A stretch of DNA of 64,000 bases from Favolaschia claudopus (Eukaryota; Basidiomycota; Agaricomycetes; Agaricales; Mycenaceae): assembly GCA_037176885.1 (NCBI GenBank), contig JAWWNJ010000006.1, forward strand, positions 1,116,001-1,180,000, in the 5' to 3' direction. The position numbers and the translations under genes are program-made. Below are positions 1 to 64,000 of the stretch, in pieces (position 1 is the stretch's first letter; the number at the start of each line of letters is the position of its first letter). Under the pieces are notes generated by a model that was not told where the DNA came from, did no database searches, and was given only the letters and a program-made list of their open reading frames with translations.

Positions 1-23
1 GACCGGCAAGGCCTTCGCGATGA

Positions 24-573
24 GTGCTGTCAGAGGGTATGAGCCATTACTCTTTCCTGAGAAGAAAACTGTGCTTACGCGAGACCCGCAGGAACATCGA
101 CAACTCGTTCTTCCAGTTCGTCCCGGCCTCCCTGCTTGCGGCGGTCGAGGATGAGGACGAGGATGATGACAGCCTCTTCTCGCCCGATCGTAGCCCCATC
201 CCCAGTCTCCAATCCGTTCCGCCCAGCCCCGTCGCCGATCTGGATTTGGGAGAACGCATGGTAGACGTGGAGTATCCTTCGCAGAAGGTGGGTTGCGCTG
301 CTGCTGGGGAGGAGAAAGCTGCCGCTGGTAAGGGCAAGGCCGCGGCCGCTCCTGCGACCCACCGAGTGCAGGTAAGTTTGAGGGTGGTGCTCCAGGTTGT
401 CGACTGACGCGTTTGGATAGCTCGTGAACATCGGCGGCGCGAGTTACGTAGAGTGTGGGTGTGTTGACGGTAAGCACTTGTGTTTGTGTACCCGTAAGAC
501 CTTTGCTTTCGAGGCGTTGGACGGGACGGTGGTGGTGAAGAAGTTTAGGACCATGGTGGTCGCGCTCAACTGA
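24..573 (+). CDS. 3' end of an unrecognised gene (partial)
   Basis: Two exons can be read. The first is open from the left edge region to the codons for THRVQ. A GTAAGT..TAG intron (about 371-420) follows, then an exon starting LVNIGG and ending at a TGA at 571-573. The first exon has an acidic stretch (EDEDEDDD) and a Ser/Pro-rich stretch. The second has a compact cysteine motif, C-x-C followed by C-x-C about eight residues later. The 5' part lies outside the window or before an intron I cannot place. I do not recognise the family. It lies upstream of KDZ copy 1 on the same strand and could be part of that transposon's cargo, but that is only position. Confidence 0.35.
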
Positions 574-986
574 GCGGTTAACATGTTGAGGGTTGGGGGG
601 GAAGAGTACATTGGGTAGTCGTTTGTCTTGGTGGTAGTTTCTTCGTCGTCGTTGTGGTGATATTCGTAGGGTAGGGTTCAGAGGATATGCGTGGCGGGAA
701 GAAGTTCGTTTTCCCACACACTTGATTGTTACGTTATCAAATACACGCTTTTTCCTCCTCGTCTTTTGGAAGTGCTGGAACCAGCTGGAACCGCTGTGTG
801 CGTCGACGATGGCTGGCTGGCTGGCTTTGGCTATGGCTAGAAATCATCCTCTTTGGGCTGCCGGCAGCGCGGCTTTCCCCGTTCGTATTTTCAGCTTGCT
901 CTTACTTCGATTGGCTTTGGCTTGCGAACGCACCAGCGTCTGGTTTCCGCTACTAAGACTGCTACTGGAAGTACTATACGACTGCA
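574..986. other. intergenic, no gene seen
   Basis: About 400 bases with G-rich and T-rich runs and short open frames only. It should contain the promoter of the KDZ gene that starts at 987, but I see no clear TATA box or other site. Confidence 0.4.
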
Positions 987-3900
987 ATGGATACCCTCAA
1001 CGTCTCGCCCGCTCGGCCAGGCAGACGGTTCGACCGTGTCAACTCCTTTGTGGAATTTGAATCTCACGCCAACGACACGACCTACGACACCGAGTTCACA
1101 CCATCGAAAGACGGTCGGCGCGGGCACCGGGTCAGCGTCAACGTGCAGACAAAACGACGGAAGCTGCATCCGTCTGAGCTTGAAGATGCGTTTGGCGATT
1201 GGGTCCCCCTGCATGAGGGCCTTAACGGCTTGGATTTGGACGGGGAATCAGGAGAGGGGGAGGAGGACGGTGCCGCAGGGGAGAAGAGAAAAAGATACGA
1301 CAGCTCGGTACGTGATTGTTTATTGGGTGGGGAGATAGGATTGACAAGAGATGGGTAGGATGATCCCATGAAGGTGTGGCGACCACTGAGCGGTTTGTTT
1401 CTGGACGAGCTGCTGCGGAGGGAGGGTCTCGGTGGAAAGTCAGCGGCTGAATGTTCGTGCTGCTCCTCAGCGCTGGATGAGGGGGAGGCTCCAGTGCGCT
1501 GCGATGAATGTGGAGATTTCGTTCAATGCAGGGCCTGTGTGGTTTCCAGGCACGAGCTAATGCCATTGCATTCAGTGGAGGTGTGTACGCTTCCCCTTGC
1601 TGACTACGTTGTACTGCGGCTGACGGTTTGAGGACTTCAGCGCTGGAACGGAAGGTTTTGGGTAAAATCATCGCTGGCATCCTTAGGTTGTGTTTACCAG
1701 TTGGGACACGGGGGATTTCGCTGCCCGCGTCCCGCCTCCCACCCGCGCGAGATGGTGGTATTGCACTTCCCAAACATCTTCACCATCAAGTACAGATACT
1801 GCGGCTGCGATGTCTCCGACCACGCAAACAATCTGCAGCAGCTTTTGCGGAACGGCTGGTATCCCGCGACAACGGTGGATCCAGCCACCTGCGCTACCAT
1901 CGCCACCTTGAAGATTTTCCGTTTGCTCAACGTTGTAGGGAATTTGACCGTTCACGATTTCATTAAAACGGTGGAGCGGAGTAGTGACGCTGCAGGTCTG
2001 CATTCTGTACCGGTGAGTGCGGAGCGACGTCTGTTCCATGGTGGCCGCTGACGACCGGTGTACAGGACCGTTACAAGTCATTTGGATTGATTTCCCGCCA
2101 ATTTGTGTTTCTGCAGCGTCTGATGCGGGCAGGTCGAGGACACGACGAGCGCGGAGTGGAGGGTACGAAGGCAGGGGAGTGTGCGTTGCTCTGTTGGGCC
2201 TGCCCGCACGCCGGGATTAATCTGCCGGAGGGTTGGCGCGAAGTCTCGCCCGAATTTCAGTGAGTGGGTTCTCAAAATGCTCCTAGCCTTTCTGACGTAC
2301 TTGCAGATTCCTGTTTATCTTAATCGTGGCGATGGACGCAAACTTCCGTCTGAGAAATCGTTTGCGGCATAACGAGAAGGATGACCCGCCGTTGGGGTCG
2401 GGATGGGGTTATATGGTGGAGGAGAAAAAATATCGTGAGCACCTACGAGGATATGTGGGTGAGGAAGACGTGAGTTAGTCTATGTTTGGGTTATGATTTT
2501 GGTAGGCGCAGCGGCAGATGGGCTGACGAAATGAGACTTACAGATTAGTACGTGCGTCGCTTTCCAGGCGTTGTTACAGAAGGACACTCGGGTCACGACC
2601 GGCCTGCGATGTTCGGGCGTCGGGGGCGTAGTTTGCGCTCGGCATGAAGTAGTTCGCCCTCAAGGGCTGGGGGATCTTCAGAAGGGTGAAAGGTGAGTAG
2701 CAGCGCTGGATTACAAGGGATGGCGACTGACTGTTGGGCTAGATACGCGAATATGGACTATATACTGCTCTCTTCGGTGCTGGGGATAACAGCGATGTAC
2801 CTGGCGATATCTTACGATATCGCCTGCCAATGGCGCATTAAGTTTCCCCTACGCTTGAAGGAGATGCCCGAGAAATTGCGTCTCGACTTGGCGAGCATCA
2901 CCGTACTGTTCGCGCTGCCCGTCTGGCACGCCGCAGCGCATGAGCGGACGTGCCAAGTACAGAATTCTTTGTCGTACACGGTTGGGGTGGGGAGAACTGA
3001 TGGTGAGGGCGTCGAGCGCGTGTGGTCGAGGCTGAATCCTTTGGCTTGGGCGACGAGGGAGAAAGGAAGGGGTGGAAGGGCGGACGCTATCGAAGACGAG
3101 GTCGATTTTCTGAATTTTGAGAAAAACATAAATTTGGGTAAGTACGAGGGTAGAGCGGGTATTGCGGTCCACTGATACTGTTCGCAGGTATGACGCTCCC
3201 GCGGAAGCTTGTGGTCGCCATCGACGAACGTGACCGCCAAGTCGCGGGTTTCCAGCAAGTGGACGAAACACTGGAGGAGGAGACACGAGAGGAGTGGCAA
3301 AGTGTGATCGACTGTTGGCAGCGGGATAGGACATCGAAAAATCCATATGCACCAGCAGAGGAATCCAAAGGTTCGTGAATTCCGCGGGCGTTGGGGATGG
3401 AGCTGACAGTGGTATGGAAGTAGAATATTCAGCTGCTGCGATTCGGGTGCAGCTCACGCAGGAGGAGTTGGACGAGGCTTCGGCTGGGGCTGGGGAAGAG
3501 AGGCTGCACGCCACAAGCATGAGCACATTTCTCGTGGCGGGGCTGCAGTTGGAGACGGATCAGTGAGTGCTATTTTGTCTGTTTTGTGCAGCGAGAAGGA
3601 CTGACGGAATGCGAAGGCTGCGGATACGCCGAGAGCTGAAAGGGCGGCCACTGCTGGTCGGGGACCAGAGTGAACGCGTGGCCCAGCTCCGTCGGTCGTT
3701 TTTCGTCAAGCTGGCGCGGTTCCGCAAGGTGCAAGGGGTTTACATGCCTGGCGCTGGGGAGCAGCTATTGGAAGACGAAGAGACCAGAAATCCTGATTTG
3801 CCGCCTCCGCTGGCAGAGGACGTGAGGATTTATCTGCCCTCGGAATTGCCGGCGAGGAGAAGGGAGGTGTGCGCGGAGAAGTTGCGTGAGAGGGAGGCGC

Positions 3901-4727
3901 GTCTGCGCCGAGGAGTGCTGGCGGATTCCGTGGCAAAGCTGCGACGGTCATTATTGGCGAAACACCATTTGGTGGATTGGCGAGAAGGGGCAGTGGGTCA
4001 ACGAGGGACTACGCGCGCTGCAACATTGGTTAAGCGAGTGGAGGAACGAATCGAGTGGATTGCGAAGGGGTACAAACGTTCCCGGGACGCACTGGTAGGG
4101 CTGGTGGGGCTGGGGGAGTGCGATTGGAGAGAATTACGGGCTGACGACCTGCGTATTGAGGAAGAATTGGAGGACGACACGGCCGCTCGGCGGAGATTGG
4201 GGAATGTTGGTTCGCAAACGCGCGAGCGTCGGATATCCAAGGCAGCAGGGAAGAGGTCGAAGGAGAAGGGGAAGACCAAGAAAAAGCACAAGATGTCATG
4301 GATCTGGACGAGCGGCGGAGGGCCGGGAGGGGATGAGGAGGAGTTAAGGGATGGTGAGCGCTGTTGCATTTGAGATTCTATGGATACATACTCACATTGT
4401 GATACAGCTGTGAGGGTAGAGTGGTCCAAAGCGAAGGCGAGGAGGGACAGGTGGGTTGAGGAGGTGCAGTTGTTGCGGGAGGAAATGCGCAGGGTGCTGC
4501 GCTTCCTGGCGTGGCGCGCGGGCTGGTGGGAGGAGCGGGCGGTGTCTGGGCGGGAGGTGAGGGAGGATGTCCGGGAAGGAGTCCAAGCTTATGCAGCTCG
4601 GCAGGCTGCAATGACCCGCCAAATTGCTCGGCGCTTCAGGAGCGCTTGGGACACATCAGCGTCGCAGGCTGTGCGCGCGGCAATTGCGGAGGACCGGGAG
4701 ATCGTAGAAATGATTGAGGCAGAGTAA
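987..4727 (+). CDS. KDZ-family transposase, copy 1, with CxC2 cysteine cluster
   Basis: A gene of about eleven exons joined by 46-74-nt GT..AG introns (for example 1308-1358, 1581-1640, 2013-2065, 2260-2306, 2470-2543, 2693-2742, 3138-3187). Exon 2 holds the CxC2-type cluster: a C-x-C-C pair, RCDEC, a C-x2-C pair and a histidine before PLH. Downstream come the C-x-C-D motif, the GWYPA motif and the transposase core. The likely catalytic acids are D in DANF (near 2334), D in SYDIACQW (near 2815) and E in DGEGVERVW (near 3005). A long helical basic C-terminal region follows and the frame ends at TAA 4725-4727. KDZ enzymes are cut-and-paste DNA transposases expanded in mushrooms. All splice junctions keep frame and no stop interrupts the product, so it may be complete. 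Terminal inverted repeats were not found. Confidence 0.85.
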
Positions 4728-5092
4728 ATACAAAATTGGTTACATTAATATCGGAATTTGCGTCTCTGTTATAAAATTTCCTTTTGTGGCTGCATGGCGG
4801 AGTTGTTCCAAATGAGGAGGGCTGTCAAGTGTCACTTCTTGGCTTCTATGGCAGTTGATTCCTGTTTTTGATCCTCTACATCCAGTGATGCGCAGTGTTC
4901 GCCGAAATTGATGCCGTGGGACATGTAGGGGAAGGTTAGGCGGTGCCTGGAGGTGGCTAGGACCTGGTGATAAGTCAAAATGCTGTATGTTTTACCCCTG
5001 CTTGGTGGGTGGCTGGCTCCACGCAAATAAACATTCTACATTTAGGCTACAGCCTGGCAGACAGTCTAATTTGTACTTCTACTGTTGGGCAG
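4728..5092. other. junction between KDZ copy 1 and gypsy element A
   Basis: AT-richer DNA after the KDZ stop. The minus strand has a 43-codon open tail ending near 4832 that reads naturally but is too short to assign. A plus-strand splice-acceptor-like TTGGGCAG ends at about 5092, just where the gypsy pol frame becomes meaningful. No LTR of the type seen at 23872 or 29911 is present, so the 5' end of element A is missing or unrecognised. Confidence 0.35.
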
Positions 5093-7035
5093 GTAGAGAA
5101 AGATAAAGGCACAGATGTCTTCTTGTTCACGGAATCTGGAAGCCCGGGAAGCCCGAGAAAATCGAACCGTGGAAAGCATGCACCTAATCCGGGTGATAGC
5201 TCGGCTAAGTCTGCGTTTGCCTACATGGAGCGAGATTCCCGCGTGAATGATGATAAAGATAGTTCCGCGGAGGCGGCGGACCGTGCGCCCAAAGTGAACC
5301 GTAGAAAGAGAAAATACAAGAAGAAAAAGAAGAAGAAGAAGTCTAAGAAGACTTCGAAGGCAGAGGGAGCAGAGGCAGTCCTTGCTGCTAGGGGGAAGCT
5401 GAATTTTGAAGTACCGGTGCCGGAAGTACCAAGAGAGCAATTTATTTTTGGAAATTTGGGCATCTCTATGGGAAAACAGCGAGTATTTGCTACTAAGAAG
5501 TACAAACCGGTCGCGGAAAAGATTAAGCCTATCCTTGGAAAAGTGGATGAGAAGTTCAGGATTGTGCGGAATATCACGGGGGATCCTTTGAAGGATATGC
5601 CAAAAATAGAAACAGATATTCCTGAGATTCACCCAGTAGGAAGATATACCGCGGAGCGAATGGAGGCATTTGAAAAGACTCATAACACTGGGTTCTTATT
5701 GCCTGAAGAGATGAAGTTGCTTCATCGTTTTATGATGTTGCATAACGAGCATTTCGCCTGGGAAGAGGATGAGCGAGGGCAATTCAAACATGAATATTTT
5801 CCGCCCGTTGATATGCCTGTGGTACCACATACACCATGGGTATGCTCGCAAATTCCAATTCCACCTGGACATTTTGAAGAGTTCTGCCGCATCATCAAGT
5901 CTAAATTAGATGCTGGGGTGTATGAACCATCCAACTCGTCCTACAGGTCACCTATTTTTGCGGTGATAAAGAAAGATGGAAAGTCATTGAGAATTGTACA
6001 CGCGTTAGAGAGGTTGAATGAGGTTACAATTCAACACTCTGGGGTACCTCCAGCCACGGAGAAGCTAGCAGAACATTTTGCTGGTCGAGCGTGCGGAGCT
6101 TCGTTGGATATGTTTGTCGGATATGATAACAGGGACTTAGCGGAATCCTCAAGGGATTATACGACCTTCCAGACGCCGTTTGGGGCACTGAGGTTAGTAA
6201 AATTACCGATGGGATGGACCAATTCTGTTCCCGTGTTTCACGAGGACGTTTGTACCATCTTGAGAGATGAAATGCCGCATGTAACAATCCCTTACATAGA
6301 CGATGTACCTGTCCGCGGGGGACCTACGAGGTACGAGACAAAAGATGGCGATTGGGAAAGGGTTGCTGCGAATCCTGGAATTAGAAGATTTATCTGGGAA
6401 CATCTTGAGAATTTAAATCGAGTTGTGACTAGAATGGCTTATGCAGGAGGAACTTTTTCAGGGAAGAAGTTGGTCCTCTGTGCGGATGAGTTTGAAGTTG
6501 TAGGGCATATTTGCTCTTACCGCGGAAGAATTCCTGATCCTAAGAGGGTGGACGTTATTAATAACTGGGGTTCCTGTGACTCTTTCACGCAAGTGAAGGC
6601 GTACTTGGGCACGGTTGGTGTTCTGAGGAGCTTTATTGAAGGGTACGGCGACATTGTTGCACCTATCAATGAGTTAACGAAGAAGGACGTTCCCTTTGTA
6701 TGGACCGCGGACTGTGATGAGGCGCAGACCAAAATTAGAGAAAGGTTGAAAAACTGCCCAGCTCTAAAACCCCTGCGGTACGACTGGGATTCGGACATAG
6801 TAATTCAAGTGGATACTTCATGGAGAGCTGTAGGAATTATTATCTACCAGCTAGACCCAGATGATCCTAAGAAGAAATACTTTGCACGATTTGCGAGTAT
6901 AACGTTAGGGAAGACCGAGGCGAACTATTCGCAACCTAAACGAGAATTGTACGGGTTGATGAGAGCTCTAGAGGCCATGTATTATTGGATTTTCGGAGCA
7001 AGGAAGCTTGTGGTTGAAACCGACGCGTTATATAC
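5093..7035 (+). CDS. pol: Ty3/gypsy polyprotein, reverse transcriptase half (element A; 5'-truncated, ends in a frameshift)
   Basis: The frame starts with a basic low-complexity segment (a run of nine lysines) and a linker. The reverse transcriptase domain follows: SYRSPIFAVIKKDGKSLR, the first catalytic Asp in SLDMFVGYD, the LPMGWTNS motif and the YIDD box at about 6295. An RNase H-like segment follows with IQVDTSWRAVG and ending at VETDA. The lineage is the basidiomycete gypsy group with PYIDDVP in the active site. Gag and protease are absent, so the copy is truncated at its 5' end. At about 7025-7036 the frame breaks: the expected continuation (YIKGMLKNP) lies in the next frame, consistent with a single-base change. 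It would have copied element RNA into DNA. It is probably inactive now. Confidence 0.8.
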
Positions 7036-8913
7036 ATCAAGGGCATGTTGAAAAACCCTGGAATGGGCCCCAACGCCACGATTAACCGCTGGATTGAAAA
7101 GATCTTGATGTTCCATTTTAAGCTGAAGCATGTCCCTGGTGAAAAGTTTGCACCCGACGGGTTATCAAGGAGAGATCCTTTCCCTGGGGATGAACAATTC
7201 AAAAATTCGGAAGAGGGTTATGACCAAAATGAACCTCCCGAGGACCATGAGGACGTTTCCGCGGAAGGCCCACAGCCGTTGGAATTCGAGGACTTTAAAC
7301 ACCTTATTGATACCAGAGGTGGATATTTCCAGTCGGAGGAGGAACAGCCAGAGATTGTGGACGTTAATGCAGTTTGCATGGAAGATTTCCAACGTGATTG
7401 CGAGAGTGCCAGAATGACTGAAGCTAATCTGGCAAGAGCACGCAGAGAAGCGTATTCGAAGGAAAATAAGCAGATCTCAGAGTATATTTTAATGACAGAG
7501 CCTCTGATTCCAAATTTAGAATTGAAATGGGATGAGTCGAAGCGAGAGCCTTACGATGAAGAGCATCGTTCAGATTGGATGAAAAAGCGTGATGCTAAAT
7601 TACCATTGGTAAAGGAATGGCTAGCGGACCCTTTGACTAGGCCCGCGGGAATGAATGATGAGGCAGAGTATAGAAGTTTTATGCGCTTCGCCTCACATTT
7701 CTTTTTGAAAGGGGGGAGGATGTATAAGAAATCTTTTGGCACTGCGAATCAATTAGTTGTTGACAAGGAACACCGCATGTACATGATGAAGGCTGCTCAC
7801 GACAGTCTGGGTCACCGCGGAAGTTATGCAACTAGAGAGTTGATTACGCTGCGATTCTGGTGGCCAGGAATAGAAGCAGATGTATTTTGGTACATTGCGT
7901 CTTGTGACGCTTGCCAAAACCGACAACATACACTGTTGAAGGTCCCGCCAGTTTTGACCCATACTCCAAGTCTATTTCAGGTCATCCATACCGATGTAAT
8001 GGTAATGGGGCAAGTGTCCAATAAATGTGGACTAGTTGTTGATGCGAGGGACTCTTTGAGTTCTTGGTTAGAAGCGAGACCGCTTGTGAGAGACACGGCT
8101 CACGCAATTGGAATATTCCTATTTGAAGAAATTATTTGCCGTTGGGGTTGCCCAAAGCAGATTGTAACGGATAATGCGGGGCAGTTCAAGAAAGCTGTGG
8201 AATGGTTGAAACAGAAATACGGAATACCAAATATTCAGATTTCACCATACAACTCTCAAGCGAACGGGAAGATTGAAAGTGGACACTTCCAAATGCGTCA
8301 GGCATTGTTCAAAGCGACTGGCAAGAACCCATCTAAATGGTTCTGGTTCTTCCATGTTATGCTTTGGTCAGACAGAGTAACGGTTAGAAAAGGATTAGGT
8401 TGTTCACCTTATTTTGCGGCGACTGGAGCGCATCCAATTCTACCATTGGATATTGAGGAAGCTACTTGGTTGGTTGAAATACCAGGTCGAGTGTTGACGA
8501 CCGCGGAACTGATAGGGCTAAGAGCCAGAGCTTTAGCAAAGCATGTTGCCCATGTGGAACACATGAGGAAGCGTGTAGATCATGCTAAAATGGTTCAAGT
8601 CCGTAAACTCGAACGGTACAATGAACATATGATTAAAAACTATGATTTCAAACCGGGAGATCTGGTTCTCGTGCGCCATACTGAAGTAGAGAAATCTCCT
8701 ATTCCCGCGGAAGGGGAAAAGACAAAGGAGCGCAGCTCAAAGAAGATAAAGGATCTAGCCTTCGATAAAGTAAATATAAGGGTAACACCTGAAGACTTCG
8801 AAAAGGCTGAGTCCTCAGAATCGGAGACTGGGAACGATGATGATGAAGCAGAGTCGGACGATGAGCCAAAAGAGTCGGTTGGTCCTAGACGGTCCAAACG
8901 CAGGAAGCATTAA
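7030..8913 (+). CDS. pol: Ty3/gypsy polyprotein, RNase H end and integrase half (element A)
   Basis: This continues the preceding frame after the 1-nt break. It opens with YIKGMLKNP, NRWIEKI and the HVPG..F.PDGLSRR segment that closes the RNase H/connection region. An acidic linker follows, then an HHCC integrase zinc finger (AAHDSLGHRG followed by SCDACQ). The integrase catalytic core comes next, with D in VIHTDV, D in IVTDNAG and E in NGKIESGHF. The C-terminal tail is acidic then basic (RRSKRRKH) and no chromodomain is seen, unlike elements D and E. The stop is at 8911-8913. An antisense gene follows 56 bases later, tail to tail. Confidence 0.8.
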   Translation: MYIKGMLKNPGMGPNATINRWIEKILMFHFKLKHVPGEKFAPDGLSRRDPFPGDEQFKNSEEGYDQNEPPEDHEDVSAEGPQPLEFEDFKHLIDTRGGYFQSEEEQPEIVDVNAVCMEDFQRDCESARMTEANLARARREAYSKENKQISEYILMTEPLIPNLELKWDESKREPYDEEHRSDWMKKRDAKLPLVKEWLADPLTRPAGMNDEAEYRSFMRFASHFFLKGGRMYKKSFGTANQLVVDKEHRMYMMKAAHDSLGHRGSYATRELITLRFWWPGIEADVFWYIASCDACQNRQHTLLKVPPVLTHTPSLFQVIHTDVMVMGQVSNKCGLVVDARDSLSSWLEARPLVRDTAHAIGIFLFEEIICRWGCPKQIVTDNAGQFKKAVEWLKQKYGIPNIQISPYNSQANGKIESGHFQMRQALFKATGKNPSKWFWFFHVMLWSDRVTVRKGLGCSPYFAATGAHPILPLDIEEATWLVEIPGRVLTTAELIGLRARALAKHVAHVEHMRKRVDHAKMVQVRKLERYNEHMIKNYDFKPGDLVLVRHTEVEKSPIPAEGEKTKERSSKKIKDLAFDKVNIRVTPEDFEKAESSESETGNDDDEAESDDEPKESVGPRRSKRRKH

Positions 8914-8969
8914 AGATTGTGGTGGTATGCGCCTCTGTAATCTTAAATTAGAACTTCTCCGCGGAAGGA

Positions 8970-9713
8970 TTAAAATGGGAGATCGTACTTGTCAGGCGAT
9001 TCGACGGAGTGAATGGAGATGCCAGGAGGAAGGAGCTTGGACATACGAAGCTCGACGAAGCCGAGAGCGGAGTTGTCGTAGCCGTGAAGGATGAGTTCCT
9101 TGCGCATATAGGCGAGTTCATGAAGATCATCGATCTTGTTGACCGCTTTGATGAACTGGGCCTTGCGAGCCTTGATGGAAAACTCATGGTGGTAGGCGAA
9201 AGCTTCGTCAAGCTGGTTAAGCATGGTCTCCAGGTCGACGGTGCTGCGACCGAAGATGATAGCTGAAGGGGAGGATTAGCGAGGAATAAGTCTGGAAATC
9301 TATAAATGGACGCACCAGGACCTCCGCGCTTTCCCCAACTTTCAATCATCTTGTCCTTGCTGGTGAAGTCGCAAGGATGGAATTGAATGAGACAGTTGTG
9401 GCAAGGAGGACCCCAACTAGTCGGAGCGCAAGGCTCGATGTTGTGTTTCTTGGCGCAGCAAGAGCACTGTTCAGTCGGCTGGTGATAAAAATAGATCAGT
9501 CGAAGTTGAAAGTACTAAGTACTAAGGACGCACCTTATTATCTTCCATAAGATAGATGGCGGCTTGGAACTTGGGAAGGATCTCGCTGACAGGGACTATG
9601 ATATCGCGTGCGAAGGCTGCGAGGATTGCGGCAGGATCCATTTCGTCGGGGCTGTCGTAGAGATAATCGTAGTAGTCGTCGTTCTCTTCGTCGTCTAAGC
9701 CGTGGATGCTCAT
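8970..9713 (-). CDS. antisense cargo gene of element A with Zn2Cys6-like cluster (A2)
   Basis: Three exons read on the minus strand as one 211-residue product: 9534-9713, 9316-9478 and 8970-9262. The introns are 9479-9533 and 9263-9315, both beginning GTGCGTCC, and all phases agree. Exon 1 is acidic. Exon 2 carries cysteines spaced C-x2-C-x8-C-x8-C-x2-C-x6-C, which resembles a fungal Zn2Cys6 binuclear cluster with a long second loop, though the usual basic residues between cysteines are few. Exon 3 is a charged helical region that could dimerise. The gene is tail-to-tail with pol and shares splice-site style and cluster with the gene at 27122-29082. A TATTTAAA box lies about 50 bases upstream of the ATG. 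Function is unknown. DNA or RNA binding is inferred. Confidence 0.6.
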
Positions 9714-10298
9714 GCAAAGAGAAAAGAATATTATGGGAGAAGACGTTCCTATGAGGCACTGTTTAAATAGTAAACACTGCTGAGGAGATGACTTGCCTGT
9801 GATTATTTGAATCAGATTTTGTATTGATCATAAGCGGGACGGAGGAAAGTAAAGGAGTGAGACTTGAAGTCTAGGCTTGCCGAGACTTAGAGGCGCAAAA
9901 TATCCAGTGGAATAAGGACTTTAAGGAGCATGTAGGCGGTCACGGCAATGGTGTCGTTCACAAAACGGCTTCCGCGGCGGCTTGAAGTACTTGAGAAGTT
10001 GAAGTAGAACTGGACGATTGGAGTTCTATTTTTGGAATTCTGAGCGCGGAAAAAGAGTCTTACCACTCCTGAGATGTCCAAGATACTGCGGGAAATCGGA
10101 CGAAGTTGGCTTGACAAAACAATTGTATTGCAAGCACTGCTAAGTATATACGAGACACCCGGGGATTTGGACAGTTGCTGGTTGAACAGCAAATATGTGC
10201 GGTTGAACGCACGACGATACGATAGGGAACACTGAGAGTCGACGGTTTATGTGTCTAAAGAGCGAAGGCACATAGGTATATAGGCCGCGGAAGGACGA
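9714..10298. other. spacer between antisense genes A1 and A2
   Basis: It contains a TATTTAAA promoter-like box near 9762, upstream of A2, and two CCGCGG copies. The minus strand has an open stretch (9887-10192) with a GTAAGA..CAAG intron-like interval inside it. I could not assemble this into a convincing exon. It may be 5' untranslated sequence of A2 or a missed terminal exon of A1. Confidence 0.35.
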
Positions 10299-11503
10299 TC
10301 AAGTCTAGAAGGCGGAAAGGTTTATCTGGAGAGCTATAAAAATAAACGCAGAAACATACCGCGGAACTAGCAGGGCGCATAATGGGATCCTCGTTGTCGG
10401 CGTGATGGATCTTCATGAGCTGCTCGAGCTGGTCATCCATCTCCTCGTAGGCGCGAAGCCAGTAGCGATACTTGAAGGAAGCGGCGGCCATGTTGCGGCG
10501 GAGGTAGCGCTCCCGAGCCTTGAAACCTTGCGCGTCCAAGTGCTTGAGTTGGTTCTGAGAAACCTTCCAGGTCTTGTTGACATCGTCCGAATGCATGATG
10601 GCGATGAGGTCCTTGTCCATGGTGTCTATAATAAAATTTAGACGAAATTAGATCAAGGAGAAGATGAACTCGTACCAGGGACTTTGGGCTCGTAGTCGAG
10701 GTCGACGTCATCCGGTTCGGTACGGGCACGCTTGTTGCTGCGGTTGGACACAGGGTTCAACGACAAAGCAGGCTATGAGCGAGAATTAAGCAGAGAAACA
10801 GAGTTGACGAATATTTCACGCACCATAAGTGGTTCCGCGGGCGCCATCTACAACAATTGATGAACGTTAAGCGAGAATTCAACCGTGGGATATGGGTTAC
10901 GTACCTTCTCGTCCTCGTCAGGACAAGTGGAAGAAGTGTCGGAGTTCTTCGCCTTGGGGCCTTTGCCCTAATAAAAACGATGTTATAAAAATAGAACAAA
11001 GTGAAAAGGCGAACGCACAGGAACTTTACGAACATTTTTGAACATGTCCTCTGGAACGGGATCGTCAATGATGCGCACGGATTTGCCGTCGTCTTGAGGG
11101 GCCTTACCGGCAGGGATACCGTCCTTGGGTTTGACAGGGCAGTTGTCCTGGCCGTGCTGGTGAGAAGAGCAAGACGAACAAACGGAAATCTGGGTGAATG
11201 AAGAGGAAAGTGCAGAGGGATAAAAATAGACGCACAGTGTCGTTCTTGACCTTGAGAGCACTATTCTTCTGGAAGGAGAGACCAGGGGGCAAAGAGGAGC
11301 CTCCTGCGCGATAGTTGGCTCCCATGGCAGCGATATAGAGAGGGTTGATTCTACCTTCGTCCTTGTCGAGATCCATCTGGAGTTGGTTAATACCATAGAT
11401 AATCTTCGTAACGTCTGAGGAATACCTGATCAGCGACGGAAGCTTCCTCCGCGGAGTCGTCGTCCCCGGAATCGTCGATGACTTCAACAGACTTACCCTG
11501 CAT
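10299..11503 (-). CDS. antisense multi-exon cargo gene of element A (A1), unknown function
   Basis: The start MQGKSVEVIDD is at 11503 and the end PASSAT-stop at 10299, with about seven short introns. Several begin GTGCGT or GTACGT, and one reads GTGCGTCTATTTTTAT at 11236 downward. Splicing joins KNDT to ISVCSSC in phase. The product has a half zinc-finger-like C-x2-C-x9-C, two copies of a GKSV-x-x-IDD motif, a nuclear-type basic patch (NKRARTEPDD) and a helical, aromatic-rich region (MDKDLIAIMHSDDVNK onward) near the C-terminus. I do not recognise a family. It is arranged head-to-tail with A2, both opposite to pol. Exon borders are my reading and one or two may be wrong. Confidence 0.5.
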
Positions 11504-11910
11504 TATAGAGGACAGTTCAGGACCAGGCAGCTCATATACTCATGATAATGCAATATAACCCGGGGTAACCCGCAGGCTTAATGCATTATCTTCAGGGGAA
11601 GCCCTGGGTACAGTAAGTGCTTACATACACAGTCTCCCGGCAGTTTCGGCATCAAAGACTTTGATGTTTGATGCAGCATATCACTGCCGTCGGACCTTTA
11701 AATGTGACGGCCGTGGGAATTTGCCTAAACAGGTTTGTGCCGGGGACGAAAAAATGCATTTTGGGATGCATTTTGGCCCATTTTGCCGGGGGTTTGGGAT
11801 GGTAGTATAGTAGCAATAGTATATCTTAGTTCCACACAATTCTTACATACTGTCAGTGCGAATGGACGGCTTCCCAGCGCTTTTGATGGGAAACCAATAC
11901 CCCTGCCGTT
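11504..11910. other. intergenic, right edge of element A
   Basis: There are no genes. GATAATGCA at 11544-11552 pairs with TGCATTATC at 11582-11590, a 9-bp inverted repeat around a CCCGGGGTAACCCG-rich loop. A direct repeat ATGCATTTTGGG occurs twice near 11754. No LTR is recognised, so the right end of element A is undefined. Confidence 0.35.
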
Positions 11911-14654
11911 TTATTCCTCCTCGGCCATATCCGCCTCAGCGTCAGCCTCCATCTCATCCAGCTCCTCTTGTGACAGCTCTAATCCACCCACAGACCTTCT
12001 TTTGTCCCCCTCACTCTGTGAATCGCGATCCAAAATATTTCCCGGTATTTCCGGATTGGGATTGGGCTGTCCGCTGGTACGGGTTGGGGGTTGGATACCA
12101 GTTGGGGGCGGAGTTGTGGGTGGCGAGGGTCGTTTACCGTCCAGTACAGCGCTAGTTGAAAGGTTATTGAACGCAGGAGAAGAGAAACAAAAGAGAATAC
12201 TTACCGTTCCATTGATGACAGTGCCCACGTTACGTCATTCACGGCGTCTTCCCAATTTGGCGACGCGTCGCTCATCGCGTCGCGCCACCATTTCAGCGCC
12301 ATCAACACATTTAGAAAACCATTGTGCCCATACAGATCGAGGGGATCCCATCCAGCTTCCGCACCTACATCGCGGCTCATCGGACGCTCGCTACCCCCGC
12401 CACGACGGATTGATATCAATCCACCAGGCCCACCACGTTTCCCCAAACGACTCTGCGTTTGCAATCTTCGGTTTGTGGTTTCGTGCTCTTCCTACCCAAT
12501 CCCCAACTTCCTTCGGCCGTTTTTTAGCTGGATGACTCTTATTACCCTGGCTTCCAGGTTAGCTGTCAAGGTTGACGGCGGCAATCGACAATTCTTTACT
12601 CACGGTACCCACGAATCCGACTCTTTCCTCTCTCTTCCACCACACCGCCAACAGTGTACCCCATGTATCCCCGTACTCAGCCTGCGTCAAGAACGCCTGC
12701 GCGGTTCTCAAGATCTCAATTGACGCCGATGTTGCTTGTGAAGACTTCTTCGGCCGTGACACCGTCTCCTTGGCCGTCGACGTCGCTGTTACCCCCCTCC
12801 TCCTCTTCACTTCCTTTCCCCTCCTCGTCGTCTTCTTCCGGCTCTTCTTCCTCTGATTCCAGCACTGGGTCTTTGCGTTTTCGGCGCCGCTTGCCATCCT
12901 CTCGGCCGTCGTCTTTCGGCGCCTTTCGTTTTGGCGCAGATGCGTCTGCCTTCGAGCCGCCCCACAAGGTCTCTTTCTCGGCGTCTCCCAGCCCCAGGGC
13001 ATTCAGCATATATCTATTGCGCACACTGTTGTTCTCGCGCTCCAACGCCGAGGCGTCCAATTTCTGGAGTTCTGCCATTCTCATAAGCCGCGCCTCTCCC
13101 ACCATGGAATCCAGCTGTAGCTTCAGCTCTGCGCCGAGCGGAGCGGCAAACTCGGGCATGCTGGGCTCAACGGGCTCAAAGCCATTGAGCACCAACGGAT
13201 TCACGGCCAGACCAGGCATCAAATCTGGCGGAAAGTCGAATTCATCGAAATCCGCCGGTAGACCCAAGTGCGCGCGTATTTCGGCGTCGCTGAATGTATC
13301 GGAGGGCATGGCAGCCGGTGCAGACGCCATATGATCCGTGGTGAGTGACTCTGGCATCGCGTTGCTCGGCGCTACCTGCGCGGGAGGTGTGGTGACGATC
13401 TGCGGAGCCGCTGCAGTACCGTCAGCTGAGCTAGCACCCCGCTCTGCGATAGGCGGTGTGGTCGTTGGTGCGTCACCGGTCGCGGGTATTGCTGGATCCG
13501 GGGTCGACGTGGCTCGTCCCAGTCGGAATTCGTCTACAAACGCACATCTCAGTACTAATGCATTTCTAATTTTAATAAAAGACCTTACTCGCATTCCACA
13601 CGAACTTACTGAAGCTTCGCATGACGTCTGCGTACACCCGCGGGTCTGCCTTGGAGAAATCAAGCGCCGGTGGTGTTATCGATGACACGCCCGCATGCAA
13701 GCTACACATTCGTCGTCAGAAACACAAGAATTCAGGGCTAACTAACATGAGAAGCAACTCACCTCACACATTCAATATCTAATTTCCCCTCGTTCTTCTT
13801 CACGCGCCCCGCCAGGATAGATACCTCATATCCAGTATGAACTGCTAGCCCATCCAACAACGGCTGAATCAAAGCCGAGAAGCGAGTTCGAGCTCTGCCG
13901 TGTACGTTTAGCTCGGAACTGTAAGAGGTTTCACAAACACCTACTCCTCCAATCCCTCCTCATCGAGGGCTGGGAGACCGTCGAGTGCATCCTGATGTCT
14001 AGCCAGCAGCTCCGCATGCTCGTCTACCGCCCCTTGATGAATCTCGTCCCGTACTTCTTGCGGCTCCTTCGCTAGCAGCTCGCGAGCGATGGTGGCGCGA
14101 AGATTCATCAGCTGAGTCCCAGGTACGTCGACTTTCCTCGTTTCGAATTCCGCCGTAATCAAGTCCTTATAGGGTTTCTGCTGCATATAGTATTGATAGT
14201 CCGCCAGCCTTTTGGGCGCCGACGTGCTTGGCGTGCGGAATCGTCTCAACCACTCCCCCCATGGGTTTTCTTTCATGCTCGCCGCCTTGCTCTGGCGTCC
14301 TAACCACAATTTGATCTTCTTTTCGCAGCTCAGAATGCTATCTCAGAACAGCAATGAATATAGTCTCACCTGTTCCGTGCTTGAAATAGTTGTTGTCTGC
14401 AGAGCTTCCTCATCTGGATTCTGAGGCTTCAGCGCGTAATCCGTCGGGTCGTTGGCATTGGGGTCTTGTGTTAACGGCAGCCGCCAGGGAAACGCCGCCC
14501 AATAACTCTTGAAAAACTCGGTCCATATTCCCCGCGTCTTCCCGCGCTGCGACGCGTCGGCGTACGTTGGGTAGAAGGTCAGAAGAAACTCCAAGTGTTT
14601 GCCTTGAAAGTCGCTGGGTTTTCCCGGTTTTTTCTTTGTTTTTACTGTTGCCAT
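11911..14654 (-). CDS. conserved mushroom hypothetical protein, module gene M1, copy I
   Basis: The start is ATG at 14654 (MATVKTKKKPGKPSD). Exon blocks run to 11911, the last joined by a GTAAGT..CTAG intron near 12147-12200 that links SSMER to AVLDGKRP. The N-terminal block (SDFQGKHLEFLLTFYPTY), a central block (LLDGLAVHTGYEVSILAG), an acidic and basic linker with KRRRKRK, and a C-terminal block (GFLNVLMALKWW) each align with the gene at 48771-51088. It is therefore a diverged paralogue. Reading frame changes near 14343-14372 and 12715-12790 are not fully explained by introns I can define, so either small exons were missed or the copy is decaying. No domain name is known to me. It is divergently paired with M3 at 14731. 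Confidence 0.55.
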
Positions 14655-14730
14655 TCTGAGACGATTTGTATGGGGTGATACACTAGAGGGCGTGACTCGT
14701 GTACACCCGTTACTCTCATCACAGACAATC
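14655..14730. promoter_or_regulatory. divergent promoter between M1 and M3, copy I
   Basis: Only 76 bases separate the two start codons, which point away from each other, so both genes must share regulatory DNA here. No TATA box is obvious. Confidence 0.45.
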
Positions 14731-15332
14731 ATGCCCTTGTCACCTCTCACCGAAGAAGAAGTTGCCGCCACCGACCAGTCCCAGCTGCGGGCTCACCAAT
14801 ACGTTATCGAGGCTGACGAGCAACGAATCCTCGCTCAGCGCGCTCAGCTCGCGCGCATTCTCGCTGGAGGGAGAGAGCCTTTTGAGGCACTGATCAAAGC
14901 TGCCGATGCACGAGTCGCAGCTCAAAACGGTGCGCCGCCCTCGGAAGCTGGGTTACTGATCTCTCTCACCTTTCTTTACCCCCAGCACTATTCATGTATA
15001 CTCGTCCCCGCCTCGCCAAACTTTATCGTGCTCGGCTGCGGCGATATCGCCGGCTCAAGTACCTCTATGAGCTTGAGCACCCCCCCTTCACCCACCCCGA
15101 ATTCCGCGAGCATCCGGCGCAAATTATATGGCGCGAAAACACGGCGGAGGGTTGGCGGGTAGAGAACGACGTGCCCGCCTCGGAACTTACTGCAACGGAC
15201 GATGAAATCTCACCACCATCATTTCCCAAGCCATTGCCCAAGGTGAACGACGATCCACCCAGTCCAGATGGATGGGGGGCAAGGGGAGGATCATGGGGGA
15301 CGGGGGGAGGATGGGGGGGGTCAGGCTGGTAA
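14731..15332 (+). CDS. Gly/Trp-rich tailed hypothetical protein, module gene M3, copy I
   Basis: Two exons (14731-14929 and 14986-15332) surround a 56-nt intron, GTGCGC..CCCCCAG. The spliced product begins MPLSPLTEEEV, then has a helical Gln/Ala-rich segment, a strongly basic helix (YRARLRRYRRLKYLYELEH), a Pro-rich linker and a C-terminal tail of G-G-W/G-S-W repeats ending GGSGW. The M3 copy at 52153 has a comparable tail and one intron in the corresponding area. Glycine-tryptophan tails can dock Argonaute or other proteins in some eukaryotes, but nothing else supports that role here. I chose 14731 over an upstream start that would invade the divergent gene. Confidence 0.6.
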
Positions 15333-15466
15333 ATTCTTGTCGATTCAATATTGCGCTCATGTCATTAAATCATCAATAATTGTTTTTTCACTGCCGCATT
15401 CATGAAAACGTCGCGATGAGTTCCAGAAGATTACGAGTTGTACAGTGTGAAACATTATACAACAAA

Positions 15467-18247
15467 CTACCCCGCAATATACGTCCTCTCGCTCACAAAA
15501 GCCTCTAGCTCGTCGCGATTCTTGCTCTCCATCAACCGAGCTGGCGACAGCCTGTTCTTGTACACAAAATCAATTAAGTCGTATCTGAGCAGCTGGTGAT
15601 TAGCACTGGGAGCAATGTACAATATAACCATGTGACCTATTGAAGATCTATGGTAATTATTTTTTAAATAAGCAATAAATATAATACACAATATGACTAC
15701 ATGACCTATAGAGGTTATATTTGATATATAACTACAATATGCACACTATATAAACATAGTGTCTATGCTGAACATATTGGCTAATATGTCTACAATATGA
15801 TCACAATATACACAACCCCAATAAGGAAACTGTCAAGTCCATATATAGATGTGGTATATTGTAAATATATAGGGACCAAACAAAGTATATATAGTAGCAT
15901 CTTTTCTTAGCAGGTAGTAGAAGACGGTTAAAACCTAATTGGCAACACCGCTATAACTGCAACCCACACCAGACCCGTAATATGCAAAATGCCAAAAAAA
16001 AACCCACACTGGGATTGGACCCTCAACTGCCTGGAGACATATACAATAATAAAGGTTATTACATCCAAGTACACTACACGAGTCAGAGTTAGATGTCCGC
16101 ATAAGACACAGTCAGCGGCGGCGGCCGGCGCTTTTCGTTGGCTGGCAGCAGCCAAGGGATATTGACAATCACCGACATTAAATAACAACTTTCGGCACGT
16201 TCCGTCAGCTTTGTATGTGTGTTGAGCAGCTCCTATTTCGAACCATTGACTGCTGCCAATCTCTGTTGGCTTTCGATGACCTTGTTATAGGATTCAATTT
16301 CAAATTTTCAAAATGGCGTGACCTCTGTCTCCTTGACTCCCTCCGTCGACTTCTAGCAATTTCCAGCACTTCTGCCGCCGCCCAAAAGTTCGAGGGCGAC
16401 ATCAATAAATATAAAGTCAATGAGCTCAAACAGCTGAGGCCTGCTCTTAGTCTCACTGTAACTGAAGGCAACGGCAAGAAAACATCTGTCAAAGAGGAAT
16501 TTCTCGATGCAATCAAGGAACGAGTGTTCAAGTCCAGCAAAAACATTTTCAAAGCTGATCCTCGATTTGGTGGTCTCTACAAAGGAAAGAAAAGACAAAG
16601 TGCCGATAAGGCTGCGGAGGATATTGTGGAGCAGTCGAAACCCGCTGTAATGACTGGCCATTTTTGCGTGTTATATCTGGCTATTTTTCAGTCAAATGGG
16701 GCGCCAAACACACCTACTACCTGCTACGACTATAGTCTTACTCGACTATCAATAGGAAGTCAGTACCTCTGTCGGTGACACTAAGACATTGAATTGCGAC
16801 TACGAACAGGAACAGAGCACGAAATTTTTATAATTTAATAATCAATCACCTATCCCTTTTGGACTCACAATTGCCATTTCCTGTGGCACGAACCCCCGGA
16901 CTTGTACCTGCCAATGTTGAATAGAAGGTTGAAATCAAGTTTGTTGAGTTGTTGGATTTAATTGGATAAGATTTGTCGCTGGACGGCAGTTTAGTTGGAT
17001 TGGTTTGATTGGGTTGGGTTACTTTGGTTGCACCTTCAATTTGCTTGTACACGCTTCAAGGGCACAAATTTCCTTTCCAGGAAGGGCTATTTTTATTTGC
17101 GATTCATTGTTATTTTCAGGAAACCCTATAAAGCAAAATTTGGCAATGACCATTACATTACACATTGAAAACACTTTCACTTAACAGTTTTTCATAGCCA
17201 TTAGCAAAGAATGCTACCATACATAGTTTGTTTGGTCCCCATATGCTTACAATATACCACATCTATATATGGGCTTGACAGTTTCCTTATTAGGGTTGTG
17301 TATATTGTGAACATATTGTGAACATATTGTGAACATATTGTGAGCGTATTGGCCAATATGTCCAGCATAGACACTATGCTTATATCACGTGCATATTGTG
17401 GTCATATATCAACTATAACCTCTATATCCCATGTAGTTATATTGGTATTATATTTATTGTCTATTTCAAAAATAATTACAATAAATTCTCAAAAGATCAC
17501 ATGGTTATATTATACATTGTTCCCAGTGTAGCATGTATCTTTGAAAGAAGAAGAAAAACACACCGGTCCTCAAACAATACAAGCGTCCCTTCAATTCCCC
17601 ACAAGACATCCCCCTCTCTCCACAGACCGGGTGCCCGAGAAGAGGGTGTGATTGCTATATCGTAGCGGCGGGAGAGTGGAATGCGGGCAGGAGGCTCACG
17701 TCGCTGAGGAAGGGGAGGAGAACGGACCGGAGATGTGGGAGTATGAGGTGCAGGGGTGAGACGGCTAGATCGGGCGGGTGGAGAAGGAGTGGATGGCATA
17801 GATTGTGGGATCGGCAGCCGCAACGCCGGCGGGACGGGTGGAGCAGCCGGGGAGAGGGAGAGACGAGAGAACAAAGACGAAGGTGGGGAATCCAGGGATG
17901 AGAGTTCCGACAGAGAATCGAGAACATCAGTCGACGAGTGGGTATGATACAGCTGACATTGCCGATTCCACTCCCTGAGTGCGGCTTCGTACGTGCCAGT
18001 CTTCTTCCACTGCCCATTGGAGAACCCGTGCACTTGCTGCCTGGCAATGTGCCTGACCAAAACCTGTCAGTCAATGGCCGACAACAAGCAGTGCTCAATG
18101 CGCTCACTCTTCCGTATAAATACCCGGCGTATACCCAACCCCCACGACGTAGAAATTCTGGCCAGCAGACGAGGAGCGATGTGCCGTGTCTTCGTGCCCG
18201 GAGCCAGGGCGATACGGCGCAGAGCACGGTCGATGGGTTTGAGACAT
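15467..18247 (-). CDS. RNase H1 N-terminal (viroplasmin/HBD) domain protein, module gene M2, copy I, with a transposon in its last intron
   Basis: Exon 1 starts MSQTHRP at 18247. After an intron beginning GTGAGCGC, splicing gives YVVGVGYTPGIY-TEE-HIARQQVHGFS, the fold of the RNase H1 N-terminal domain (also called Cauli_VI or viroplasmin). This small domain binds double-stranded RNA or RNA:DNA hybrids. A Ser/Pro-rich linker and a second conserved block (RYDIAITPSS, DVLWGIEGTLV) follow. The last junction joins EDR at 17564 to YDLIDFVYKN at 15584, ending SERTYIAG-stop. The intervening intron is 1979 nt because a TIR element (15603-17528) sits inside it. Without the insert it would be a 51-nt intron. 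The gene is a paralogue of 51259-52047. No catalytic RNase H domain follows. Confidence 0.7.
15603..15898 (+). repeat. left terminal inverted repeat
   Basis: AT-rich, reading CACTGGGAGCAATGTACAAT at the outer end. It matches the reverse complement of 17213-17528 over almost its full length, by eye about 85 percent. Confidence 0.85.
16321..16645 (+). pseudogene. captured host gene fragment inside the TIR element, SAP-like
   Basis: After a plausible acceptor (CTTCTAG near 16355) the frame reads as ordinary protein: INKYKVNELKQLRPALSL, then KEEFLDAIKERVF and DPRFGGLYKGKKRQ. The helix-turn pattern (KYKVNELKQLRP...KEEFLDAI) resembles a SAP DNA-binding motif, though this is by eye only. The fragment runs straight into LTR sequence at 16646 and has no proper end, so it is a captured, broken piece and not a working gene. 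It is unlike the M2 gene around it. Confidence 0.45.
16646..16785 (+). repeat. truncated gypsy LTR (first 140 bases), same family as element B
   Basis: Begins TGTAATGACTGGCCATTTTT and matches the first 140 bases of the 23872 and 29911 repeats at roughly 88-90 percent by eye, ending at GTGACACTAAG, where similarity stops abruptly. It lies inside the TIR element, showing that element B's family was in the genome before that transposon moved. Confidence 0.8.
17213..17528 (-). repeat. right terminal inverted repeat with an internal triplication
   Basis: The partner of the left repeat. It is longer because an 11-bp unit (ATTGTGAACAT) is repeated three times near 17305-17340, whereas the left repeat has a single diverged version. 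Confidence 0.85.
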
Positions 18248-18564
18248 CGCCAGAGAAGATAAGAGAGATGGTCACATTGTGAACTCGTTACGGCTTGATG
18301 GCGAACTCGCTACGGCCACTCTTCCAAACGATTTGTTGAATCTCTTCTCAACGAAAACATCTAACCAAAAACTGAGTCGGCAGTTTCAATATATACATGT
18401 TTCTCTCCATTATCCTTTTTTTCTGTGATTTTATCGAAATGTCTTGTGTCGCCATGTTATGCTCTAATGCAAGTCTCAATCCATATACGGACATTACTAC
18501 TTTTTGATTCTCGACACCAACCATCGAATCTTAAACTCTGACAATCGACCCAAAACACTCTCAA
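18248..18564. other. intergenic, no gene seen
   Basis: About 317 AT-rich bases between the divergent starts of M2 copy I and the next plus-strand gene. Presumably a two-way promoter. No individual site is convincing. Confidence 0.35.
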
Positions 18565-19240
18565 ATGGACAAGTACAGACTCTTTCTACTGCCTAAATTT
18601 TACTAGGTTCTGATTCCGGGCCTCAAGTGGCGGAAATTCGTCGCAAAAAGGCCAGGCTCGTCGTACACTCTCTCCCGCTGCTAAGGCCGCCCAACTCGAA
18701 GCTTCAAGAAAGTATCGTTGGAAGTGAGTGTCTACTAACCATTCTAACTGTCTCAAACATACTCTGTCGCAGAAATGAGGATGCTCTCCGCGAGAAGGCG
18801 AGAATACGGATGGCGGCGTAGGTCGGCACGTCTCTCGCTAATCACAGCTATCTGACTTCATACAGTCGTCGCCAAGCGATAAAGGATGCTGGAGAAAAGT
18901 CTGATGCATATGCTGAAGGCGTGAAAACGGCTCACCAGAAGTATAGAGCAAAGTAGGGCTTTCTTTCCCAGTTGCAGCCCAGGTTAGGATCACCAATCAA
19001 AAAATTAGGAACTCAAGATATCTCGCATTCAAACAACGTCTACGAAGACAGGAGTGAGTCTCTACTGCTTATAACTAATCTCAAGCACATTGTTTAGCTA
19101 ACTCCTTGTCTTGTCCACCTAGGGCATACATCGCCAAGTACGGCGCAGAAGCTTATCAGGATCGCTCTGCGCGGGATCAAGCCCGCGCGGAGGCAGCTCG
19201 GGTAGTACAGGGAGCTGAGTTCCCCACGCATAGCTTTTGA
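18565..19240 (+). CDS. small basic multi-exon hypothetical protein
   Basis: Several short exons join in phase through 48-60-nt introns (18724-18772, 18818-18865 and two more). They give a repetitive, highly basic helical protein: SRKYRWKNEDALREKARIR, RMAARRQAIKDAGE, KYRAKNSRYLAFKQRLRR, AYIAKYGAEAYQDRS, ending EFPTHSF. The recurring Y-R-x-K-N and K-A-R-x-R pattern is common in mushroom hypothetical genes lying near transposons. The role is unknown, and nucleic-acid binding is a guess from charge. The first exon (ATG at 18565) and its acceptor are uncertain. It ends 348 bases before KDZ copy 2 on the same strand. Confidence 0.5.
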
Positions 19241-19587
19241 GTACCGTGTCGTCACCTTGACGAAAGCGCGTCCTTGGATCGGTTGACTTCGCAAATCGAT
19301 TCAATAACCTTTTCATATGCATTTACAGACACCTCAGAAATTACCTTATCCTTTGTTTAATGTATACATTAAGCACAGTTTAGCTTGAATCAAGTTTTTC
19401 TTCCCCTTCGCTGCACTTTCGCGTTCAGAAAAGTAAGGAAATGGCCCGGCGCTTGAATAGGACCTCAAGTCCTAATTAAGCGCCTGATCAGCGCATCAGT
19501 CCGATCCGACCTCCTCCTTCTCGTCTGGTCTTTCCTCCTCTTTGGCTTCATTTCTATTTATTCTCGACTTATTTATTGCCTTGAACA
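19241..19587. other. upstream region of KDZ copy 2
   Basis: No gene. A pyrimidine-rich stretch (near 19500-19560) with TATTTATT runs up to the ATG at 19588, which fits a fungal core promoter. Confidence 0.4.
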
Positions 19588-22500
19588 ATGGCCTCGCAAT
19601 CTTTCCGTGCTAAGAAGAGGAGAGCCGAGTCTGCTGCTGCTTCAAGAGCATCTCCATCGACGCTTATCTTTGGCGTCGCAGACCTCATCACGCCGCCGGA
19701 GTCTACTCCAATCTCCAGCTTCGTGGACCGTGTTTCGGGCGACGGGCGCTCCATACAACGGGAGGCTATACCTCTCAACCCTCCATCACCCCTCAAAAGA
19801 GCACGGCTCGCGACTTCATCGACTTCATCCCTCCCTGATGCTCCGCCGGCCCAGACAGACCAGGAGGATCAAGACCGTTATGACATGACCCAGCTTAACG
19901 ACGACGACTACGACGACCCTCCCATAATTCCCCTACCTCGCATTCCAAACCCTAAACGTTTGGAGCCCTCGGTGAGTTGTCCGAGCACTTGTGTTATAAA
20001 GGGAAACTGAAATTTCCGTGTCGACAGGATAAGTCGATGAATCGGTGGATGCGCCTCTTGCGGGACATCTATCTGGTCCAACTACTGCGTAGGGATGGGT
20101 GCGGGGACGCAAGCTCAACTGAATGCCCGCATTGCAGCAGCCCAGCAGCAAGACCGCAATTTCGCTGCCAAGAATGCGCTGGGGGGCTTCTACTTTGCGA
20201 GGAGTGTTGCAAGGAGGTTCATGCCGAGCATCCGCTACATGTAATCGAGGTACGGACGCCAACACTGCTGTTGTAGCATGAAACTAACTTTGATAGGAAT
20301 GGAATGGCATCTATTTTTCCAAGACGTCACTCAAGAACATCGGCTTTCGCGTGCAACTCGGACATCCCCCTCGGCAGAAGTGCCCGCGCCCCCTTGCGGG
20401 CTACTCTGACTTTGTCGTCGTTCACGACAACGGCATTCACTGCGTCAACCTCGACTTCTGCGGCTGCGACGCCGAAACTCGGGCAGAGCCATATGTGCAG
20501 CTTCTCCGCGCTGGATGGTACCCGGCCACTGACGAGCGGCCTCAAACTGCCGTGACGTTGATTGCACTCGACAAATTCCATCTTCTAACGCTCCAAGCCA
20601 AAATCACGGCTTACGACTACTATACGGTGCTGGAGCGCCTCACCGACAACACCGGCATAAAGCCCCCCGACCGTTATCAAATCTTCTTGCGAGTGGCGCG
20701 ACAATATCGCCACGCTCTCATGCTCAAGCGTGCTGGACGGGGACACGATCCATCCGGAGTTTGGGGGACAGGTGCTGGCGAATTAGCCGTCGTCTGCCCT
20801 GTTTGTCCTGATCCCAAGGTTAATCTACCAGACGGTTGGGAGAACGCTCCGCAGGAGGATCAGTATGTCTCCCTCATTTTCCCAGTATAGCGGCTGACAT
20901 CCTTTAGATTCTTATATGTTTTATTCCTGGCGCTGGACGCCTGCTTCCGTCTCAAGCGGCGGATGATCTCGAGCGAGATCAAAGACCCCGGGCTCGGTAC
21001 AGGGTGGGCTTATGTGACGGAGAACGCACCATATCGACATTACTTGCTGACTGTAACGGATCAGAAGGAGGTAATTATTCGGAAGTTGTGGCGAGGAAAT
21101 ACTCCTGATTCCTTTGAGCAGATGAGCACATGTAGCGGCCTGGCTGCTCTAGATTACGCAAATACGAAATACTCGCGAGGTTATAGTACAACGGGGGTGG
21201 GAATGGGTGTCTGCGCGAGGCACGAATTTGTGCAGCGGAACGGAGTCGGGGATTTACAGAAAGGAGAAAGGTAACGAGTCTATTGTTTCTGCTTGATCTC
21301 ACACTCATTCAAGTCAGATTCGCAAATATGGATTATATTTTTGGATCAATTCTTCGCCATTTGGACGCACGACTACGCAAGATTGTATCATATGACATCG
21401 TATGCCAATGGTGGAAGTATCTAATGGAGCGCATGAAGAAACTTCCACCTCTGGTGCGCGTCACGATGATCTTGGCGCTGTTTAGATTCGTCATTCCAAA
21501 AATGCACATCCACGCGCATACCTTGGAATGTCAAGTCAAATTTTCCTTGAATCTGGTGCCGGGGAGTGGACAGACGGACGGAGAGGGGATAGAAAGACCT
21601 TGGGCTAACATCGGCGCAATCGCAAGCAGCACGCGAGTTAGTGGTCCAGGCGCGCGTCATGACTCGTTGGATGACCACTGGAATTTTTGGAACTGGCTCA
21701 AGCTGATTGGTCTGCGTGCGTCGTTTTCGTAGAAACCCGTTGATCTCGCTGAATGATTTTGATAGCGTCAATCTTGCGTCGACGTCTCGATGCGGCCAAG
21801 AAAGAAGCTGCTGCCCAGCGCGAGGCATTTGAGGCCTTCACGCTACAGCAGGCTGAGCGCGTCCCAGCATGGAAACAAATGGTCGAAGAGTTTGAGAGGG
21901 ACTCGACGAAGAAGAACCCGTATGAGACCAAAATCACCGGTAAGGAGATAGCTTACCAAGATGTTTCATCTGACGGTTGCCAGGCTTGACCGAGATGGAG
22001 GTTCGTCTCCAGTTTGCGAAGGAAGAGGAGGAAGAGGCCAAACGAGGTTTGGGTGCCCTCCACGAGGTCTCTCCCAGCGGCTTCATTGCAGCAGGTCTGG
22101 AACTCGAAGACCAGCAGTGAGTCCTTCATCCTGAATCAAATGACTTTGTATGTTGATCAGTTTGCTAGGCGACGAGTTCGGGTGCAGGCGGAACTGAAGA
22201 AGACCGGCACCACAGCACAACAGATCAACATGAAGGACTTACGCGCCAAACTCAATCGTGGTATCAATCGGTTCCGGAAATTGCAAGCCACGTATACACC
22301 CGCGGCCATCCAAGCCCTAGCGCGACGCACACCTTCGGAGGAAGAATTGGCCGAGGATGTCCCTCTTATGCTGCCTTCCAGTTTGTCGGCAACGGAACGG
22401 GGGGACGGGGGTTGCGTGAGAGGAGTGGTAGAAGTGGAGAGTCAGCTGCGCTCGGCGCAATGCCGCACCGCGCTTCCCCGTCTGCGTAACCAACTACACA

Positions 22501-23416
22501 TGAAGTCGCGACTGCTACTCTACAAGAAAAACAATGCACGGCATCAAGGAATGAACACTCGCTCGCGAACGATCGTCGCCCGCAACGAAAGTAAAATCCG
22601 GCTGCATTCAGAGAAGTTTCAAATGGCCTGGGAGGCTCGCTTACGGCTTGTGAATGGTGACGCGTCGAAGGTCGGGTGGCCGCGGTTAAAGAAGGAGGAT
22701 ATCAGATGTATGCAGGACGCTGAACAGGTTTCTCGCGACGCAGAGAAGCGACGGAAGGCTACCGAGCGGCGGTTAGTTAGGGAGGATGAGATGAGGGACG
22801 ATGGTCTGCTGCCCCCCCTCACCGAGGAAGAGGAAATGGTGACAAGGGGTGGGGAGAATATGAGGGAGATTGCTTGGATTTGGACGATGGCGGGGACGGC
22901 GGGAACGGACGAAGAATTGGAAGATGGTGTGTATAAAATCTGATTTACACATGACGAGATCTTCTAACTAGCTTTCCAGCCTTGCGTATTGAGTGGTCAA
23001 AGGCGTGGGCACGAAGCCGGCGCTGGACCGAGGAGGTGCGCCTTCTAGAAGAGGAGTGGCGCCGGCTCCCCATCTCGTACGCGCATCGCGAGGCGGCGTG
23101 GGTGGAGCGCGCTGTCGCCGTGCCTTTAGAAACCACCCCGGCTGCTGAGGCAGAAGGCAAGATTGCGTATGCTGCTAAGCAAGCTCAACTGTACCGTGAC
23201 CTGGCGGAAAGAGCGGAGGCGAAGCGCACCGAGCCGAGGCTGGCGAAGGGTAAAAAGCGGCAGGTGTGGCAAGCTAGCTGGGACCCGGTGATATCGGCGG
23301 AGAACATTGAGGGCGGCGGTGAGAGTGCCAGCGAAGGGGACGAGGCCGAGGATGAGCGTGGGGACATTGAAAGCGATGAAGAATTGCTGATGGGGGGCGA
23401 AGTGGACGAGGATTGA
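19588..23416 (+). CDS. KDZ-family transposase, copy 2, apparently complete
   Basis: About ten exons, with introns including 19972-20027, 20250-20296, 20863-20907, 21070-21120 and 21271-21317, all in phase. The product has a disordered N-terminus, then the CxC2 cluster (CPHC, RCQEC, CEEC, histidine, PLHVIEEWNG), the FCGCDAE and GWYPATDE motifs, and the KDZ core: D in LALDACFRLK (near 20939), GMGVCARHEF, D in SYDIVCQWW (near 21390) and E in DGEGIERPWA (near 21580). A long Arg/Glu-rich helical C-terminus ends EVDED-stop. Compared with copy 1 it matches the family consensus more closely and has no disruption that I can find. It is a different subfamily member and not a recent duplicate. It would cut and paste its own element. 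The termini were not identified. Confidence 0.87.
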
Positions 23417-23871
23417 GGCTTTCGGTAGTGTTTTTGTAGCAGTCGGGTTCTTCCGAATTGTGACAGCTGTCGAATCTGGCGATCAACGAAAGCTGTCAAA
23501 GGCTGTGTGGGAAGCATCGTGTATTTTTTCGTCCATTTAAATGCTTTTTGCGGGGTTTTTTTTGTGATGCGGCAGGAGTGCCGTCTGACAGAGTGATGTG
23601 GGTGAGCTGCCGAGGTGGTGGAGTGTGCCGAGGCAGCGGCATAGGTATTTCCTATGATTCCACATACACCCGGGCATGCCCGTGGTGTTCCGAGGTTCTA
23701 TATATGGACTCCCGCAAGATAACGCGTTTGATGGGCAGGTTCTCCCCGGGATCAAACACGTTATCTTGGGCTTATAAGGTGGACCAGGAGGCATGCGACG
23801 AACACGAGAAAGCACCTGTTGAACTTGAGCCTTAGCACGGTGGCCCTTGATGGCTGCCGCGGCCTTGTCGC
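23417..23871. other. spacer with a long hairpin, left of element B
   Basis: The minus strand has an open frame from 23840 downward (KAQVQQVLSRVRRMPPG) that reads like protein but is cut by the LTR start, so it may be an exon interrupted by element B. A near-perfect 18-bp inverted repeat lies at 23715-23732 and 23751-23768. Nothing else is assignable. Confidence 0.35.
23715..23768. repeat. 18-bp inverted repeat, hairpin
   Basis: CAAGATAACGCGTTTGAT pairs with ATCAAACACGTTATCTTG (17 of 18 positions) across an 18-base GC-rich loop. Confidence 0.7.
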
Positions 23872-24246
23872 TGTAACGACTGGCCATTTTTGCGCGTTAT
23901 ATCTGGCTATTTTAAGTCAAGTGCGGCCCTAAACAACCCAACTACCCGCCACGACTATAGTCTTACTCGACTATCAATAGGAAGTCAGTACCTCTGTTGG
24001 TGACACTAAGGAGGGTCAAAGTGAGCTCCGAGCTGTTGACCGTAAAACCCATCACAGGAGAAAGGCATTATATTAATAGCCTACTGCAGTACTATGGATC
24101 TGTTCCATAACAGAACCCTCAGAAGAGTGACGAAGAGTCAAGTACTTGTGTACTACGGACTTAGACAAAGGTCTGCAAGGATGTAGGAGGCGCCGCGGGG
24201 GCTATCAGAGTCAACATCAGTCAAAAGACAGATGCCGCGGGCTGCC
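23872..24246 (+). repeat. LTR of element B, left copy (matching part)
   Basis: Starts TGTAACGACTGG. It is the same length as the right copy, differing by C/T near 24052 and G/A near 24175. It is followed by CTATAAATAGACGG, a likely TATA box at 24249-24257, so the full LTR is probably longer. Confidence 0.8.
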
Positions 24247-25638
24247 GACTATAAATAGACGGCTGGAACAGCGGAAAGGGATCTCATACAGGAGATGCCG
24301 GTGCTAGGATCAGAAGGCAGAGTTATGGCAAGACATGAGGTCTTTGACAGGAGAGTTGATGATGTGATGCTGAAGCCGAACAAGTGCGGCAACTTCATTA
24401 GAAATCTATTTCTATATTGGAGTCAGCGCGGATGACTTGGTGGCTTGATAAATTGGACAACAGACGAGCCTGTGATATTGCGAGTGAATTGGAATGTCCC
24501 AAGAATAGTCTTAGGAGTTATTAGAGGCGTTGATAGCACCACCGGAAGGGTTGCCGCCAGTGACGGATTGACGGGATCACCAATGATGGCGTTCCGCGGG
24601 CTTCCGCCATTCAGTGATTCAACCGTGAGAGTCATAATGGCTGACTTTCTACCGTTGGATCGACAAGCCAAGAGGCTGCCGAAGGTCCGCCGGGACACCC
24701 AAATACCAATATACCATCTCTCTACTCAATTGGATCGACATTGCTTACTCTGTACTATTTATGTGATGTATTTCTTGGCATTAGTATAAAAGGACCTGTA
24801 TTTCTCGTTGAGCTGGAGGACATCGCGCTCAGTCTATTGGACAGCGTTGGTGAACTCAGGCAGCAACGTAGAGGCATATAAAAAGATATTGTCTACTCGT
24901 TTGTCTTAATAGAAATTGTGTTGAAGTTCAGTTCAAGTGTGAATCTAAGCATTGTTTCGAGAGTGTTCACCTGCGGAGGCTTTGCATTCGAGTAGCTTTG
25001 TCGTGGCCTTAGTGTGCAAGGAACTGCCTGCCTCTACTGCCCGCGGACTGTCTATTTCGTTGTAAGGATACGTGTGCTCGAGAGTGAACTAGTATCTCCC
25101 TGAGTCTGAGGAAGAGTGGAACTGTCCATCTGCTGAAGCATTGCGTTGGAACTGCTGGCGCATAACCGGAAGAGATCTGATTAGTCCTCGTCTGAAAGGC
25201 TTGTGCTATATAAAGGAGTGTCAAAGGTTCCTGGAATTTGGAGGTTCAGGTCTATAGCGTAACTGGCGCTATAAGAATTGTGCATTCTGCCGCGGAAACT
25301 GTCTGTGGCCATTGTTTCAATCTCGCCCTGATATTCAACTTCGTTGGGTATCTTGTATCCTACTGTTTTATAGTTCCTATTTTTAGGAAAGGTCCGCGGA
25401 CGGAATCACTTCCATCTACGGTGTGTGAGAGCGTGTTTTGTGCAAGGTCCTTACTTGCAAGTCGACTTATATCCTCGTCACTGTGACATCTGGATTTCGG
25501 ATCGAACCCCACGAACTCTTCGAGAGACATTTGAGTGTATCTTGTGGAGATATTTGTGTTGTAGTGTTGTGTGTGTTGGTTGATTGTGTTATATATATAT
25601 TTTGGTGGTAGATTCTCTGCTGCGCTATATTTAGCACT
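24247..25638. other. non-coding left part of element B
   Basis: There is no long frame. It contains three TATA-like stretches (24249 CTATAAATAG, 24785 TATAAAAGG, 25207 TATATAAAGG) and several CCGCGG copies. It probably includes the remainder of the LTR and the leader. A stretch near 25490 (TGGATTTCGGATCGAACC) looks tRNA-complementary but does not fit normal primer-site geometry. Confidence 0.4.
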
Positions 25639-26061
25639 TCAGTTGATATATTCAAGTGTCAGCGTTACATCGCGCTTGCTATTCTTGGCGTTGTGGTAGT
25701 TGTTGAGCATGCGGTCGATAGCGCCAAGCTGGGAAGTAGGGATCTTGAACTTGGAGATCTTGTACTCGTCCCTCATAGCGTTGGAGGCGGCAGTAAGAGC
25801 ATTGACGACCTTCTCGTTGGAGGGGTGCTGAAGGGACTGAGCGAACAGTTTGAAGTCCGACTAAAAATAGACAGAGTTAGCGCGGAAAGCGTTTTGGGCA
25901 TGCAAAAAATATGGACGAACCGCCGCGGCTGCGAACGTGCTGAGCGTAGAGTGAATGACAGCCGCAGGGAGAGAGTCTCTGAGGGCGAGGACCCGTTGAA
26001 AGTCGCGTTCAGCTTCAAGGATAAGGTTGGACGCTTCGATGAGCGCAGAGCGTGGTGCCAT
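25639..26061 (-). CDS. small antisense cargo gene of element B (B2)
   Basis: Two exons, 25921-26061 and 25639-25860, are separated by a 60-nt intron (GTTCGTCC..GTCTATTTTTAG), both in phase 0. They give a 120-residue helical protein starting MAPRSALIEASNLILEAE and ending LTLEYIN. The family is unknown. Its intron style matches that of the antisense genes in element A, and it lies downstream of B1 on the same strand. It is intact and has no cysteines or membrane segments. Confidence 0.5.
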
Positions 26062-27121
26062 GGCATGCGATGAAGGCCTGTAGGCGACGAAGAAATGAGC
26101 AGAGAACAGAAGTCAATTTATAGTTTTGACTAGGAGAGCTTGGTTAAATTATTAACGACCGGCTACGATCGTAAAGACGAGCCAAGGCTGTTGGTTGCAC
26201 CTCTAACTGAATTGAATATGCGAGGACGCATCTTTTTTCTTTAGTGAGGGGGAGAATATAGAGCAACAGACAACCGCGGGAGGGTATTGCGCCACCGCGG
26301 GCCTTGCAAATTTACCCATAAAGAGACAGGGAAATTTCGTTTTGCTAAAATTAGACGATTTTGAGCTAGAGCGTTGCAAAAGCCAAGTTGCGGAAGAGTT
26401 TTAAGGCTGAATAATGTCGATCGGTTCCTATATGATCGATTTTATGAGGCAGTTAGGGATGATAGTGGGTATTCTATTAAGCAAGAGACTTGTAGAATAC
26501 ACAGGCGGGAGTACAGAACTCTACCTTGAGTACCCACCGCGGTACTTACAGGAAAGAGAGTTGGACTGTGCTAAAAATAGACCCGCGGAAAACTGAAAGA
26601 GAAGAGTTGACTAAAGGAAACTTTTTGACGACTTGAAGAAAAAGTGTCAATTAAGTGTCAAGTGTGACTTCTGATTGAAGTACAGGAGAAATTGGACTGA
26701 TTCCAATAAAGTTGAAGAAAGATTTTGACGACGGACTTGGTCAAAATTCAGCCTTCGGCAATCTCCGAAGGATTGATGACGGCATGATGGCCGGTTGATG
26801 TTGACTTGGTGGATTTCTTTAAGACTAAAATTCTTACAAAGGATTCACACGGTTGAATCAGAACATCAATAGGCGCCAGTGGGCGCTAGTATACATTTGA
26901 ACTCAAGTAGTATGGTTTACAGACAAGGTAAACTAAAAGCTAATACTACTGAGTGAGATATGTAAGAAAGTTGTTTTTTTTGAGTTGGTCTACGCTACGG
27001 CTGGAGACAACAGCACTACAGGAAAAATATCTTCGAGAGTTTAAAGACTAGAAGAGGATAGTCTGGATACATGCGACAGTAGATTTTAGCAAATAAAAAT
27101 CGAGAGCAGCAGGCCGAGCGT
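26062..27121. other. non-coding spacer of element B
   Basis: AT-rich, with four CCGCGG copies and one TAAAAATAGACCCGCGG composite at 26570. Short frames only. I see no gene. Confidence 0.4.
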
Positions 27122-29082
27122 TCACCCGCGGTCCACCTTCTTGCCCTTATCCACAGGAGTCTTCTCCGTACCCTTCCCTTTGCGTTGAGCTGAAGAGGTC
27201 GGAGGGCGCGCCTTTGACGAGCTGGGAGCAGGAGTCTCCAACAAAGGGGCAGGTCCGAAAGCAACCGCCGGCGTAGCAGGAGCCGCGGTTGGTTGGCCGG
27301 AGACGTCGTCTTGGAAGAGGAAGCGACGGGTGTCGACGAAGGTCCCGCGGAGGTCAAGTCGTCGAAAGAGGAGGTGGGCCGTACTTTGGGATCCATAGTC
27401 TCGAGGACGCCCTTGAGTTCCAAGTCAGGGATAAGACGGTTGGAGAATTTCGGGTGATAGACGTGCTCGGTGACTGCCCCAGACTCGTCCGTCACTGGGA
27501 TGGCGCTGGAGGTGGCTTCGTGCGCAACGAAGTCCTGTTCTAACTCGTAGAAAGACTTCTTGGACATAACGTGCGCTACGAACTCCCGTACGAGATCCGA
27601 TCCCTCTTTATCCTCGAAGAAGTCGTCAAACTGTTCAGCAGCAAGCAAACGTTCGGCGCCGGAGATCGTCAGGGCAGTATCCTGAGCCTGCAGACGAAGG
27701 TTGTTGATCGCGCGAGCGTGGGCGAAGCCGGTAAACTGAGCGTCCTCGTAAGCTTGGACGAGCCGCTGGAGGGACGCGGCAATGGTGTGTGGTGCAACCG
27801 CAATGAAGGGGCGCATACACTCGACGAAGTGTTTGAAGGTAGCCGGCGTCCAGTTGAACGAACATTTATGTTTATAATGTGCGCAGCGGACGCACACGGA
27901 GGAACGGCCCCCGACGGGTCGGCATTCAGCGTAGTTGAGAACGCAGTTCAAGCAAGGAAAAGCGACCTTGGAAAGCAAGGGAGGGACCAACGAGCTCTGT
28001 ACATAAGAAGTAGGAATTTTCATCTGCGCGGGAGCAGGAAGACCTAGAGTTGGAAGGATAAGAGTTAGTAAAAAGAAAAGTTTGATACAAGAGAACGTAC
28101 CAGTCTCGGGAATATCAAAGAGCAATTGAAGAAGCTCAGCGCGAGTGGATATCGAAATAGACGGCTCCGCCGGCGTGGCGGACCGCTCAGAAATGGGCGC
28201 AGGCGTTGGAGTACGTTCAGGCGTTGGAGTGCGTTCTGGAGATGGGGTGCGATCCTGGCGCTGCCGTTTAGCTGGAGGTTTTTCGTCTTCAGAGTCCTCG
28301 CTCTCCGAAAACATAGCGGCGGGAGCGGTGCGCTTGGGCACAGCGACGATGCACGGAATGCAGAAGTCGCCCCCGAAATGCTTTGCCTTTGGATCCGCGG
28401 CGATGATAGCGTCCTGGACCTCCGCAGAAGGGCGTAGATCGCGGTAAATAGGGATAAGTTCGGCGGCGGCAGCAGGAGGAACTTCCTGGGCGATGTGGCG
28501 GATGACGTTGGAGAGAGCCCAAAGAAAGGCTTCGACATTGAGAGGCAGGTTGGGATTGTCGCGACGATAAGGCACCTAGGAAAGGTGGATCGTTAGTCAG
28601 AAACATGAAAAGATAGAAAAGTTAGAAAGACGCACGAGGGCAGGAGTCAACAAGGCCAGACTACGGATTTGGTCGACCGTCGGAGACGGCGGTTTGTGGA
28701 CAAAAAGCGGTACAAGATCGCGGGCTGAAGCGTTGTCGAAAGGAGCCCAAAAAGCGGCGGAAGGATCGTCTGATGGAATCTTAGGCGGTGGAAGAATTGA
28801 CGCGGTGCGCGCAGGCTTGCTGGGGCCAGCGACGGGTGTCATAGCCTTGACGGGCTTGGGAAGCGCTTTGGGCTTGGGTCTGGGAGGCGGCGACGGAGTC
28901 TGAGACGGAGACGCTGGGTCCTCTGGTTCTGGAGTACCAGGCTCGACGTCTTTGGGCAGAACTACTGAGTCGCGGCCAGGGCCAACCCTAGCCTTGGTGA
29001 CGCGCTTGCGTTTCGCCACGGTGGTGCTGGTCTTGCGGGTGGAACGGCGAGTGGGTTCGGCGGTGCCTTTCTTAACGGGCAT
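27122..29082 (-). CDS. antisense cargo gene of element B with Zn2Cys6-pattern cluster (B1)
   Basis: The start is MPVKKGTAEP at 29082 (an in-frame ATG also exists at 29100). The introns are 28576-28635 (GTGCGTCT..CTAG) and 57 nt near 28046-28102 (GTACGT..CTAG), both in phase. Exon 1 is basic and Pro-rich. Exon 2 has a helical block and a T-P-x-P-E-R-T-P repeat. Exon 3 has the cysteine pattern C-x2-C-x6-C-x9-C-x2-C-x6-C near 27860-27960, an exact match in spacing to a fungal Zn2Cys6 cluster but placed mid-protein and with few basic residues. Helical, possibly coiled-coil sequence follows. Near 27290 the natural tail (KGKGTEKTPVDKGKKVDRG-stop at 27122) lies in another frame, so a one-base change or an unseen intron is present. 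A regulatory or Gag-like role is open. Confidence 0.6.
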
Positions 29083-29898
29083 ATGTCCGGCGACGAGCAC
29101 CAGAGGGAGGTGATTGTTGTGGATGAAAGAGTAAAAGAGAATCCAAGGAGTGGGCTACTCGGCGACGTAGGCGTCGAGGAGCGCGTCGAAGGGCCAGAGG
29201 GATAACCAAGAAGATAGCCACAGGGTGTAAAACACTGTGTGTGGTGGTGGTGGAAGGAAGGAAGAAGTGGGCGCTAAGAGACACACCCACTCAGTCTATA
29301 AGTCAGCGCGGACTTAGAGAAATTTTCTCTAAGTCGCCACGCCTTCAAGAGGACTGAATTAAATGATCAGTGACTCACTTTGAAAGAAGAACAGAAGACG
29401 GAAGTTAATCTGGCGCGCAGCCGCAGTAATTAGAAGCCAAGATTAAGGTTTGATGAAAACCTAGGGCGGAGGCGGCCGCGGCAAATGATAAGTCGGAGGT
29501 ACAGATTAGATAAAGCGAAAGTGCAAACGCACTTAGGATTAGGGTTGGCGAAGTCCAGGACGGCGAAAATTTGACCGAGTCGAAAAATATAAGGAAAAGA
29601 GGTGAAAAACCCCTGTCCGAATATTTCAGACAGAAAGTGTCAATGACGTCATATGCCGTAATGATTGGCGTCCGCGGAAGCAACTGTCTAAATTAACAGA
29701 CGGAACGTCTTAGCGAGTAGTGCAGGAGGACTTGACTAAAAACAAGTCGCTCGAGGAAAAAGGGACAGAAAAGTAGTTTGCAGTTGGTCTAAAAATAGAC
29801 GTCCGCGGGAGTTGTCATCCTTGCGGTCCACTAGATTTAAAGCCAAAAATAAGCACGGATTTTGGTGCAGGCTATAGACCGGGGACGGTCTAGATTTA
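29083..29898. other. non-coding, upstream of B1 to the polypurine tract
   Basis: Contains the likely promoter of B1 (read leftward) and three CCGCGG copies, one next to TCTAAAAATAGACG at 29789. No gene. Confidence 0.4.
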
Positions 29899-29910
29899 GT
29901 GAAGGGGAGA
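29899..29910 (+). other. polypurine tract of element B
   Basis: GTGAAGGGGAGA immediately before the TGTAACG start of the right LTR, the position where plus-strand DNA synthesis is primed in Ty3-type elements. Confidence 0.65.
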
Positions 29911-30285
29911 TGTAACGACTGGCCATTTTTGCGCGTTATATCTGGCTATTTTAAGTCAAGTGCGGCCCTAAACAACCCAACTACCCGCCACGACTATAGT
30001 CTTACTCGACTATCAATAGGAAGTCAGTACCTCTGTTGGTGACACTAAGGAGGGTCAAAGTGAGCTCCGAGCTGTTGACCGTAAAACCCATTACAGGAGA
30101 AAGGCATTATATTAATAGCCTACTGCAGTACTATGGATCTGTTCCATAACAGAACCCTCAGAAGAGTGACGAAGAGTCAAGTACTTGTGTACTACGGACT
30201 TAGACAAAGGTCTACAAGGATGTAGGAGGCGCCGCGGGGGCTATCAGAGTCAACATCAGTCAAAAGACAGATGCCGCGGGCTGCC
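29911..30285 (+). repeat. LTR of element B, right copy, truncated
   Basis: Matches 23872-24246 with two transitions. The match ends at CGGGCTGCC, where region C starts (ACATGTAAG). Confidence 0.8.
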
Positions 30286-32944
30286 ACATGTAAGAAAACC
30301 CGCAAGAAGAGTTTTGTAAGAGCTCCAAAGATAATACGGAGAGTGTGAATGGGCCAGATAAATTAAACCAGGGCCGGAGGAGCGGGGCCGGAGAACGCCG
30401 GAGAACGCCGGACGAACTGTAGCCATTTGCTCGAAGGGAAACCAGACAATCCGGAGGAGTAGGAATGATTCTGACGGAGCTGGAGGAAGCTCGAGCCAAA
30501 ACCAAAGGAAGGGAGAGTGCGACAGCAAGAGAGAGATGCAGGAGTCGCCAAGATAGCCATAGAGTCCATCTGTCAAAGACGGAGGGTTGAATAAACTATG
30601 GGTTCACCAGCAGCCGATGTTATGAGAACATTAATCCACTCCTACGTGGACGTTGCCGGTGTGCAGGCCAAAGGGTAGGCACTGAAAGGCACATGGAAGC
30701 GTGGGAAAGCCGGATCAATTCCGGACGAATCAACGGAAGATCGGGCTGGAGGTCGCCAAAGAACTGGAGTGTCGGAAGGACAGTTGCTATCCATATGGAA
30801 GAAGACTCTGGGATCGAGTCTTGTAAGGGCTCCAAAGAATACAGAGGATGGAAAAGTGGCTTCGAATAAGAGCCAGAGGATGGAGGGTATCGTGGGAAAG
30901 TGCCGGAGGACGGGCCGGACCAAGTGCCGGGCCAACTCGGGCAAGAGAGCGAGGGGAAAATGGATGAAGGCGACACAAACTAGGCGGAAAAGTGAATCCT
31001 AGTTGGATAAATTGAAATAAACTCAGCGATAAAATTTCCAGGCTGGCTAGCGTATCCCCCTCTTAAGGCAGGAAGTCCCATCGACTGCCAAAGAAGGTTG
31101 GAGGATTGCCAGGGGAGTTCTAGAGCAAGGAACGTGCTCCAGAATTGCCGGAAAGCTCGAAGAGTCGAATACGGCCAATGAACGACAATGGGAAATGTGC
31201 GGAGGAGGCTGTAGGTCACCCGAGATTGATCACGCCGGGTGGGCCGGGCCGGAGCGCCGGGAAAACCGGGTGAATCTCGGAGGAGGTGACAAAGAGCCGG
31301 GGGAGCACACAAGAGGTCTGTGCACAGTGGCGGAGAAGCAAGTCCCAAAATTCGTGCGCAGCTTGACTTTGCTCACAGAATTGGGGAGTTGATGCGCAGC
31401 CACACATAACCGTGTGAAAGCCAGAGGGAAAGGGAAGTGACGGAGGAAGGAAAGTGTGCCGGAGGAACACCCCAAATCACAGGGAGAGACTGGAGATACA
31501 CGAATTTCCGGAGGAACAGAGGAAATCGGTGCAGAGCTACAACAGTCGGATCCAAGCGGCCGGAGGAACGGACCGTGGGAAAATAGAGCTCCGGCCAAGA
31601 TAAACACCGGAGGAGTGAAATCTTGACGGGGTTGAAGCTCAGACAACGGAAATGGGGATGGAAGTTCCATAGGCAGAATGAAGCGAAGTCGAAAGCGAAG
31701 GCGAGACGGAGAGAGACAAGGAGACGGAGAAGACTGAGGCAAACAGGGACTGATGCCGGAGGAAGCAGTCAACATTCCGGCCGATAATTCGGGCGGAAGG
31801 CCGGAGGAACACCTGCAGAACTAGTGGCCGAATACCGGAGATGGCTGGCCTAAAACGATAACGTCAACCTAGAGCTACAAGCGAAAACTCGGGCAAAGAC
31901 AGAGTTCCAGCGACACAAAGAAGGCGAAGACAGATGGGGAGTCGGTGGTCATGTGATCGAGCCGGGCGATCGGGCCGGAGGAGCCGGAGGTCCGGGCGAT
32001 CTAACCTTAAACCAACAGAAACGTTTGCCGGAAGGGCCGGACGAAGAACCGGACATTCGAGGCAAAGTATATCAGCGTGAACGTGAAGAGGAATACTCTC
32101 GGAGTTCAGCCGAACCACATGCTCGGAGGAGACGGGCAGAGAGCCAGGAATCCTAAACGAGCGGTTCAGAGCAACGGCAGAGGCCGGAGCAACCGAACCT
32201 TGAAGACGGAATGTCTTCAAGCTTCCGGAAGGGAAGTCTTGACCCCAATCCAACAAGGAATTGGGAAAACAGAGGTTCCGGAGGGAACCCGAGACCGGAG
32301 GAGGCCTCTAGATGGTGGTGTCAGTATTGCCGGGTGAATGACAAGGGAAACACCAAGGCAAAGTCCGGACGTAAAAGGCCGGTCGTGCGCGCACTAATCT
32401 CTCGACGAAAGACTGCCAGGATATGTTGGTACCAATCCTACGGTTCCATCAACGGATGGATATTGTGGGGCAACCGGGTTCCATGATGCAGAATCCGTGA
32501 GAGTCAGAAAACGAATGACACATGTTCCGAGAGAGTATCAGAAAACACCATCTTGAATGGAATTAAGACAGGAGTTGTCGATTTATGGAAGGGATTATTG
32601 CCGGAGGGAAACCGAGGAATTCGGCCGGATATTCCCACGGTCCGGAGGCCGGGGGAACCGGACGAAGCGGTCGGGGTGAAGACCCGGACCCATCGCGTGA
32701 GCGGAGAGAAAACCCATGAATTCAATAGATAAGTGATAGCACAAATTCGTAGAGAAAAGGGAAAGTCCGCACACGGAAGTTGAATTTCGCGGCAATTGAT
32801 ACAAGTAGAGTTGATATAGGTCCAGCTCGAATGAGCGGACTGGTGTATAGGGAAAGAATGGATGCATGGGGGTTTGATGAACACCTCGGGGGAACTCAAG
32901 AACACCAATGCAGCTGTTCGAGAGCTGAGGCGTCAAGTTGCTGT
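30286..32944. other. 2.6-kb region downstream of gag in element C, no coding seen
   Basis: Where pol should be, all six frames are interrupted every 100-180 codons or less and show none of the RT, protease or integrase motifs. A partial repeat is visible: TTTTGTAAGAGCTCCAAAG near 30312 and CTTGTAAGGGCTCCAAAG near 30822. The CCGG-type words are continuous throughout. Confidence 0.5.
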
Positions 32945-34741
32945 CTATATCTCTTGCGCGGCAATCCGTCCGGGACCGTGGGAACGGCCGGAGGAATGGC
33001 CGGAGGGCCGGACGGATTTAGCCTGCTCAAGAGCACGATGCCTCTCGCAGCCAGAAATCTTGTGCCCAGAACCTCCGCAATACAGGCAAAGGTTTTCTCT
33101 CTTCCGGCGCTCAAATTCCCGCGGCAAAAGCTTGCCTGTGTGGTCGACCTGATTACGTAAGGCCGGACGAATGCACACTTGTCCGGCCGGGCGACTAGAC
33201 AGGGAAGGAATTGGTGCAGAGGAACCGGAGGGAACAGGGGGAGAGCCGGAAGAGGAAACGTTGGGCAAAAGAGGGGCACAAGGACTGTCGCAGGATAAGA
33301 ACTGATCAGCGACAGAGGCGGAGGAGAAGGCAGGTGCTGATGGCGGGTTCGGACACTCCTTGCAGGCAGCAATTTGGTGTTTGGAGCTGCCGCAATATCC
33401 ACAAAGCTTGTTCGCCCTCCGGCGCCTTCGTTCCTGTTGAGAAGGCTTGTTCCTGGGCCTGGATCGATTACGTAATGCCGGACGATATCTTCGTCCGGCC
33501 AATCGACGAGCCAAGGAAGCCGTCAGAGCAGAAGAGCTCGAGTGGACGGAAGGAACAGGGGAGGAACGAGAGCCGGAAGACGACGAGGAGGAAGAGAAGC
33601 TTGCAGAACGAAGCGAACGAGGGCTGCCACAGGACGAAGACTCATCCGAGCCGGGGCCGGAACCGTGGGAAAGGCCGGGGCCGGGCCCGGACGAACTCCT
33701 GGAGCGGCTGAGGGCCGGCTCGAGGAGCTCAGACGAAGACCACTCTTGCTGTTCCCAAAAGCGCTGGTCGATTCGGCTCGCAAAATTGCGTACACCTTCC
33801 AAAGTGGATGGGAAAGTGTAGTCGTCCATTTCGCGAGTGATGCGAAGCGGAAGAGCCGAATAGAGAGCGTGGGAAAGCGCAGAGTCACTCCAGTCGAGCG
33901 CAGGAGCGAGCGCATCAAACCGGAGGAGGAAGGGAGCGATCTTGTCAGAGTGCTTCATCTGAAGGTGCCGAAACTGATCCTCTGTATCTCCGATATAGTC
34001 CGGAGGACCAAAGACGTCAACAAACTCCATGATGAACACGGAAAAATTCCCATGCCACGCATAGCCCTGAAGTGCACCGGAAGGGAACAGCCGGGCAGCT
34101 TCACCCCGGAGGAACGACAAGATGAACAAATTCTTGTCATCGTCCGTCCGGAAGTCTCGAGGGCGTGCTGCAAAATGCATGTAGCACTGCATGAGGAAGG
34201 GATGGAGTTGGTGAGGATTGTTGCCGTCAAAGGGAGTAGGATATCGGAGAGGTCCGGAGGAGCTCAAAGTCTCAGAGGCCGGAGGAACAAGAACTGGTTC
34301 CTCTGCCGAGACTTGAGCTCTACTCGACGGAGCAAAATAGGACGGAGGATGAGCGTGGGAATCTTCCGAGATTCCACCAAAGAAGCCGGACGAATCGGCC
34401 GGAGGAACGGCCCCTTGACCCAGGCGAAAGAAAGGGTCAAAAGGCATCCGGACGAAAGCATCTGGATAGCCGGCATTGTAGTGGCCAGGGAATGGGACAA
34501 AATTCCCAGCCAGTGGTTGAGCGCCATACCCAACGGCCGGACCAAAGGGCCGTGGGAAAAAGCCGGGCCCGAGGGCCGGGCGAATGGCGGGAATGCCGGA
34601 CGAAGTGGTGGAATGGGGAATGAAGTCGGAAGACGGCGGAAGTGTGGCAGGTGAGGGAATTTGACCAGACTCCTCTCCGGCGCACGGGAAACCTGCGAGC
34701 GACGGAAAGACGAGAGGAGGAAGGTCGCAAGAGGAAGACAT
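32945..34741 (-). CDS. gag: Gag protein with capsid-type domain and two zinc knuckles (element C)
   Basis: A single 598-codon frame starting MSSSCDLPPL. Residues 1-160 are Pro/Ser/Phe-rich. About 165-330 is a Ty3-type Gag/capsid region (PFDGNNPHQLHPFL, FLRGEAARLF, DVFGPPDYIGDTEDQF, RIDQRF). About 340-420 is a Ser/Arg-rich stretch. Two CCHC knuckles of the form C-x2-C-x4-H-x4-C follow (CGYCGSSKH and CLYCGGSGH). Each knuckle is preceded by a related basic segment (RPALRN...), so the nucleocapsid part looks internally duplicated. It would package element RNA. No frame damage is seen, which is notable because no pol is attached, and it would need enzymes supplied in trans. The codons are shaped by the CCGG-word bias. 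Confidence 0.75.
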   Translation of the reverse strand: MSSSCDLPPLVFPSLAGFPCAGEESGQIPSPATLPPSSDFIPHSTTSSGIPAIRPALGPGFFPRPFGPAVGYGAQPLAGNFVPFPGHYNAGYPDAFVRMPFDPFFRLGQGAVPPADSSGFFGGISEDSHAHPPSYFAPSSRAQVSAEEPVLVPPASETLSSSGPLRYPTPFDGNNPHQLHPFLMQCYMHFAARPRDFRTDDDKNLFILSFLRGEAARLFPSGALQGYAWHGNFSVFIMEFVDVFGPPDYIGDTEDQFRHLQMKHSDKIAPFLLRFDALAPALDWSDSALSHALYSALPLRITREMDDYTFPSTLEGVRNFASRIDQRFWEQQEWSSSELLEPALSRSRSSSGPGPGLSHGSGPGSDESSSCGSPRSLRSASFSSSSSSSGSRSSPVPSVHSSSSALTASLARRLAGRRYRPALRNRSRPRNKPSQQERRRRRANKLCGYCGSSKHQIAACKECPNPPSAPAFSSASVADQFLSCDSPCAPLLPNVSSSGSPPVPSGSSAPIPSLSSRPAGQVCIRPALRNQVDHTGKLLPREFERRKRENLCLYCGGSGHKISGCERHRALEQAKSVRPSGHSSGRSHGPGRIAAQEI

Positions 34742-35992
34742 TGCAGGATGACAGGTGAGTTTGATAATACTGTTATATCCGTGCCGGAAAGAAGGAAGAA
34801 GGAAGAGGGAGAGAGGAGGTAGGTTCCGATCCGAGACGCAAGGGAGAAACAGAAGAGATGCCGAAGTAGAATTCGGGCTAGGTCGAACCCGGAACTACGG
34901 ATATCAAAACCACTACACCACAGGTAGATTAAGGATGAGTGGGAACTGTCAGCCTACACGAGAGGAACACAAGGAGGGAAGACAACAAGGGCGGCTAGAA
35001 CCCGCAGGCTGGTGGAAACCGATTCGCAACAAGAGCAAGGCGGGACTTGGCCGGGCCGGACCAAGGGGGTCACGTGATCGGGCCGGACGAAGGTCCGGGC
35101 GAGTCGGAGGAGCCGGGCGAGTTGGGCAAGGTAGAACGAAGTACAGGGAGGCTTGCCCGAAAGCCAAAGGATGAGCAAGGGTCGAGGTCGAGGCTCGACA
35201 AAGTCGAGCAGGTCCAGGTGAGCAAAGGAGACTTGGCCGAGGGCGTGGGAACAAGCCGGGCGAAAGGTCGGCCAAGGCTATCAGGAGCCGGACGAGCTCG
35301 GACGAGGATATGAGAGATGTCCGAACACAAGACCAAGAGATGTTGTCAAGAGGATAAGTCCGGACGAGAGGGAGATGAGCGGGAGGAGATCCGGACAGTG
35401 CAGCAGAACAAACGTTAATTATCAAACTAAGGAATACAAGCGGGAGACTCTACGTATTTAAAGTAAGTGCGGAGATATATCCAAATGAAGTCAGAAGTAT
35501 GTACAAGACAATAAGAACAATAAGCAAGAAGTGCGGTACAGTAGTAAGAACAATAAAGCAAGAGATGAGTACCGGACGAGAACAATAAAGACAATAAGAG
35601 AGAAGCATAGTCATATGATGCATACCAATGATGCCGGGGGAAAGTAGATGACATAATGTTGAGTCCGGAGGAGGACTGCAGAGTTCGATGCAAGGCATCT
35701 CACATCCGAACGAACAGAGGATGAGGGGACGACTCCGCAGGGATGTAGCATGGCTGGATAAGGGAATTGATCGGATCACCGGCCGGGCCGGGGGAGCCGG
35801 GCCGGACGCATGGCCGGGTGAACCGGGCGAACAAGTCGGACATGCGGGGAACTCAAGGATGAACAGGAATGGATCCGAGGGAGGTGGAAGTGAATCCGGA
35901 TAAACCTTGGGTGCGCCTCGTCCAATGTCTTGGCTGAGTAGGTGTCATCAGCATAAGAGAATAGGATGAGTAGCGGGATGAACGGTAGAACC
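34742..35992. other. leader region of element C, no gene
   Basis: Purine-rich on the plus strand. It contains the tRNA-like A/B box pair at 34879-34921, an AGAACAATAA-type microrepeat at about 35505-35610, and many CCGG words. No coding frame is credible. Confidence 0.4.
34879..34921 (-). other. tRNA-like promoter boxes (A box and B box)
   Basis: On the minus strand TGGTGTAGTGG (A-box-like) is followed about 20 bases later by GGTTCGACCTA (B-box-like). The gap is too short for a full anticodon arm, so it is not a tRNA gene. It could be a tRNA-derived relic or a SINE head. Confidence 0.3.
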
Positions 35993-36590
35993 AAGTCGGA
36001 TGACTTCCACGTGAATCCAGGTGAAGCGGGGATGAATTGGAAACATAGATTGGGATGCGAGAGGACTCCGTAGGAGTATTGGGATGAACAGAGGAGGACC
36101 AGGAGGAAGTCCGCATTGCTCCGGCCGGACGAGTGGCTGTGCAGGCCGGAGCATCGACAAGTAATGCAGGAAGGTTCATCGGCGAAGTCCGAGATCCATA
36201 TGAGCCCAAGGTGAAGCGGGAGATGAATGGGAAGGATAGGATCGTATGTGGGAGGACTCCGTGAGAGGAATGGTATGAGCGATGGGAACCAAGGTAAGTC
36301 TGCATTGCTCCAGCATCATAAGTGATGGATTAGGCCGGAGCATTGGCAAGGGATGCGGAAGGGTCCGACGGATAAGTCAAGCATCGGTATGAATCCGAGT
36401 GAGGGAAGGTGGATAGGAAACATAGGATCGGTTGGGTGAAGACTCCGTAAGGAGATCAGCATAGGGAACTGGGATACAGCTCATCTTGCTCCGGCAGCAT
36501 TGAAGGCTGATAGGCCGGAGCAAGGATGAGGTTGCTGACGGGTCCTGGGAAGAAGTCGGAGATCCGGATGAATCCAAATGAGGGGTTGAC
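35993..36590. repeat. diverged tandem repeat, unit 179-192 bp, about 3.2 copies
   Basis: Units start at AAGTCGGA 35993, AAGTCCGA 36185, AAGTCAAG 36374 and AAGTCGGA 36553 (partial). Shared blocks include GTGAATCC-like, GGAAACATAGGAT-like, GACTCCGT and TTGCTCCGG...GGCCGGAGCA. The last partial copy runs directly into the ORF3 coding sequence of element D. Confidence 0.75.
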
Positions 36591-39002
36591 TGGCCGGGAG
36601 TTGTGCACGGGCATAACAGGCCCCTTCAGAGCTCTTCGCACTAGACCCAATCCGACATATGATCGCATTATCCAGCTAGTGAGGCCCCCTCTTAGGATCA
36701 AGGAGCGGGCTTGAGGCATTTCGGCTATTCTGCCCAGAATGCGTTGGTACTCCCCATACATGGTTTTTACGGATGGTGATGAAGTGATACGGGAGCCCCT
36801 CGCGCGTGAGTCCGCTAAGGCTTTGGCTACTCCTGGATTGAAGTCCTCGTCGGACCGTTTCGGTCTGAAGATGTCGCAGTCGGCTCGTTTGTAGCCAATG
36901 ACGAAGGGTATGCCTCTCTCAAGGGCGACTTCCAGTACGTGCCGCGGGAAGCGGATAGCAGGATTGGCGATGATTTGGAATCGAAGCCGGAACTCCGCAT
37001 CCTCGTTGATGAGAAGGTAACCACGCTCAAGTACGTCTGGGTTCCACCCTTCCTCCAAGTTGACTCTCCACAGTGCGCCTTCGTACGTGTAGATCCTTCC
37101 CCAGTCTACGAATTCGTTAAGCCAGGTGGCTCTACGATCCATTACTTCCGGCAGGTATTCACCACGAGCCGGATCGCGACGAAAACGGGGAGGGGTGGAT
37201 TGCCGAATGGGAAAGGAGATACTCCCTCGCTCGGGAGGCGTCGTTCCTAGGTGCGGAGTAACTGGTCGAGGGTATCCACCTCCTCCTGAACTCACTGAAT
37301 AGTTATCCAGCGCGTCCTCATATCTGTCGCCGATTCGATCCTCCAGCGTCACTTGCGGTTTCTTCCCGTTTCGTTTCTCCATGTAACGGTCGGTGCTATC
37401 GCCCCAGTTATCTCTCGCCATAGCCCTGACCCAGCCTGTTTCATACGCCATAGGCTCCGAAGAATCGTATTCCCTCCTTTCGGAGCTGTGGTCGGAATGA
37501 GGGGAGGTGACGCGCGGCCCTAGAGAACGCCCATATTCGGTGGCGTCGTATTCTTTGGGGTCGACGTTAAGTATGGGCGAGTCCGTCGCGAAAATCAGGT
37601 GAGAGCCCAGCGCCAAAACCGGCATGTCCAATTTCCTCTCATGCTCGACCTTAGCCACTCTCTCGACTGGGGAGAACTCGTTCAGGGCCTCCTCTCTTTC
37701 CACTCCCGTCTCCGTGTCAAACTTCTCTCCGAGCTTGGGTGCGCAAAGGCATTTGAAACGTTCGTGAATGACGCTCTCTTCTTCCCAGCGCCGAACCTCT
37801 TCCATCTCCACATCCCCGCTAGCCGTGAGGATTTCTCTGTGCGGCTTCGGGTGGAAACGCTGGAAAATCACTGTCGTGCAACGACGGCTTCGGCTCTGCA
37901 CAACTACGTGGTGGTAAAGTCGATGCAAGTCTTCTGGGGATTCGTCGAAAGCTAAGGGCCTCCTCTTCCATCCTTGCCGATCTATCATATTGAAATCCAG
38001 GTCGCCGTCGTCGCCTGGGGTCGGCAGAGGGTTCCGAGGTCGGCAATATGGGTCGATTTTGAGTTGCAAGAACTCGTCGTAGTGCGTAGCGTGGTCAAAG
38101 GGAGCAAACTGCATGGGTATGTCCTCCACCCACAAGTCCTTCACTTCGTTCGTCTCTTTTTCCCTGTACCATTCCTCGATGAGACGGGGGTCCAAACGGG
38201 CCAGTCTCTTGTTCATCATTTCGAGCGAACTCCACATGTAGTAAAACGGCACTTCTTTTCTCACCAACAGTCCAAAGTTAACACTTTTATAGACTTGGCC
38301 TAGCTGGAACAAATACCCCGTCTTCGCGTACGTCGATAGCTCCAAGTCCTCGACGTCACGAATCGCGCTCGGGGGCACTCCGTCTCTCCATCCTGGAATG
38401 GACTCGGTCCACCACGAAATCCATCCCATGTGCTCGAGCATGGATCTCCTCGCCTCCATGACTAATTCATGGACCTCCGACTGCGAATTGTGGGCGGATC
38501 CCAACCGGTTGTACTCAAAGAGCGTGGGGACCTGAATATGTGCCTCCAGGTCCATCAAAGGGCTTTCGCCTAAGTCCTCTAACAGCGAACGGAAAAATCT
38601 CAAGTCGGCCTCGACCTCACGACGATCCGCCTCGGCTATCGCCCATTGCCCATTAGCGTCGGGGCCTTCCAATTCCAAGTGCGTCCTGGTGCTCCTAGCC
38701 CATGCTCCGCGCTTGAGATCATCTTCTTTGGCCAGCGGGATCCACCCTCGTGCATGATAACGGAGGTTGTACCAGTCGGGCTGATCCGCCCATTCGATGG
38801 TGAGATACCTCCCAAACTCGTCCATGGCGCTGTATTGATCTTGGTAATGCAGTCGCGCCGAGTAATCAAGCGCGTTGGATGGTATATTGGAACAAACTCC
38901 ATTAATCCCGACCCATTCGTCCGTCACTTCATCCTCTGGATCGATAAGTTGAGTGAACAGTCTCCGGATTCTTCCATTCGGGTAGCGCGGTAATTCAGAC
39001 AT
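36456..39002 (-). CDS. ORF3 of chromovirus D, unknown function, C-terminus replaced by repeat DNA
   Basis: The start MSELPRYPNGRI is at 39002. It shares scattered blocks with the E copy (55470-58565): the WVGINGVCSNIPSNALDY region, MLEHMGWISWW, LLVRKEVPFYYMWSS, RLARLDPRL, WGRIYTYEGALWRV...GYLLI and MPQARSLILRGGLTSW. After about KGPVMPVHNS the similarity ends and the frame reads into the tandem repeat of region C to a chance stop at 36456, so the true C-terminus (200 or more residues) is missing. It lies 287 bases after the integrase/chromodomain stop on the same strand, the env position of a retrovirus-like element. No signal peptide or membrane segment is visible, so it does not look like an envelope. 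The family is common near mushroom gypsy elements. Confidence 0.7.
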   Translation of the reverse strand: MSELPRYPNGRIRRLFTQLIDPEDEVTDEWVGINGVCSNIPSNALDYSARLHYQDQYSAMDEFGRYLTIEWADQPDWYNLRYHARGWIPLAKEDDLKRGAWARSTRTHLELEGPDANGQWAIAEADRREVEADLRFFRSLLEDLGESPLMDLEAHIQVPTLFEYNRLGSAHNSQSEVHELVMEARRSMLEHMGWISWWTESIPGWRDGVPPSAIRDVEDLELSTYAKTGYLFQLGQVYKSVNFGLLVRKEVPFYYMWSSLEMMNKRLARLDPRLIEEWYREKETNEVKDLWVEDIPMQFAPFDHATHYDEFLQLKIDPYCRPRNPLPTPGDDGDLDFNMIDRQGWKRRPLAFDESPEDLHRLYHHVVVQSRSRRCTTVIFQRFHPKPHREILTASGDVEMEEVRRWEEESVIHERFKCLCAPKLGEKFDTETGVEREEALNEFSPVERVAKVEHERKLDMPVLALGSHLIFATDSPILNVDPKEYDATEYGRSLGPRVTSPHSDHSSERREYDSSEPMAYETGWVRAMARDNWGDSTDRYMEKRNGKKPQVTLEDRIGDRYEDALDNYSVSSGGGGYPRPVTPHLGTTPPERGSISFPIRQSTPPRFRRDPARGEYLPEVMDRRATWLNEFVDWGRIYTYEGALWRVNLEEGWNPDVLERGYLLINEDAEFRLRFQIIANPAIRFPRHVLEVALERGIPFVIGYKRADCDIFRPKRSDEDFNPGVAKALADSRARGSRITSSPSVKTMYGEYQRILGRIAEMPQARSLILRGGLTSWIMRSYVGLGLVRRALKGPVMPVHNSRPVNPSFGFIRISDFFPGPVSNLILAPAYQPSMLPEQDELYPSSLC

Positions 39003-39289
39003 AGCTAAAAGTCCCAGATATCTGTAGACTCGTCGCTCGCTCCCTCAAATACAGCAAGAAATCTTTACTGCGTCTGTAGGAGGGTCTGGTCGTCGTTGCG
39101 AGTGGAAGTAGGAAACAGAATTGAGATTGTGGGAAGAGATTTGAGTAGATTAGGGGAGTGCTTGCCTCCCAAGTGGTGTAATTGTATCGATTAACGTCTT
39201 GCTATTCCTATCTTGATCATCATGGTGGGGAAACCTGTCCTCACCTTCCATTAAATACGCGAGCTATCCAATCGTCTCAGAGGGATCCG
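39003..39289. other. spacer between D pol and ORF3
   Basis: 287 bases without a gene. The corresponding spacer in element E (58566-58882) is of similar length. Confidence 0.5.
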
Positions 39290-40745
39290 TCACAAATTGT
39301 GATCCTTCCGGTACTGCGCCAAAATCCGAGGCGCGTTTTTCAAGTGAGATCTTGGCTCCCAAGTGTCGAACTGTGCACCATACCCCTCCCAACGTACGAG
39401 GTATTTGACGCCCAGCCCCTTCTTGTCGAATTTGTGCGCCAAAATCTTTTCGACTATGAATTCCTTTTTCGTCGGCTTTTTGATCCGAGTCTCTGGCAAT
39501 ACGTCTCTCTCTCCCAATTCCTCGCTCTGCTCTTGGTACTTCTTGAAGTGCTCTACGTTGAAAATCGGCAAGCCAGGGTACTTCTCGCTCAACTTAAGTC
39601 TGAAGACCTTCTCGTTTATCTGTTGAGCGACCTCAAAAGGCCCAATCCACCTCTGCGTTAATTTTGCTCCCGACCCCGAACTTTCCATCCACTCTAAAGT
39701 GTGAGGGTTGATTAAAACTCGGTCGCCTGGTTTCAAGATCGGAGGGGGCCGTCTTCTTTTGTTATGTTGTTTGGCCTGATCGTGTTGAGCCTTCGCCACT
39801 GCTATTCTGGCTTGTTCTCGGTGTCTACTCATCACCGCCACAAATTCCTCTGCCGGCCCTCTAGGCTCCCTTTTTCCTCCCTCTTCTGACCAGAAGTCGC
39901 TAGGCGCTCTGGGTTCAAACCCGTATAGGAGGAAGTAAGGGGCGTATCCCGTCGACGCGTGAGGGTTGGAGTTGTACGCAAACTCCAGTAACGACAACCA
40001 GAGCGCCCAAGTATCCTTAGCCCCAGCAGTGTAAGCTCGCAGCATGACTTCCAATTGCTTGTTAACTATTTCAGTCTGTCCGTCATGCTGGGGGTGATGT
40101 GACGAGGATAACGCCATCCTGCTCTTTATAATCTTCATGACTGCCGCCCAGAAATCGGAGGCCCATCTCGGGTCTCTGTCTGCTATGATGCTCGTGGGCA
40201 GACCAAATCGACACACTACGTGCTTGACGAACAACCTAGCAGTCTCTTCCGCATCCACCCCTGTAGTAGTCGGAATGAAAGTGACATGCTTGGTGAGTCT
40301 GCACACTATGACGAGCACTGCGTTGAATCCTTCTGACCAAGGCAAGTCAACTATGAAATCCATGGAAATGGACTCGTAGGGTCTCGAGGGAATGGGGTTT
40401 GGAATGAGGTACCCATATTTTTTGAAGTTATCGTTCTTCACCTTTTGACAAATATTGCATTCGCCGCAGAACTTTTCGAGGAAGGTCTTCATTCGAGGCC
40501 AGTAGTATCTGTGGGACAATTTATTCCATAGCTTCTCCTCCCCCGCGTGGGCTGTTTCTATAGCACTCTCGTGAATTTCACGGACTAACCCATTCCTCTC
40601 GCTCCTCGGTACGCACAACCGAGGCTGAAAATCGGCGTCACGGAAGAACAGCAAGCCCTCTTCATTCCTAAAGAATCGGAATCCTGGCTTCCAGTTCTCC
40701 GGTAGAGAATCCGGGCTAGTCCATACGCTTGCGAACGCGGGGGTC
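39290..40745 (-). CDS. pol: integrase and chromodomain part of D pol
   Basis: The frame runs from the region of LPENWKPGFRFFRNEEGLLFFRD downward. It has the HHCC finger (HAGEEKLWNKLSHRYYWP followed by ECNICQ) and the integrase core with D in SMDFIVDLPW, D in IADRDPRW and E in DGQTEIVNK. The GPFEVAQ region comes next, and the C-terminal chromodomain (EFIVEKILAHKFDKKG, KYLVRWEGYG, DTWEP) ends KDHNL. Chromodomains steer integration toward methylated-histone chromatin. A one-base frame change near 40720-40745 separates this part from the upstream RNase H frame. Confidence 0.8.
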
Positions 40746-41905
40746 GGACAGATACCCGGACACGAATCGACGCTTCACGTCTTCTCTCAATCCTACCAGA
40801 ATATTTGGGGGAGGATTTACAGCCCCCCAATACCCAGCGGCCGTCCGTACTTGTTCTAGTTCGTCGTCATCTTCTTCCCCTACATCCACCAGCGGAGGTA
40901 TTGCAGCCACTTCCGCTAAGTCAGAATCGTCTGCCGCTAGCTTTTCTTCTCCCTCAGTGGGCTTGGCGGCGCTCATCTCTGGGTTCTCTGCCTCTCTTGA
41001 AGTTTCGCTTTTCTTATTCATTTCCTGGGCTTGTCGACGAGTCGTCGCCCAGGCGTGTTTTTCTAGCCCTACACAGCATTCCTCCAGAGTGTACGCCATG
41101 AAAGTGGCCCGTCGAGCCGGTAATTCTTCTAACATCCTCTCCTGAGCTTCCGCTAGACTCGTATCTGTCTCAATAGTGCTCTGAGATTGATCGAGAGGAG
41201 AGATATTTTCAGGAGGCGGCCTGGGCAGTCTTGAAAGCGGGTCGACATTGGAGTGTTTGCGACCTGCCCGATGTATAATTTCAAGGCCTGGCGCATATGC
41301 TGAAAACACGGCTCCCCACGCTGCAAGTCGGCGGTTGGAATTTTCGTACGTTCTGGCCCATTGAAGGGCGGAATGGTCCGTGACAAGTAAAATCTTCTCC
41401 CCTTCGATAAAGGGCTGAAAACGCACTAACCCCTCCTTGGCAGCTAGGGCTTCCCTCTCTGTTGTCGAATATCTTTGTTCCGGGCCTTTGAATCTTCTGG
41501 AGTAGTACGCGACCACTCTTTCGACGTGTACCACTGTCTCCTCAAACGACGACCCCCACTCATCTTTCTCGCTCGCGTCGTTGTTCTTCTGACTGAGCGT
41601 GACGGTGAGCTTGGGCGGAGGCAGCCCTTGGTCGTAAGCCTTTCTTAACCGCTTGTAAGCTCTTGTGCCTTCTAAATCCTTGATCTTTATAGGTTGGATC
41701 TGCTGCAAAGCGCAGCCTAACGCTTCGTCTGAGGCGTCTGAATACAGCCGGTAGGTCCTTCCTTCCATGGGATGTCCCAGCAAAGGAGCAGCTTGGAGAG
41801 CGAGCTTCGCCTCTCTGAACGCATGCTCTTCTTCTCTCCCCCACTTCCACTTACAATCCTTTCTGAGTAGGTGGAACAGAGGGCCGCAGATGTCCGCGTA
41901 GAAGG
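40716..41905 (-). CDS. pol: RNase H and connection part of D pol (between two frameshifts)
   Basis: Contains the RNase H domain (YRLYSDASDEALGCALQQI, ERYSTTEREALAAKEG, ILLVTDHSALQWAR, NVDPLSRLPR) and an acidic spacer. The upstream break near 41898-41906 appears to be one missing base: FIPF-YADICG is read as FIPSTRTS in the Gag-RT frame. The downstream break is near 40720-40745. All three pol pieces otherwise keep motif integrity, which suggests recent inactivation. Confidence 0.75.
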
Positions 41906-44900
41906 AATGAACGTCGAGAAATAGACTATCATGCCCAAGAAGGTCTGCAGCTGGGAAACTTTCGTGGGTCTTTCCAACTCCAGTATCGCTCTAACCTTTT
42001 CTTGATGGGTAGATAATCCTAAACGCGAGACTTTGTGCCCCAGGAGTAATATCGAGTCGTAAAACAGGTGACACTTCTTGGGGCTCAGAGTAATCCCTGC
42101 TTTCTCTATAGCTTCCAGCACCTTGTCCAAATGATCAATGTGTTCTTCGTACGACCTGGAATAAATGACGATGTCGTCAATATACACCAGACAGAACAAC
42201 CACAGGTACGGGGCCAATATCCCCTGCATCACTCTTTGAAAAATCGACGGTCCATTCCTTAGTCCAAAAGGCATCCTGCGAAACTGGAATAGTCCTCGGT
42301 GCGTCCGAAACGCCGTTTTCTCCACATCTTCCTCTTCGAATTCTAATTGCGTAAATCCAGCTAGCGCGTCCAAGGAGGACAAAACTTGTGCCCCTGATAC
42401 CGCGGCCAGGATTTCACTTTGACGAGGGATGGGGAACTCGTCTGGTATAGTAACTGCATTCAATTTTCTATAGTCCACACAAAATCTCGGTTTGCCGTTT
42501 CGATACGCAATTACGACCGGAGCGCTCCAAGGGCTGATCGAGGGCTCAATCACCCCTTGCTCGAACCACTTGTCCAGCTGTTCATCAATAACTTGTCTTT
42601 TGGCCGGCGAACTTCCGTACATCGGCACGGCGATGGGGACTTGACCATCTACTGTCCTGATGTGCACCCTGGAAGGGTGATGACCCAATCTTCCGTCGAA
42701 CCCGAAAGCGCCTACTCTTCTCTTCAACATATTCCATGCTGCCTCATGAAGGTGGGGAGGCAGCGAGCCCACGTCGATCAGTTCCTCCATTCTGGCTGAA
42801 TCCAGCACTTCGGGGTCCGGCATGGCAGCCGTCTTCGGTCCATATTCTTCCGACTCCTCCTCTGCATCTTCTGTCTCGGCAGCTCGTGCTGATCTTTCGT
42901 GTCTACATGGCCGGCAATATGGGCAATCGTCTTCGCTAACGTCCTGTCGATCGGGGTGACGGCAAGAACTTTGATTGCTTTTGTCGCCTCTACTGGATTC
43001 TACCTCCAAATTGACCTTCAGTATGGCCGCTATGGCGTCCGCTGAACGCTTGTACGCCTGTTTGGCTTCCTCGTTGATAGGTATGTCGAAGAAATTGTCC
43101 GGATCGCTCAGCTCAGCCACTATCTCCCCCTTTCTTATCATCCTCGGCTGGTCCGTAGGATTACAGATGGGGATGAAAGGATTCTTTGAAGATATTAGCA
43201 CGTTCGGTACGGCGAAGTAGGAGTCGTTCGCATTCGCTGACAGTCCTTTGTTGACCAGCCAGTCCCTTTCGTCTTCAAAATAACCCTCCAGCCGCACATT
43301 TTTGCATTCGTGCGGCTTAATTTTGTAATCTTCCGCCGCTCTGACTATTCTCTTATCTTCTCCGAACTTTCTCATCTTCCTCTTTCTTTTCACCAGCTTG
43401 GCGCGATGCTGTTTGTTCCTCAAGAACTTGCTATCCGACTTGTTTGACATCAAGATTCTTTTGAGCTCGGGTGTACGCGACACTTGCTGTGCCTTCACGG
43501 AGTATTTCCAATCCTGAAAGTGTACTCTAGTGCCGGTCTCGACATTCCTAGTGACCGCCAATTCGTAGTTCACTTGGAAATCTTCGCCCAATAGTATAGG
43601 AACACTCATTCCTGGTACCACATAAGCTTCCGCCTCGGCTTGTATTAGGGAACCGTCTTCGGCTAAAATATACAATTCCAACGTGACGTAGCCTTTGATT
43701 TCTGACTCTTCGTGAGTGAGCTGTACGAGCCTCATGGAAATCCCTTTCTTTATGGCGGGTCGAGGACTCAGGGAGTTGTACAATTCCTCTGAGATTAAGG
43801 TGACGTCCGCGCAAGTATCCAGTCTAAGGTCTATGCTCTCTCCCGAAGGGTTTCCCACAGAACCCTTCATGGACAATACGGACGTTCCCAAAGCTGATCT
43901 TCCAGGCTTTGTACGCCGCCTTTTGAAGAGCCTTACTGGAATCAAAGGCTCCGGCGGGGGAGCGGCAGATCCGCCGGGTTGTGAGTGTTTGTCTTTGGCT
44001 TTGATTTCCGTCGCCACGGCCGTCAGATGCACTTCCTTTACTTCGTACTCTGCATCGGACTCTTCGTCAGATTCTGGTTCCTCCCTGGCGCTCTCTGGTT
44101 CCACTCTCCCCTCATTCATCCAGAAATCAGTCATCTTACGACGGGCTTCTCTCTCTCTCCTGGAGATCGGCTCGAACTCCTCTTCTTCTGGGTCGTCCTC
44201 CATAGGCTCTATTATTCCTCCTCTTGAAGGTTTCGGTTTCGACTTCCACCACGCCGTTTCTTCCTCATCCGGCACCTCTTCCATCTCAACGCGCTTCCCG
44301 GTCTTACGCTCAGAAGTTCGCACTTCTTGAGCTGCCTCCTCAAAAAACGATCCTTCCAACGAGGCGAGGTCGTACTGCTGTTGAGCTATTGCCTGGTTTA
44401 TCAAGACGCTGAACAGGCTTTGATACATCGTCTCTTCCTCGGTGGGCTCCGATTTGCTCACAGCATTAGCAGACCTCTTGACGGTTTCTGAATAGACCAC
44501 ATAATTAGGACACTCTCGGTTCCAATGTTTCTCGCTGCCGCACAACCTGCAAGGCCCGGGAGGCGGTCTACCCAGTTTGGTTACCACATGGTCATTTTTC
44601 GGAAATGGATATCCTCCTGGCGGAGGAGAACGCTTCTTGCTCCTCAAGGTGGCGTAGACTTGTCTGAATACTTCGTCTTCCACTTTAGAGTCGCTAACTT
44701 GTTCTTCTCCTCTAGGCTCAGGTTCCATGTCGACCTCCATAGGTTCCGCTTCCATCGTATTATAGTGAGCTTGTCGCGTCGCCATCCTCGGTTTATCAGT
44801 TGCGATTCCCAGCGACTTTAAAGCGGCTCCTAGGTTGTCCAGCGTGAGTGCTTTGGTGTTGACATGCTCCGATCTATAAGCGCTAACCAACGCAGCTTCA

Positions 44901-47161
44901 TGCTCTACCACTCTGGAATACAAGGCCATGGTGGTGGTCACGTTCTCCAGAATCAAGATTGGTCCCCACGACACTGGAGCTTTCTCCATCACATAGTAAA
45001 CCTCAAGTGGTCCACCATCATCCGTCGCTACCAGCATCCTAGTCCACATTATACGTCGTCCGATATATGCTCGAGGTAATTCGTTTTCGTGGCCTCGCTG
45101 TCGGAACCGCTGACGTTCATACTCAGTGTTCATTTTGCGCTGCCACGTTCGTCCCAAGTAGTGTTCCTTAATGGCTTGCAAGTAAGTCAAATAATGTTGG
45201 CGCATGTATGCTTGCTGATTTCCCGGTAAGCCCGAGTACCAAACTTGTACCGGAGATCCTTCCTCCAATCTCATTCCTAACCACTGCCCTAACATCTCAG
45301 GTATCGTACCTCCCAACGCCGCTTTCTGCGAAACGTCCCAAAAATATTTCACAGCTGAATCGTGATCCCCGTCCCAGGTGGGTAAGTCTGCTAACTTAAG
45401 TTTCACGTCTATAGTTGGCGCTAACGGCACGATAGGCTGTCCAGGCGCGTTTCCATTAGGACCTCCTGGTGGGCCCGGGGGGCCAGGTGGTCCTGGAGGA
45501 CCAGGCGGCCCCGGTTGCCCAGGCTGTCCAGGTGGACCCGCAGGGCCAGGATATCCAGGGTTACCAGGTGGTCCCGGTGGTCCAGGCGGCCCGTTTCCAC
45601 CACCTCCTCCTCCGCCTCCTCCGCCTGATCCGCCGCCGTGCCCTCCAGGCCCGGACGGAGAACCTCCGTTACCGTTTCCGTTCCCTGGGTTTGACCCTCC
45701 AGGAGGATTCGGCGGCGTATTGCTAGGTGGAGGAGGAGCTACTCCTTTACCCTTTTCGCTGGATTGCGGCATCTGCGAAGAGCCGGTTATGACTATGACT
45801 GGGGGCGTTTCCGCCGCTTTACTAGTTCTCGGCGCGGGGTTATAGGACTCTTTAGGAGCGGAAGATGGATGACTGAAAGCAGGAGCTTCCTGCCGCAGAG
45901 TGGATGACGGTGGTGGCGCTTGAGAGGGAGTCGAATAGGAGGAGGGTAGGAAAGGAGACGGTTTCTCTTCAAACGGATTTGACGGTCTAGACTGTAAGGC
46001 GGGTCCCGCTTTCCTTTCCCCATTCTTGGGTCCCTCAGCACCCCACACTTGCTGAAATCTTTCTCCTACAGAACCCATGGGTCCGACCCCTAATCTCTTC
46101 AAGATGTTTGGCGCCGCTTCCTCAAGGTTCTCAAGACGTACGGGGGGTTGTTCGCCAGCTAGCCCTACCATGAACTGCGCTCCAGTTTTGAAGGGAGTAG
46201 ATGGCGCCATTAATGCGATATTAGGCTTGGGGTTAGCGATAGCCTCAGGTAATGGGTTAGGGCGGTCACTTCTGTTGAAAGGCGCTGAAACGGATTTGTT
46301 CCTATCCCACACTTCCTCTTCCTGTACTGACGAAAACGCCGCAGGCATGGACTTGTCCTGAGCAGAATACAAGCTTCCAAAGTCTTGATAATCGTATTTC
46401 GACGAGAGCGTTTGAATCTTAGCTGTTTCTTCAGCGTTAGGGTCCTCGTCCATCGACATCTCTTGACCCTCCTCGGCGGGCGAGGGCTCCGTCTCTCCTC
46501 GAGCGAACCTTAGAACCGTGTCCCAGCTTTCCGTCGTCACTCGTAACTTGTCCTTGAGAGTAGGGACTCCAGCGTTATGATGTGGGTAAGTGGCGACTAT
46601 GTGTCGGAGTCTCTGATCATTCGTTGATATGTCTTTTAGGTCCTGCATTAATTCTGTGCTCGTGGACGCCGGGGAGAGCGGTTCGGACGAATCGGGATTA
46701 TAGAATTCACCAGCGTACTTCCGCACGAAATCCCTCCCTAATCCTAAACGCTTTCTCATTATCTCCCATGCAGCGCTCAACTGCGTCAACGACCCACACC
46801 CTTGGAGAATAGGCGTCAAGCTGTCCTCCGGGTCAACGTGGAAATATCTCTTTCTCCCCGGGACTAACGCAGCCGATCTTTCTAGGAAATACTGCAATTC
46901 GGAGGCCACCCTATACACCTTCTCGCCGAACGAATCTGATAACGCAAATCGCGCCACCCCCGAAGCTCTGCGAGTCCCTCGGTCCGCTATATGAGCAGGC
47001 TTGAGGTCTTCGTACATAGAAAGGAGGTAAGCCGCCTGTTCTGTAGATTGTTGCGCGTCCTCCAAATTTGACGCGTCCTTCTCGAATTCCTGCAGCAACC
47101 GCAACATCCTGACTCCGTCCGGAGTGTCCCCCTGCTCTTCAATTTCCAACGGGAGACTCAT
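41717..47161 (-). CDS. gag-pol: Gag, protease and reverse transcriptase of chromovirus D (frame lost after about 41905)
   Basis: An 1814-codon frame starting MSLPLEIEEQ. Residues about 1-350 are helical. About 370-500 is Pro/Ser-rich. About 500-565 is a Gly-rich then G-P-P collagen-like tract. About 580-780 is the capsid-type domain (LPTWDGDHDSAVKYFW, YLTYLQAIKEHYLGRTW). The CCHC knuckle CRLCGSEKHWNREC is near 870. The protease is near 1110 with RLDTCADVTLI, where Cys replaces the usual Gly of DTG. A spacer domain ends PRMIRKGEIV. The RT includes KPRFCVDYRKLNAV near 1557 and LVYIDDIVIYS near 1660. Gag and pol are in one frame with no shift between them. The C-terminal 60 codons are out of frame. 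Confidence 0.82.
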   Translation of the reverse strand: MSLPLEIEEQGDTPDGVRMLRLLQEFEKDASNLEDAQQSTEQAAYLLSMYEDLKPAHIADRGTRRASGVARFALSDSFGEKVYRVASELQYFLERSAALVPGRKRYFHVDPEDSLTPILQGCGSLTQLSAAWEIMRKRLGLGRDFVRKYAGEFYNPDSSEPLSPASTSTELMQDLKDISTNDQRLRHIVATYPHHNAGVPTLKDKLRVTTESWDTVLRFARGETEPSPAEEGQEMSMDEDPNAEETAKIQTLSSKYDYQDFGSLYSAQDKSMPAAFSSVQEEEVWDRNKSVSAPFNRSDRPNPLPEAIANPKPNIALMAPSTPFKTGAQFMVGLAGEQPPVRLENLEEAAPNILKRLGVGPMGSVGERFQQVWGAEGPKNGERKAGPALQSRPSNPFEEKPSPFLPSSYSTPSQAPPPSSTLRQEAPAFSHPSSAPKESYNPAPRTSKAAETPPVIVITGSSQMPQSSEKGKGVAPPPPSNTPPNPPGGSNPGNGNGNGGSPSGPGGHGGGSGGGGGGGGGGNGPPGPPGPPGNPGYPGPAGPPGQPGQPGPPGPPGPPGPPGPPGGPNGNAPGQPIVPLAPTIDVKLKLADLPTWDGDHDSAVKYFWDVSQKAALGGTIPEMLGQWLGMRLEEGSPVQVWYSGLPGNQQAYMRQHYLTYLQAIKEHYLGRTWQRKMNTEYERQRFRQRGHENELPRAYIGRRIMWTRMLVATDDGGPLEVYYVMEKAPVSWGPILILENVTTTMALYSRVVEHEAALVSAYRSEHVNTKALTLDNLGAALKSLGIATDKPRMATRQAHYNTMEAEPMEVDMEPEPRGEEQVSDSKVEDEVFRQVYATLRSKKRSPPPGGYPFPKNDHVVTKLGRPPPGPCRLCGSEKHWNRECPNYVVYSETVKRSANAVSKSEPTEEETMYQSLFSVLINQAIAQQQYDLASLEGSFFEEAAQEVRTSERKTGKRVEMEEVPDEEETAWWKSKPKPSRGGIIEPMEDDPEEEEFEPISRREREARRKMTDFWMNEGRVEPESAREEPESDEESDAEYEVKEVHLTAVATEIKAKDKHSQPGGSAAPPPEPLIPVRLFKRRRTKPGRSALGTSVLSMKGSVGNPSGESIDLRLDTCADVTLISEELYNSLSPRPAIKKGISMRLVQLTHEESEIKGYVTLELYILAEDGSLIQAEAEAYVVPGMSVPILLGEDFQVNYELAVTRNVETGTRVHFQDWKYSVKAQQVSRTPELKRILMSNKSDSKFLRNKQHRAKLVKRKRKMRKFGEDKRIVRAAEDYKIKPHECKNVRLEGYFEDERDWLVNKGLSANANDSYFAVPNVLISSKNPFIPICNPTDQPRMIRKGEIVAELSDPDNFFDIPINEEAKQAYKRSADAIAAILKVNLEVESSRGDKSNQSSCRHPDRQDVSEDDCPYCRPCRHERSARAAETEDAEEESEEYGPKTAAMPDPEVLDSARMEELIDVGSLPPHLHEAAWNMLKRRVGAFGFDGRLGHHPSRVHIRTVDGQVPIAVPMYGSSPAKRQVIDEQLDKWFEQGVIEPSISPWSAPVVIAYRNGKPRFCVDYRKLNAVTIPDEFPIPRQSEILAAVSGAQVLSSLDALAGFTQLEFEEEDVEKTAFRTHRGLFQFRRMPFGLRNGPSIFQRVMQGILAPYLWLFCLVYIDDIVIYSRSYEEHIDHLDKVLEAIEKAGITLSPKKCHLFYDSILLLGHKVSRLGLSTHQEKVRAILELERPTKVSQLQTFLGMIVYFSTFIPSTRTSAALCSTYSERIVSGSGGEKKSMRSERRSSLSKLLLCWDIPWKEGPTGCIQTPQTKR
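45466..45650 (-). repeat. collagen-like Gly-Pro-Pro tract within Gag of D
   Basis: On the minus strand a poly-Gly run is followed by about fourteen Gly-X-Y triplets, mostly GPP with GNP, GYP, GPA and GQP. The DNA is a GGN/CCN-rich microrepeat that makes the opposite strand open too. Confidence 0.8.
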
Positions 47162-48770
47162 CTCGTTAGCCTGTTGGACCTTTCCGGGAGATTCGGCGCG
47201 GCGCTCGCTTGAATCGATGAATGGGGTGGATCGCCACGAGGCGGCCTCGTCCGCGCGTGAACCTCGTGTTTTGGCGAAAGACTTCCTGCTGCGACGGCGA
47301 GAGGTCGGATTATCCTCAGATGAGGATGTGGAACGGGAGGGGAGTTGGAGTCGGTCGCCAGAGGAAACCGAAGACAGTTTGGAAAGTAAGTGATCTCACC
47401 AGCTAGAGTTTCCGCGTTCCCAATGTGTCCACCTTTGTAGGACCTTGCGGACCAACAAATATTAGCGGGACGCGGAGGGAGCTCTTAGCGAGTGAGTAGT
47501 GATTATTGGTTGAGGAGGTGAGCGTCCGAATGGTGTTCAGCGAGGGACTCGAGCGTAACAGATCTCTGTAGGCTCTATCCCAGAACCCCCAAGATCTCTT
47601 TAGGGGTTGCTGACTAGATCTGTAGAAGGTAAGTACCTCTTAACTATTCCTTACCAAATATCTAGCCTCAATCCTAGGTGCTTAATGACACCTTCGGACC
47701 CTTAGGCGCATGATATGGTGTAATAGTGTTAACATTAATACAATATAACACAGTAATAGCTGGCAGCAGTATTTCAATGTGCACAGTAATTGCTGGCCAG
47801 TAAGAGGCGCAACAATGCAATGTTGTTGTAGAGCTGTCATTTAATCCCTTTTTAGGACAAGATCACCTCATCATCAGATATATCACTGTTGATGCTGTCT
47901 TGATGCATCATTTCCCTTCATTTCTCCCTCCCAAATGATCCCATCGCTTCAACTTGCAAGCGGCTCTCCATTTGGAATTGAAGGGCATCACTCCCGCCAA
48001 TTTCCGTGATCCCTACAGTTCCCGAATGCTTCCGGGGGCATAGCGGATTCTTCCGCCCTATTTAGATTCTTGCTTTGCTTGGCTACCACCTTTATACCAA
48101 ACATTGCTGCCCTATGGCTTCCGCCTCGGAAAATCCACATACAGCAGTACTAGGCAACAGTATAAAGTACTCCAGCCTCTCCAAGTCTCTCTCCTTACTT
48201 CTGGCTCACCTCAAATGAATTAAATAGCACAATTTTATAATTGATCGCATCAAGTCCACCTTGCCCTCATTTTGCCGGCAATTTTCTGTGCAGGGCGTGG
48301 ACGCGCCCTGAATAGAGTGTCACAGCAGTGTCTCCTACACGAATTGCCGCCTTCAGCCTTTCATTCCAACCTGAACGTTGAAAGCGAGCATCAGTATTAA
48401 ATATATTTAATTTTCCACACTCCGATCCGCGGAAGCAAATGCTACATTCACACCCTTGACACCTCGCCGATCAGCCACGTGCCCACGCAATCTTTCACAC
48501 CAAGTCCACCACTTCACCCCAACGCGCGGGTCGCGTCCTCCACACTCTTTCCTTCACTCTCTTTCTCAGTCTGTCCTTTGACGCTTCCGTCCCCGGCTCC
48601 CTCTATCGTTGGATTGTTAGCAGCTGCAACAGTGTTGTCAGAAATCACCTCACCGCTCTCCGTTTTGCGCGCCACGCGTCGCAGCAGCTTTCCTCTTTCC
48701 CAGAGCATTGGCGCCTCTATTCCTGTTATGCCGAGCCGTCAGGTACGCGTATTTCGCAAGTGAAAAACCT
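47162..48770. other. non-coding, 5' side of element D to module copy II
   Basis: No gene seen. It should hold the D leader and 5' LTR. A TGTTACGCTCG start on the minus strand at 47560 is a weak candidate. An AGATCT-containing inverted pair lies near 47569 and 47617. From about 47700 to 48470 the DNA is AT-rich. CAGTAATAGCTGGC and CAGTAATTGCTGGC form a short direct repeat near 47752 and 47784. Confidence 0.35.
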
Positions 48771-51088
48771 TTACTCTTTGCCGACCGTGCTTCCGCTCTG
48801 TAGAAGTAATTGGTCGAAGACCCATGTCACGTCCTCGACTGCAAGTGCCCATGTCATACGATCCAAAACTGTCATCGACTCTGCCGTCTCTCCCCACCAC
48901 AGCAGCGTCGCCATGACCTGCAGCAGCCCGTTTCGCCCATGCAGCCGCATCATCGCACTCCAATCTAATCCTGTAGGTCGTAACAGAGTCCCCCGTTCCT
49001 TCGGCTGTATCGCGGTCCACCACCCCCACCATTCATCGATGAAGGTGTCCTTCATGCCCTCCGCTCCAAGCGTCCCAAGGCTTTGTTGGACCTCCCACTT
49101 TCGCGCTCTCGCCAGCCACCGTCGGACGATATCCGGTCTCGACTCGGTGGTTATCAGCCCACCCTCGCTATAGCCACATTTCTTCTCAAAATCGAAGTAC
49201 CGCCCCACGCATGCTCCCCACTCCTTCCCACCATAGTCCTTAAGACGCTCAAAAGCGCCGAACGCGCGAACCAGCTCCTCCGACCATCGCCCCCGATCTT
49301 TCCGCTTCCACAGCCGGGCAATGGCCAACGCCTCAGCGCTTTCCTCCCCCGCTCCACCGTTCTCTTCCCCCGCTCCACTGTTCTCTCCTCCTGCTCCACC
49401 GTTCTCTCCTCCCGCTCCGCCGCCGTCTCGATCGCCCTCGTTGTGACTGGGGTCGTCGGGATGACCATTGTCGCCCCCATTCTCTCGCCGTTCCACGCCT
49501 TCAACGCTCCCCGCACTCCCAGCGTCAGGCTCTCTGGCTCCTTCGCCTGCGGGGTTGCCAGTCGATGGAGGGTCAAGGGGAATCTGTTCACCATCAGCCG
49601 GCGGGGCCTGTCCGCTAGCGGATGCACCCGAGGCCACGGCGCTTGGCGCTGCGGGGGGTTCATCAGACGCGGGACCTGGTGCGGTGGGATCTGAAGTGCG
49701 CGTGGTCGTCGTGTTCCGGCGTCGCACTGGTCCTGCTTGTGCATTCGTCCTGCGTGCCTCGCAGTCTGCATCCGCTATCATAATGATCTTCAGTAACGCA
49801 GCATCAGCAAATTACAGCAAGACTTACTGAAAACATGATGAGCGAAGTCCACCATCGAAGATTCCATTGCCGAAAATCCCTGAGGGTCATGACGAGGCCA
49901 GTCGTTCGCGACCAGACTCCTTGTCTTTCCCGCGTGAATGCTCCGCATTTCAATGTGGCCGTTACGATCGCCAATGGGCCCCGCCATCAGCAACGACACA
50001 CACATCCCGTAGCGCTCGGCGATGCTGTCAACGAACGGCTGTAGGTAGTGCGCTGCGGTTTTCAGAGACCTTGAGTAAATGTAAGTGCGAATCCTTAAGA
50101 ATATCTTTAATGACACTTACGCGCTATACTCCTCAGCTGATCTCGATGGTCCATCCGTGTTCGCGTCTTTCCAAGCTTTGACGGCGGCCGCATGGTGCCG
50201 CTCCAGCGCCTGCAGCGTCTCTTCCTGGAAGACTGTGCTTTCCGAATCCCAACATTCCTTGGTGACTTCGTTTTGCACCTTCACGGCATGCGGGGCCGTC
50301 TTGCCCGATAGCTCAGCGAGTCGCTGAAGCGTTTGGAGGCGCGACTCCACGTGCGACTTGATGCGGGTCTCATAATTCTGCGTCGAATAGAAGTGGAGGA
50401 CTTGCGGCTTGCGCGGTGCATTCCCAGCCACGTTCCCGAGCGGCGCGAAGAGCCCGGTGAACGCGGCTTTGTCTTCCTTCAGCAGATTTGTGTACTGGCT
50501 CCGGTACCAGCCGCCGAGTCGCTGGGGTCTCGTCAGCGATACACTCCCTCAGCCAAACAGCTTCGAGACACACACCTCCTTCATCTTTTCATGATACTCC
50601 TGCCGGCGCGCAGTCTCAGCGGCCGACAATTTCGCGTTCACGACATGGTCTGCCAGCCAGTCGGGCGGGTCCGCGACGTCGACTTCAAAATCTTCCTCTT
50701 CCCCCAGATCGTATCCGTATTTCCAGGTAAACAACTTGGCCATCTTCCTGTAGAAATCCCCGGTCGTGTTGTTCGCCACAGCGCGGAGCCAGTCTTCCTT
50801 CCGCGACGCAAAGAATTGCAGCTTCGTGCCCCAGATCCAGCCCGGCTTCCCAGGTTTTTTCAAGGGCTCACCCTTCCGGCGACGTACATATGTCGACTTC
50901 TCGCGTGTCACGACCGCAGGACGCGGGGGTGGAACATACAAATCCCCGGTCTTGGACACGATAGCGGTTGGGGGCGTAGACTCGATTGGGTCACCTCCTG
51001 GGACAGGAGTTTCGGGCTCGACACCGTCCGTGGGGCGGAGTATGTCGGCACGGTCGCTAGTATTGACGGTGGGGGTTTCAGCACTCAT
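48771..51088 (-). CDS. conserved mushroom hypothetical protein, module gene M1, copy II
   Basis: Four exons in phase: 50576-51088, 50121-50521, about 49826-50069, and about 49758 down to 48771. Introns include 50522-50575 and 50070-50120. The product starts MSAETPTVNTSD. It has an N-terminal block GKPGWIWGTKLQFFASRKED ending GYDL, a middle block (EVTKECWDSES, SAEEYSASLKTAAHYLQPFV, CVSLLMAGPIGDRNG), a glycine/glutamate repeat (GGAGGEN, GAGEEN), and a C-terminal block (FIDEWWGWWTAIQP, MMRLHGRNGLLQVMATLLWW, AVEDVTWVFDQLL). It is paralogous to 11911-14654 and this copy seems intact. It is a recurrent but functionally uncharacterised family as far as I know. It lies 170 bases downstream of M2 copy II on the same strand. 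Confidence 0.75.
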
Positions 51089-51258
51089 GACGATGTGAAG
51101 ATGTGAGTTAGGGACGCGCAGAGGTATAGGGCACAAACAACGCGTAAAGCTTGGCACGTGCTTTGTCTTCCCCAAAAACAGCCGTTTTACTCATTCAGTT
51201 ACCGCAGACAGAGCAAGAGATGTTGTATAAACTAATAGTCAAGTAATCCAATTCATAT

Positions 51259-52047
51259 TTAACCCTCCGCGTATTCCAGCGCCGCCTCAAAGTCCACCGT
51301 AGACAACAATTGAGGCTGATGCCCCCCTGCGAGCAGAGTGTCGAATTTCCACCTCGCTGAGCTTCTGCGAAACAAATCATTTATTCAGATAGTTTCCCAG
51401 CATATCAGTAATGGCATACCGCGTGCTGAATACCTCTCCTCCCCCAAAAATTGCGTAATACCGACGTTGGAGGGCAGCTGTGTGTACAGGAGGCGGAGGT
51501 GTCGCAGCTATGGAACCCCCGGGTGCTGAAAGGGAGCGGGTATGAGTGGAGGGGCTGGGGGAGGGGGGGGATGATGCACCGGCGCTGGAGATCGAGGTGG
51601 GGCTGCTGAGGCTCGAGGTACCTGCACTCATCGGCGGCGCCGCTATTTCTGGCACTGCTCGGCTCGCGGACGGAGTGGGGAGTGCTGAAGGTGCGGGGGG
51701 GTGGGGATGCACTCCCAAAGAGCAGTGCCTCTGCCACTCCTCCTTGCATGCGGCATAGGACTGGTGCCGTTTGTGCGCGCTATTGGGGAAGCCCGACACC
51801 ATGGATTGCGCTACCGTCCTGCGCTGTTTCAGTCTTTCCTTCAATACATCAAGCACGGAAACGTCACTCACCAGGATTTCCAGATGCCGACCTTTCGTCC
51901 GCGAGTCACCAAGTAAAAGTCATTCCCCCCTGCCTCGTCATAATGAGTTGGTGGAAGACACCAATGGTGAGGGTCGTGCCCCTCGGTGACCGTATCGGCC
52001 ACCATCTCCTGTGAAGACATGTTGACCGGCGGCAGGGTTTGTGACAT
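51259..52047 (-). CDS. RNase H1 N-terminal (viroplasmin/HBD) domain protein, module gene M2, copy II
   Basis: Three exons. Exon 1 (51872-52047) starts MSQTLPPVNMSS. Intron 51819-51871 (GTGAGT..GCAG) joins FYLVTRGRKVGIWKS to WTVAQSMVSGFPN, forming the RNase H1 N-terminal fold (Y-x-V-x-x-G-R..G-I-x-x-W..V-x-G-F-P..H-K-x-Y). A Pro/Ser linker and a second block (RRYYAIFGGGEVFSTR) follow. A second intron ends TTTCGCAG, and the last exon ends DFEAALEYAEG-stop at 51259. The family binds RNA:DNA hybrids or dsRNA. No RNase H catalytic residues follow, so the protein is probably a binder and not a nuclease. It is intact, whereas copy I carries a transposon in the equivalent last intron. Confidence 0.78.
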
Positions 52048-52152
52048 GGTCAAGCGAGATTGAGGGAGGAGCAAGGCGAATGAGAAAGGAACGCAAGCCC
52101 AAGACCACTGTGACATGTCACATCCCTTTTTACCTTCCCCTCACCGCTCTGC
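52048..52152. promoter_or_regulatory. divergent promoter between M2 and M3, copy II
   Basis: 105 bases separate the opposing start codons at 52047 and 52153. In copy I the divergent partner of M3 is M1 instead, so the gene order has been rearranged between copies. Confidence 0.4.
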
Positions 52153-52774
52153 ATGACCCGCAGACACCGCAGACCCATTCTCCCGCCCCTCAGAGAGTAC
52201 GACTCTCAGCGGGACCAACGTCTTCCCTTTCACCCCCTTGGCAGAGGCAGACGCACGGCTGGATTCGGTCGTCACCCCTTCTCTGAGGACGCCTCAGTCC
52301 TCATCCCATACCTGCCTTGGGGCACGATCGGGGGAGAAGCCTTGAGTGAGACGCAGACCTCGCTCACCGCTTACCGCGCTGCCTTTCCCGATCCTCAAGA
52401 TGAATCGCCGCTGTGCCTCGACGCGCGGACGCTTGTGCGCGCCCAGCTCGGTAAGTGCACATCCCACCGCCTCCACTCGCCAATCTAAAGTATTCCTTCT
52501 AGCCGCTACCTTCGGCATTGCTCTCCGTCGCCAGCTCATTGAAGACCACCTCCTCCTCCCTGGAATTGTGTTCGCTCGCGCCGTGGAGGAGTTGCAGGAG
52601 GATGAATTTGTCGTGGCATGGACAGACGCCGAAGTCCTGCCACCGCCCTGGGCCACTTGGGGCAATGGTAATACTGGCAGTGGGTGGGGGTGGGGTAGTG
52701 AGGATGGACCTTGGGGACCGGGAGCTTGGGGCGAGGCTGATATTGGCGATGGGTGGGGAGGGGCCCAGAATTGA
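52153..52774 (+). CDS. Gly/Trp-rich tailed hypothetical protein, module gene M3, copy II
   Basis: Exons 52153-52450 and 52503-52774 flank a 52-nt intron (GTAAGT..TTCTAG), giving VRAQLAATFGIALRRQLI across the join. The N-terminal part (MTRRHRRPILPP) is basic and Pro-rich. The C-terminal third is a tail of W-G, G-S-G-W, G-P-G-A-W-G-type repeats ending GGAQN. The tail resembles that of the copy at 14731. The N-terminal halves are not clearly alike. Function unknown. Confidence 0.6.
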
Positions 52775-52857
52775 CAATGTCTGACTGTTAATGGACTTTT
52801 TCTGTCGTCTCTTTCTTATTTGCGCTCTCCGATTGCTTCAACAATTGTATTATATAT

Positions 52858-53346
52858 TCATAATGATACTCTCCTACTCTCCTGCTCTGCCATGTAATCC
52901 TCGTATTCGAAAGCAACGTTCAGAGTCCAGTCGTAAATCTCCGAATATTGTGCCAGCTTCATCTTCATGCCCCAATTGCGATAACTCGAATTTCGCGACC
53001 ACTTCGATTGCTCCAACCGGGTGGGCGGTGTCAGGGGATCGGCGTTGAGTCGAGCTATGCACGCAAGCAGTCTTCGTACCCTGAATCCAGGACCTACAGC
53101 AGGCGGTATAGTGGGTGTCGAAGCCGAGCTGTGATATCAATAAGAACGGAGGCGACATCCTGCTCACGAATACACTCACCTGAAATGTAATGAGACAGAG
53201 TTGCCGATTGGAGATGAAGAGGGTGCAGAAGCGGCGGGTGGAATAGAAGCAAGCCGTTGGATAGCAGAAGTGTCGTCTGAGCCAGACGATGAGGCCAAGC
53301 GGCAAGGTGGGGCGACGGGAGCAGAGTCTGATGAAGAAGGAGCCAT
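52858..53346 (-). CDS. small conserved hypothetical protein
   Basis: Exon 53180-53346 starts MAPSSSDSAP and is Ser/Pro-rich. A 51-nt intron (53129-53179, GTGAGT..CACAG) leads in phase to an exon ending at TGA 52858-52860. The second exon has a conserved-looking block: GPGFRVRRLLACIARLNADP, RLEQSKWSRNSSYRNWG and YDWTLNVAFEYEDYMAEQ. The start may lie further upstream, as open but unconnected sequence continues to about 53500. It is tail-to-tail with M3 copy II and may belong to the module. I do not recognise the family. Confidence 0.5.
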
Positions 53347-54203
53347 AATCACCGACGGGGCGGTAGGAGGTGGTCGCGGGTGTACAAGGGGGTCGTCAGA
53401 ATCTTGCACTTGCCGGGGATTCCTTCGTTTTGCCTTGACAGCCGCTCTACGCCTTGAATGTCAGTCGCGAGTGCTGAGAATCGAGACGGACGATGACCTG
53501 CGCTCTTGCATGCGTAGACGATTCTTTTCTCGAGCTTCGGGATGTCTAAATGAAGGGGAGATGACGGGAGAGGAAAACTGTCAGTCTGCAAACCACGCAC
53601 CCTGCATAATAATTGAGAGCCGCCTGTCGGTGTTTTGCTGCCTTTCTCTCAGTCTTGCTGTGAACTGTGTGTCAACTTTCGACGCTTGAGTAGACGGGAG
53701 AGTGTCATTGACCCGGGCGTGTAGTCATCGGGTTCGCGAGGTGGATGTTTCCGCTGTGAGCATCTTTTGGCCATGAAGTATAAGAAGAAGTTACGTGCCA
53801 GTCACAATCCACTTTAGGACCTCTCTTGACTATTGCTCTCACTCAACATCCTCTGCGTGCCATAAATATCTCAACGCAAAAAAATATATATGATTGGGAC
53901 AATCCTATCCTCGTTACTGGCGCAAACCGTTTTATCGCGCGATGCGCCGTTGGGTTGTTAGAAAAAAAAAATACTGTGTGTTTGATCTTTGAAGTATCCA
54001 TTTTCGATGCGGTTTTTTTTCAAACGGACTCTATCAAGTGAACAAGCCTGCCTTTGGCAGTCGATAAATGTTCTGAGGGAGTATGTGTGGTTATAAACGC
54101 AATTGAAAGTTTGGCTGGGAGGCCCCAAAAAAGGAAAGTAGTGACGTCAACTATGTGAAAGTCACCCATCTGACTCGTCCTTTCGTCCCATCCCTCACTA
54201 TCT
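53347..54203. other. intergenic, no gene defined
   Basis: The left part may hold upstream exons of the preceding minus-strand gene. The right part (53700-54200) is AT-rich with A8-A9 and T8 runs. No convincing gene. Confidence 0.35.
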
Positions 54204-54474
54204 ATGTCCACATCGCCGACAAACCTTGACCGCGGTGAACGCTACGTGCGCCAAATGCCCGCAGGAGAGCGACAGGAATCCCTCGAATGGTTCTCGACAC
54301 ACGATTATCACCACAGCGCCCAACGCCGCGACATCATTCGTGCCGAGATGTTGGAGGGCCTAGAGTATGCGCGATATTTCAAGTACGTTGGCTGTTTTCT
54401 TTTCACTGGGAAAGCGTTAAGAGAGGATCCATCCAGACGCGAGCAGCCTACGTCGCCCGCCGCCGCTTCGCAAT
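54204..54474 (+). CDS. short hypothetical protein, two exons
   Basis: Begins MSTSPTNLDRGERYVRQMPA and continues through an acidic/His-rich helix to ARYFK. A GTACGT..GAG intron near 54382-54424 then joins to IHPDASSLRRPPPLRN-stop. It would be about 76 residues. Family unknown, with only coding-like composition as support. It precedes the orphan CxC gene on the same strand. Confidence 0.3.
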
Positions 54475-54726
54475 TAATTCATTACTACCACCGCCACATC
54501 TATCTGTTGCGTTTGTTGACCAATTTATCATAAATCACCATCGCCTATGTTTTCGACTGCTATACATTCTTTTGTGAAAAATTCTCGTCGCCGCATCCCG
54601 CCCTTGTCATCTTTCGAGTGATATCGATGGCACAGCCATCAAATGATTTCTCGGCCCCTCAGCATCAGCATATGAAAATTTGACTCTCTGTTCTCTTCTA
54701 TCGTCGCGTCTTGTCGTGTCCCCGCA

Positions 54727-55135
54727 ATGAGCTCTAACTTTCAAGGCGACTGGATTACCAGTCGAGAACTGGATCATATGATCGAGGTGAGTGGGAGCCA
54801 TTGCTATTTGTGTTCGCCTTCGACTTGGTGCTAATTGATTCCTTCAGAGTATCCAGGCACTCGTCGCCCGCCCAGAAGCGCATTGGCGGACCGATACGAC
54901 GTGTTCATGTGGTCAATCCGCTCTATTTCGCTGCAACGACTGCGTTCTTCCCAGCATGTGTCAAGACTGTATCCTTCTCTCGCACCGCGCCCGGGGATTT
55001 CATCAAGCTCTGTAAGTCCCCTCGGGTCTTACAACTATAATCCTGAACGCCTCCTGTCTCTGGCGCAGGAAATACGCGTTTACGCGTCTTAGAACAATAT
55101 CCTCCGCTACCTCAACTCTAGTGGAATCCACTTAG
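54727..55135 (+). CDS. orphan CxC cysteine-cluster fragment related to KDZ-associated domain
   Basis: Exon 1 (MSSNFQGDWITSRELDHMIE) is joined by a short GTGAGT..TTCAG intron to an exon with C-S-C-G, RCNDC, C-x2-C and a His before FHQAL. This is the same order as the CxC clusters in the two KDZ genes here. Intron 55012-55068 then leads to a short unrelated-looking tail and stop at 55133-55135. No transposase core follows, so this is either a stand-alone CxC protein or the 5' remnant of a KDZ gene cut by element E, whose LTR starts 50 bases on. Confidence 0.5.
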
Positions 55136-55184
55136 GTTGGTAGGAAGCAAGGATAATACGCGGTCTGGAAACCAGTAAAGCGTA

Positions 55185-55447
55185 TGTGGTGTTCTTATTG
55201 ACGCGTCTGCGTACCGAACTCGACGGCCTGCAGGCGCGGTTTCACTACCGCGCAGAGGCTTGAGGTGAAGGTAAAGGTTGTGAAGAAAAGATATATATCA
55301 AGTCCTGTGACTCCGGTGATATCGGAGTCACGTATCGTAACTAGTCGTAAAATACATATGTACGTCGCGTAAGCAAAAGTAAAGATCATAAGTCCACATG
55401 TGAGGGAGAGTAATGGTAGGAGGCTACTAGAGTCCTTACCCGTCACA
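55185..55447 (-). repeat. putative 3' LTR of element E
   Basis: Read on the minus strand it starts TGTGACGGGTAAGG at 55447 and ends AACACCACA at 55185, about 263 bases with TG..CA ends. It is preceded by seven G residues (55451-55457), a polypurine tract. It contains two perfect hairpins. The partner LTR is outside the window, so the ends rest on motif position only. Confidence 0.5.
55234..55331. repeat. two hairpins inside the putative LTR of E
   Basis: GCGCGGT at 55234-55240 pairs with ACCGCGC at 55247-55253. GTGACTCCG at 55307-55315 pairs with CGGAGTCAC at 55323-55331. Both stems are perfect with 6-7-base loops. Confidence 0.65.
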
Positions 55448-55469
55448 GAACCCCCCCAGTCTCCAGCAA

Positions 55470-58400
55470 TTACTCGATTCTCCCCGGCAACTTCACATCC
55501 AGCACTGGCAATTTCTCCCAACGATCCGCGAAAAGTCTATCCATCCGTTCCTCTTCGTCTTCATAACGAGCGTCTCTATCGGCGGCGGGCAGTTGCGCTA
55601 GTTCTGAGCCTGGAGACCCTGCGGCCCTGTTCCCTTTCCGGAAGAATTGGTACCACTGCGTTCGGGAACGAGCCTTCAAGGTATCCTTGTTGTTCACCTC
55701 CTTGAGGACTACTTGCAGGATATTGTCCACGACGGCCGACATTTCCCCATCGTAGCGGTTGCAAAATTCTCGCAACAAGGAGTCAGGGGGCCATACCCAG
55801 CGGTCGACGTTACCGCTGGGATCCAATACGTGTCCCAGAAGCCCATCAATTTCCCTTTCCGACACCTCATCCGCCCAGATGTATGCGGGGCTTTCTGTCT
55901 CGGTGTCGCTCCAACCCCTCACGAAACGCGTCGTCTGGATGGATGGACCGGACATGTAGGCGTCTACCAGTCGCGGCTCGTACGCCCACACTAGCCAAGA
56001 GCAGATCCCTCCTCGAGCTACCAGACCTCTAGCATGGGGCAATCCGAGCACACGTCGAAGGCGAACGTGGTAAGCAGTCGCGAAGGTCGGTCCCCCTCTT
56101 CCGTACTCCAAAGGGGGGTCTGGCTCGGCACCTACTTCGTAAATGCTCTTGCCAAGCACTCGCTCAGCCATCGACAGTTCTCTCTCCGCGAATAGATCCA
56201 TGACACGTAGCGGAATCGCTAGCCTGTGAAATATGCCTCTCAGCAACACTTCGTTCAGCAGCTCTCGCACGTCCGTCAAGCCTTTTACGCATGCTACCAC
56301 TCGCAGCTTCACTCGAGCCTCAGTCGTGGGCAGAACCAAGTACGCGTTATTCATCAAGAGCTCGTCCCAGTAGTAGCCCTCAGGGATGGCTCGGTAAGCT
56401 TCCTTCAGCACGAGTCCCTTAGCGTGATTGACCCAAGCCTCCAACCGGACTCTGTTTGGAGCTGAAATTGCTCCCGTTACGGGGATTTGAGTTGGAGAAC
56501 GAGGACGAGGGGGAATCATTCGAGAGGAGTTTGGTTCTGGAGAGGCAGAACGTGCTCTACTGGAAGGTGGTCGAGATCGCAATGGGGCCTTCTCTCCTGG
56601 CCCACTGCTGAATCGACTGGGTCTAGCTTCCTTTGTGGCGGACGGAGCGTTGGAGGGATGGTTGTGTTTAGAAGTCCTCATGCTGCGCGGTTCTGTGGGA
56701 GGTGCTGCACCGAATAACAAAGGTTGTGAAAACCATCCTGTATCAGCTCTCGTAGGGGGAGGAGAAGCGTTGGATCTAGGGAAATTGCCTGGCTCAGATA
56801 ATCGCGACAATAGCGAAGGTCCCTCCGAAACCGACGGGCGATTTCCGGATAGTACGGTGCCCGTATCGCTCAGTGAGTCTCTTGCCGAATCTTCTTCGGG
56901 ATCCGGAAACGTGAACGAGGATGCGGTGAAGTCGCTCAGTCTGTCCAGCAAGGACGAGGCCGAGGTAAACGGAGTGGAGGGAGGGGCTGTATTCGCGGAT
57001 GGAGGGACAGGAACCACCGGTCGAGCTGCCGAGATAGATCCCGCTTCTCCAAGATTCGTTGAAGGAGTAGCGGGCGCGTCAACCTCCATGTTGTCTTTCC
57101 GGTCTTCCCTGATGCGTCGAGCCAAGTCCTCCACCATCTCGTGAGCCCCGCGGAAAGCTTGAGACGAAGGCGCGGAGGGTATCTTAGAACTCATATGTTC
57201 GTGGAATTGGATGAAGCAGTCGTTTCCCCGGAATGGTTTCCTCAACTCCTTTCCCGTCTCTTTGTCAAAGACTTGGCCCGGGCGCGGTGCGTATCCGCCT
57301 TTGTATACCTCCCGAATGCGGTCTATTGCTTCTATTCCTTCCAAGTCGTCAATCCCGTCATCATCGTCCTCGACGGAATCCTCGTCACTATCCTCATCAT
57401 CGAACTCCTTCGAAGGTCGGGGGGTGGCGTCCGCGCTCCCACTCTCCTCGTCAGGAAGGGGGCGAAAGCGCCAGAAAATGGTGACTCCATCCATGATCTT
57501 GAATTGGAAGTGATTCCGGTAGTAGGCGACCCATTTCTTGTTGGTGACTGGTCTGACCGTCCAGTGCGGGAAGTCCTTGATGACTTTCGGACTCTTCCGG
57601 GGGATGACTACATTTCTCCGTTCCGTGTTGATAGGCTCCACTGGGTCGTCCAGGAAGAGGGAGTAGCGGTTGACTGCTAAGAAGCTGTCCGACGTGGTGA
57701 CGAAGTCAGTGAAGTCCGAGTCTCCTATGACTCGCCTCCTCTCTTGATACGCTGCCAGTACGCTAGGAGCCAAGCAAGCGAACCGTAAGTCCACTCGCTC
57801 GTGTAGGGTCCAAGGGTAAAGGACGGGAACCTCATTTTTCAACAGGACAGGGATGTTCATCTCTTTCCAATCCCGGACCAGATGCAGCAGGACCCCTCTC
57901 TTTCCGAACCTTCCTAGATTGAAATCTCCCACCGCTCGTATGATATAATGCGTCTGATCTTTCGACCAGTCATCGTCGGTCGAAGTTCTCCAGAAGATGA
58001 AGCCTAGATGCTCGAGCATGCATCGTACCGCTGAGGCTAGCAAGACGCACGCCTCCTTTTGAGTCTCACGAGCGTTGTGCAGCGAGTCGTAGTAGAAGGG
58101 CTGAGGTTTAGGAATTCTTCCGAAAAATGGGGCCTTTGAGACGATTCCCGCTACGACTGTCTCGGCCAAGCGAAGGTCGGCGATGATCGAGTCGCGGAGA
58201 GGATTGGGAATGATCCACTTGTCCTGGGGGTTTGGAACGACTCTTCGACTGTTCAGAAGACGGTTCATGTACCACAAGTCTTTCCCATCTTCGGAACCTC
58301 CTTTGAGGACCGGGATCCAAGCCCTGAAGGAGCGGTCGTGTTGTTCCCAGTCGGGTCGATGAGCGTACTCCATATTCTCAAACCATCCTTCCTGATTTAT

Positions 58401-58565
58401 AGCTACGGTGTGGGTGTGATAACTGTAGCGATTGACGTAGTCCCACGCGTTGGCCGGCAAGAGGTCCAAGGAGCAGTTTAGACCGACCCATACGACTTCT
58501 TTCAGTTCTCGAATGTCGGAGTCGGGGATTCGACCTCTCCCATCGCCGTAAAACATGCCTGACAT
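55470..58565 (-). CDS. ORF3 of chromovirus E, about 1030 aa, unknown function, intact
   Basis: I chose ATG at 58565 (MSGMFYGDGRGRIPDSD) over an in-frame GTG at 58583 because D ORF3 also starts MS. The N-terminal third aligns in blocks with D ORF3 (MLEHLGFIFWR, LLKNEVPVLYPWT, RFACLAPSVLAAYQE). A central acidic and Ser/Pro-rich region (about 400-700) looks disordered. The C-terminal third (VNHAKGLVLKEAYRA, LPHARGLVARGGICSWLVW, YIWADEVSEREIDGLL, QWYQFFRKGNR) is the best conserved part. It ends just before the polypurine tract and LTR, so it is the last gene of the element. No membrane segment or signal peptide is seen. The function is unknown, and it is a frequent companion of mushroom gypsy elements. 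Confidence 0.75.
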   Translation of the reverse strand: MSGMFYGDGRGRIPDSDIRELKEVVWVGLNCSLDLLPANAWDYVNRYSYHTHTVAINQEGWFENMEYAHRPDWEQHDRSFRAWIPVLKGGSEDGKDLWYMNRLLNSRRVVPNPQDKWIIPNPLRDSIIADLRLAETVVAGIVSKAPFFGRIPKPQPFYYDSLHNARETQKEACVLLASAVRCMLEHLGFIFWRTSTDDDWSKDQTHYIIRAVGDFNLGRFGKRGVLLHLVRDWKEMNIPVLLKNEVPVLYPWTLHERVDLRFACLAPSVLAAYQERRRVIGDSDFTDFVTTSDSFLAVNRYSLFLDDPVEPINTERRNVVIPRKSPKVIKDFPHWTVRPVTNKKWVAYYRNHFQFKIMDGVTIFWRFRPLPDEESGSADATPRPSKEFDDEDSDEDSVEDDDDGIDDLEGIEAIDRIREVYKGGYAPRPGQVFDKETGKELRKPFRGNDCFIQFHEHMSSKIPSAPSSQAFRGAHEMVEDLARRIREDRKDNMEVDAPATPSTNLGEAGSISAARPVVPVPPSANTAPPSTPFTSASSLLDRLSDFTASSFTFPDPEEDSARDSLSDTGTVLSGNRPSVSEGPSLLSRLSEPGNFPRSNASPPPTRADTGWFSQPLLFGAAPPTEPRSMRTSKHNHPSNAPSATKEARPSRFSSGPGEKAPLRSRPPSSRARSASPEPNSSRMIPPRPRSPTQIPVTGAISAPNRVRLEAWVNHAKGLVLKEAYRAIPEGYYWDELLMNNAYLVLPTTEARVKLRVVACVKGLTDVRELLNEVLLRGIFHRLAIPLRVMDLFAERELSMAERVLGKSIYEVGAEPDPPLEYGRGGPTFATAYHVRLRRVLGLPHARGLVARGGICSWLVWAYEPRLVDAYMSGPSIQTTRFVRGWSDTETESPAYIWADEVSEREIDGLLGHVLDPSGNVDRWVWPPDSLLREFCNRYDGEMSAVVDNILQVVLKEVNNKDTLKARSRTQWYQFFRKGNRAAGSPGSELAQLPAADRDARYEDEEERMDRLFADRWEKLPVLDVKLPGRIE

Positions 58566-58882
58566 ATCAATTGTGGATACCACGATCGAATCCAGCTAGC
58601 TCGAACCACAAACTGGATACCAGATGAGTGGCGACGCGCTAAGTTCTACGTCAAAGGGAGAGAGAGAGTGTAGGATCAAGAATCGATGTGACTGAGTCAC
58701 AGCGTGACTTGTCAAGGGACTATCCCCATTTCCCTCTTCGTGGGCTAATAATTACAAGATTTACAGTATCGGGAGAGGAGCATGGTCGTCTTGGTCAAAC
58801 TGACTCTTTTGTGATAATACAGAATATACATCGTTAAGCGCTTACGCGCTTGGGTATATTGGCCATACGGCTCTTTTGATCT
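58566..58882. other. spacer between E pol and ORF3
   Basis: About 317 bases, AT-rich near 58740-58880, with no gene. It would carry any promoter or readthrough signal for ORF3. None is evident. Confidence 0.45.
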
Positions 58883-61705
58883 CTAGAGATCGTGCTTTTT
58901 CTTGTACTCCGCGATTAGCTTAGGAGCGTTTCTAAGCTCCTTCTCAGTTTTCCATTCGTCAAACTGAGGTCCGTAGCCTCTCCAGCGTACTAGAAATTTC
59001 TGCACTCGTCCTTTTCTGAATCTCTGGTGTCCCACAATCCTTTCCACCTCGTATTCCTCCTCTCCCTTCTTGTACAATCGCGTCTCTGGCAAGGTAGTCC
59101 TATCTCCAATCTCTTTGGGTGATTCTTTGTACGGCTTCAGATGTTCGTAGTTGAAGACAGGGAATCCCGGGTAACGACTCGACATCCTCAAACGAAACAC
59201 TTTGGGATTGATCTTCTGTATGATCTCGAACGGGCCTATCCACCTCTGCACTAGCTTCTCTCCTTCTTCTTGCGATTCTATCCACTTCAAAGAATGAGGG
59301 TTGACCAAAACTCTGTCTCCTTTCCGAAAATCGGGTATTGGCCGCCTCCCTTTATTGTGGAACCGACTCTGCGAGTCCTGCGCCTTTGCTATAGCCCTCC
59401 TCGCGCTTTCACGGTGCATCGCCAGACTCTGAAGGAACGAATCTGCTTCCGGTAAGAGGGAGTAAGACGTTTGATTCTTCAATCGGTCCTTTGCGAATAA
59501 ATCAAGAGGGGTGGTAGGTTCAAAACCAAGCAGCAAGAAGATGGGGGAGCAACCAGTGGAGGAATGTATCGCTGTGTTGTAGGCGAATTCTAATAACGGA
59601 AGCCATTTCGCCCAGGTCGTCTTATCTTCTCCCACGTAAGCCCTCAACATGGTCTCTATCCATTTATTCACAATCTCGGTCTGTCCGTCGTGTTGAGGGT
59701 GACGAGCAGATGATAGTGATAGTTTCGTTTTGATGAACTTGGCCACGGCGCGGAAGAAGTCGGATGTCCAGCGAGGGTCTCTGTCGCATATGATGCTCTC
59801 GCTGAGACCATATTTGCACACTATATTGCTAACGTATAGCTCTGCGAATCCCTCCGCGTCAACTCCCGTTGTACAGGGAATGAATGAACCGTGTTTAGTC
59901 AAACGATCCACTACCACCAAGACGGCATTAAACCCTTCCGACCACGGGAGATTTACGATGAAGTCCAAAGAGATGGATTGGTATGGTCTCTTGGGAATTG
60001 GATTGGGGATGAGATGTCCGTAACGGTTGAAGTTATTGGGTTTTATCTTTTGGCAGATGTCGCAAGATAAGCAGAAAGTTTCCACGTCCTGCTTCATCTT
60101 GGGCCAATAGAATTTCGAACTGAGGTAGTCCCATAGTTTCTCTGCGCCGGCATGAGCAGTCAAGAGCGGATTCTCGTGAGCTTCACGGATAATGGTCCAC
60201 TTCTCCGATTGTGGAATACAGAGTCTTGGCACGAAGTCTGCGTCTCTGAAGAACAGCAGGCCGTCTAAGTCCTTGTAGTACCTTCGACCTGTCGACCAGC
60301 CTGTCTCGCTTCCTTCGGCGTCCGTATAGATCGATCTAAATGCTGGGTCCTTGGAATACCCCTCAATTATCTGGTTTCTATAGGACTCGTCTATTTGCAC
60401 GTGTACCGTCGGAGGGGGGTTTACAGCTTCCCAGTATTCTTGACTCGGTTCCATGGTGTCCAGTTCATCGTCTGAGTCCTCAGAATCGTCCATGACAACG
60501 CTTTCCGCCCCGGGGGACTTAGTCTCTCTCGCCTCTTCATCCTCGATGTCGATGTCGTCGCTCGGAACTGCATCTATGCTTTCCTTATCAGCTACTACCC
60601 CCCCAGCGTCGACATCCGATTGGAGTTTCTCCATCTGTGCTCGCTGTCGTCTCGTAACGGCCCACGCGGAACGTCTTCCCTCTATCAAGTCTTCAACGTC
60701 CCAAAACACCAAAGTGGCTCTCTTAGCCGGCTCGCCCCTTTTCCAATTCTGCTGCGCTGGCGCATCATCTTTCAGGGATATCTCAGGCTCCTCCATAACT
60801 GCTGGAGCGATGAATTCTGGCGGTTCCCTCGGTAGTCTGGAGAGCGGATCTACGTTGGAGTGCGTTCGTCCCGCTCGATGAACAATCTCCAATCCTGGAG
60901 CGTAAGCTGAAAATACTGCGCCCCAAGCTGCTAAGCGCCGATTCGCGTTCTCGTAGGTGCGTGCCCATTGTAGCGCCGAATGGTCGGTTACTAATAGGAT
61001 CTTCTCCCCTTCGATGAAGGGTTGGAACTTGATCAATCCGTCTTTCGCTGCCAACGCCTCGCGTTCAGTGGTAGAGTACCGCAATTCAGCTCCCTTGAAT
61101 GTCCTAGAATAATAAGCTATAACCCGCTCCACGTGCACTACTGTCTCATCTAGTGATGGGCCCCACTCGTCCACAACCTGTGAATCGTCGTTCTTCTGAC
61201 TCAGTCGATTTATCAGTCGTGGAGGGCGTGGGTCTCCTCTGTCGAATGCCTTCTTTATCCTGTTGTAAGCCTTCGTCCCGGTCAAATCCTTCACCGATAT
61301 TGGCTGAATTTGTTGCAAGGCGCACCCCGCCGCCTGGTCGGACGCGTCAGAATAAAGCCGGTAAGGGAGGCCCTCTATTGGATGTCCCAACAAGGGGGCG
61401 CGGCGCAACACATCTTTGGCGGCTCTGAACGCGTACTCATGTTCCGCTTTCCAGTCCCACCTTGTCCCTTTTCTCAGTAAATCGAATAAGGGACTACAGA
61501 TGTCCGCATAATAAGGGATAAACATAGCGAAATATACAAGCATTCCTAGGAATGTTTGCAATTCCGAGACAGTGCGTGGTCTCTTCAAGTCCAGGATCGC
61601 GCGCACTTTCTCCAAGTGAGTTGAGAGACCCAGTCTAGAGACTTTGTGTCCTAACAGGAGGATCGAGCCATAGAACAGATGGCATTTGGTAGGTGACAGA
61701 GGTTA
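58883..61705 (-). CDS. pol: RT thumb, RNase H, integrase and chromodomain part of E pol
   Basis: The frame continues the RT at LSPTKCHLFYGSILLLGHKV. It holds RNase H (YRLYSDASDQAAGCALQQI, LRYSTTEREALAAKDG, LLVTDHSALQWART), the integrase finger (HAGAEKLWDYLSS followed by SCDICQ), and the integrase core with D in SLDFIVNLPW, D in ICDRDPRW and E in DGQTEIVNK. It ends in a chromodomain (EEYEVERIVGHQRF, KFLVRWRGYG, FDEWK) and KKKHDL. All catalytic residues are present. The only fault is the break with the upstream frame near 61693-61705. Confidence 0.82.
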
Positions 61706-64000
61706 TACCGGCGTCCTCGATCGCTCCCAAGACCTTGTCTAGATGATCTATGTGTTCTTCGTAAGATTTCGAGTACACCACTATATCATCGATATAGACT
61801 AAACAGAAGATCCACAAGTAAGGCGCGAGGATCCCTTGCATCAGTCTCTGAAAGATCGAGGGCCCGTTTCGAAGACCGAATGGCATTCGCTTGAATTGCC
61901 ATAACCCGTTATGTGTTCTGAAAGCCGTCTTTTCCACACTCTCATCGTCCATGTCAATTTGGGTGAATCCTGAAAGAGCGTCCAGAGACGACATGACTTG
62001 AGCTCCCGAAAGAGCTTGCAAGATTTCGCTTTGCCTTGGTAGAGGAAATTCGTCGGCGATGGTTACTGCGTTCAGTTTTCGATAATCCACGCAGAACCGA
62101 GGCTTCCCGTTGCGGTAAGCAATCACGACGGGCGCGCTCCATGGACTTTTCGACGGCTCAATCACTCCCATCTCAAACCACTTCGTCATCTGCTCATCCA
62201 TCACCGCTCGTTTGGCCGGGGAGCTCCCGTACATGGGGACCGCGATGGGTGTCTGCCCTTCGACCGTCCGTATGTGCGCTTTCATGGGGTGATTACCCAG
62301 TCTCCCGTCGAATCCGAACGCGTTTACCCTCTTCTCCAGCATAGCCCATGCTCTTTCCTCCAGATGGGCAGGCAAGTTACCCACGTCGATTAACGTGCGC
62401 ATTTTGGATGAAGCATACTCCTCTGTGTCTGGCAAGGCCGCGGTCTTCGGCCCATATTCTTCCTCAATTTCCTGGTCTTGCGGAGGAACTCCCGATCCGG
62501 CATCAGTTCTAACAAAAGGAGCTTTTCCCTCGGGAGCGGACGCGCCATCGGCCTTTGCTCCTTCCGTTTCACTCTCGGCGTCTTTGGACTGGGACTCGAT
62601 GAGGCTGATGTAAACTTGTGCCATCTTCGTCATGTTCTCCAAATGCTCTTGGTCTTTCGGTTGATCGAAGAATTTCTCCGGGTCTACTATCTGACCAATG
62701 ATTTCCCCTTTGCGAATCATTCTGGGCTTGGTAGAAATGTTGGCGCAAGGAACGATTGGAGTAGAAGCGTTAATCAAAACGTTAGGAATAGCGAAATATT
62801 CATTCGATTGCCCTGGTAGAATGGTTCTCTCCACCATCCAGTCCTTTTCCTCTCCAAACATCCCAGTTACTCGGACGTTCTTAGATTCCTCGGGACGGAT
62901 TTTGTAATCCTGGGCAGCCCTAATGTAAGTTTGTTCCTCCGCCATCCTTTTTCGCTTCAACTTCCTCTTCTTTTGATTCAAGCGATGCAGCTTAGCTCTG
63001 GCTATTTTGTTTGCCGCAGCCTCGACCACTTGAGCCAGTCTCCAGTCGGGGTTTCTTTCTACCGGTTGAGCTTTCACTGTGTGCCCTGCTACGTCTACGA
63101 ACGTCCCTTCCTCTGTGTTTCGTCGCACCGTCAAGTTATAGGTTAAATGAAAATCTTCTCCCAGTAGAACGGGGACTGTCATGTCTGGGACCACGTAAGC
63201 CTCGGCCTCCATTTCGAGAGTTTCTCCAGTTTCGGACAAGACCAAGACGGGGATAGTAACATATCCTTCTATCTTCGATCCTCCCGACGTCAACTGGCAG
63301 AGATTCATCTTGGCGCCTATTTTCAATCCAGGCCTAACCTTCAAACTTTCCAAGTATTCCTTCGATATCAGCGTAATATCGGCGCACGAATCCAGTCGCA
63401 AGTCAGTAATGGGATTTAAGGAGGAAGCCATCCATCCCTTCATCGACAAGACTGATACTCCTACGGAAGATTGTCCCGGGGCTCGCACTCGCTTCTTCGG
63501 TATCCGAACTGGGAGAAGCTTCGGAGGAGAGGGTGGCATATCACTACATGGAGCGGCCTTTCTGGTACGGTAAGCCTCTCTTATATCCTCGTCGTCTTCC
63601 TCCTCATCCGACTCCTCGTCCGGAAGGAGAGGGGGGAGATCCCAAGCCAACCGTCCCTCATCGTCCCATTCGTCCACTTCCTCGACTACTTCGGTCTCTA
63701 AGTTCACAGGGACCAACTCTACTTCATCGTCGTCCAGCCCATCCACTCTCTCTAAGATTGCCGTGGTTCGCATAGCTTCCTTAGGTCTCGGTCGGTACTC
63801 CTCATCCTCCACTTCTTCTACCGTTACTGACCGCTTCCTTACGGAATCCACCGAGCCTTCCTCACCGGACTTACGCGATTCCTCAAACCCCATTTCACTT
63901 GAATTGGTTGGTCTGAGGGGCGTCGCTGCCTTCCTAAAATCCGATCTCGGCAATGCAGAGAAATCCACCTGTGAGTTTGCAACCAAGCGGCTGACCAATA
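61635..64000 (-). CDS. pol: protease and reverse transcriptase part of E polyprotein (partial, Gag outside window)
   Basis: Open from the right edge of the window. It has an acidic linker, then the protease (LRLDSCADITLI, again Cys in place of the active-site Gly). A protease flap-like segment (VVPDMTVPVLLGEDF), a basic spacer and the block FAIPNVLINASTP..PRMIRKGEIIG shared with D follow. The RT comes next (KPRFCVDYRKLNAV, SLDALSGFTQ, MPFGLRNGPS, LVYIDDIVVYS near 61795). The natural continuation is lost at about 61700, where one extra T on the minus strand turns ITLSPTKC into ITSVTYQM, and the frame runs to a chance stop at 61635. Confidence 0.8.
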   Translation of the reverse strand, partial: LVSRLVANSQVDFSALPRSDFRKAATPLRPTNSSEMGFEESRKSGEEGSVDSVRKRSVTVEEVEDEEYRPRPKEAMRTTAILERVDGLDDDEVELVPVNLETEVVEEVDEWDDEGRLAWDLPPLLPDEESDEEEDDEDIREAYRTRKAAPCSDMPPSPPKLLPVRIPKKRVRAPGQSSVGVSVLSMKGWMASSLNPITDLRLDSCADITLISKEYLESLKVRPGLKIGAKMNLCQLTSGGSKIEGYVTIPVLVLSETGETLEMEAEAYVVPDMTVPVLLGEDFHLTYNLTVRRNTEEGTFVDVAGHTVKAQPVERNPDWRLAQVVEAAANKIARAKLHRLNQKKRKLKRKRMAEEQTYIRAAQDYKIRPEESKNVRVTGMFGEEKDWMVERTILPGQSNEYFAIPNVLINASTPIVPCANISTKPRMIRKGEIIGQIVDPEKFFDQPKDQEHLENMTKMAQVYISLIESQSKDAESETEGAKADGASAPEGKAPFVRTDAGSGVPPQDQEIEEEYGPKTAALPDTEEYASSKMRTLIDVGNLPAHLEERAWAMLEKRVNAFGFDGRLGNHPMKAHIRTVEGQTPIAVPMYGSSPAKRAVMDEQMTKWFEMGVIEPSKSPWSAPVVIAYRNGKPRFCVDYRKLNAVTIADEFPLPRQSEILQALSGAQVMSSLDALSGFTQIDMDDESVEKTAFRTHNGLWQFKRMPFGLRNGPSIFQRLMQGILAPYLWIFCLVYIDDIVVYSKSYEEHIDHLDKVLGAIEDAGITSVTYQMPSVLWLDPPVRTQSL

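Follow-up and report, generated by a model that had tools for sequence, protein, structure and literature searches.

The palindrome CCGCGG is dispersed across a Ty3/gypsy retrotransposon family of Favolaschia claudopus and appears to be held there by purifying selection

We analyzed a window of 64,000 nucleotides (contig JAWWNJ010000006.1) from the wood-rotting mushroom Favolaschia claudopus, in which two blocks, "A" and "B", had originally been predicted to be distinct elements saturated with the palindrome CCGCGG. Junction analysis showed instead that both blocks are pieces of a single gypsy-type retroelement copy, interrupted by a 12,253-bp insert and a solo LTR, which rules out two separate elements. 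The features of the window are given below.

5087..11527, + strand: first retroelement piece with the rest of pol, A2 and part of A3; 97.6–98.6% identical to the whole copy C12b; 16 CCGCGG; bordered by the 8-bp duplications GGGCAGGT (5087–5094) and GGACCAGG (11520–11527; junction analysis)
5087..8913, + strand: reverse transcriptase, RNase H and integrase region (Pfam and comparison with C12b)
8970..9713, − strand: antisense spliced gene A2 (exon borders from GT..AG signals)
10380..11527, − strand: 3' part of the antisense gene A3, with a CCHC-type knuckle (C-x2-C-x4-H-x4-C)
11528..23780, no strand assigned: 12,253-bp insert with 8-bp duplication GGACCAGG; 3 CCGCGG vs 3.6 in shuffles
23781..23870, − strand: second retroelement piece, a short stretch of A3 (junction analysis)
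23871..25670, + strand: solo LTR of the same family (TGTAACG...CGTTACA) with 4-bp duplication TCGC; 6 CCGCGG
25671..29910, + strand: third retroelement piece with the 5' part of A3 (antisense), B1 (antisense) and the region preceding the 3' LTR
26471..29270, no strand assigned: variable B1 cassette (identity profiles against C130 and C12b); 6 CCGCGG (2.14/kb)
27122..29082, − strand: antisense spliced gene B1 with Zn2Cys6-type cysteine spacing; last part in a different frame in the window copy
29911..30285, + strand: first part only of the 3' LTR, ending abruptly at 30285
32945..47161, − strand: unrelated gypsy element with chromodomain, used as control; 3 CCGCGG in 14.2 kb
55470..63998, − strand: second chromodomain gypsy element, used as control; 2 CCGCGG in 8.5 kb

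The window copy is broken, since its pol is split into two frames (up to 7051 and from 7045) and about 230 bp near 8698 are missing compared with C12b. Its pol region matched RT_RNaseH, RT_RNaseH_2 and Integrase_H2C2 above and RVT_1 and DDE below the Pfam cut-off. The solo LTR sits 8 bp from a CCGCGG of the same family. Whole copies measure about 18 kb and, in three young copies, are ordered LTR, gag, pol, the antisense spliced genes A2, A3 and B1, and LTR, with LTR pairs 99.93, 100 and 100% identical over 1488, 1449 and 1594 bp. C12b encodes an aspartyl protease, RT_RNaseH and Integrase_H2C2 in Ty3/gypsy order, each above its Pfam cut-off, while RVT_1 (20.8 bits, cut-off 29.6) and the DDE core (21.7, cut-off 27) stayed below. 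By its LTR pairs and domain order, the family is a Ty3/gypsy LTR retrotransposon. The 1482-aa pol frame of C12b gave no Chromo match at E<=1 (Pfam), so the family does not classify as a chromovirus.

In total, the window contains 50 CCGCGG sites: 31 in the element pieces, 6 in the solo LTR and 13 elsewhere. The saturation reported for both blocks holds, with 16 sites vs 1.0 expected from dinucleotide content in 5087–11527 and 20 vs 1.3 in 23871–30285, 6 of these 20 belonging to the later solo-LTR insertion. The 49.3 kb outside the blocks (leaving 22001–23870 out of the control) have 11 vs 15 expected. None of 300 dinucleotide shuffles reached the observed count in any of three segments (5087–11527, the solo LTR and 25671–30285). 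The 12,253-bp insert is at shuffle level and thus serves as an internal negative control; the excess is equally absent from both chromodomain elements. No Pfam match came from the five ORFs tried in this insert or from the full set of six tried in and beside the large inserts, which may be of the type named KDZ.

The enrichment extends to other copies, as the original prediction had expected. Three of three whole copies carry 43–45 CCGCGG each (one LTR counted) vs about 3 expected, or roughly one per 360 bases, and all 30 loci sampled around A2 have 4–9 (exactly 8 in 25/30). Genome-wide, the motif occurs at 0.23/kb (60,847 in 264.6 Mb; control GGCGCC: 68,711). Among six element sequences, CCGCGG is the top-ranked hexamer in five and ranks second in L071. 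The remaining C/G palindromes of the element are near expected numbers, and one-mismatch variants are scarce (most frequent 9 vs 43–51 for CCGCGG). Every one of the three gag/pol frames contains sites (20/43 of the C12b sites fall within the gag-pol region), as do the antisense-gene region and the LTRs. Their spacing is only weakly even, with random placements equally even or evener at 0.43, 0.04 and 0.04 in the three copies. CCGCGG is often preceded by T or followed by A. In gag/pol, A follows in 16/20 and 15/20 and T precedes in 6/20 and 9/20 sites, an imbalance that is probably a codon effect and also leaves room for a role in RNA; in the antisense region, T precedes in 7/16 and 6/15 and A follows in 8/16 and 9/15.

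The comparison of two subfamilies, F1 and F2, whose pol genes are saturated at synonymous sites (dS ~2), revealed that CCGCGG is retained more often than control hexamers. Of 11 F1 coding sites whose amino acids are unchanged in F2, 8 have CCGCGG there as well (control hexamers: 31–35%), and two further sites are common to both despite amino-acid changes. In synonymous-codon shuffles of six genes, means were 0.39–0.97 and maxima 3–6, against 4–12 observed. Retention between the subfamilies and the shortfall of the shuffles together indicate that selection maintains the motif, and CCGCGG thus appears to be held in the family by purifying selection. Codon use or base composition is excluded as the cause of the excess by the synonymous-codon and dinucleotide shuffles, in agreement with the earlier argument from sites in several frames and in non-coding DNA. 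In spanning trees built from 58 partial copies, CpG was lost in 5/816 cases inside CCGCGG vs 391/10,412 elsewhere, a strong deficit that we read as selection in transposing lineages. Private CpG losses were equally frequent inside (3/673) and outside (30/5,639), and the difference by alignment columns was small (3/16 vs 65/202), so that single copies do not seem to be spared CpG decay, and this idea was rejected; as a proxy for activation or anti-silencing, the private losses thus reveal no protection. An excess of A/G relative to C/T differences in the all-pairs count (10,737 vs 4,036) vanished on spanning-tree edges (294 vs 300). Altogether, excess and selection suggest that some factor may recognize the element by CCGCGG.

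Candidates for such a factor include the predicted products of the antisense genes A2 and B1, both of which are present as spliced reading frames. Zn2Cys6 (Gal4-type) clusters follow the pattern C-x2-C-x6-C-x5..12-C-x2-C-x6..8-C, typically with a basic stretch. Both proteins had been proposed to follow or approach this spacing, which proved right for B1 only. Its cysteines (C-x2-C-x6-C-x8..12-C-x2-C-x6-C) have the spacing in 4/4 sequences of three types, and all six are invariant in six aligned sequences (three of them type I). A2 of F1 and F2 retains the cluster C-x2-C-x8-C-x8-C-x2-C-x6-C, in which the x8 first loop breaks the pattern. A2 is 46% identical between the two subfamilies, which have the same CCGCGG motif, and 70 of the 81 genome matches listed for its exon 3 are at 94–99% identity. 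It had no Pfam match at E<=1, Zn_clus included, and a protein search (147 candidates) gave no homologue outside F. claudopus. For B1 (window, L070, L067 and P0001), Pfam including Zn_clus gave no zinc-cluster match at E<=1, the sole match being a DUF (0.12). There was no PDB match, and the AlphaFold model (pLDDT 34.6) was too low for use. The NCBI annotation holds five B1 proteins, and no relatives were found beyond F. claudopus (~8,000 candidates scored per search).

B1 is a swappable cassette on a constant backbone: backbones 94–100% identical bear B1 proteins with identities as low as ~30%, and CCGCGG stays constant. The five B1 cassettes counted have 0.5–2.1 CCGCGG per kb, compared with 2.65–4.1/kb in the rest of the element. 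This exchange counts against the original proposal that B1 is a Zn2Cys6 protein which binds CCGCGG across the element encoding it and thereby activates that element or blocks its silencing. The invariant cysteines and the purifying selection on type I B1 (median dN/dS 0.06, 254 of 300 pairs) speak for that proposal, but the residues between the cysteines vary, a Gal4-like basic stretch is missing, and with the sparse cassettes and the empty domain searches we consider it very unlikely.

In the available part of the account of VANDAL and its VANC proteins in Arabidopsis, the VANC21 motif YAGTATTAY occupies non-coding parts, leaving exons free, and related VANCs differ in their targets (PMC5735166). 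The likeness is that a mobile element combines an accessory gene with a short, many-times repeated motif by which the family stands apart from other elements of its genome, and CCGCGG is indeed dispersed and enriched only in the element. VANDAL is a DNA transposon, however, whereas the F. claudopus element is a retroelement with a palindromic motif that also lies in coding sequence and remains constant across B1 types. The predicted VANDAL counterpart acting through B1 is thus not supported, since protein and motif change together under the VANC rule. In plants, the gypsy elements Retand, Grande and RIRE2 carry antisense ORFs between pol and the 3' LTR (PMC7264820, PMC11963269); neither TRP28 nor another Pfam match was found in the antisense genes here, and the portions of those reports at hand do not describe spliced cysteine-cluster genes, a dispersed hexamer or a swapping cassette. 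Our literature search, which covered its sources in part, found no description of such a system.

We tentatively propose, with a probability of about 0.35, that CCGCGG is a dispersed recognition site that serves as an address for a putative DNA-binding protein. The motif is spread across the LTRs, gag, pol and antisense genes of an active ~18-kb family. Most likely, a sequence-specific protein would bind the palindrome, and this binding would mark every family copy as one target whose chromatin state or transcription may then be set. The reader is most likely encoded in the constant backbone, with A2 as first candidate because it is found in both subfamilies having CCGCGG; B1 would probably be a separately selected, exchangeable specificity module. 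A2 or a host factor fits the role of reader better than B1. The deviating cysteine spacing of A2 and its fruitless Pfam and protein searches count against this proposal, as do the private CpG losses.

That the reader is a host regulatory DNA-binding protein, such as a Zn2Cys6 or CpG-binding factor, which opens or protects CCGCGG-dense chromatin and whose sites the element gathered to borrow it, is possible though doubtful. The sites are densest in the two LTRs (3.9 and 4.1/kb) and constant although B1 varies, and TCCGCGGA, the consensus PDR element of the yeast Zn2Cys6 factors Pdr1/Pdr3, is identical in core and flanks to the commonest sites of the element (PMC5539612, as far as available). 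In yeast, a few PDR sites stand in host promoters, whereas the retroelement carries tens of sites along its length. Against a host reader, the two chromodomain elements of the same genome gathered none of this excess, and CCGCGG is genome-wide slightly rarer than its mirror GGCGCC. A function in genomic RNA, through scattered signals for packaging, pairing or protein binding, would suit self-complementary sites all along the transcript and the one-sidedly stronger flank preference in gag/pol. We regard it as unlikely, since the sites are no more unpaired than flank-shuffled controls (0.255 vs 0.308, 36 sites; 0.320 vs 0.344, 34 sites), which leaves RNA loops unsupported, and the symmetry with T..A flanks in the antisense region suits a DNA dimer site equally or better.

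Integration offers another explanation, in which the integrase or a partner recognizes CpG-rich sites and the motif directs new insertions into existing copies or, while bound, protects against self-integration. The family does integrate at CpG, which is centered in the 4-bp NCGN duplication at 34/37 insertion sites (baseline 6.8%); 3/37 sites end exactly in CCGCGG (probability 2e-4 given CpG), and the position of the solo LTR in the window points the same way. But just 1/37 sampled insertions lies inside the family itself, away from any CCGCGG, and further CpG-rich palindromes are unenriched in the element, which makes this explanation highly improbable.

Returning to the dispersed address, a more far-reaching and rather speculative version would combine a palindrome over the entire retrotransposon, whose reader would be a conserved protein that the element encodes in antisense, with an exchangeable B1 specificity cassette whose diversity is maintained by selection for rarity, amounting to self/non-self recognition. 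Such recognition may be likened to phage immunity modules with stoperators. In Cluster A mycobacteriophages, one protein likewise has many sites across a mobile genome and immunity determinants vary; according to the available part of that work, stoperators are asymmetric and vary with the repressor, whereas the site described here is constant and B1 variable (PMC6550527).

To our knowledge, the ways in which fungal transposons evade or direct silencing are poorly understood. Here, a young multi-copy family has coding and non-coding parts that both appear selected for one site of protein-binding type. It comes with built-in comparisons, namely two subfamilies saturated at synonymous sites, chromodomain elements of the same genome that lack the motif excess, and copies differing mainly in the B1 cassette. 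Both the exchange of this cassette while the backbone stays constant and the strict integration at CpG merit separate study.

The original prediction treated parts A and B of the window (C6:1116001-1180000) as two elements. This division is contradicted by their junctions: both are pieces of one gypsy-type retroelement copy, and the same site is uninterrupted in C12b (loci L069 and L070), a whole copy of the same family of ~18 kb. Part A ends in GACAGTTCAGGACCAGG, with GGACCAGG at positions 11520-11527; after 11527, 12,253 foreign bases follow before the element continues with GGACCAGGAGGCATGCG starting at 23781. The 5' half was found ~11 kb left of the window, at locus L072 (97.4% identity over 307 bp to C12b 5254-5560). 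This locus terminates in GGGCAGGT, and the window takes up again at 5087 with GGGCAGGT. Judging from the distance, the 5' LTR of this copy probably starts at C6:1099464. The junctions and the 5' half at L072 thus identify a single old copy, interrupted at three points: twice by a large insert flanked by an 8-bp duplication, and once by a solo LTR. Its pol lies in two frames, and ~230 bp are missing near 8698.

Features referred to in the text
23871-25670: solo LTR, TCGC on either side, missing from C12b
32945-47161: chromodomain gypsy element 1, no CCGCGG excess
55470-63998: chromodomain gypsy element 2, no CCGCGG excess
26572 and 29790 of the window, and C12b 10170-16195 (L069/L070): TAAAAATAGA repeats

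The two inserts measure 12.25 kb (11528-23780) and ~16.3 kb (left of 5087), and their 8-bp duplications, GGACCAGG and GGGCAGGT, are both GC-rich. The 12-kb insert contains a fragment 89-92% identical to the LTR start (16643-16785), adjoined by an inverted-repeat pair (15689-17444).

Three whole copies (C130, C24 and C12b) were covered over their full length; of a fourth, L071, 8 kb were covered. They form two subfamilies, F1 (C130, C12b and the window copy) and F2 (C24 and L071). LTRs of ~1.8 kb enclose a gag-like frame, which carries a CCHC knuckle and has no Pfam match, followed by protease, RT, RNase H and integrase; no chromodomain was found. Between integrase and 3' LTR sit the antisense spliced genes A2, A3 and B1, with exon borders taken from splice signals. 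The two LTRs of a copy agree at 99.93-100% of positions across the 1449-1594 bp compared, which indicates that the whole copies are recent insertions. These copies were drawn from no fewer than 105 places with B1 in the 264.6 Mb assembly, and all five annotated B1 relatives come from Favolaschia claudopus. Since 86.8% of BUSCO genes are duplicated in this 265 Mb genome, according to the available part of its description (PMC10905254), some of the retroelement copies are probably alleles of each other, and the number of copies is not a number of independent events.

Six element sequences were ranked for hexamer enrichment: CCGCGG leads in C130, C24, C12b and window parts A and B, and in the sixth, L071, it ranks second to CTCCGC (17 vs 2.1 expected). 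The remaining C/G-only palindromes of these sequences occur about as often as expected. Of the site sides, 48-58% have T preceding or A following the motif; in gag and pol, the A is commoner than the T, a bias that is smaller elsewhere. A second repeated word, TAAAAATAGA, is F1-specific and lies in the antisense region, partly at intron starts; TAAAAATA occurs 10 times in C130 (0.5 expected). The chromodomain element at 32945-47161 has a 1814-aa open frame that ends in its RT. Among known systems, plant gypsy elements already offer antisense extra ORFs, VANC21 binds YAGTATTAY in non-coding DNA of VANDAL21, phage stoperators are dispersed repressor sites, and TCCGCGGA is the consensus PDR element of yeast.

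Comparing C12b with C24, we obtained dS 1.64 and dN/dS 0.20 for gag and dS 1.99 and dN/dS 0.07 for pol, the protease frame being saturated. At this divergence, 10/19 F1 coding sites in aligned codons are common to F2. Where the amino acids are identical, the motif is shared at 8/11 F1 sites and 8/9 F2 sites; control values are 31-32% when every hexamer is counted and 31-35% in the GC-rich set. At two shared sites the motif was kept despite an amino-acid change. Synonymous-codon shuffles (six genes, 2,000 rounds each) never attained the observed numbers. In well-aligned half-kilobase bins (14/33, aligned at ≥60%), 14/19 sites are shared, compared with 39/92 and 123/641 in two control sets; in the other bins, where positional match is not readable, the two subfamilies have similar site numbers (26 and 24, by subtraction). 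When 58 partial copies were joined by spanning trees, a CpG was lost in 5/816 cases within CCGCGG and in 391/10,412 elsewhere. Shielding of each single copy does not match these data, as private variants show no such deficit, albeit with small numbers (3/673 vs 30/5,639). This pattern of CpG loss fits selection in transposing lineages.

For integration sites, 40 LTR-start flanks were covered, out of 174 places of which 100 were listed; three proved to be 3' LTRs, leaving 37 insertions. C stands at -3 in 35/37 and G at -2 in 34/37, and a CpG target with a 4-bp NCGN duplication was found at 34/37 sampled sites (L073-L112), in agreement with the TCGC duplication of the window solo LTR (23867-23870, 25671-25674). 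Two of the three exceptions share a nearly identical flank and are probably alleles. CCGCGG lies within 150 bp upstream of four insertions, and at three of these the motif ends exactly at the insertion point (probability 2e-4 given CpG). One of the 37 lies inside its own family.

The variable segment around B1 (window 26471-29270) is a sharply bounded cassette, in which B1 types only ~30-40% identical sit in backbones 94-100% identical (L065-L071). C12b and C130 share 94-100% identity at 8.0-13.2 kb and 41-54% at 13.4-15.6 kb, climbing again towards the 3' LTR; C24 and L071 pass from 79-100% to 51-63% over ~2 kb. Among 70 listed copies with A2 exon 3 at least 94% identical to that of the window, 37 carry B1 type I (≥78% identity to window B1), 19 carry type III (27-32%) and 14 have no B1 within 3-6 kb. 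Each type is under purifying selection. For type I (25 distinct sequences out of 30 loci), median dN/dS is 0.06 and the maximum 0.18 (254/300 pairs with dS >0.05); dS reaches 2.2 in some pairs, while the backbone around A2 differs by 1.5%. B1 is thus under constraint as a protein, and its variants predate the backbones on which they sit, which means that lineages have exchanged B1 and that its diversity has been maintained for a long time.

A constant motif calls for a constant reader. A2 is almost uniform within F1, and its cysteine pattern is retained in F2 at 46% identity. B1, in the original proposal a Zn2Cys6-pattern protein that may bind CCGCGG along its own element, retains six cysteines but little of the sequence around them. 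CCGCGG density was counted in five cassettes (per kb: window 2.14, C12b 1.67, C130 1.60, C24 and L071 0.50 each), still above chance or nearly so in the first three but not in C24. This makes B1 a less probable reader of the motif. B1 may have a role in specificity or immunity.
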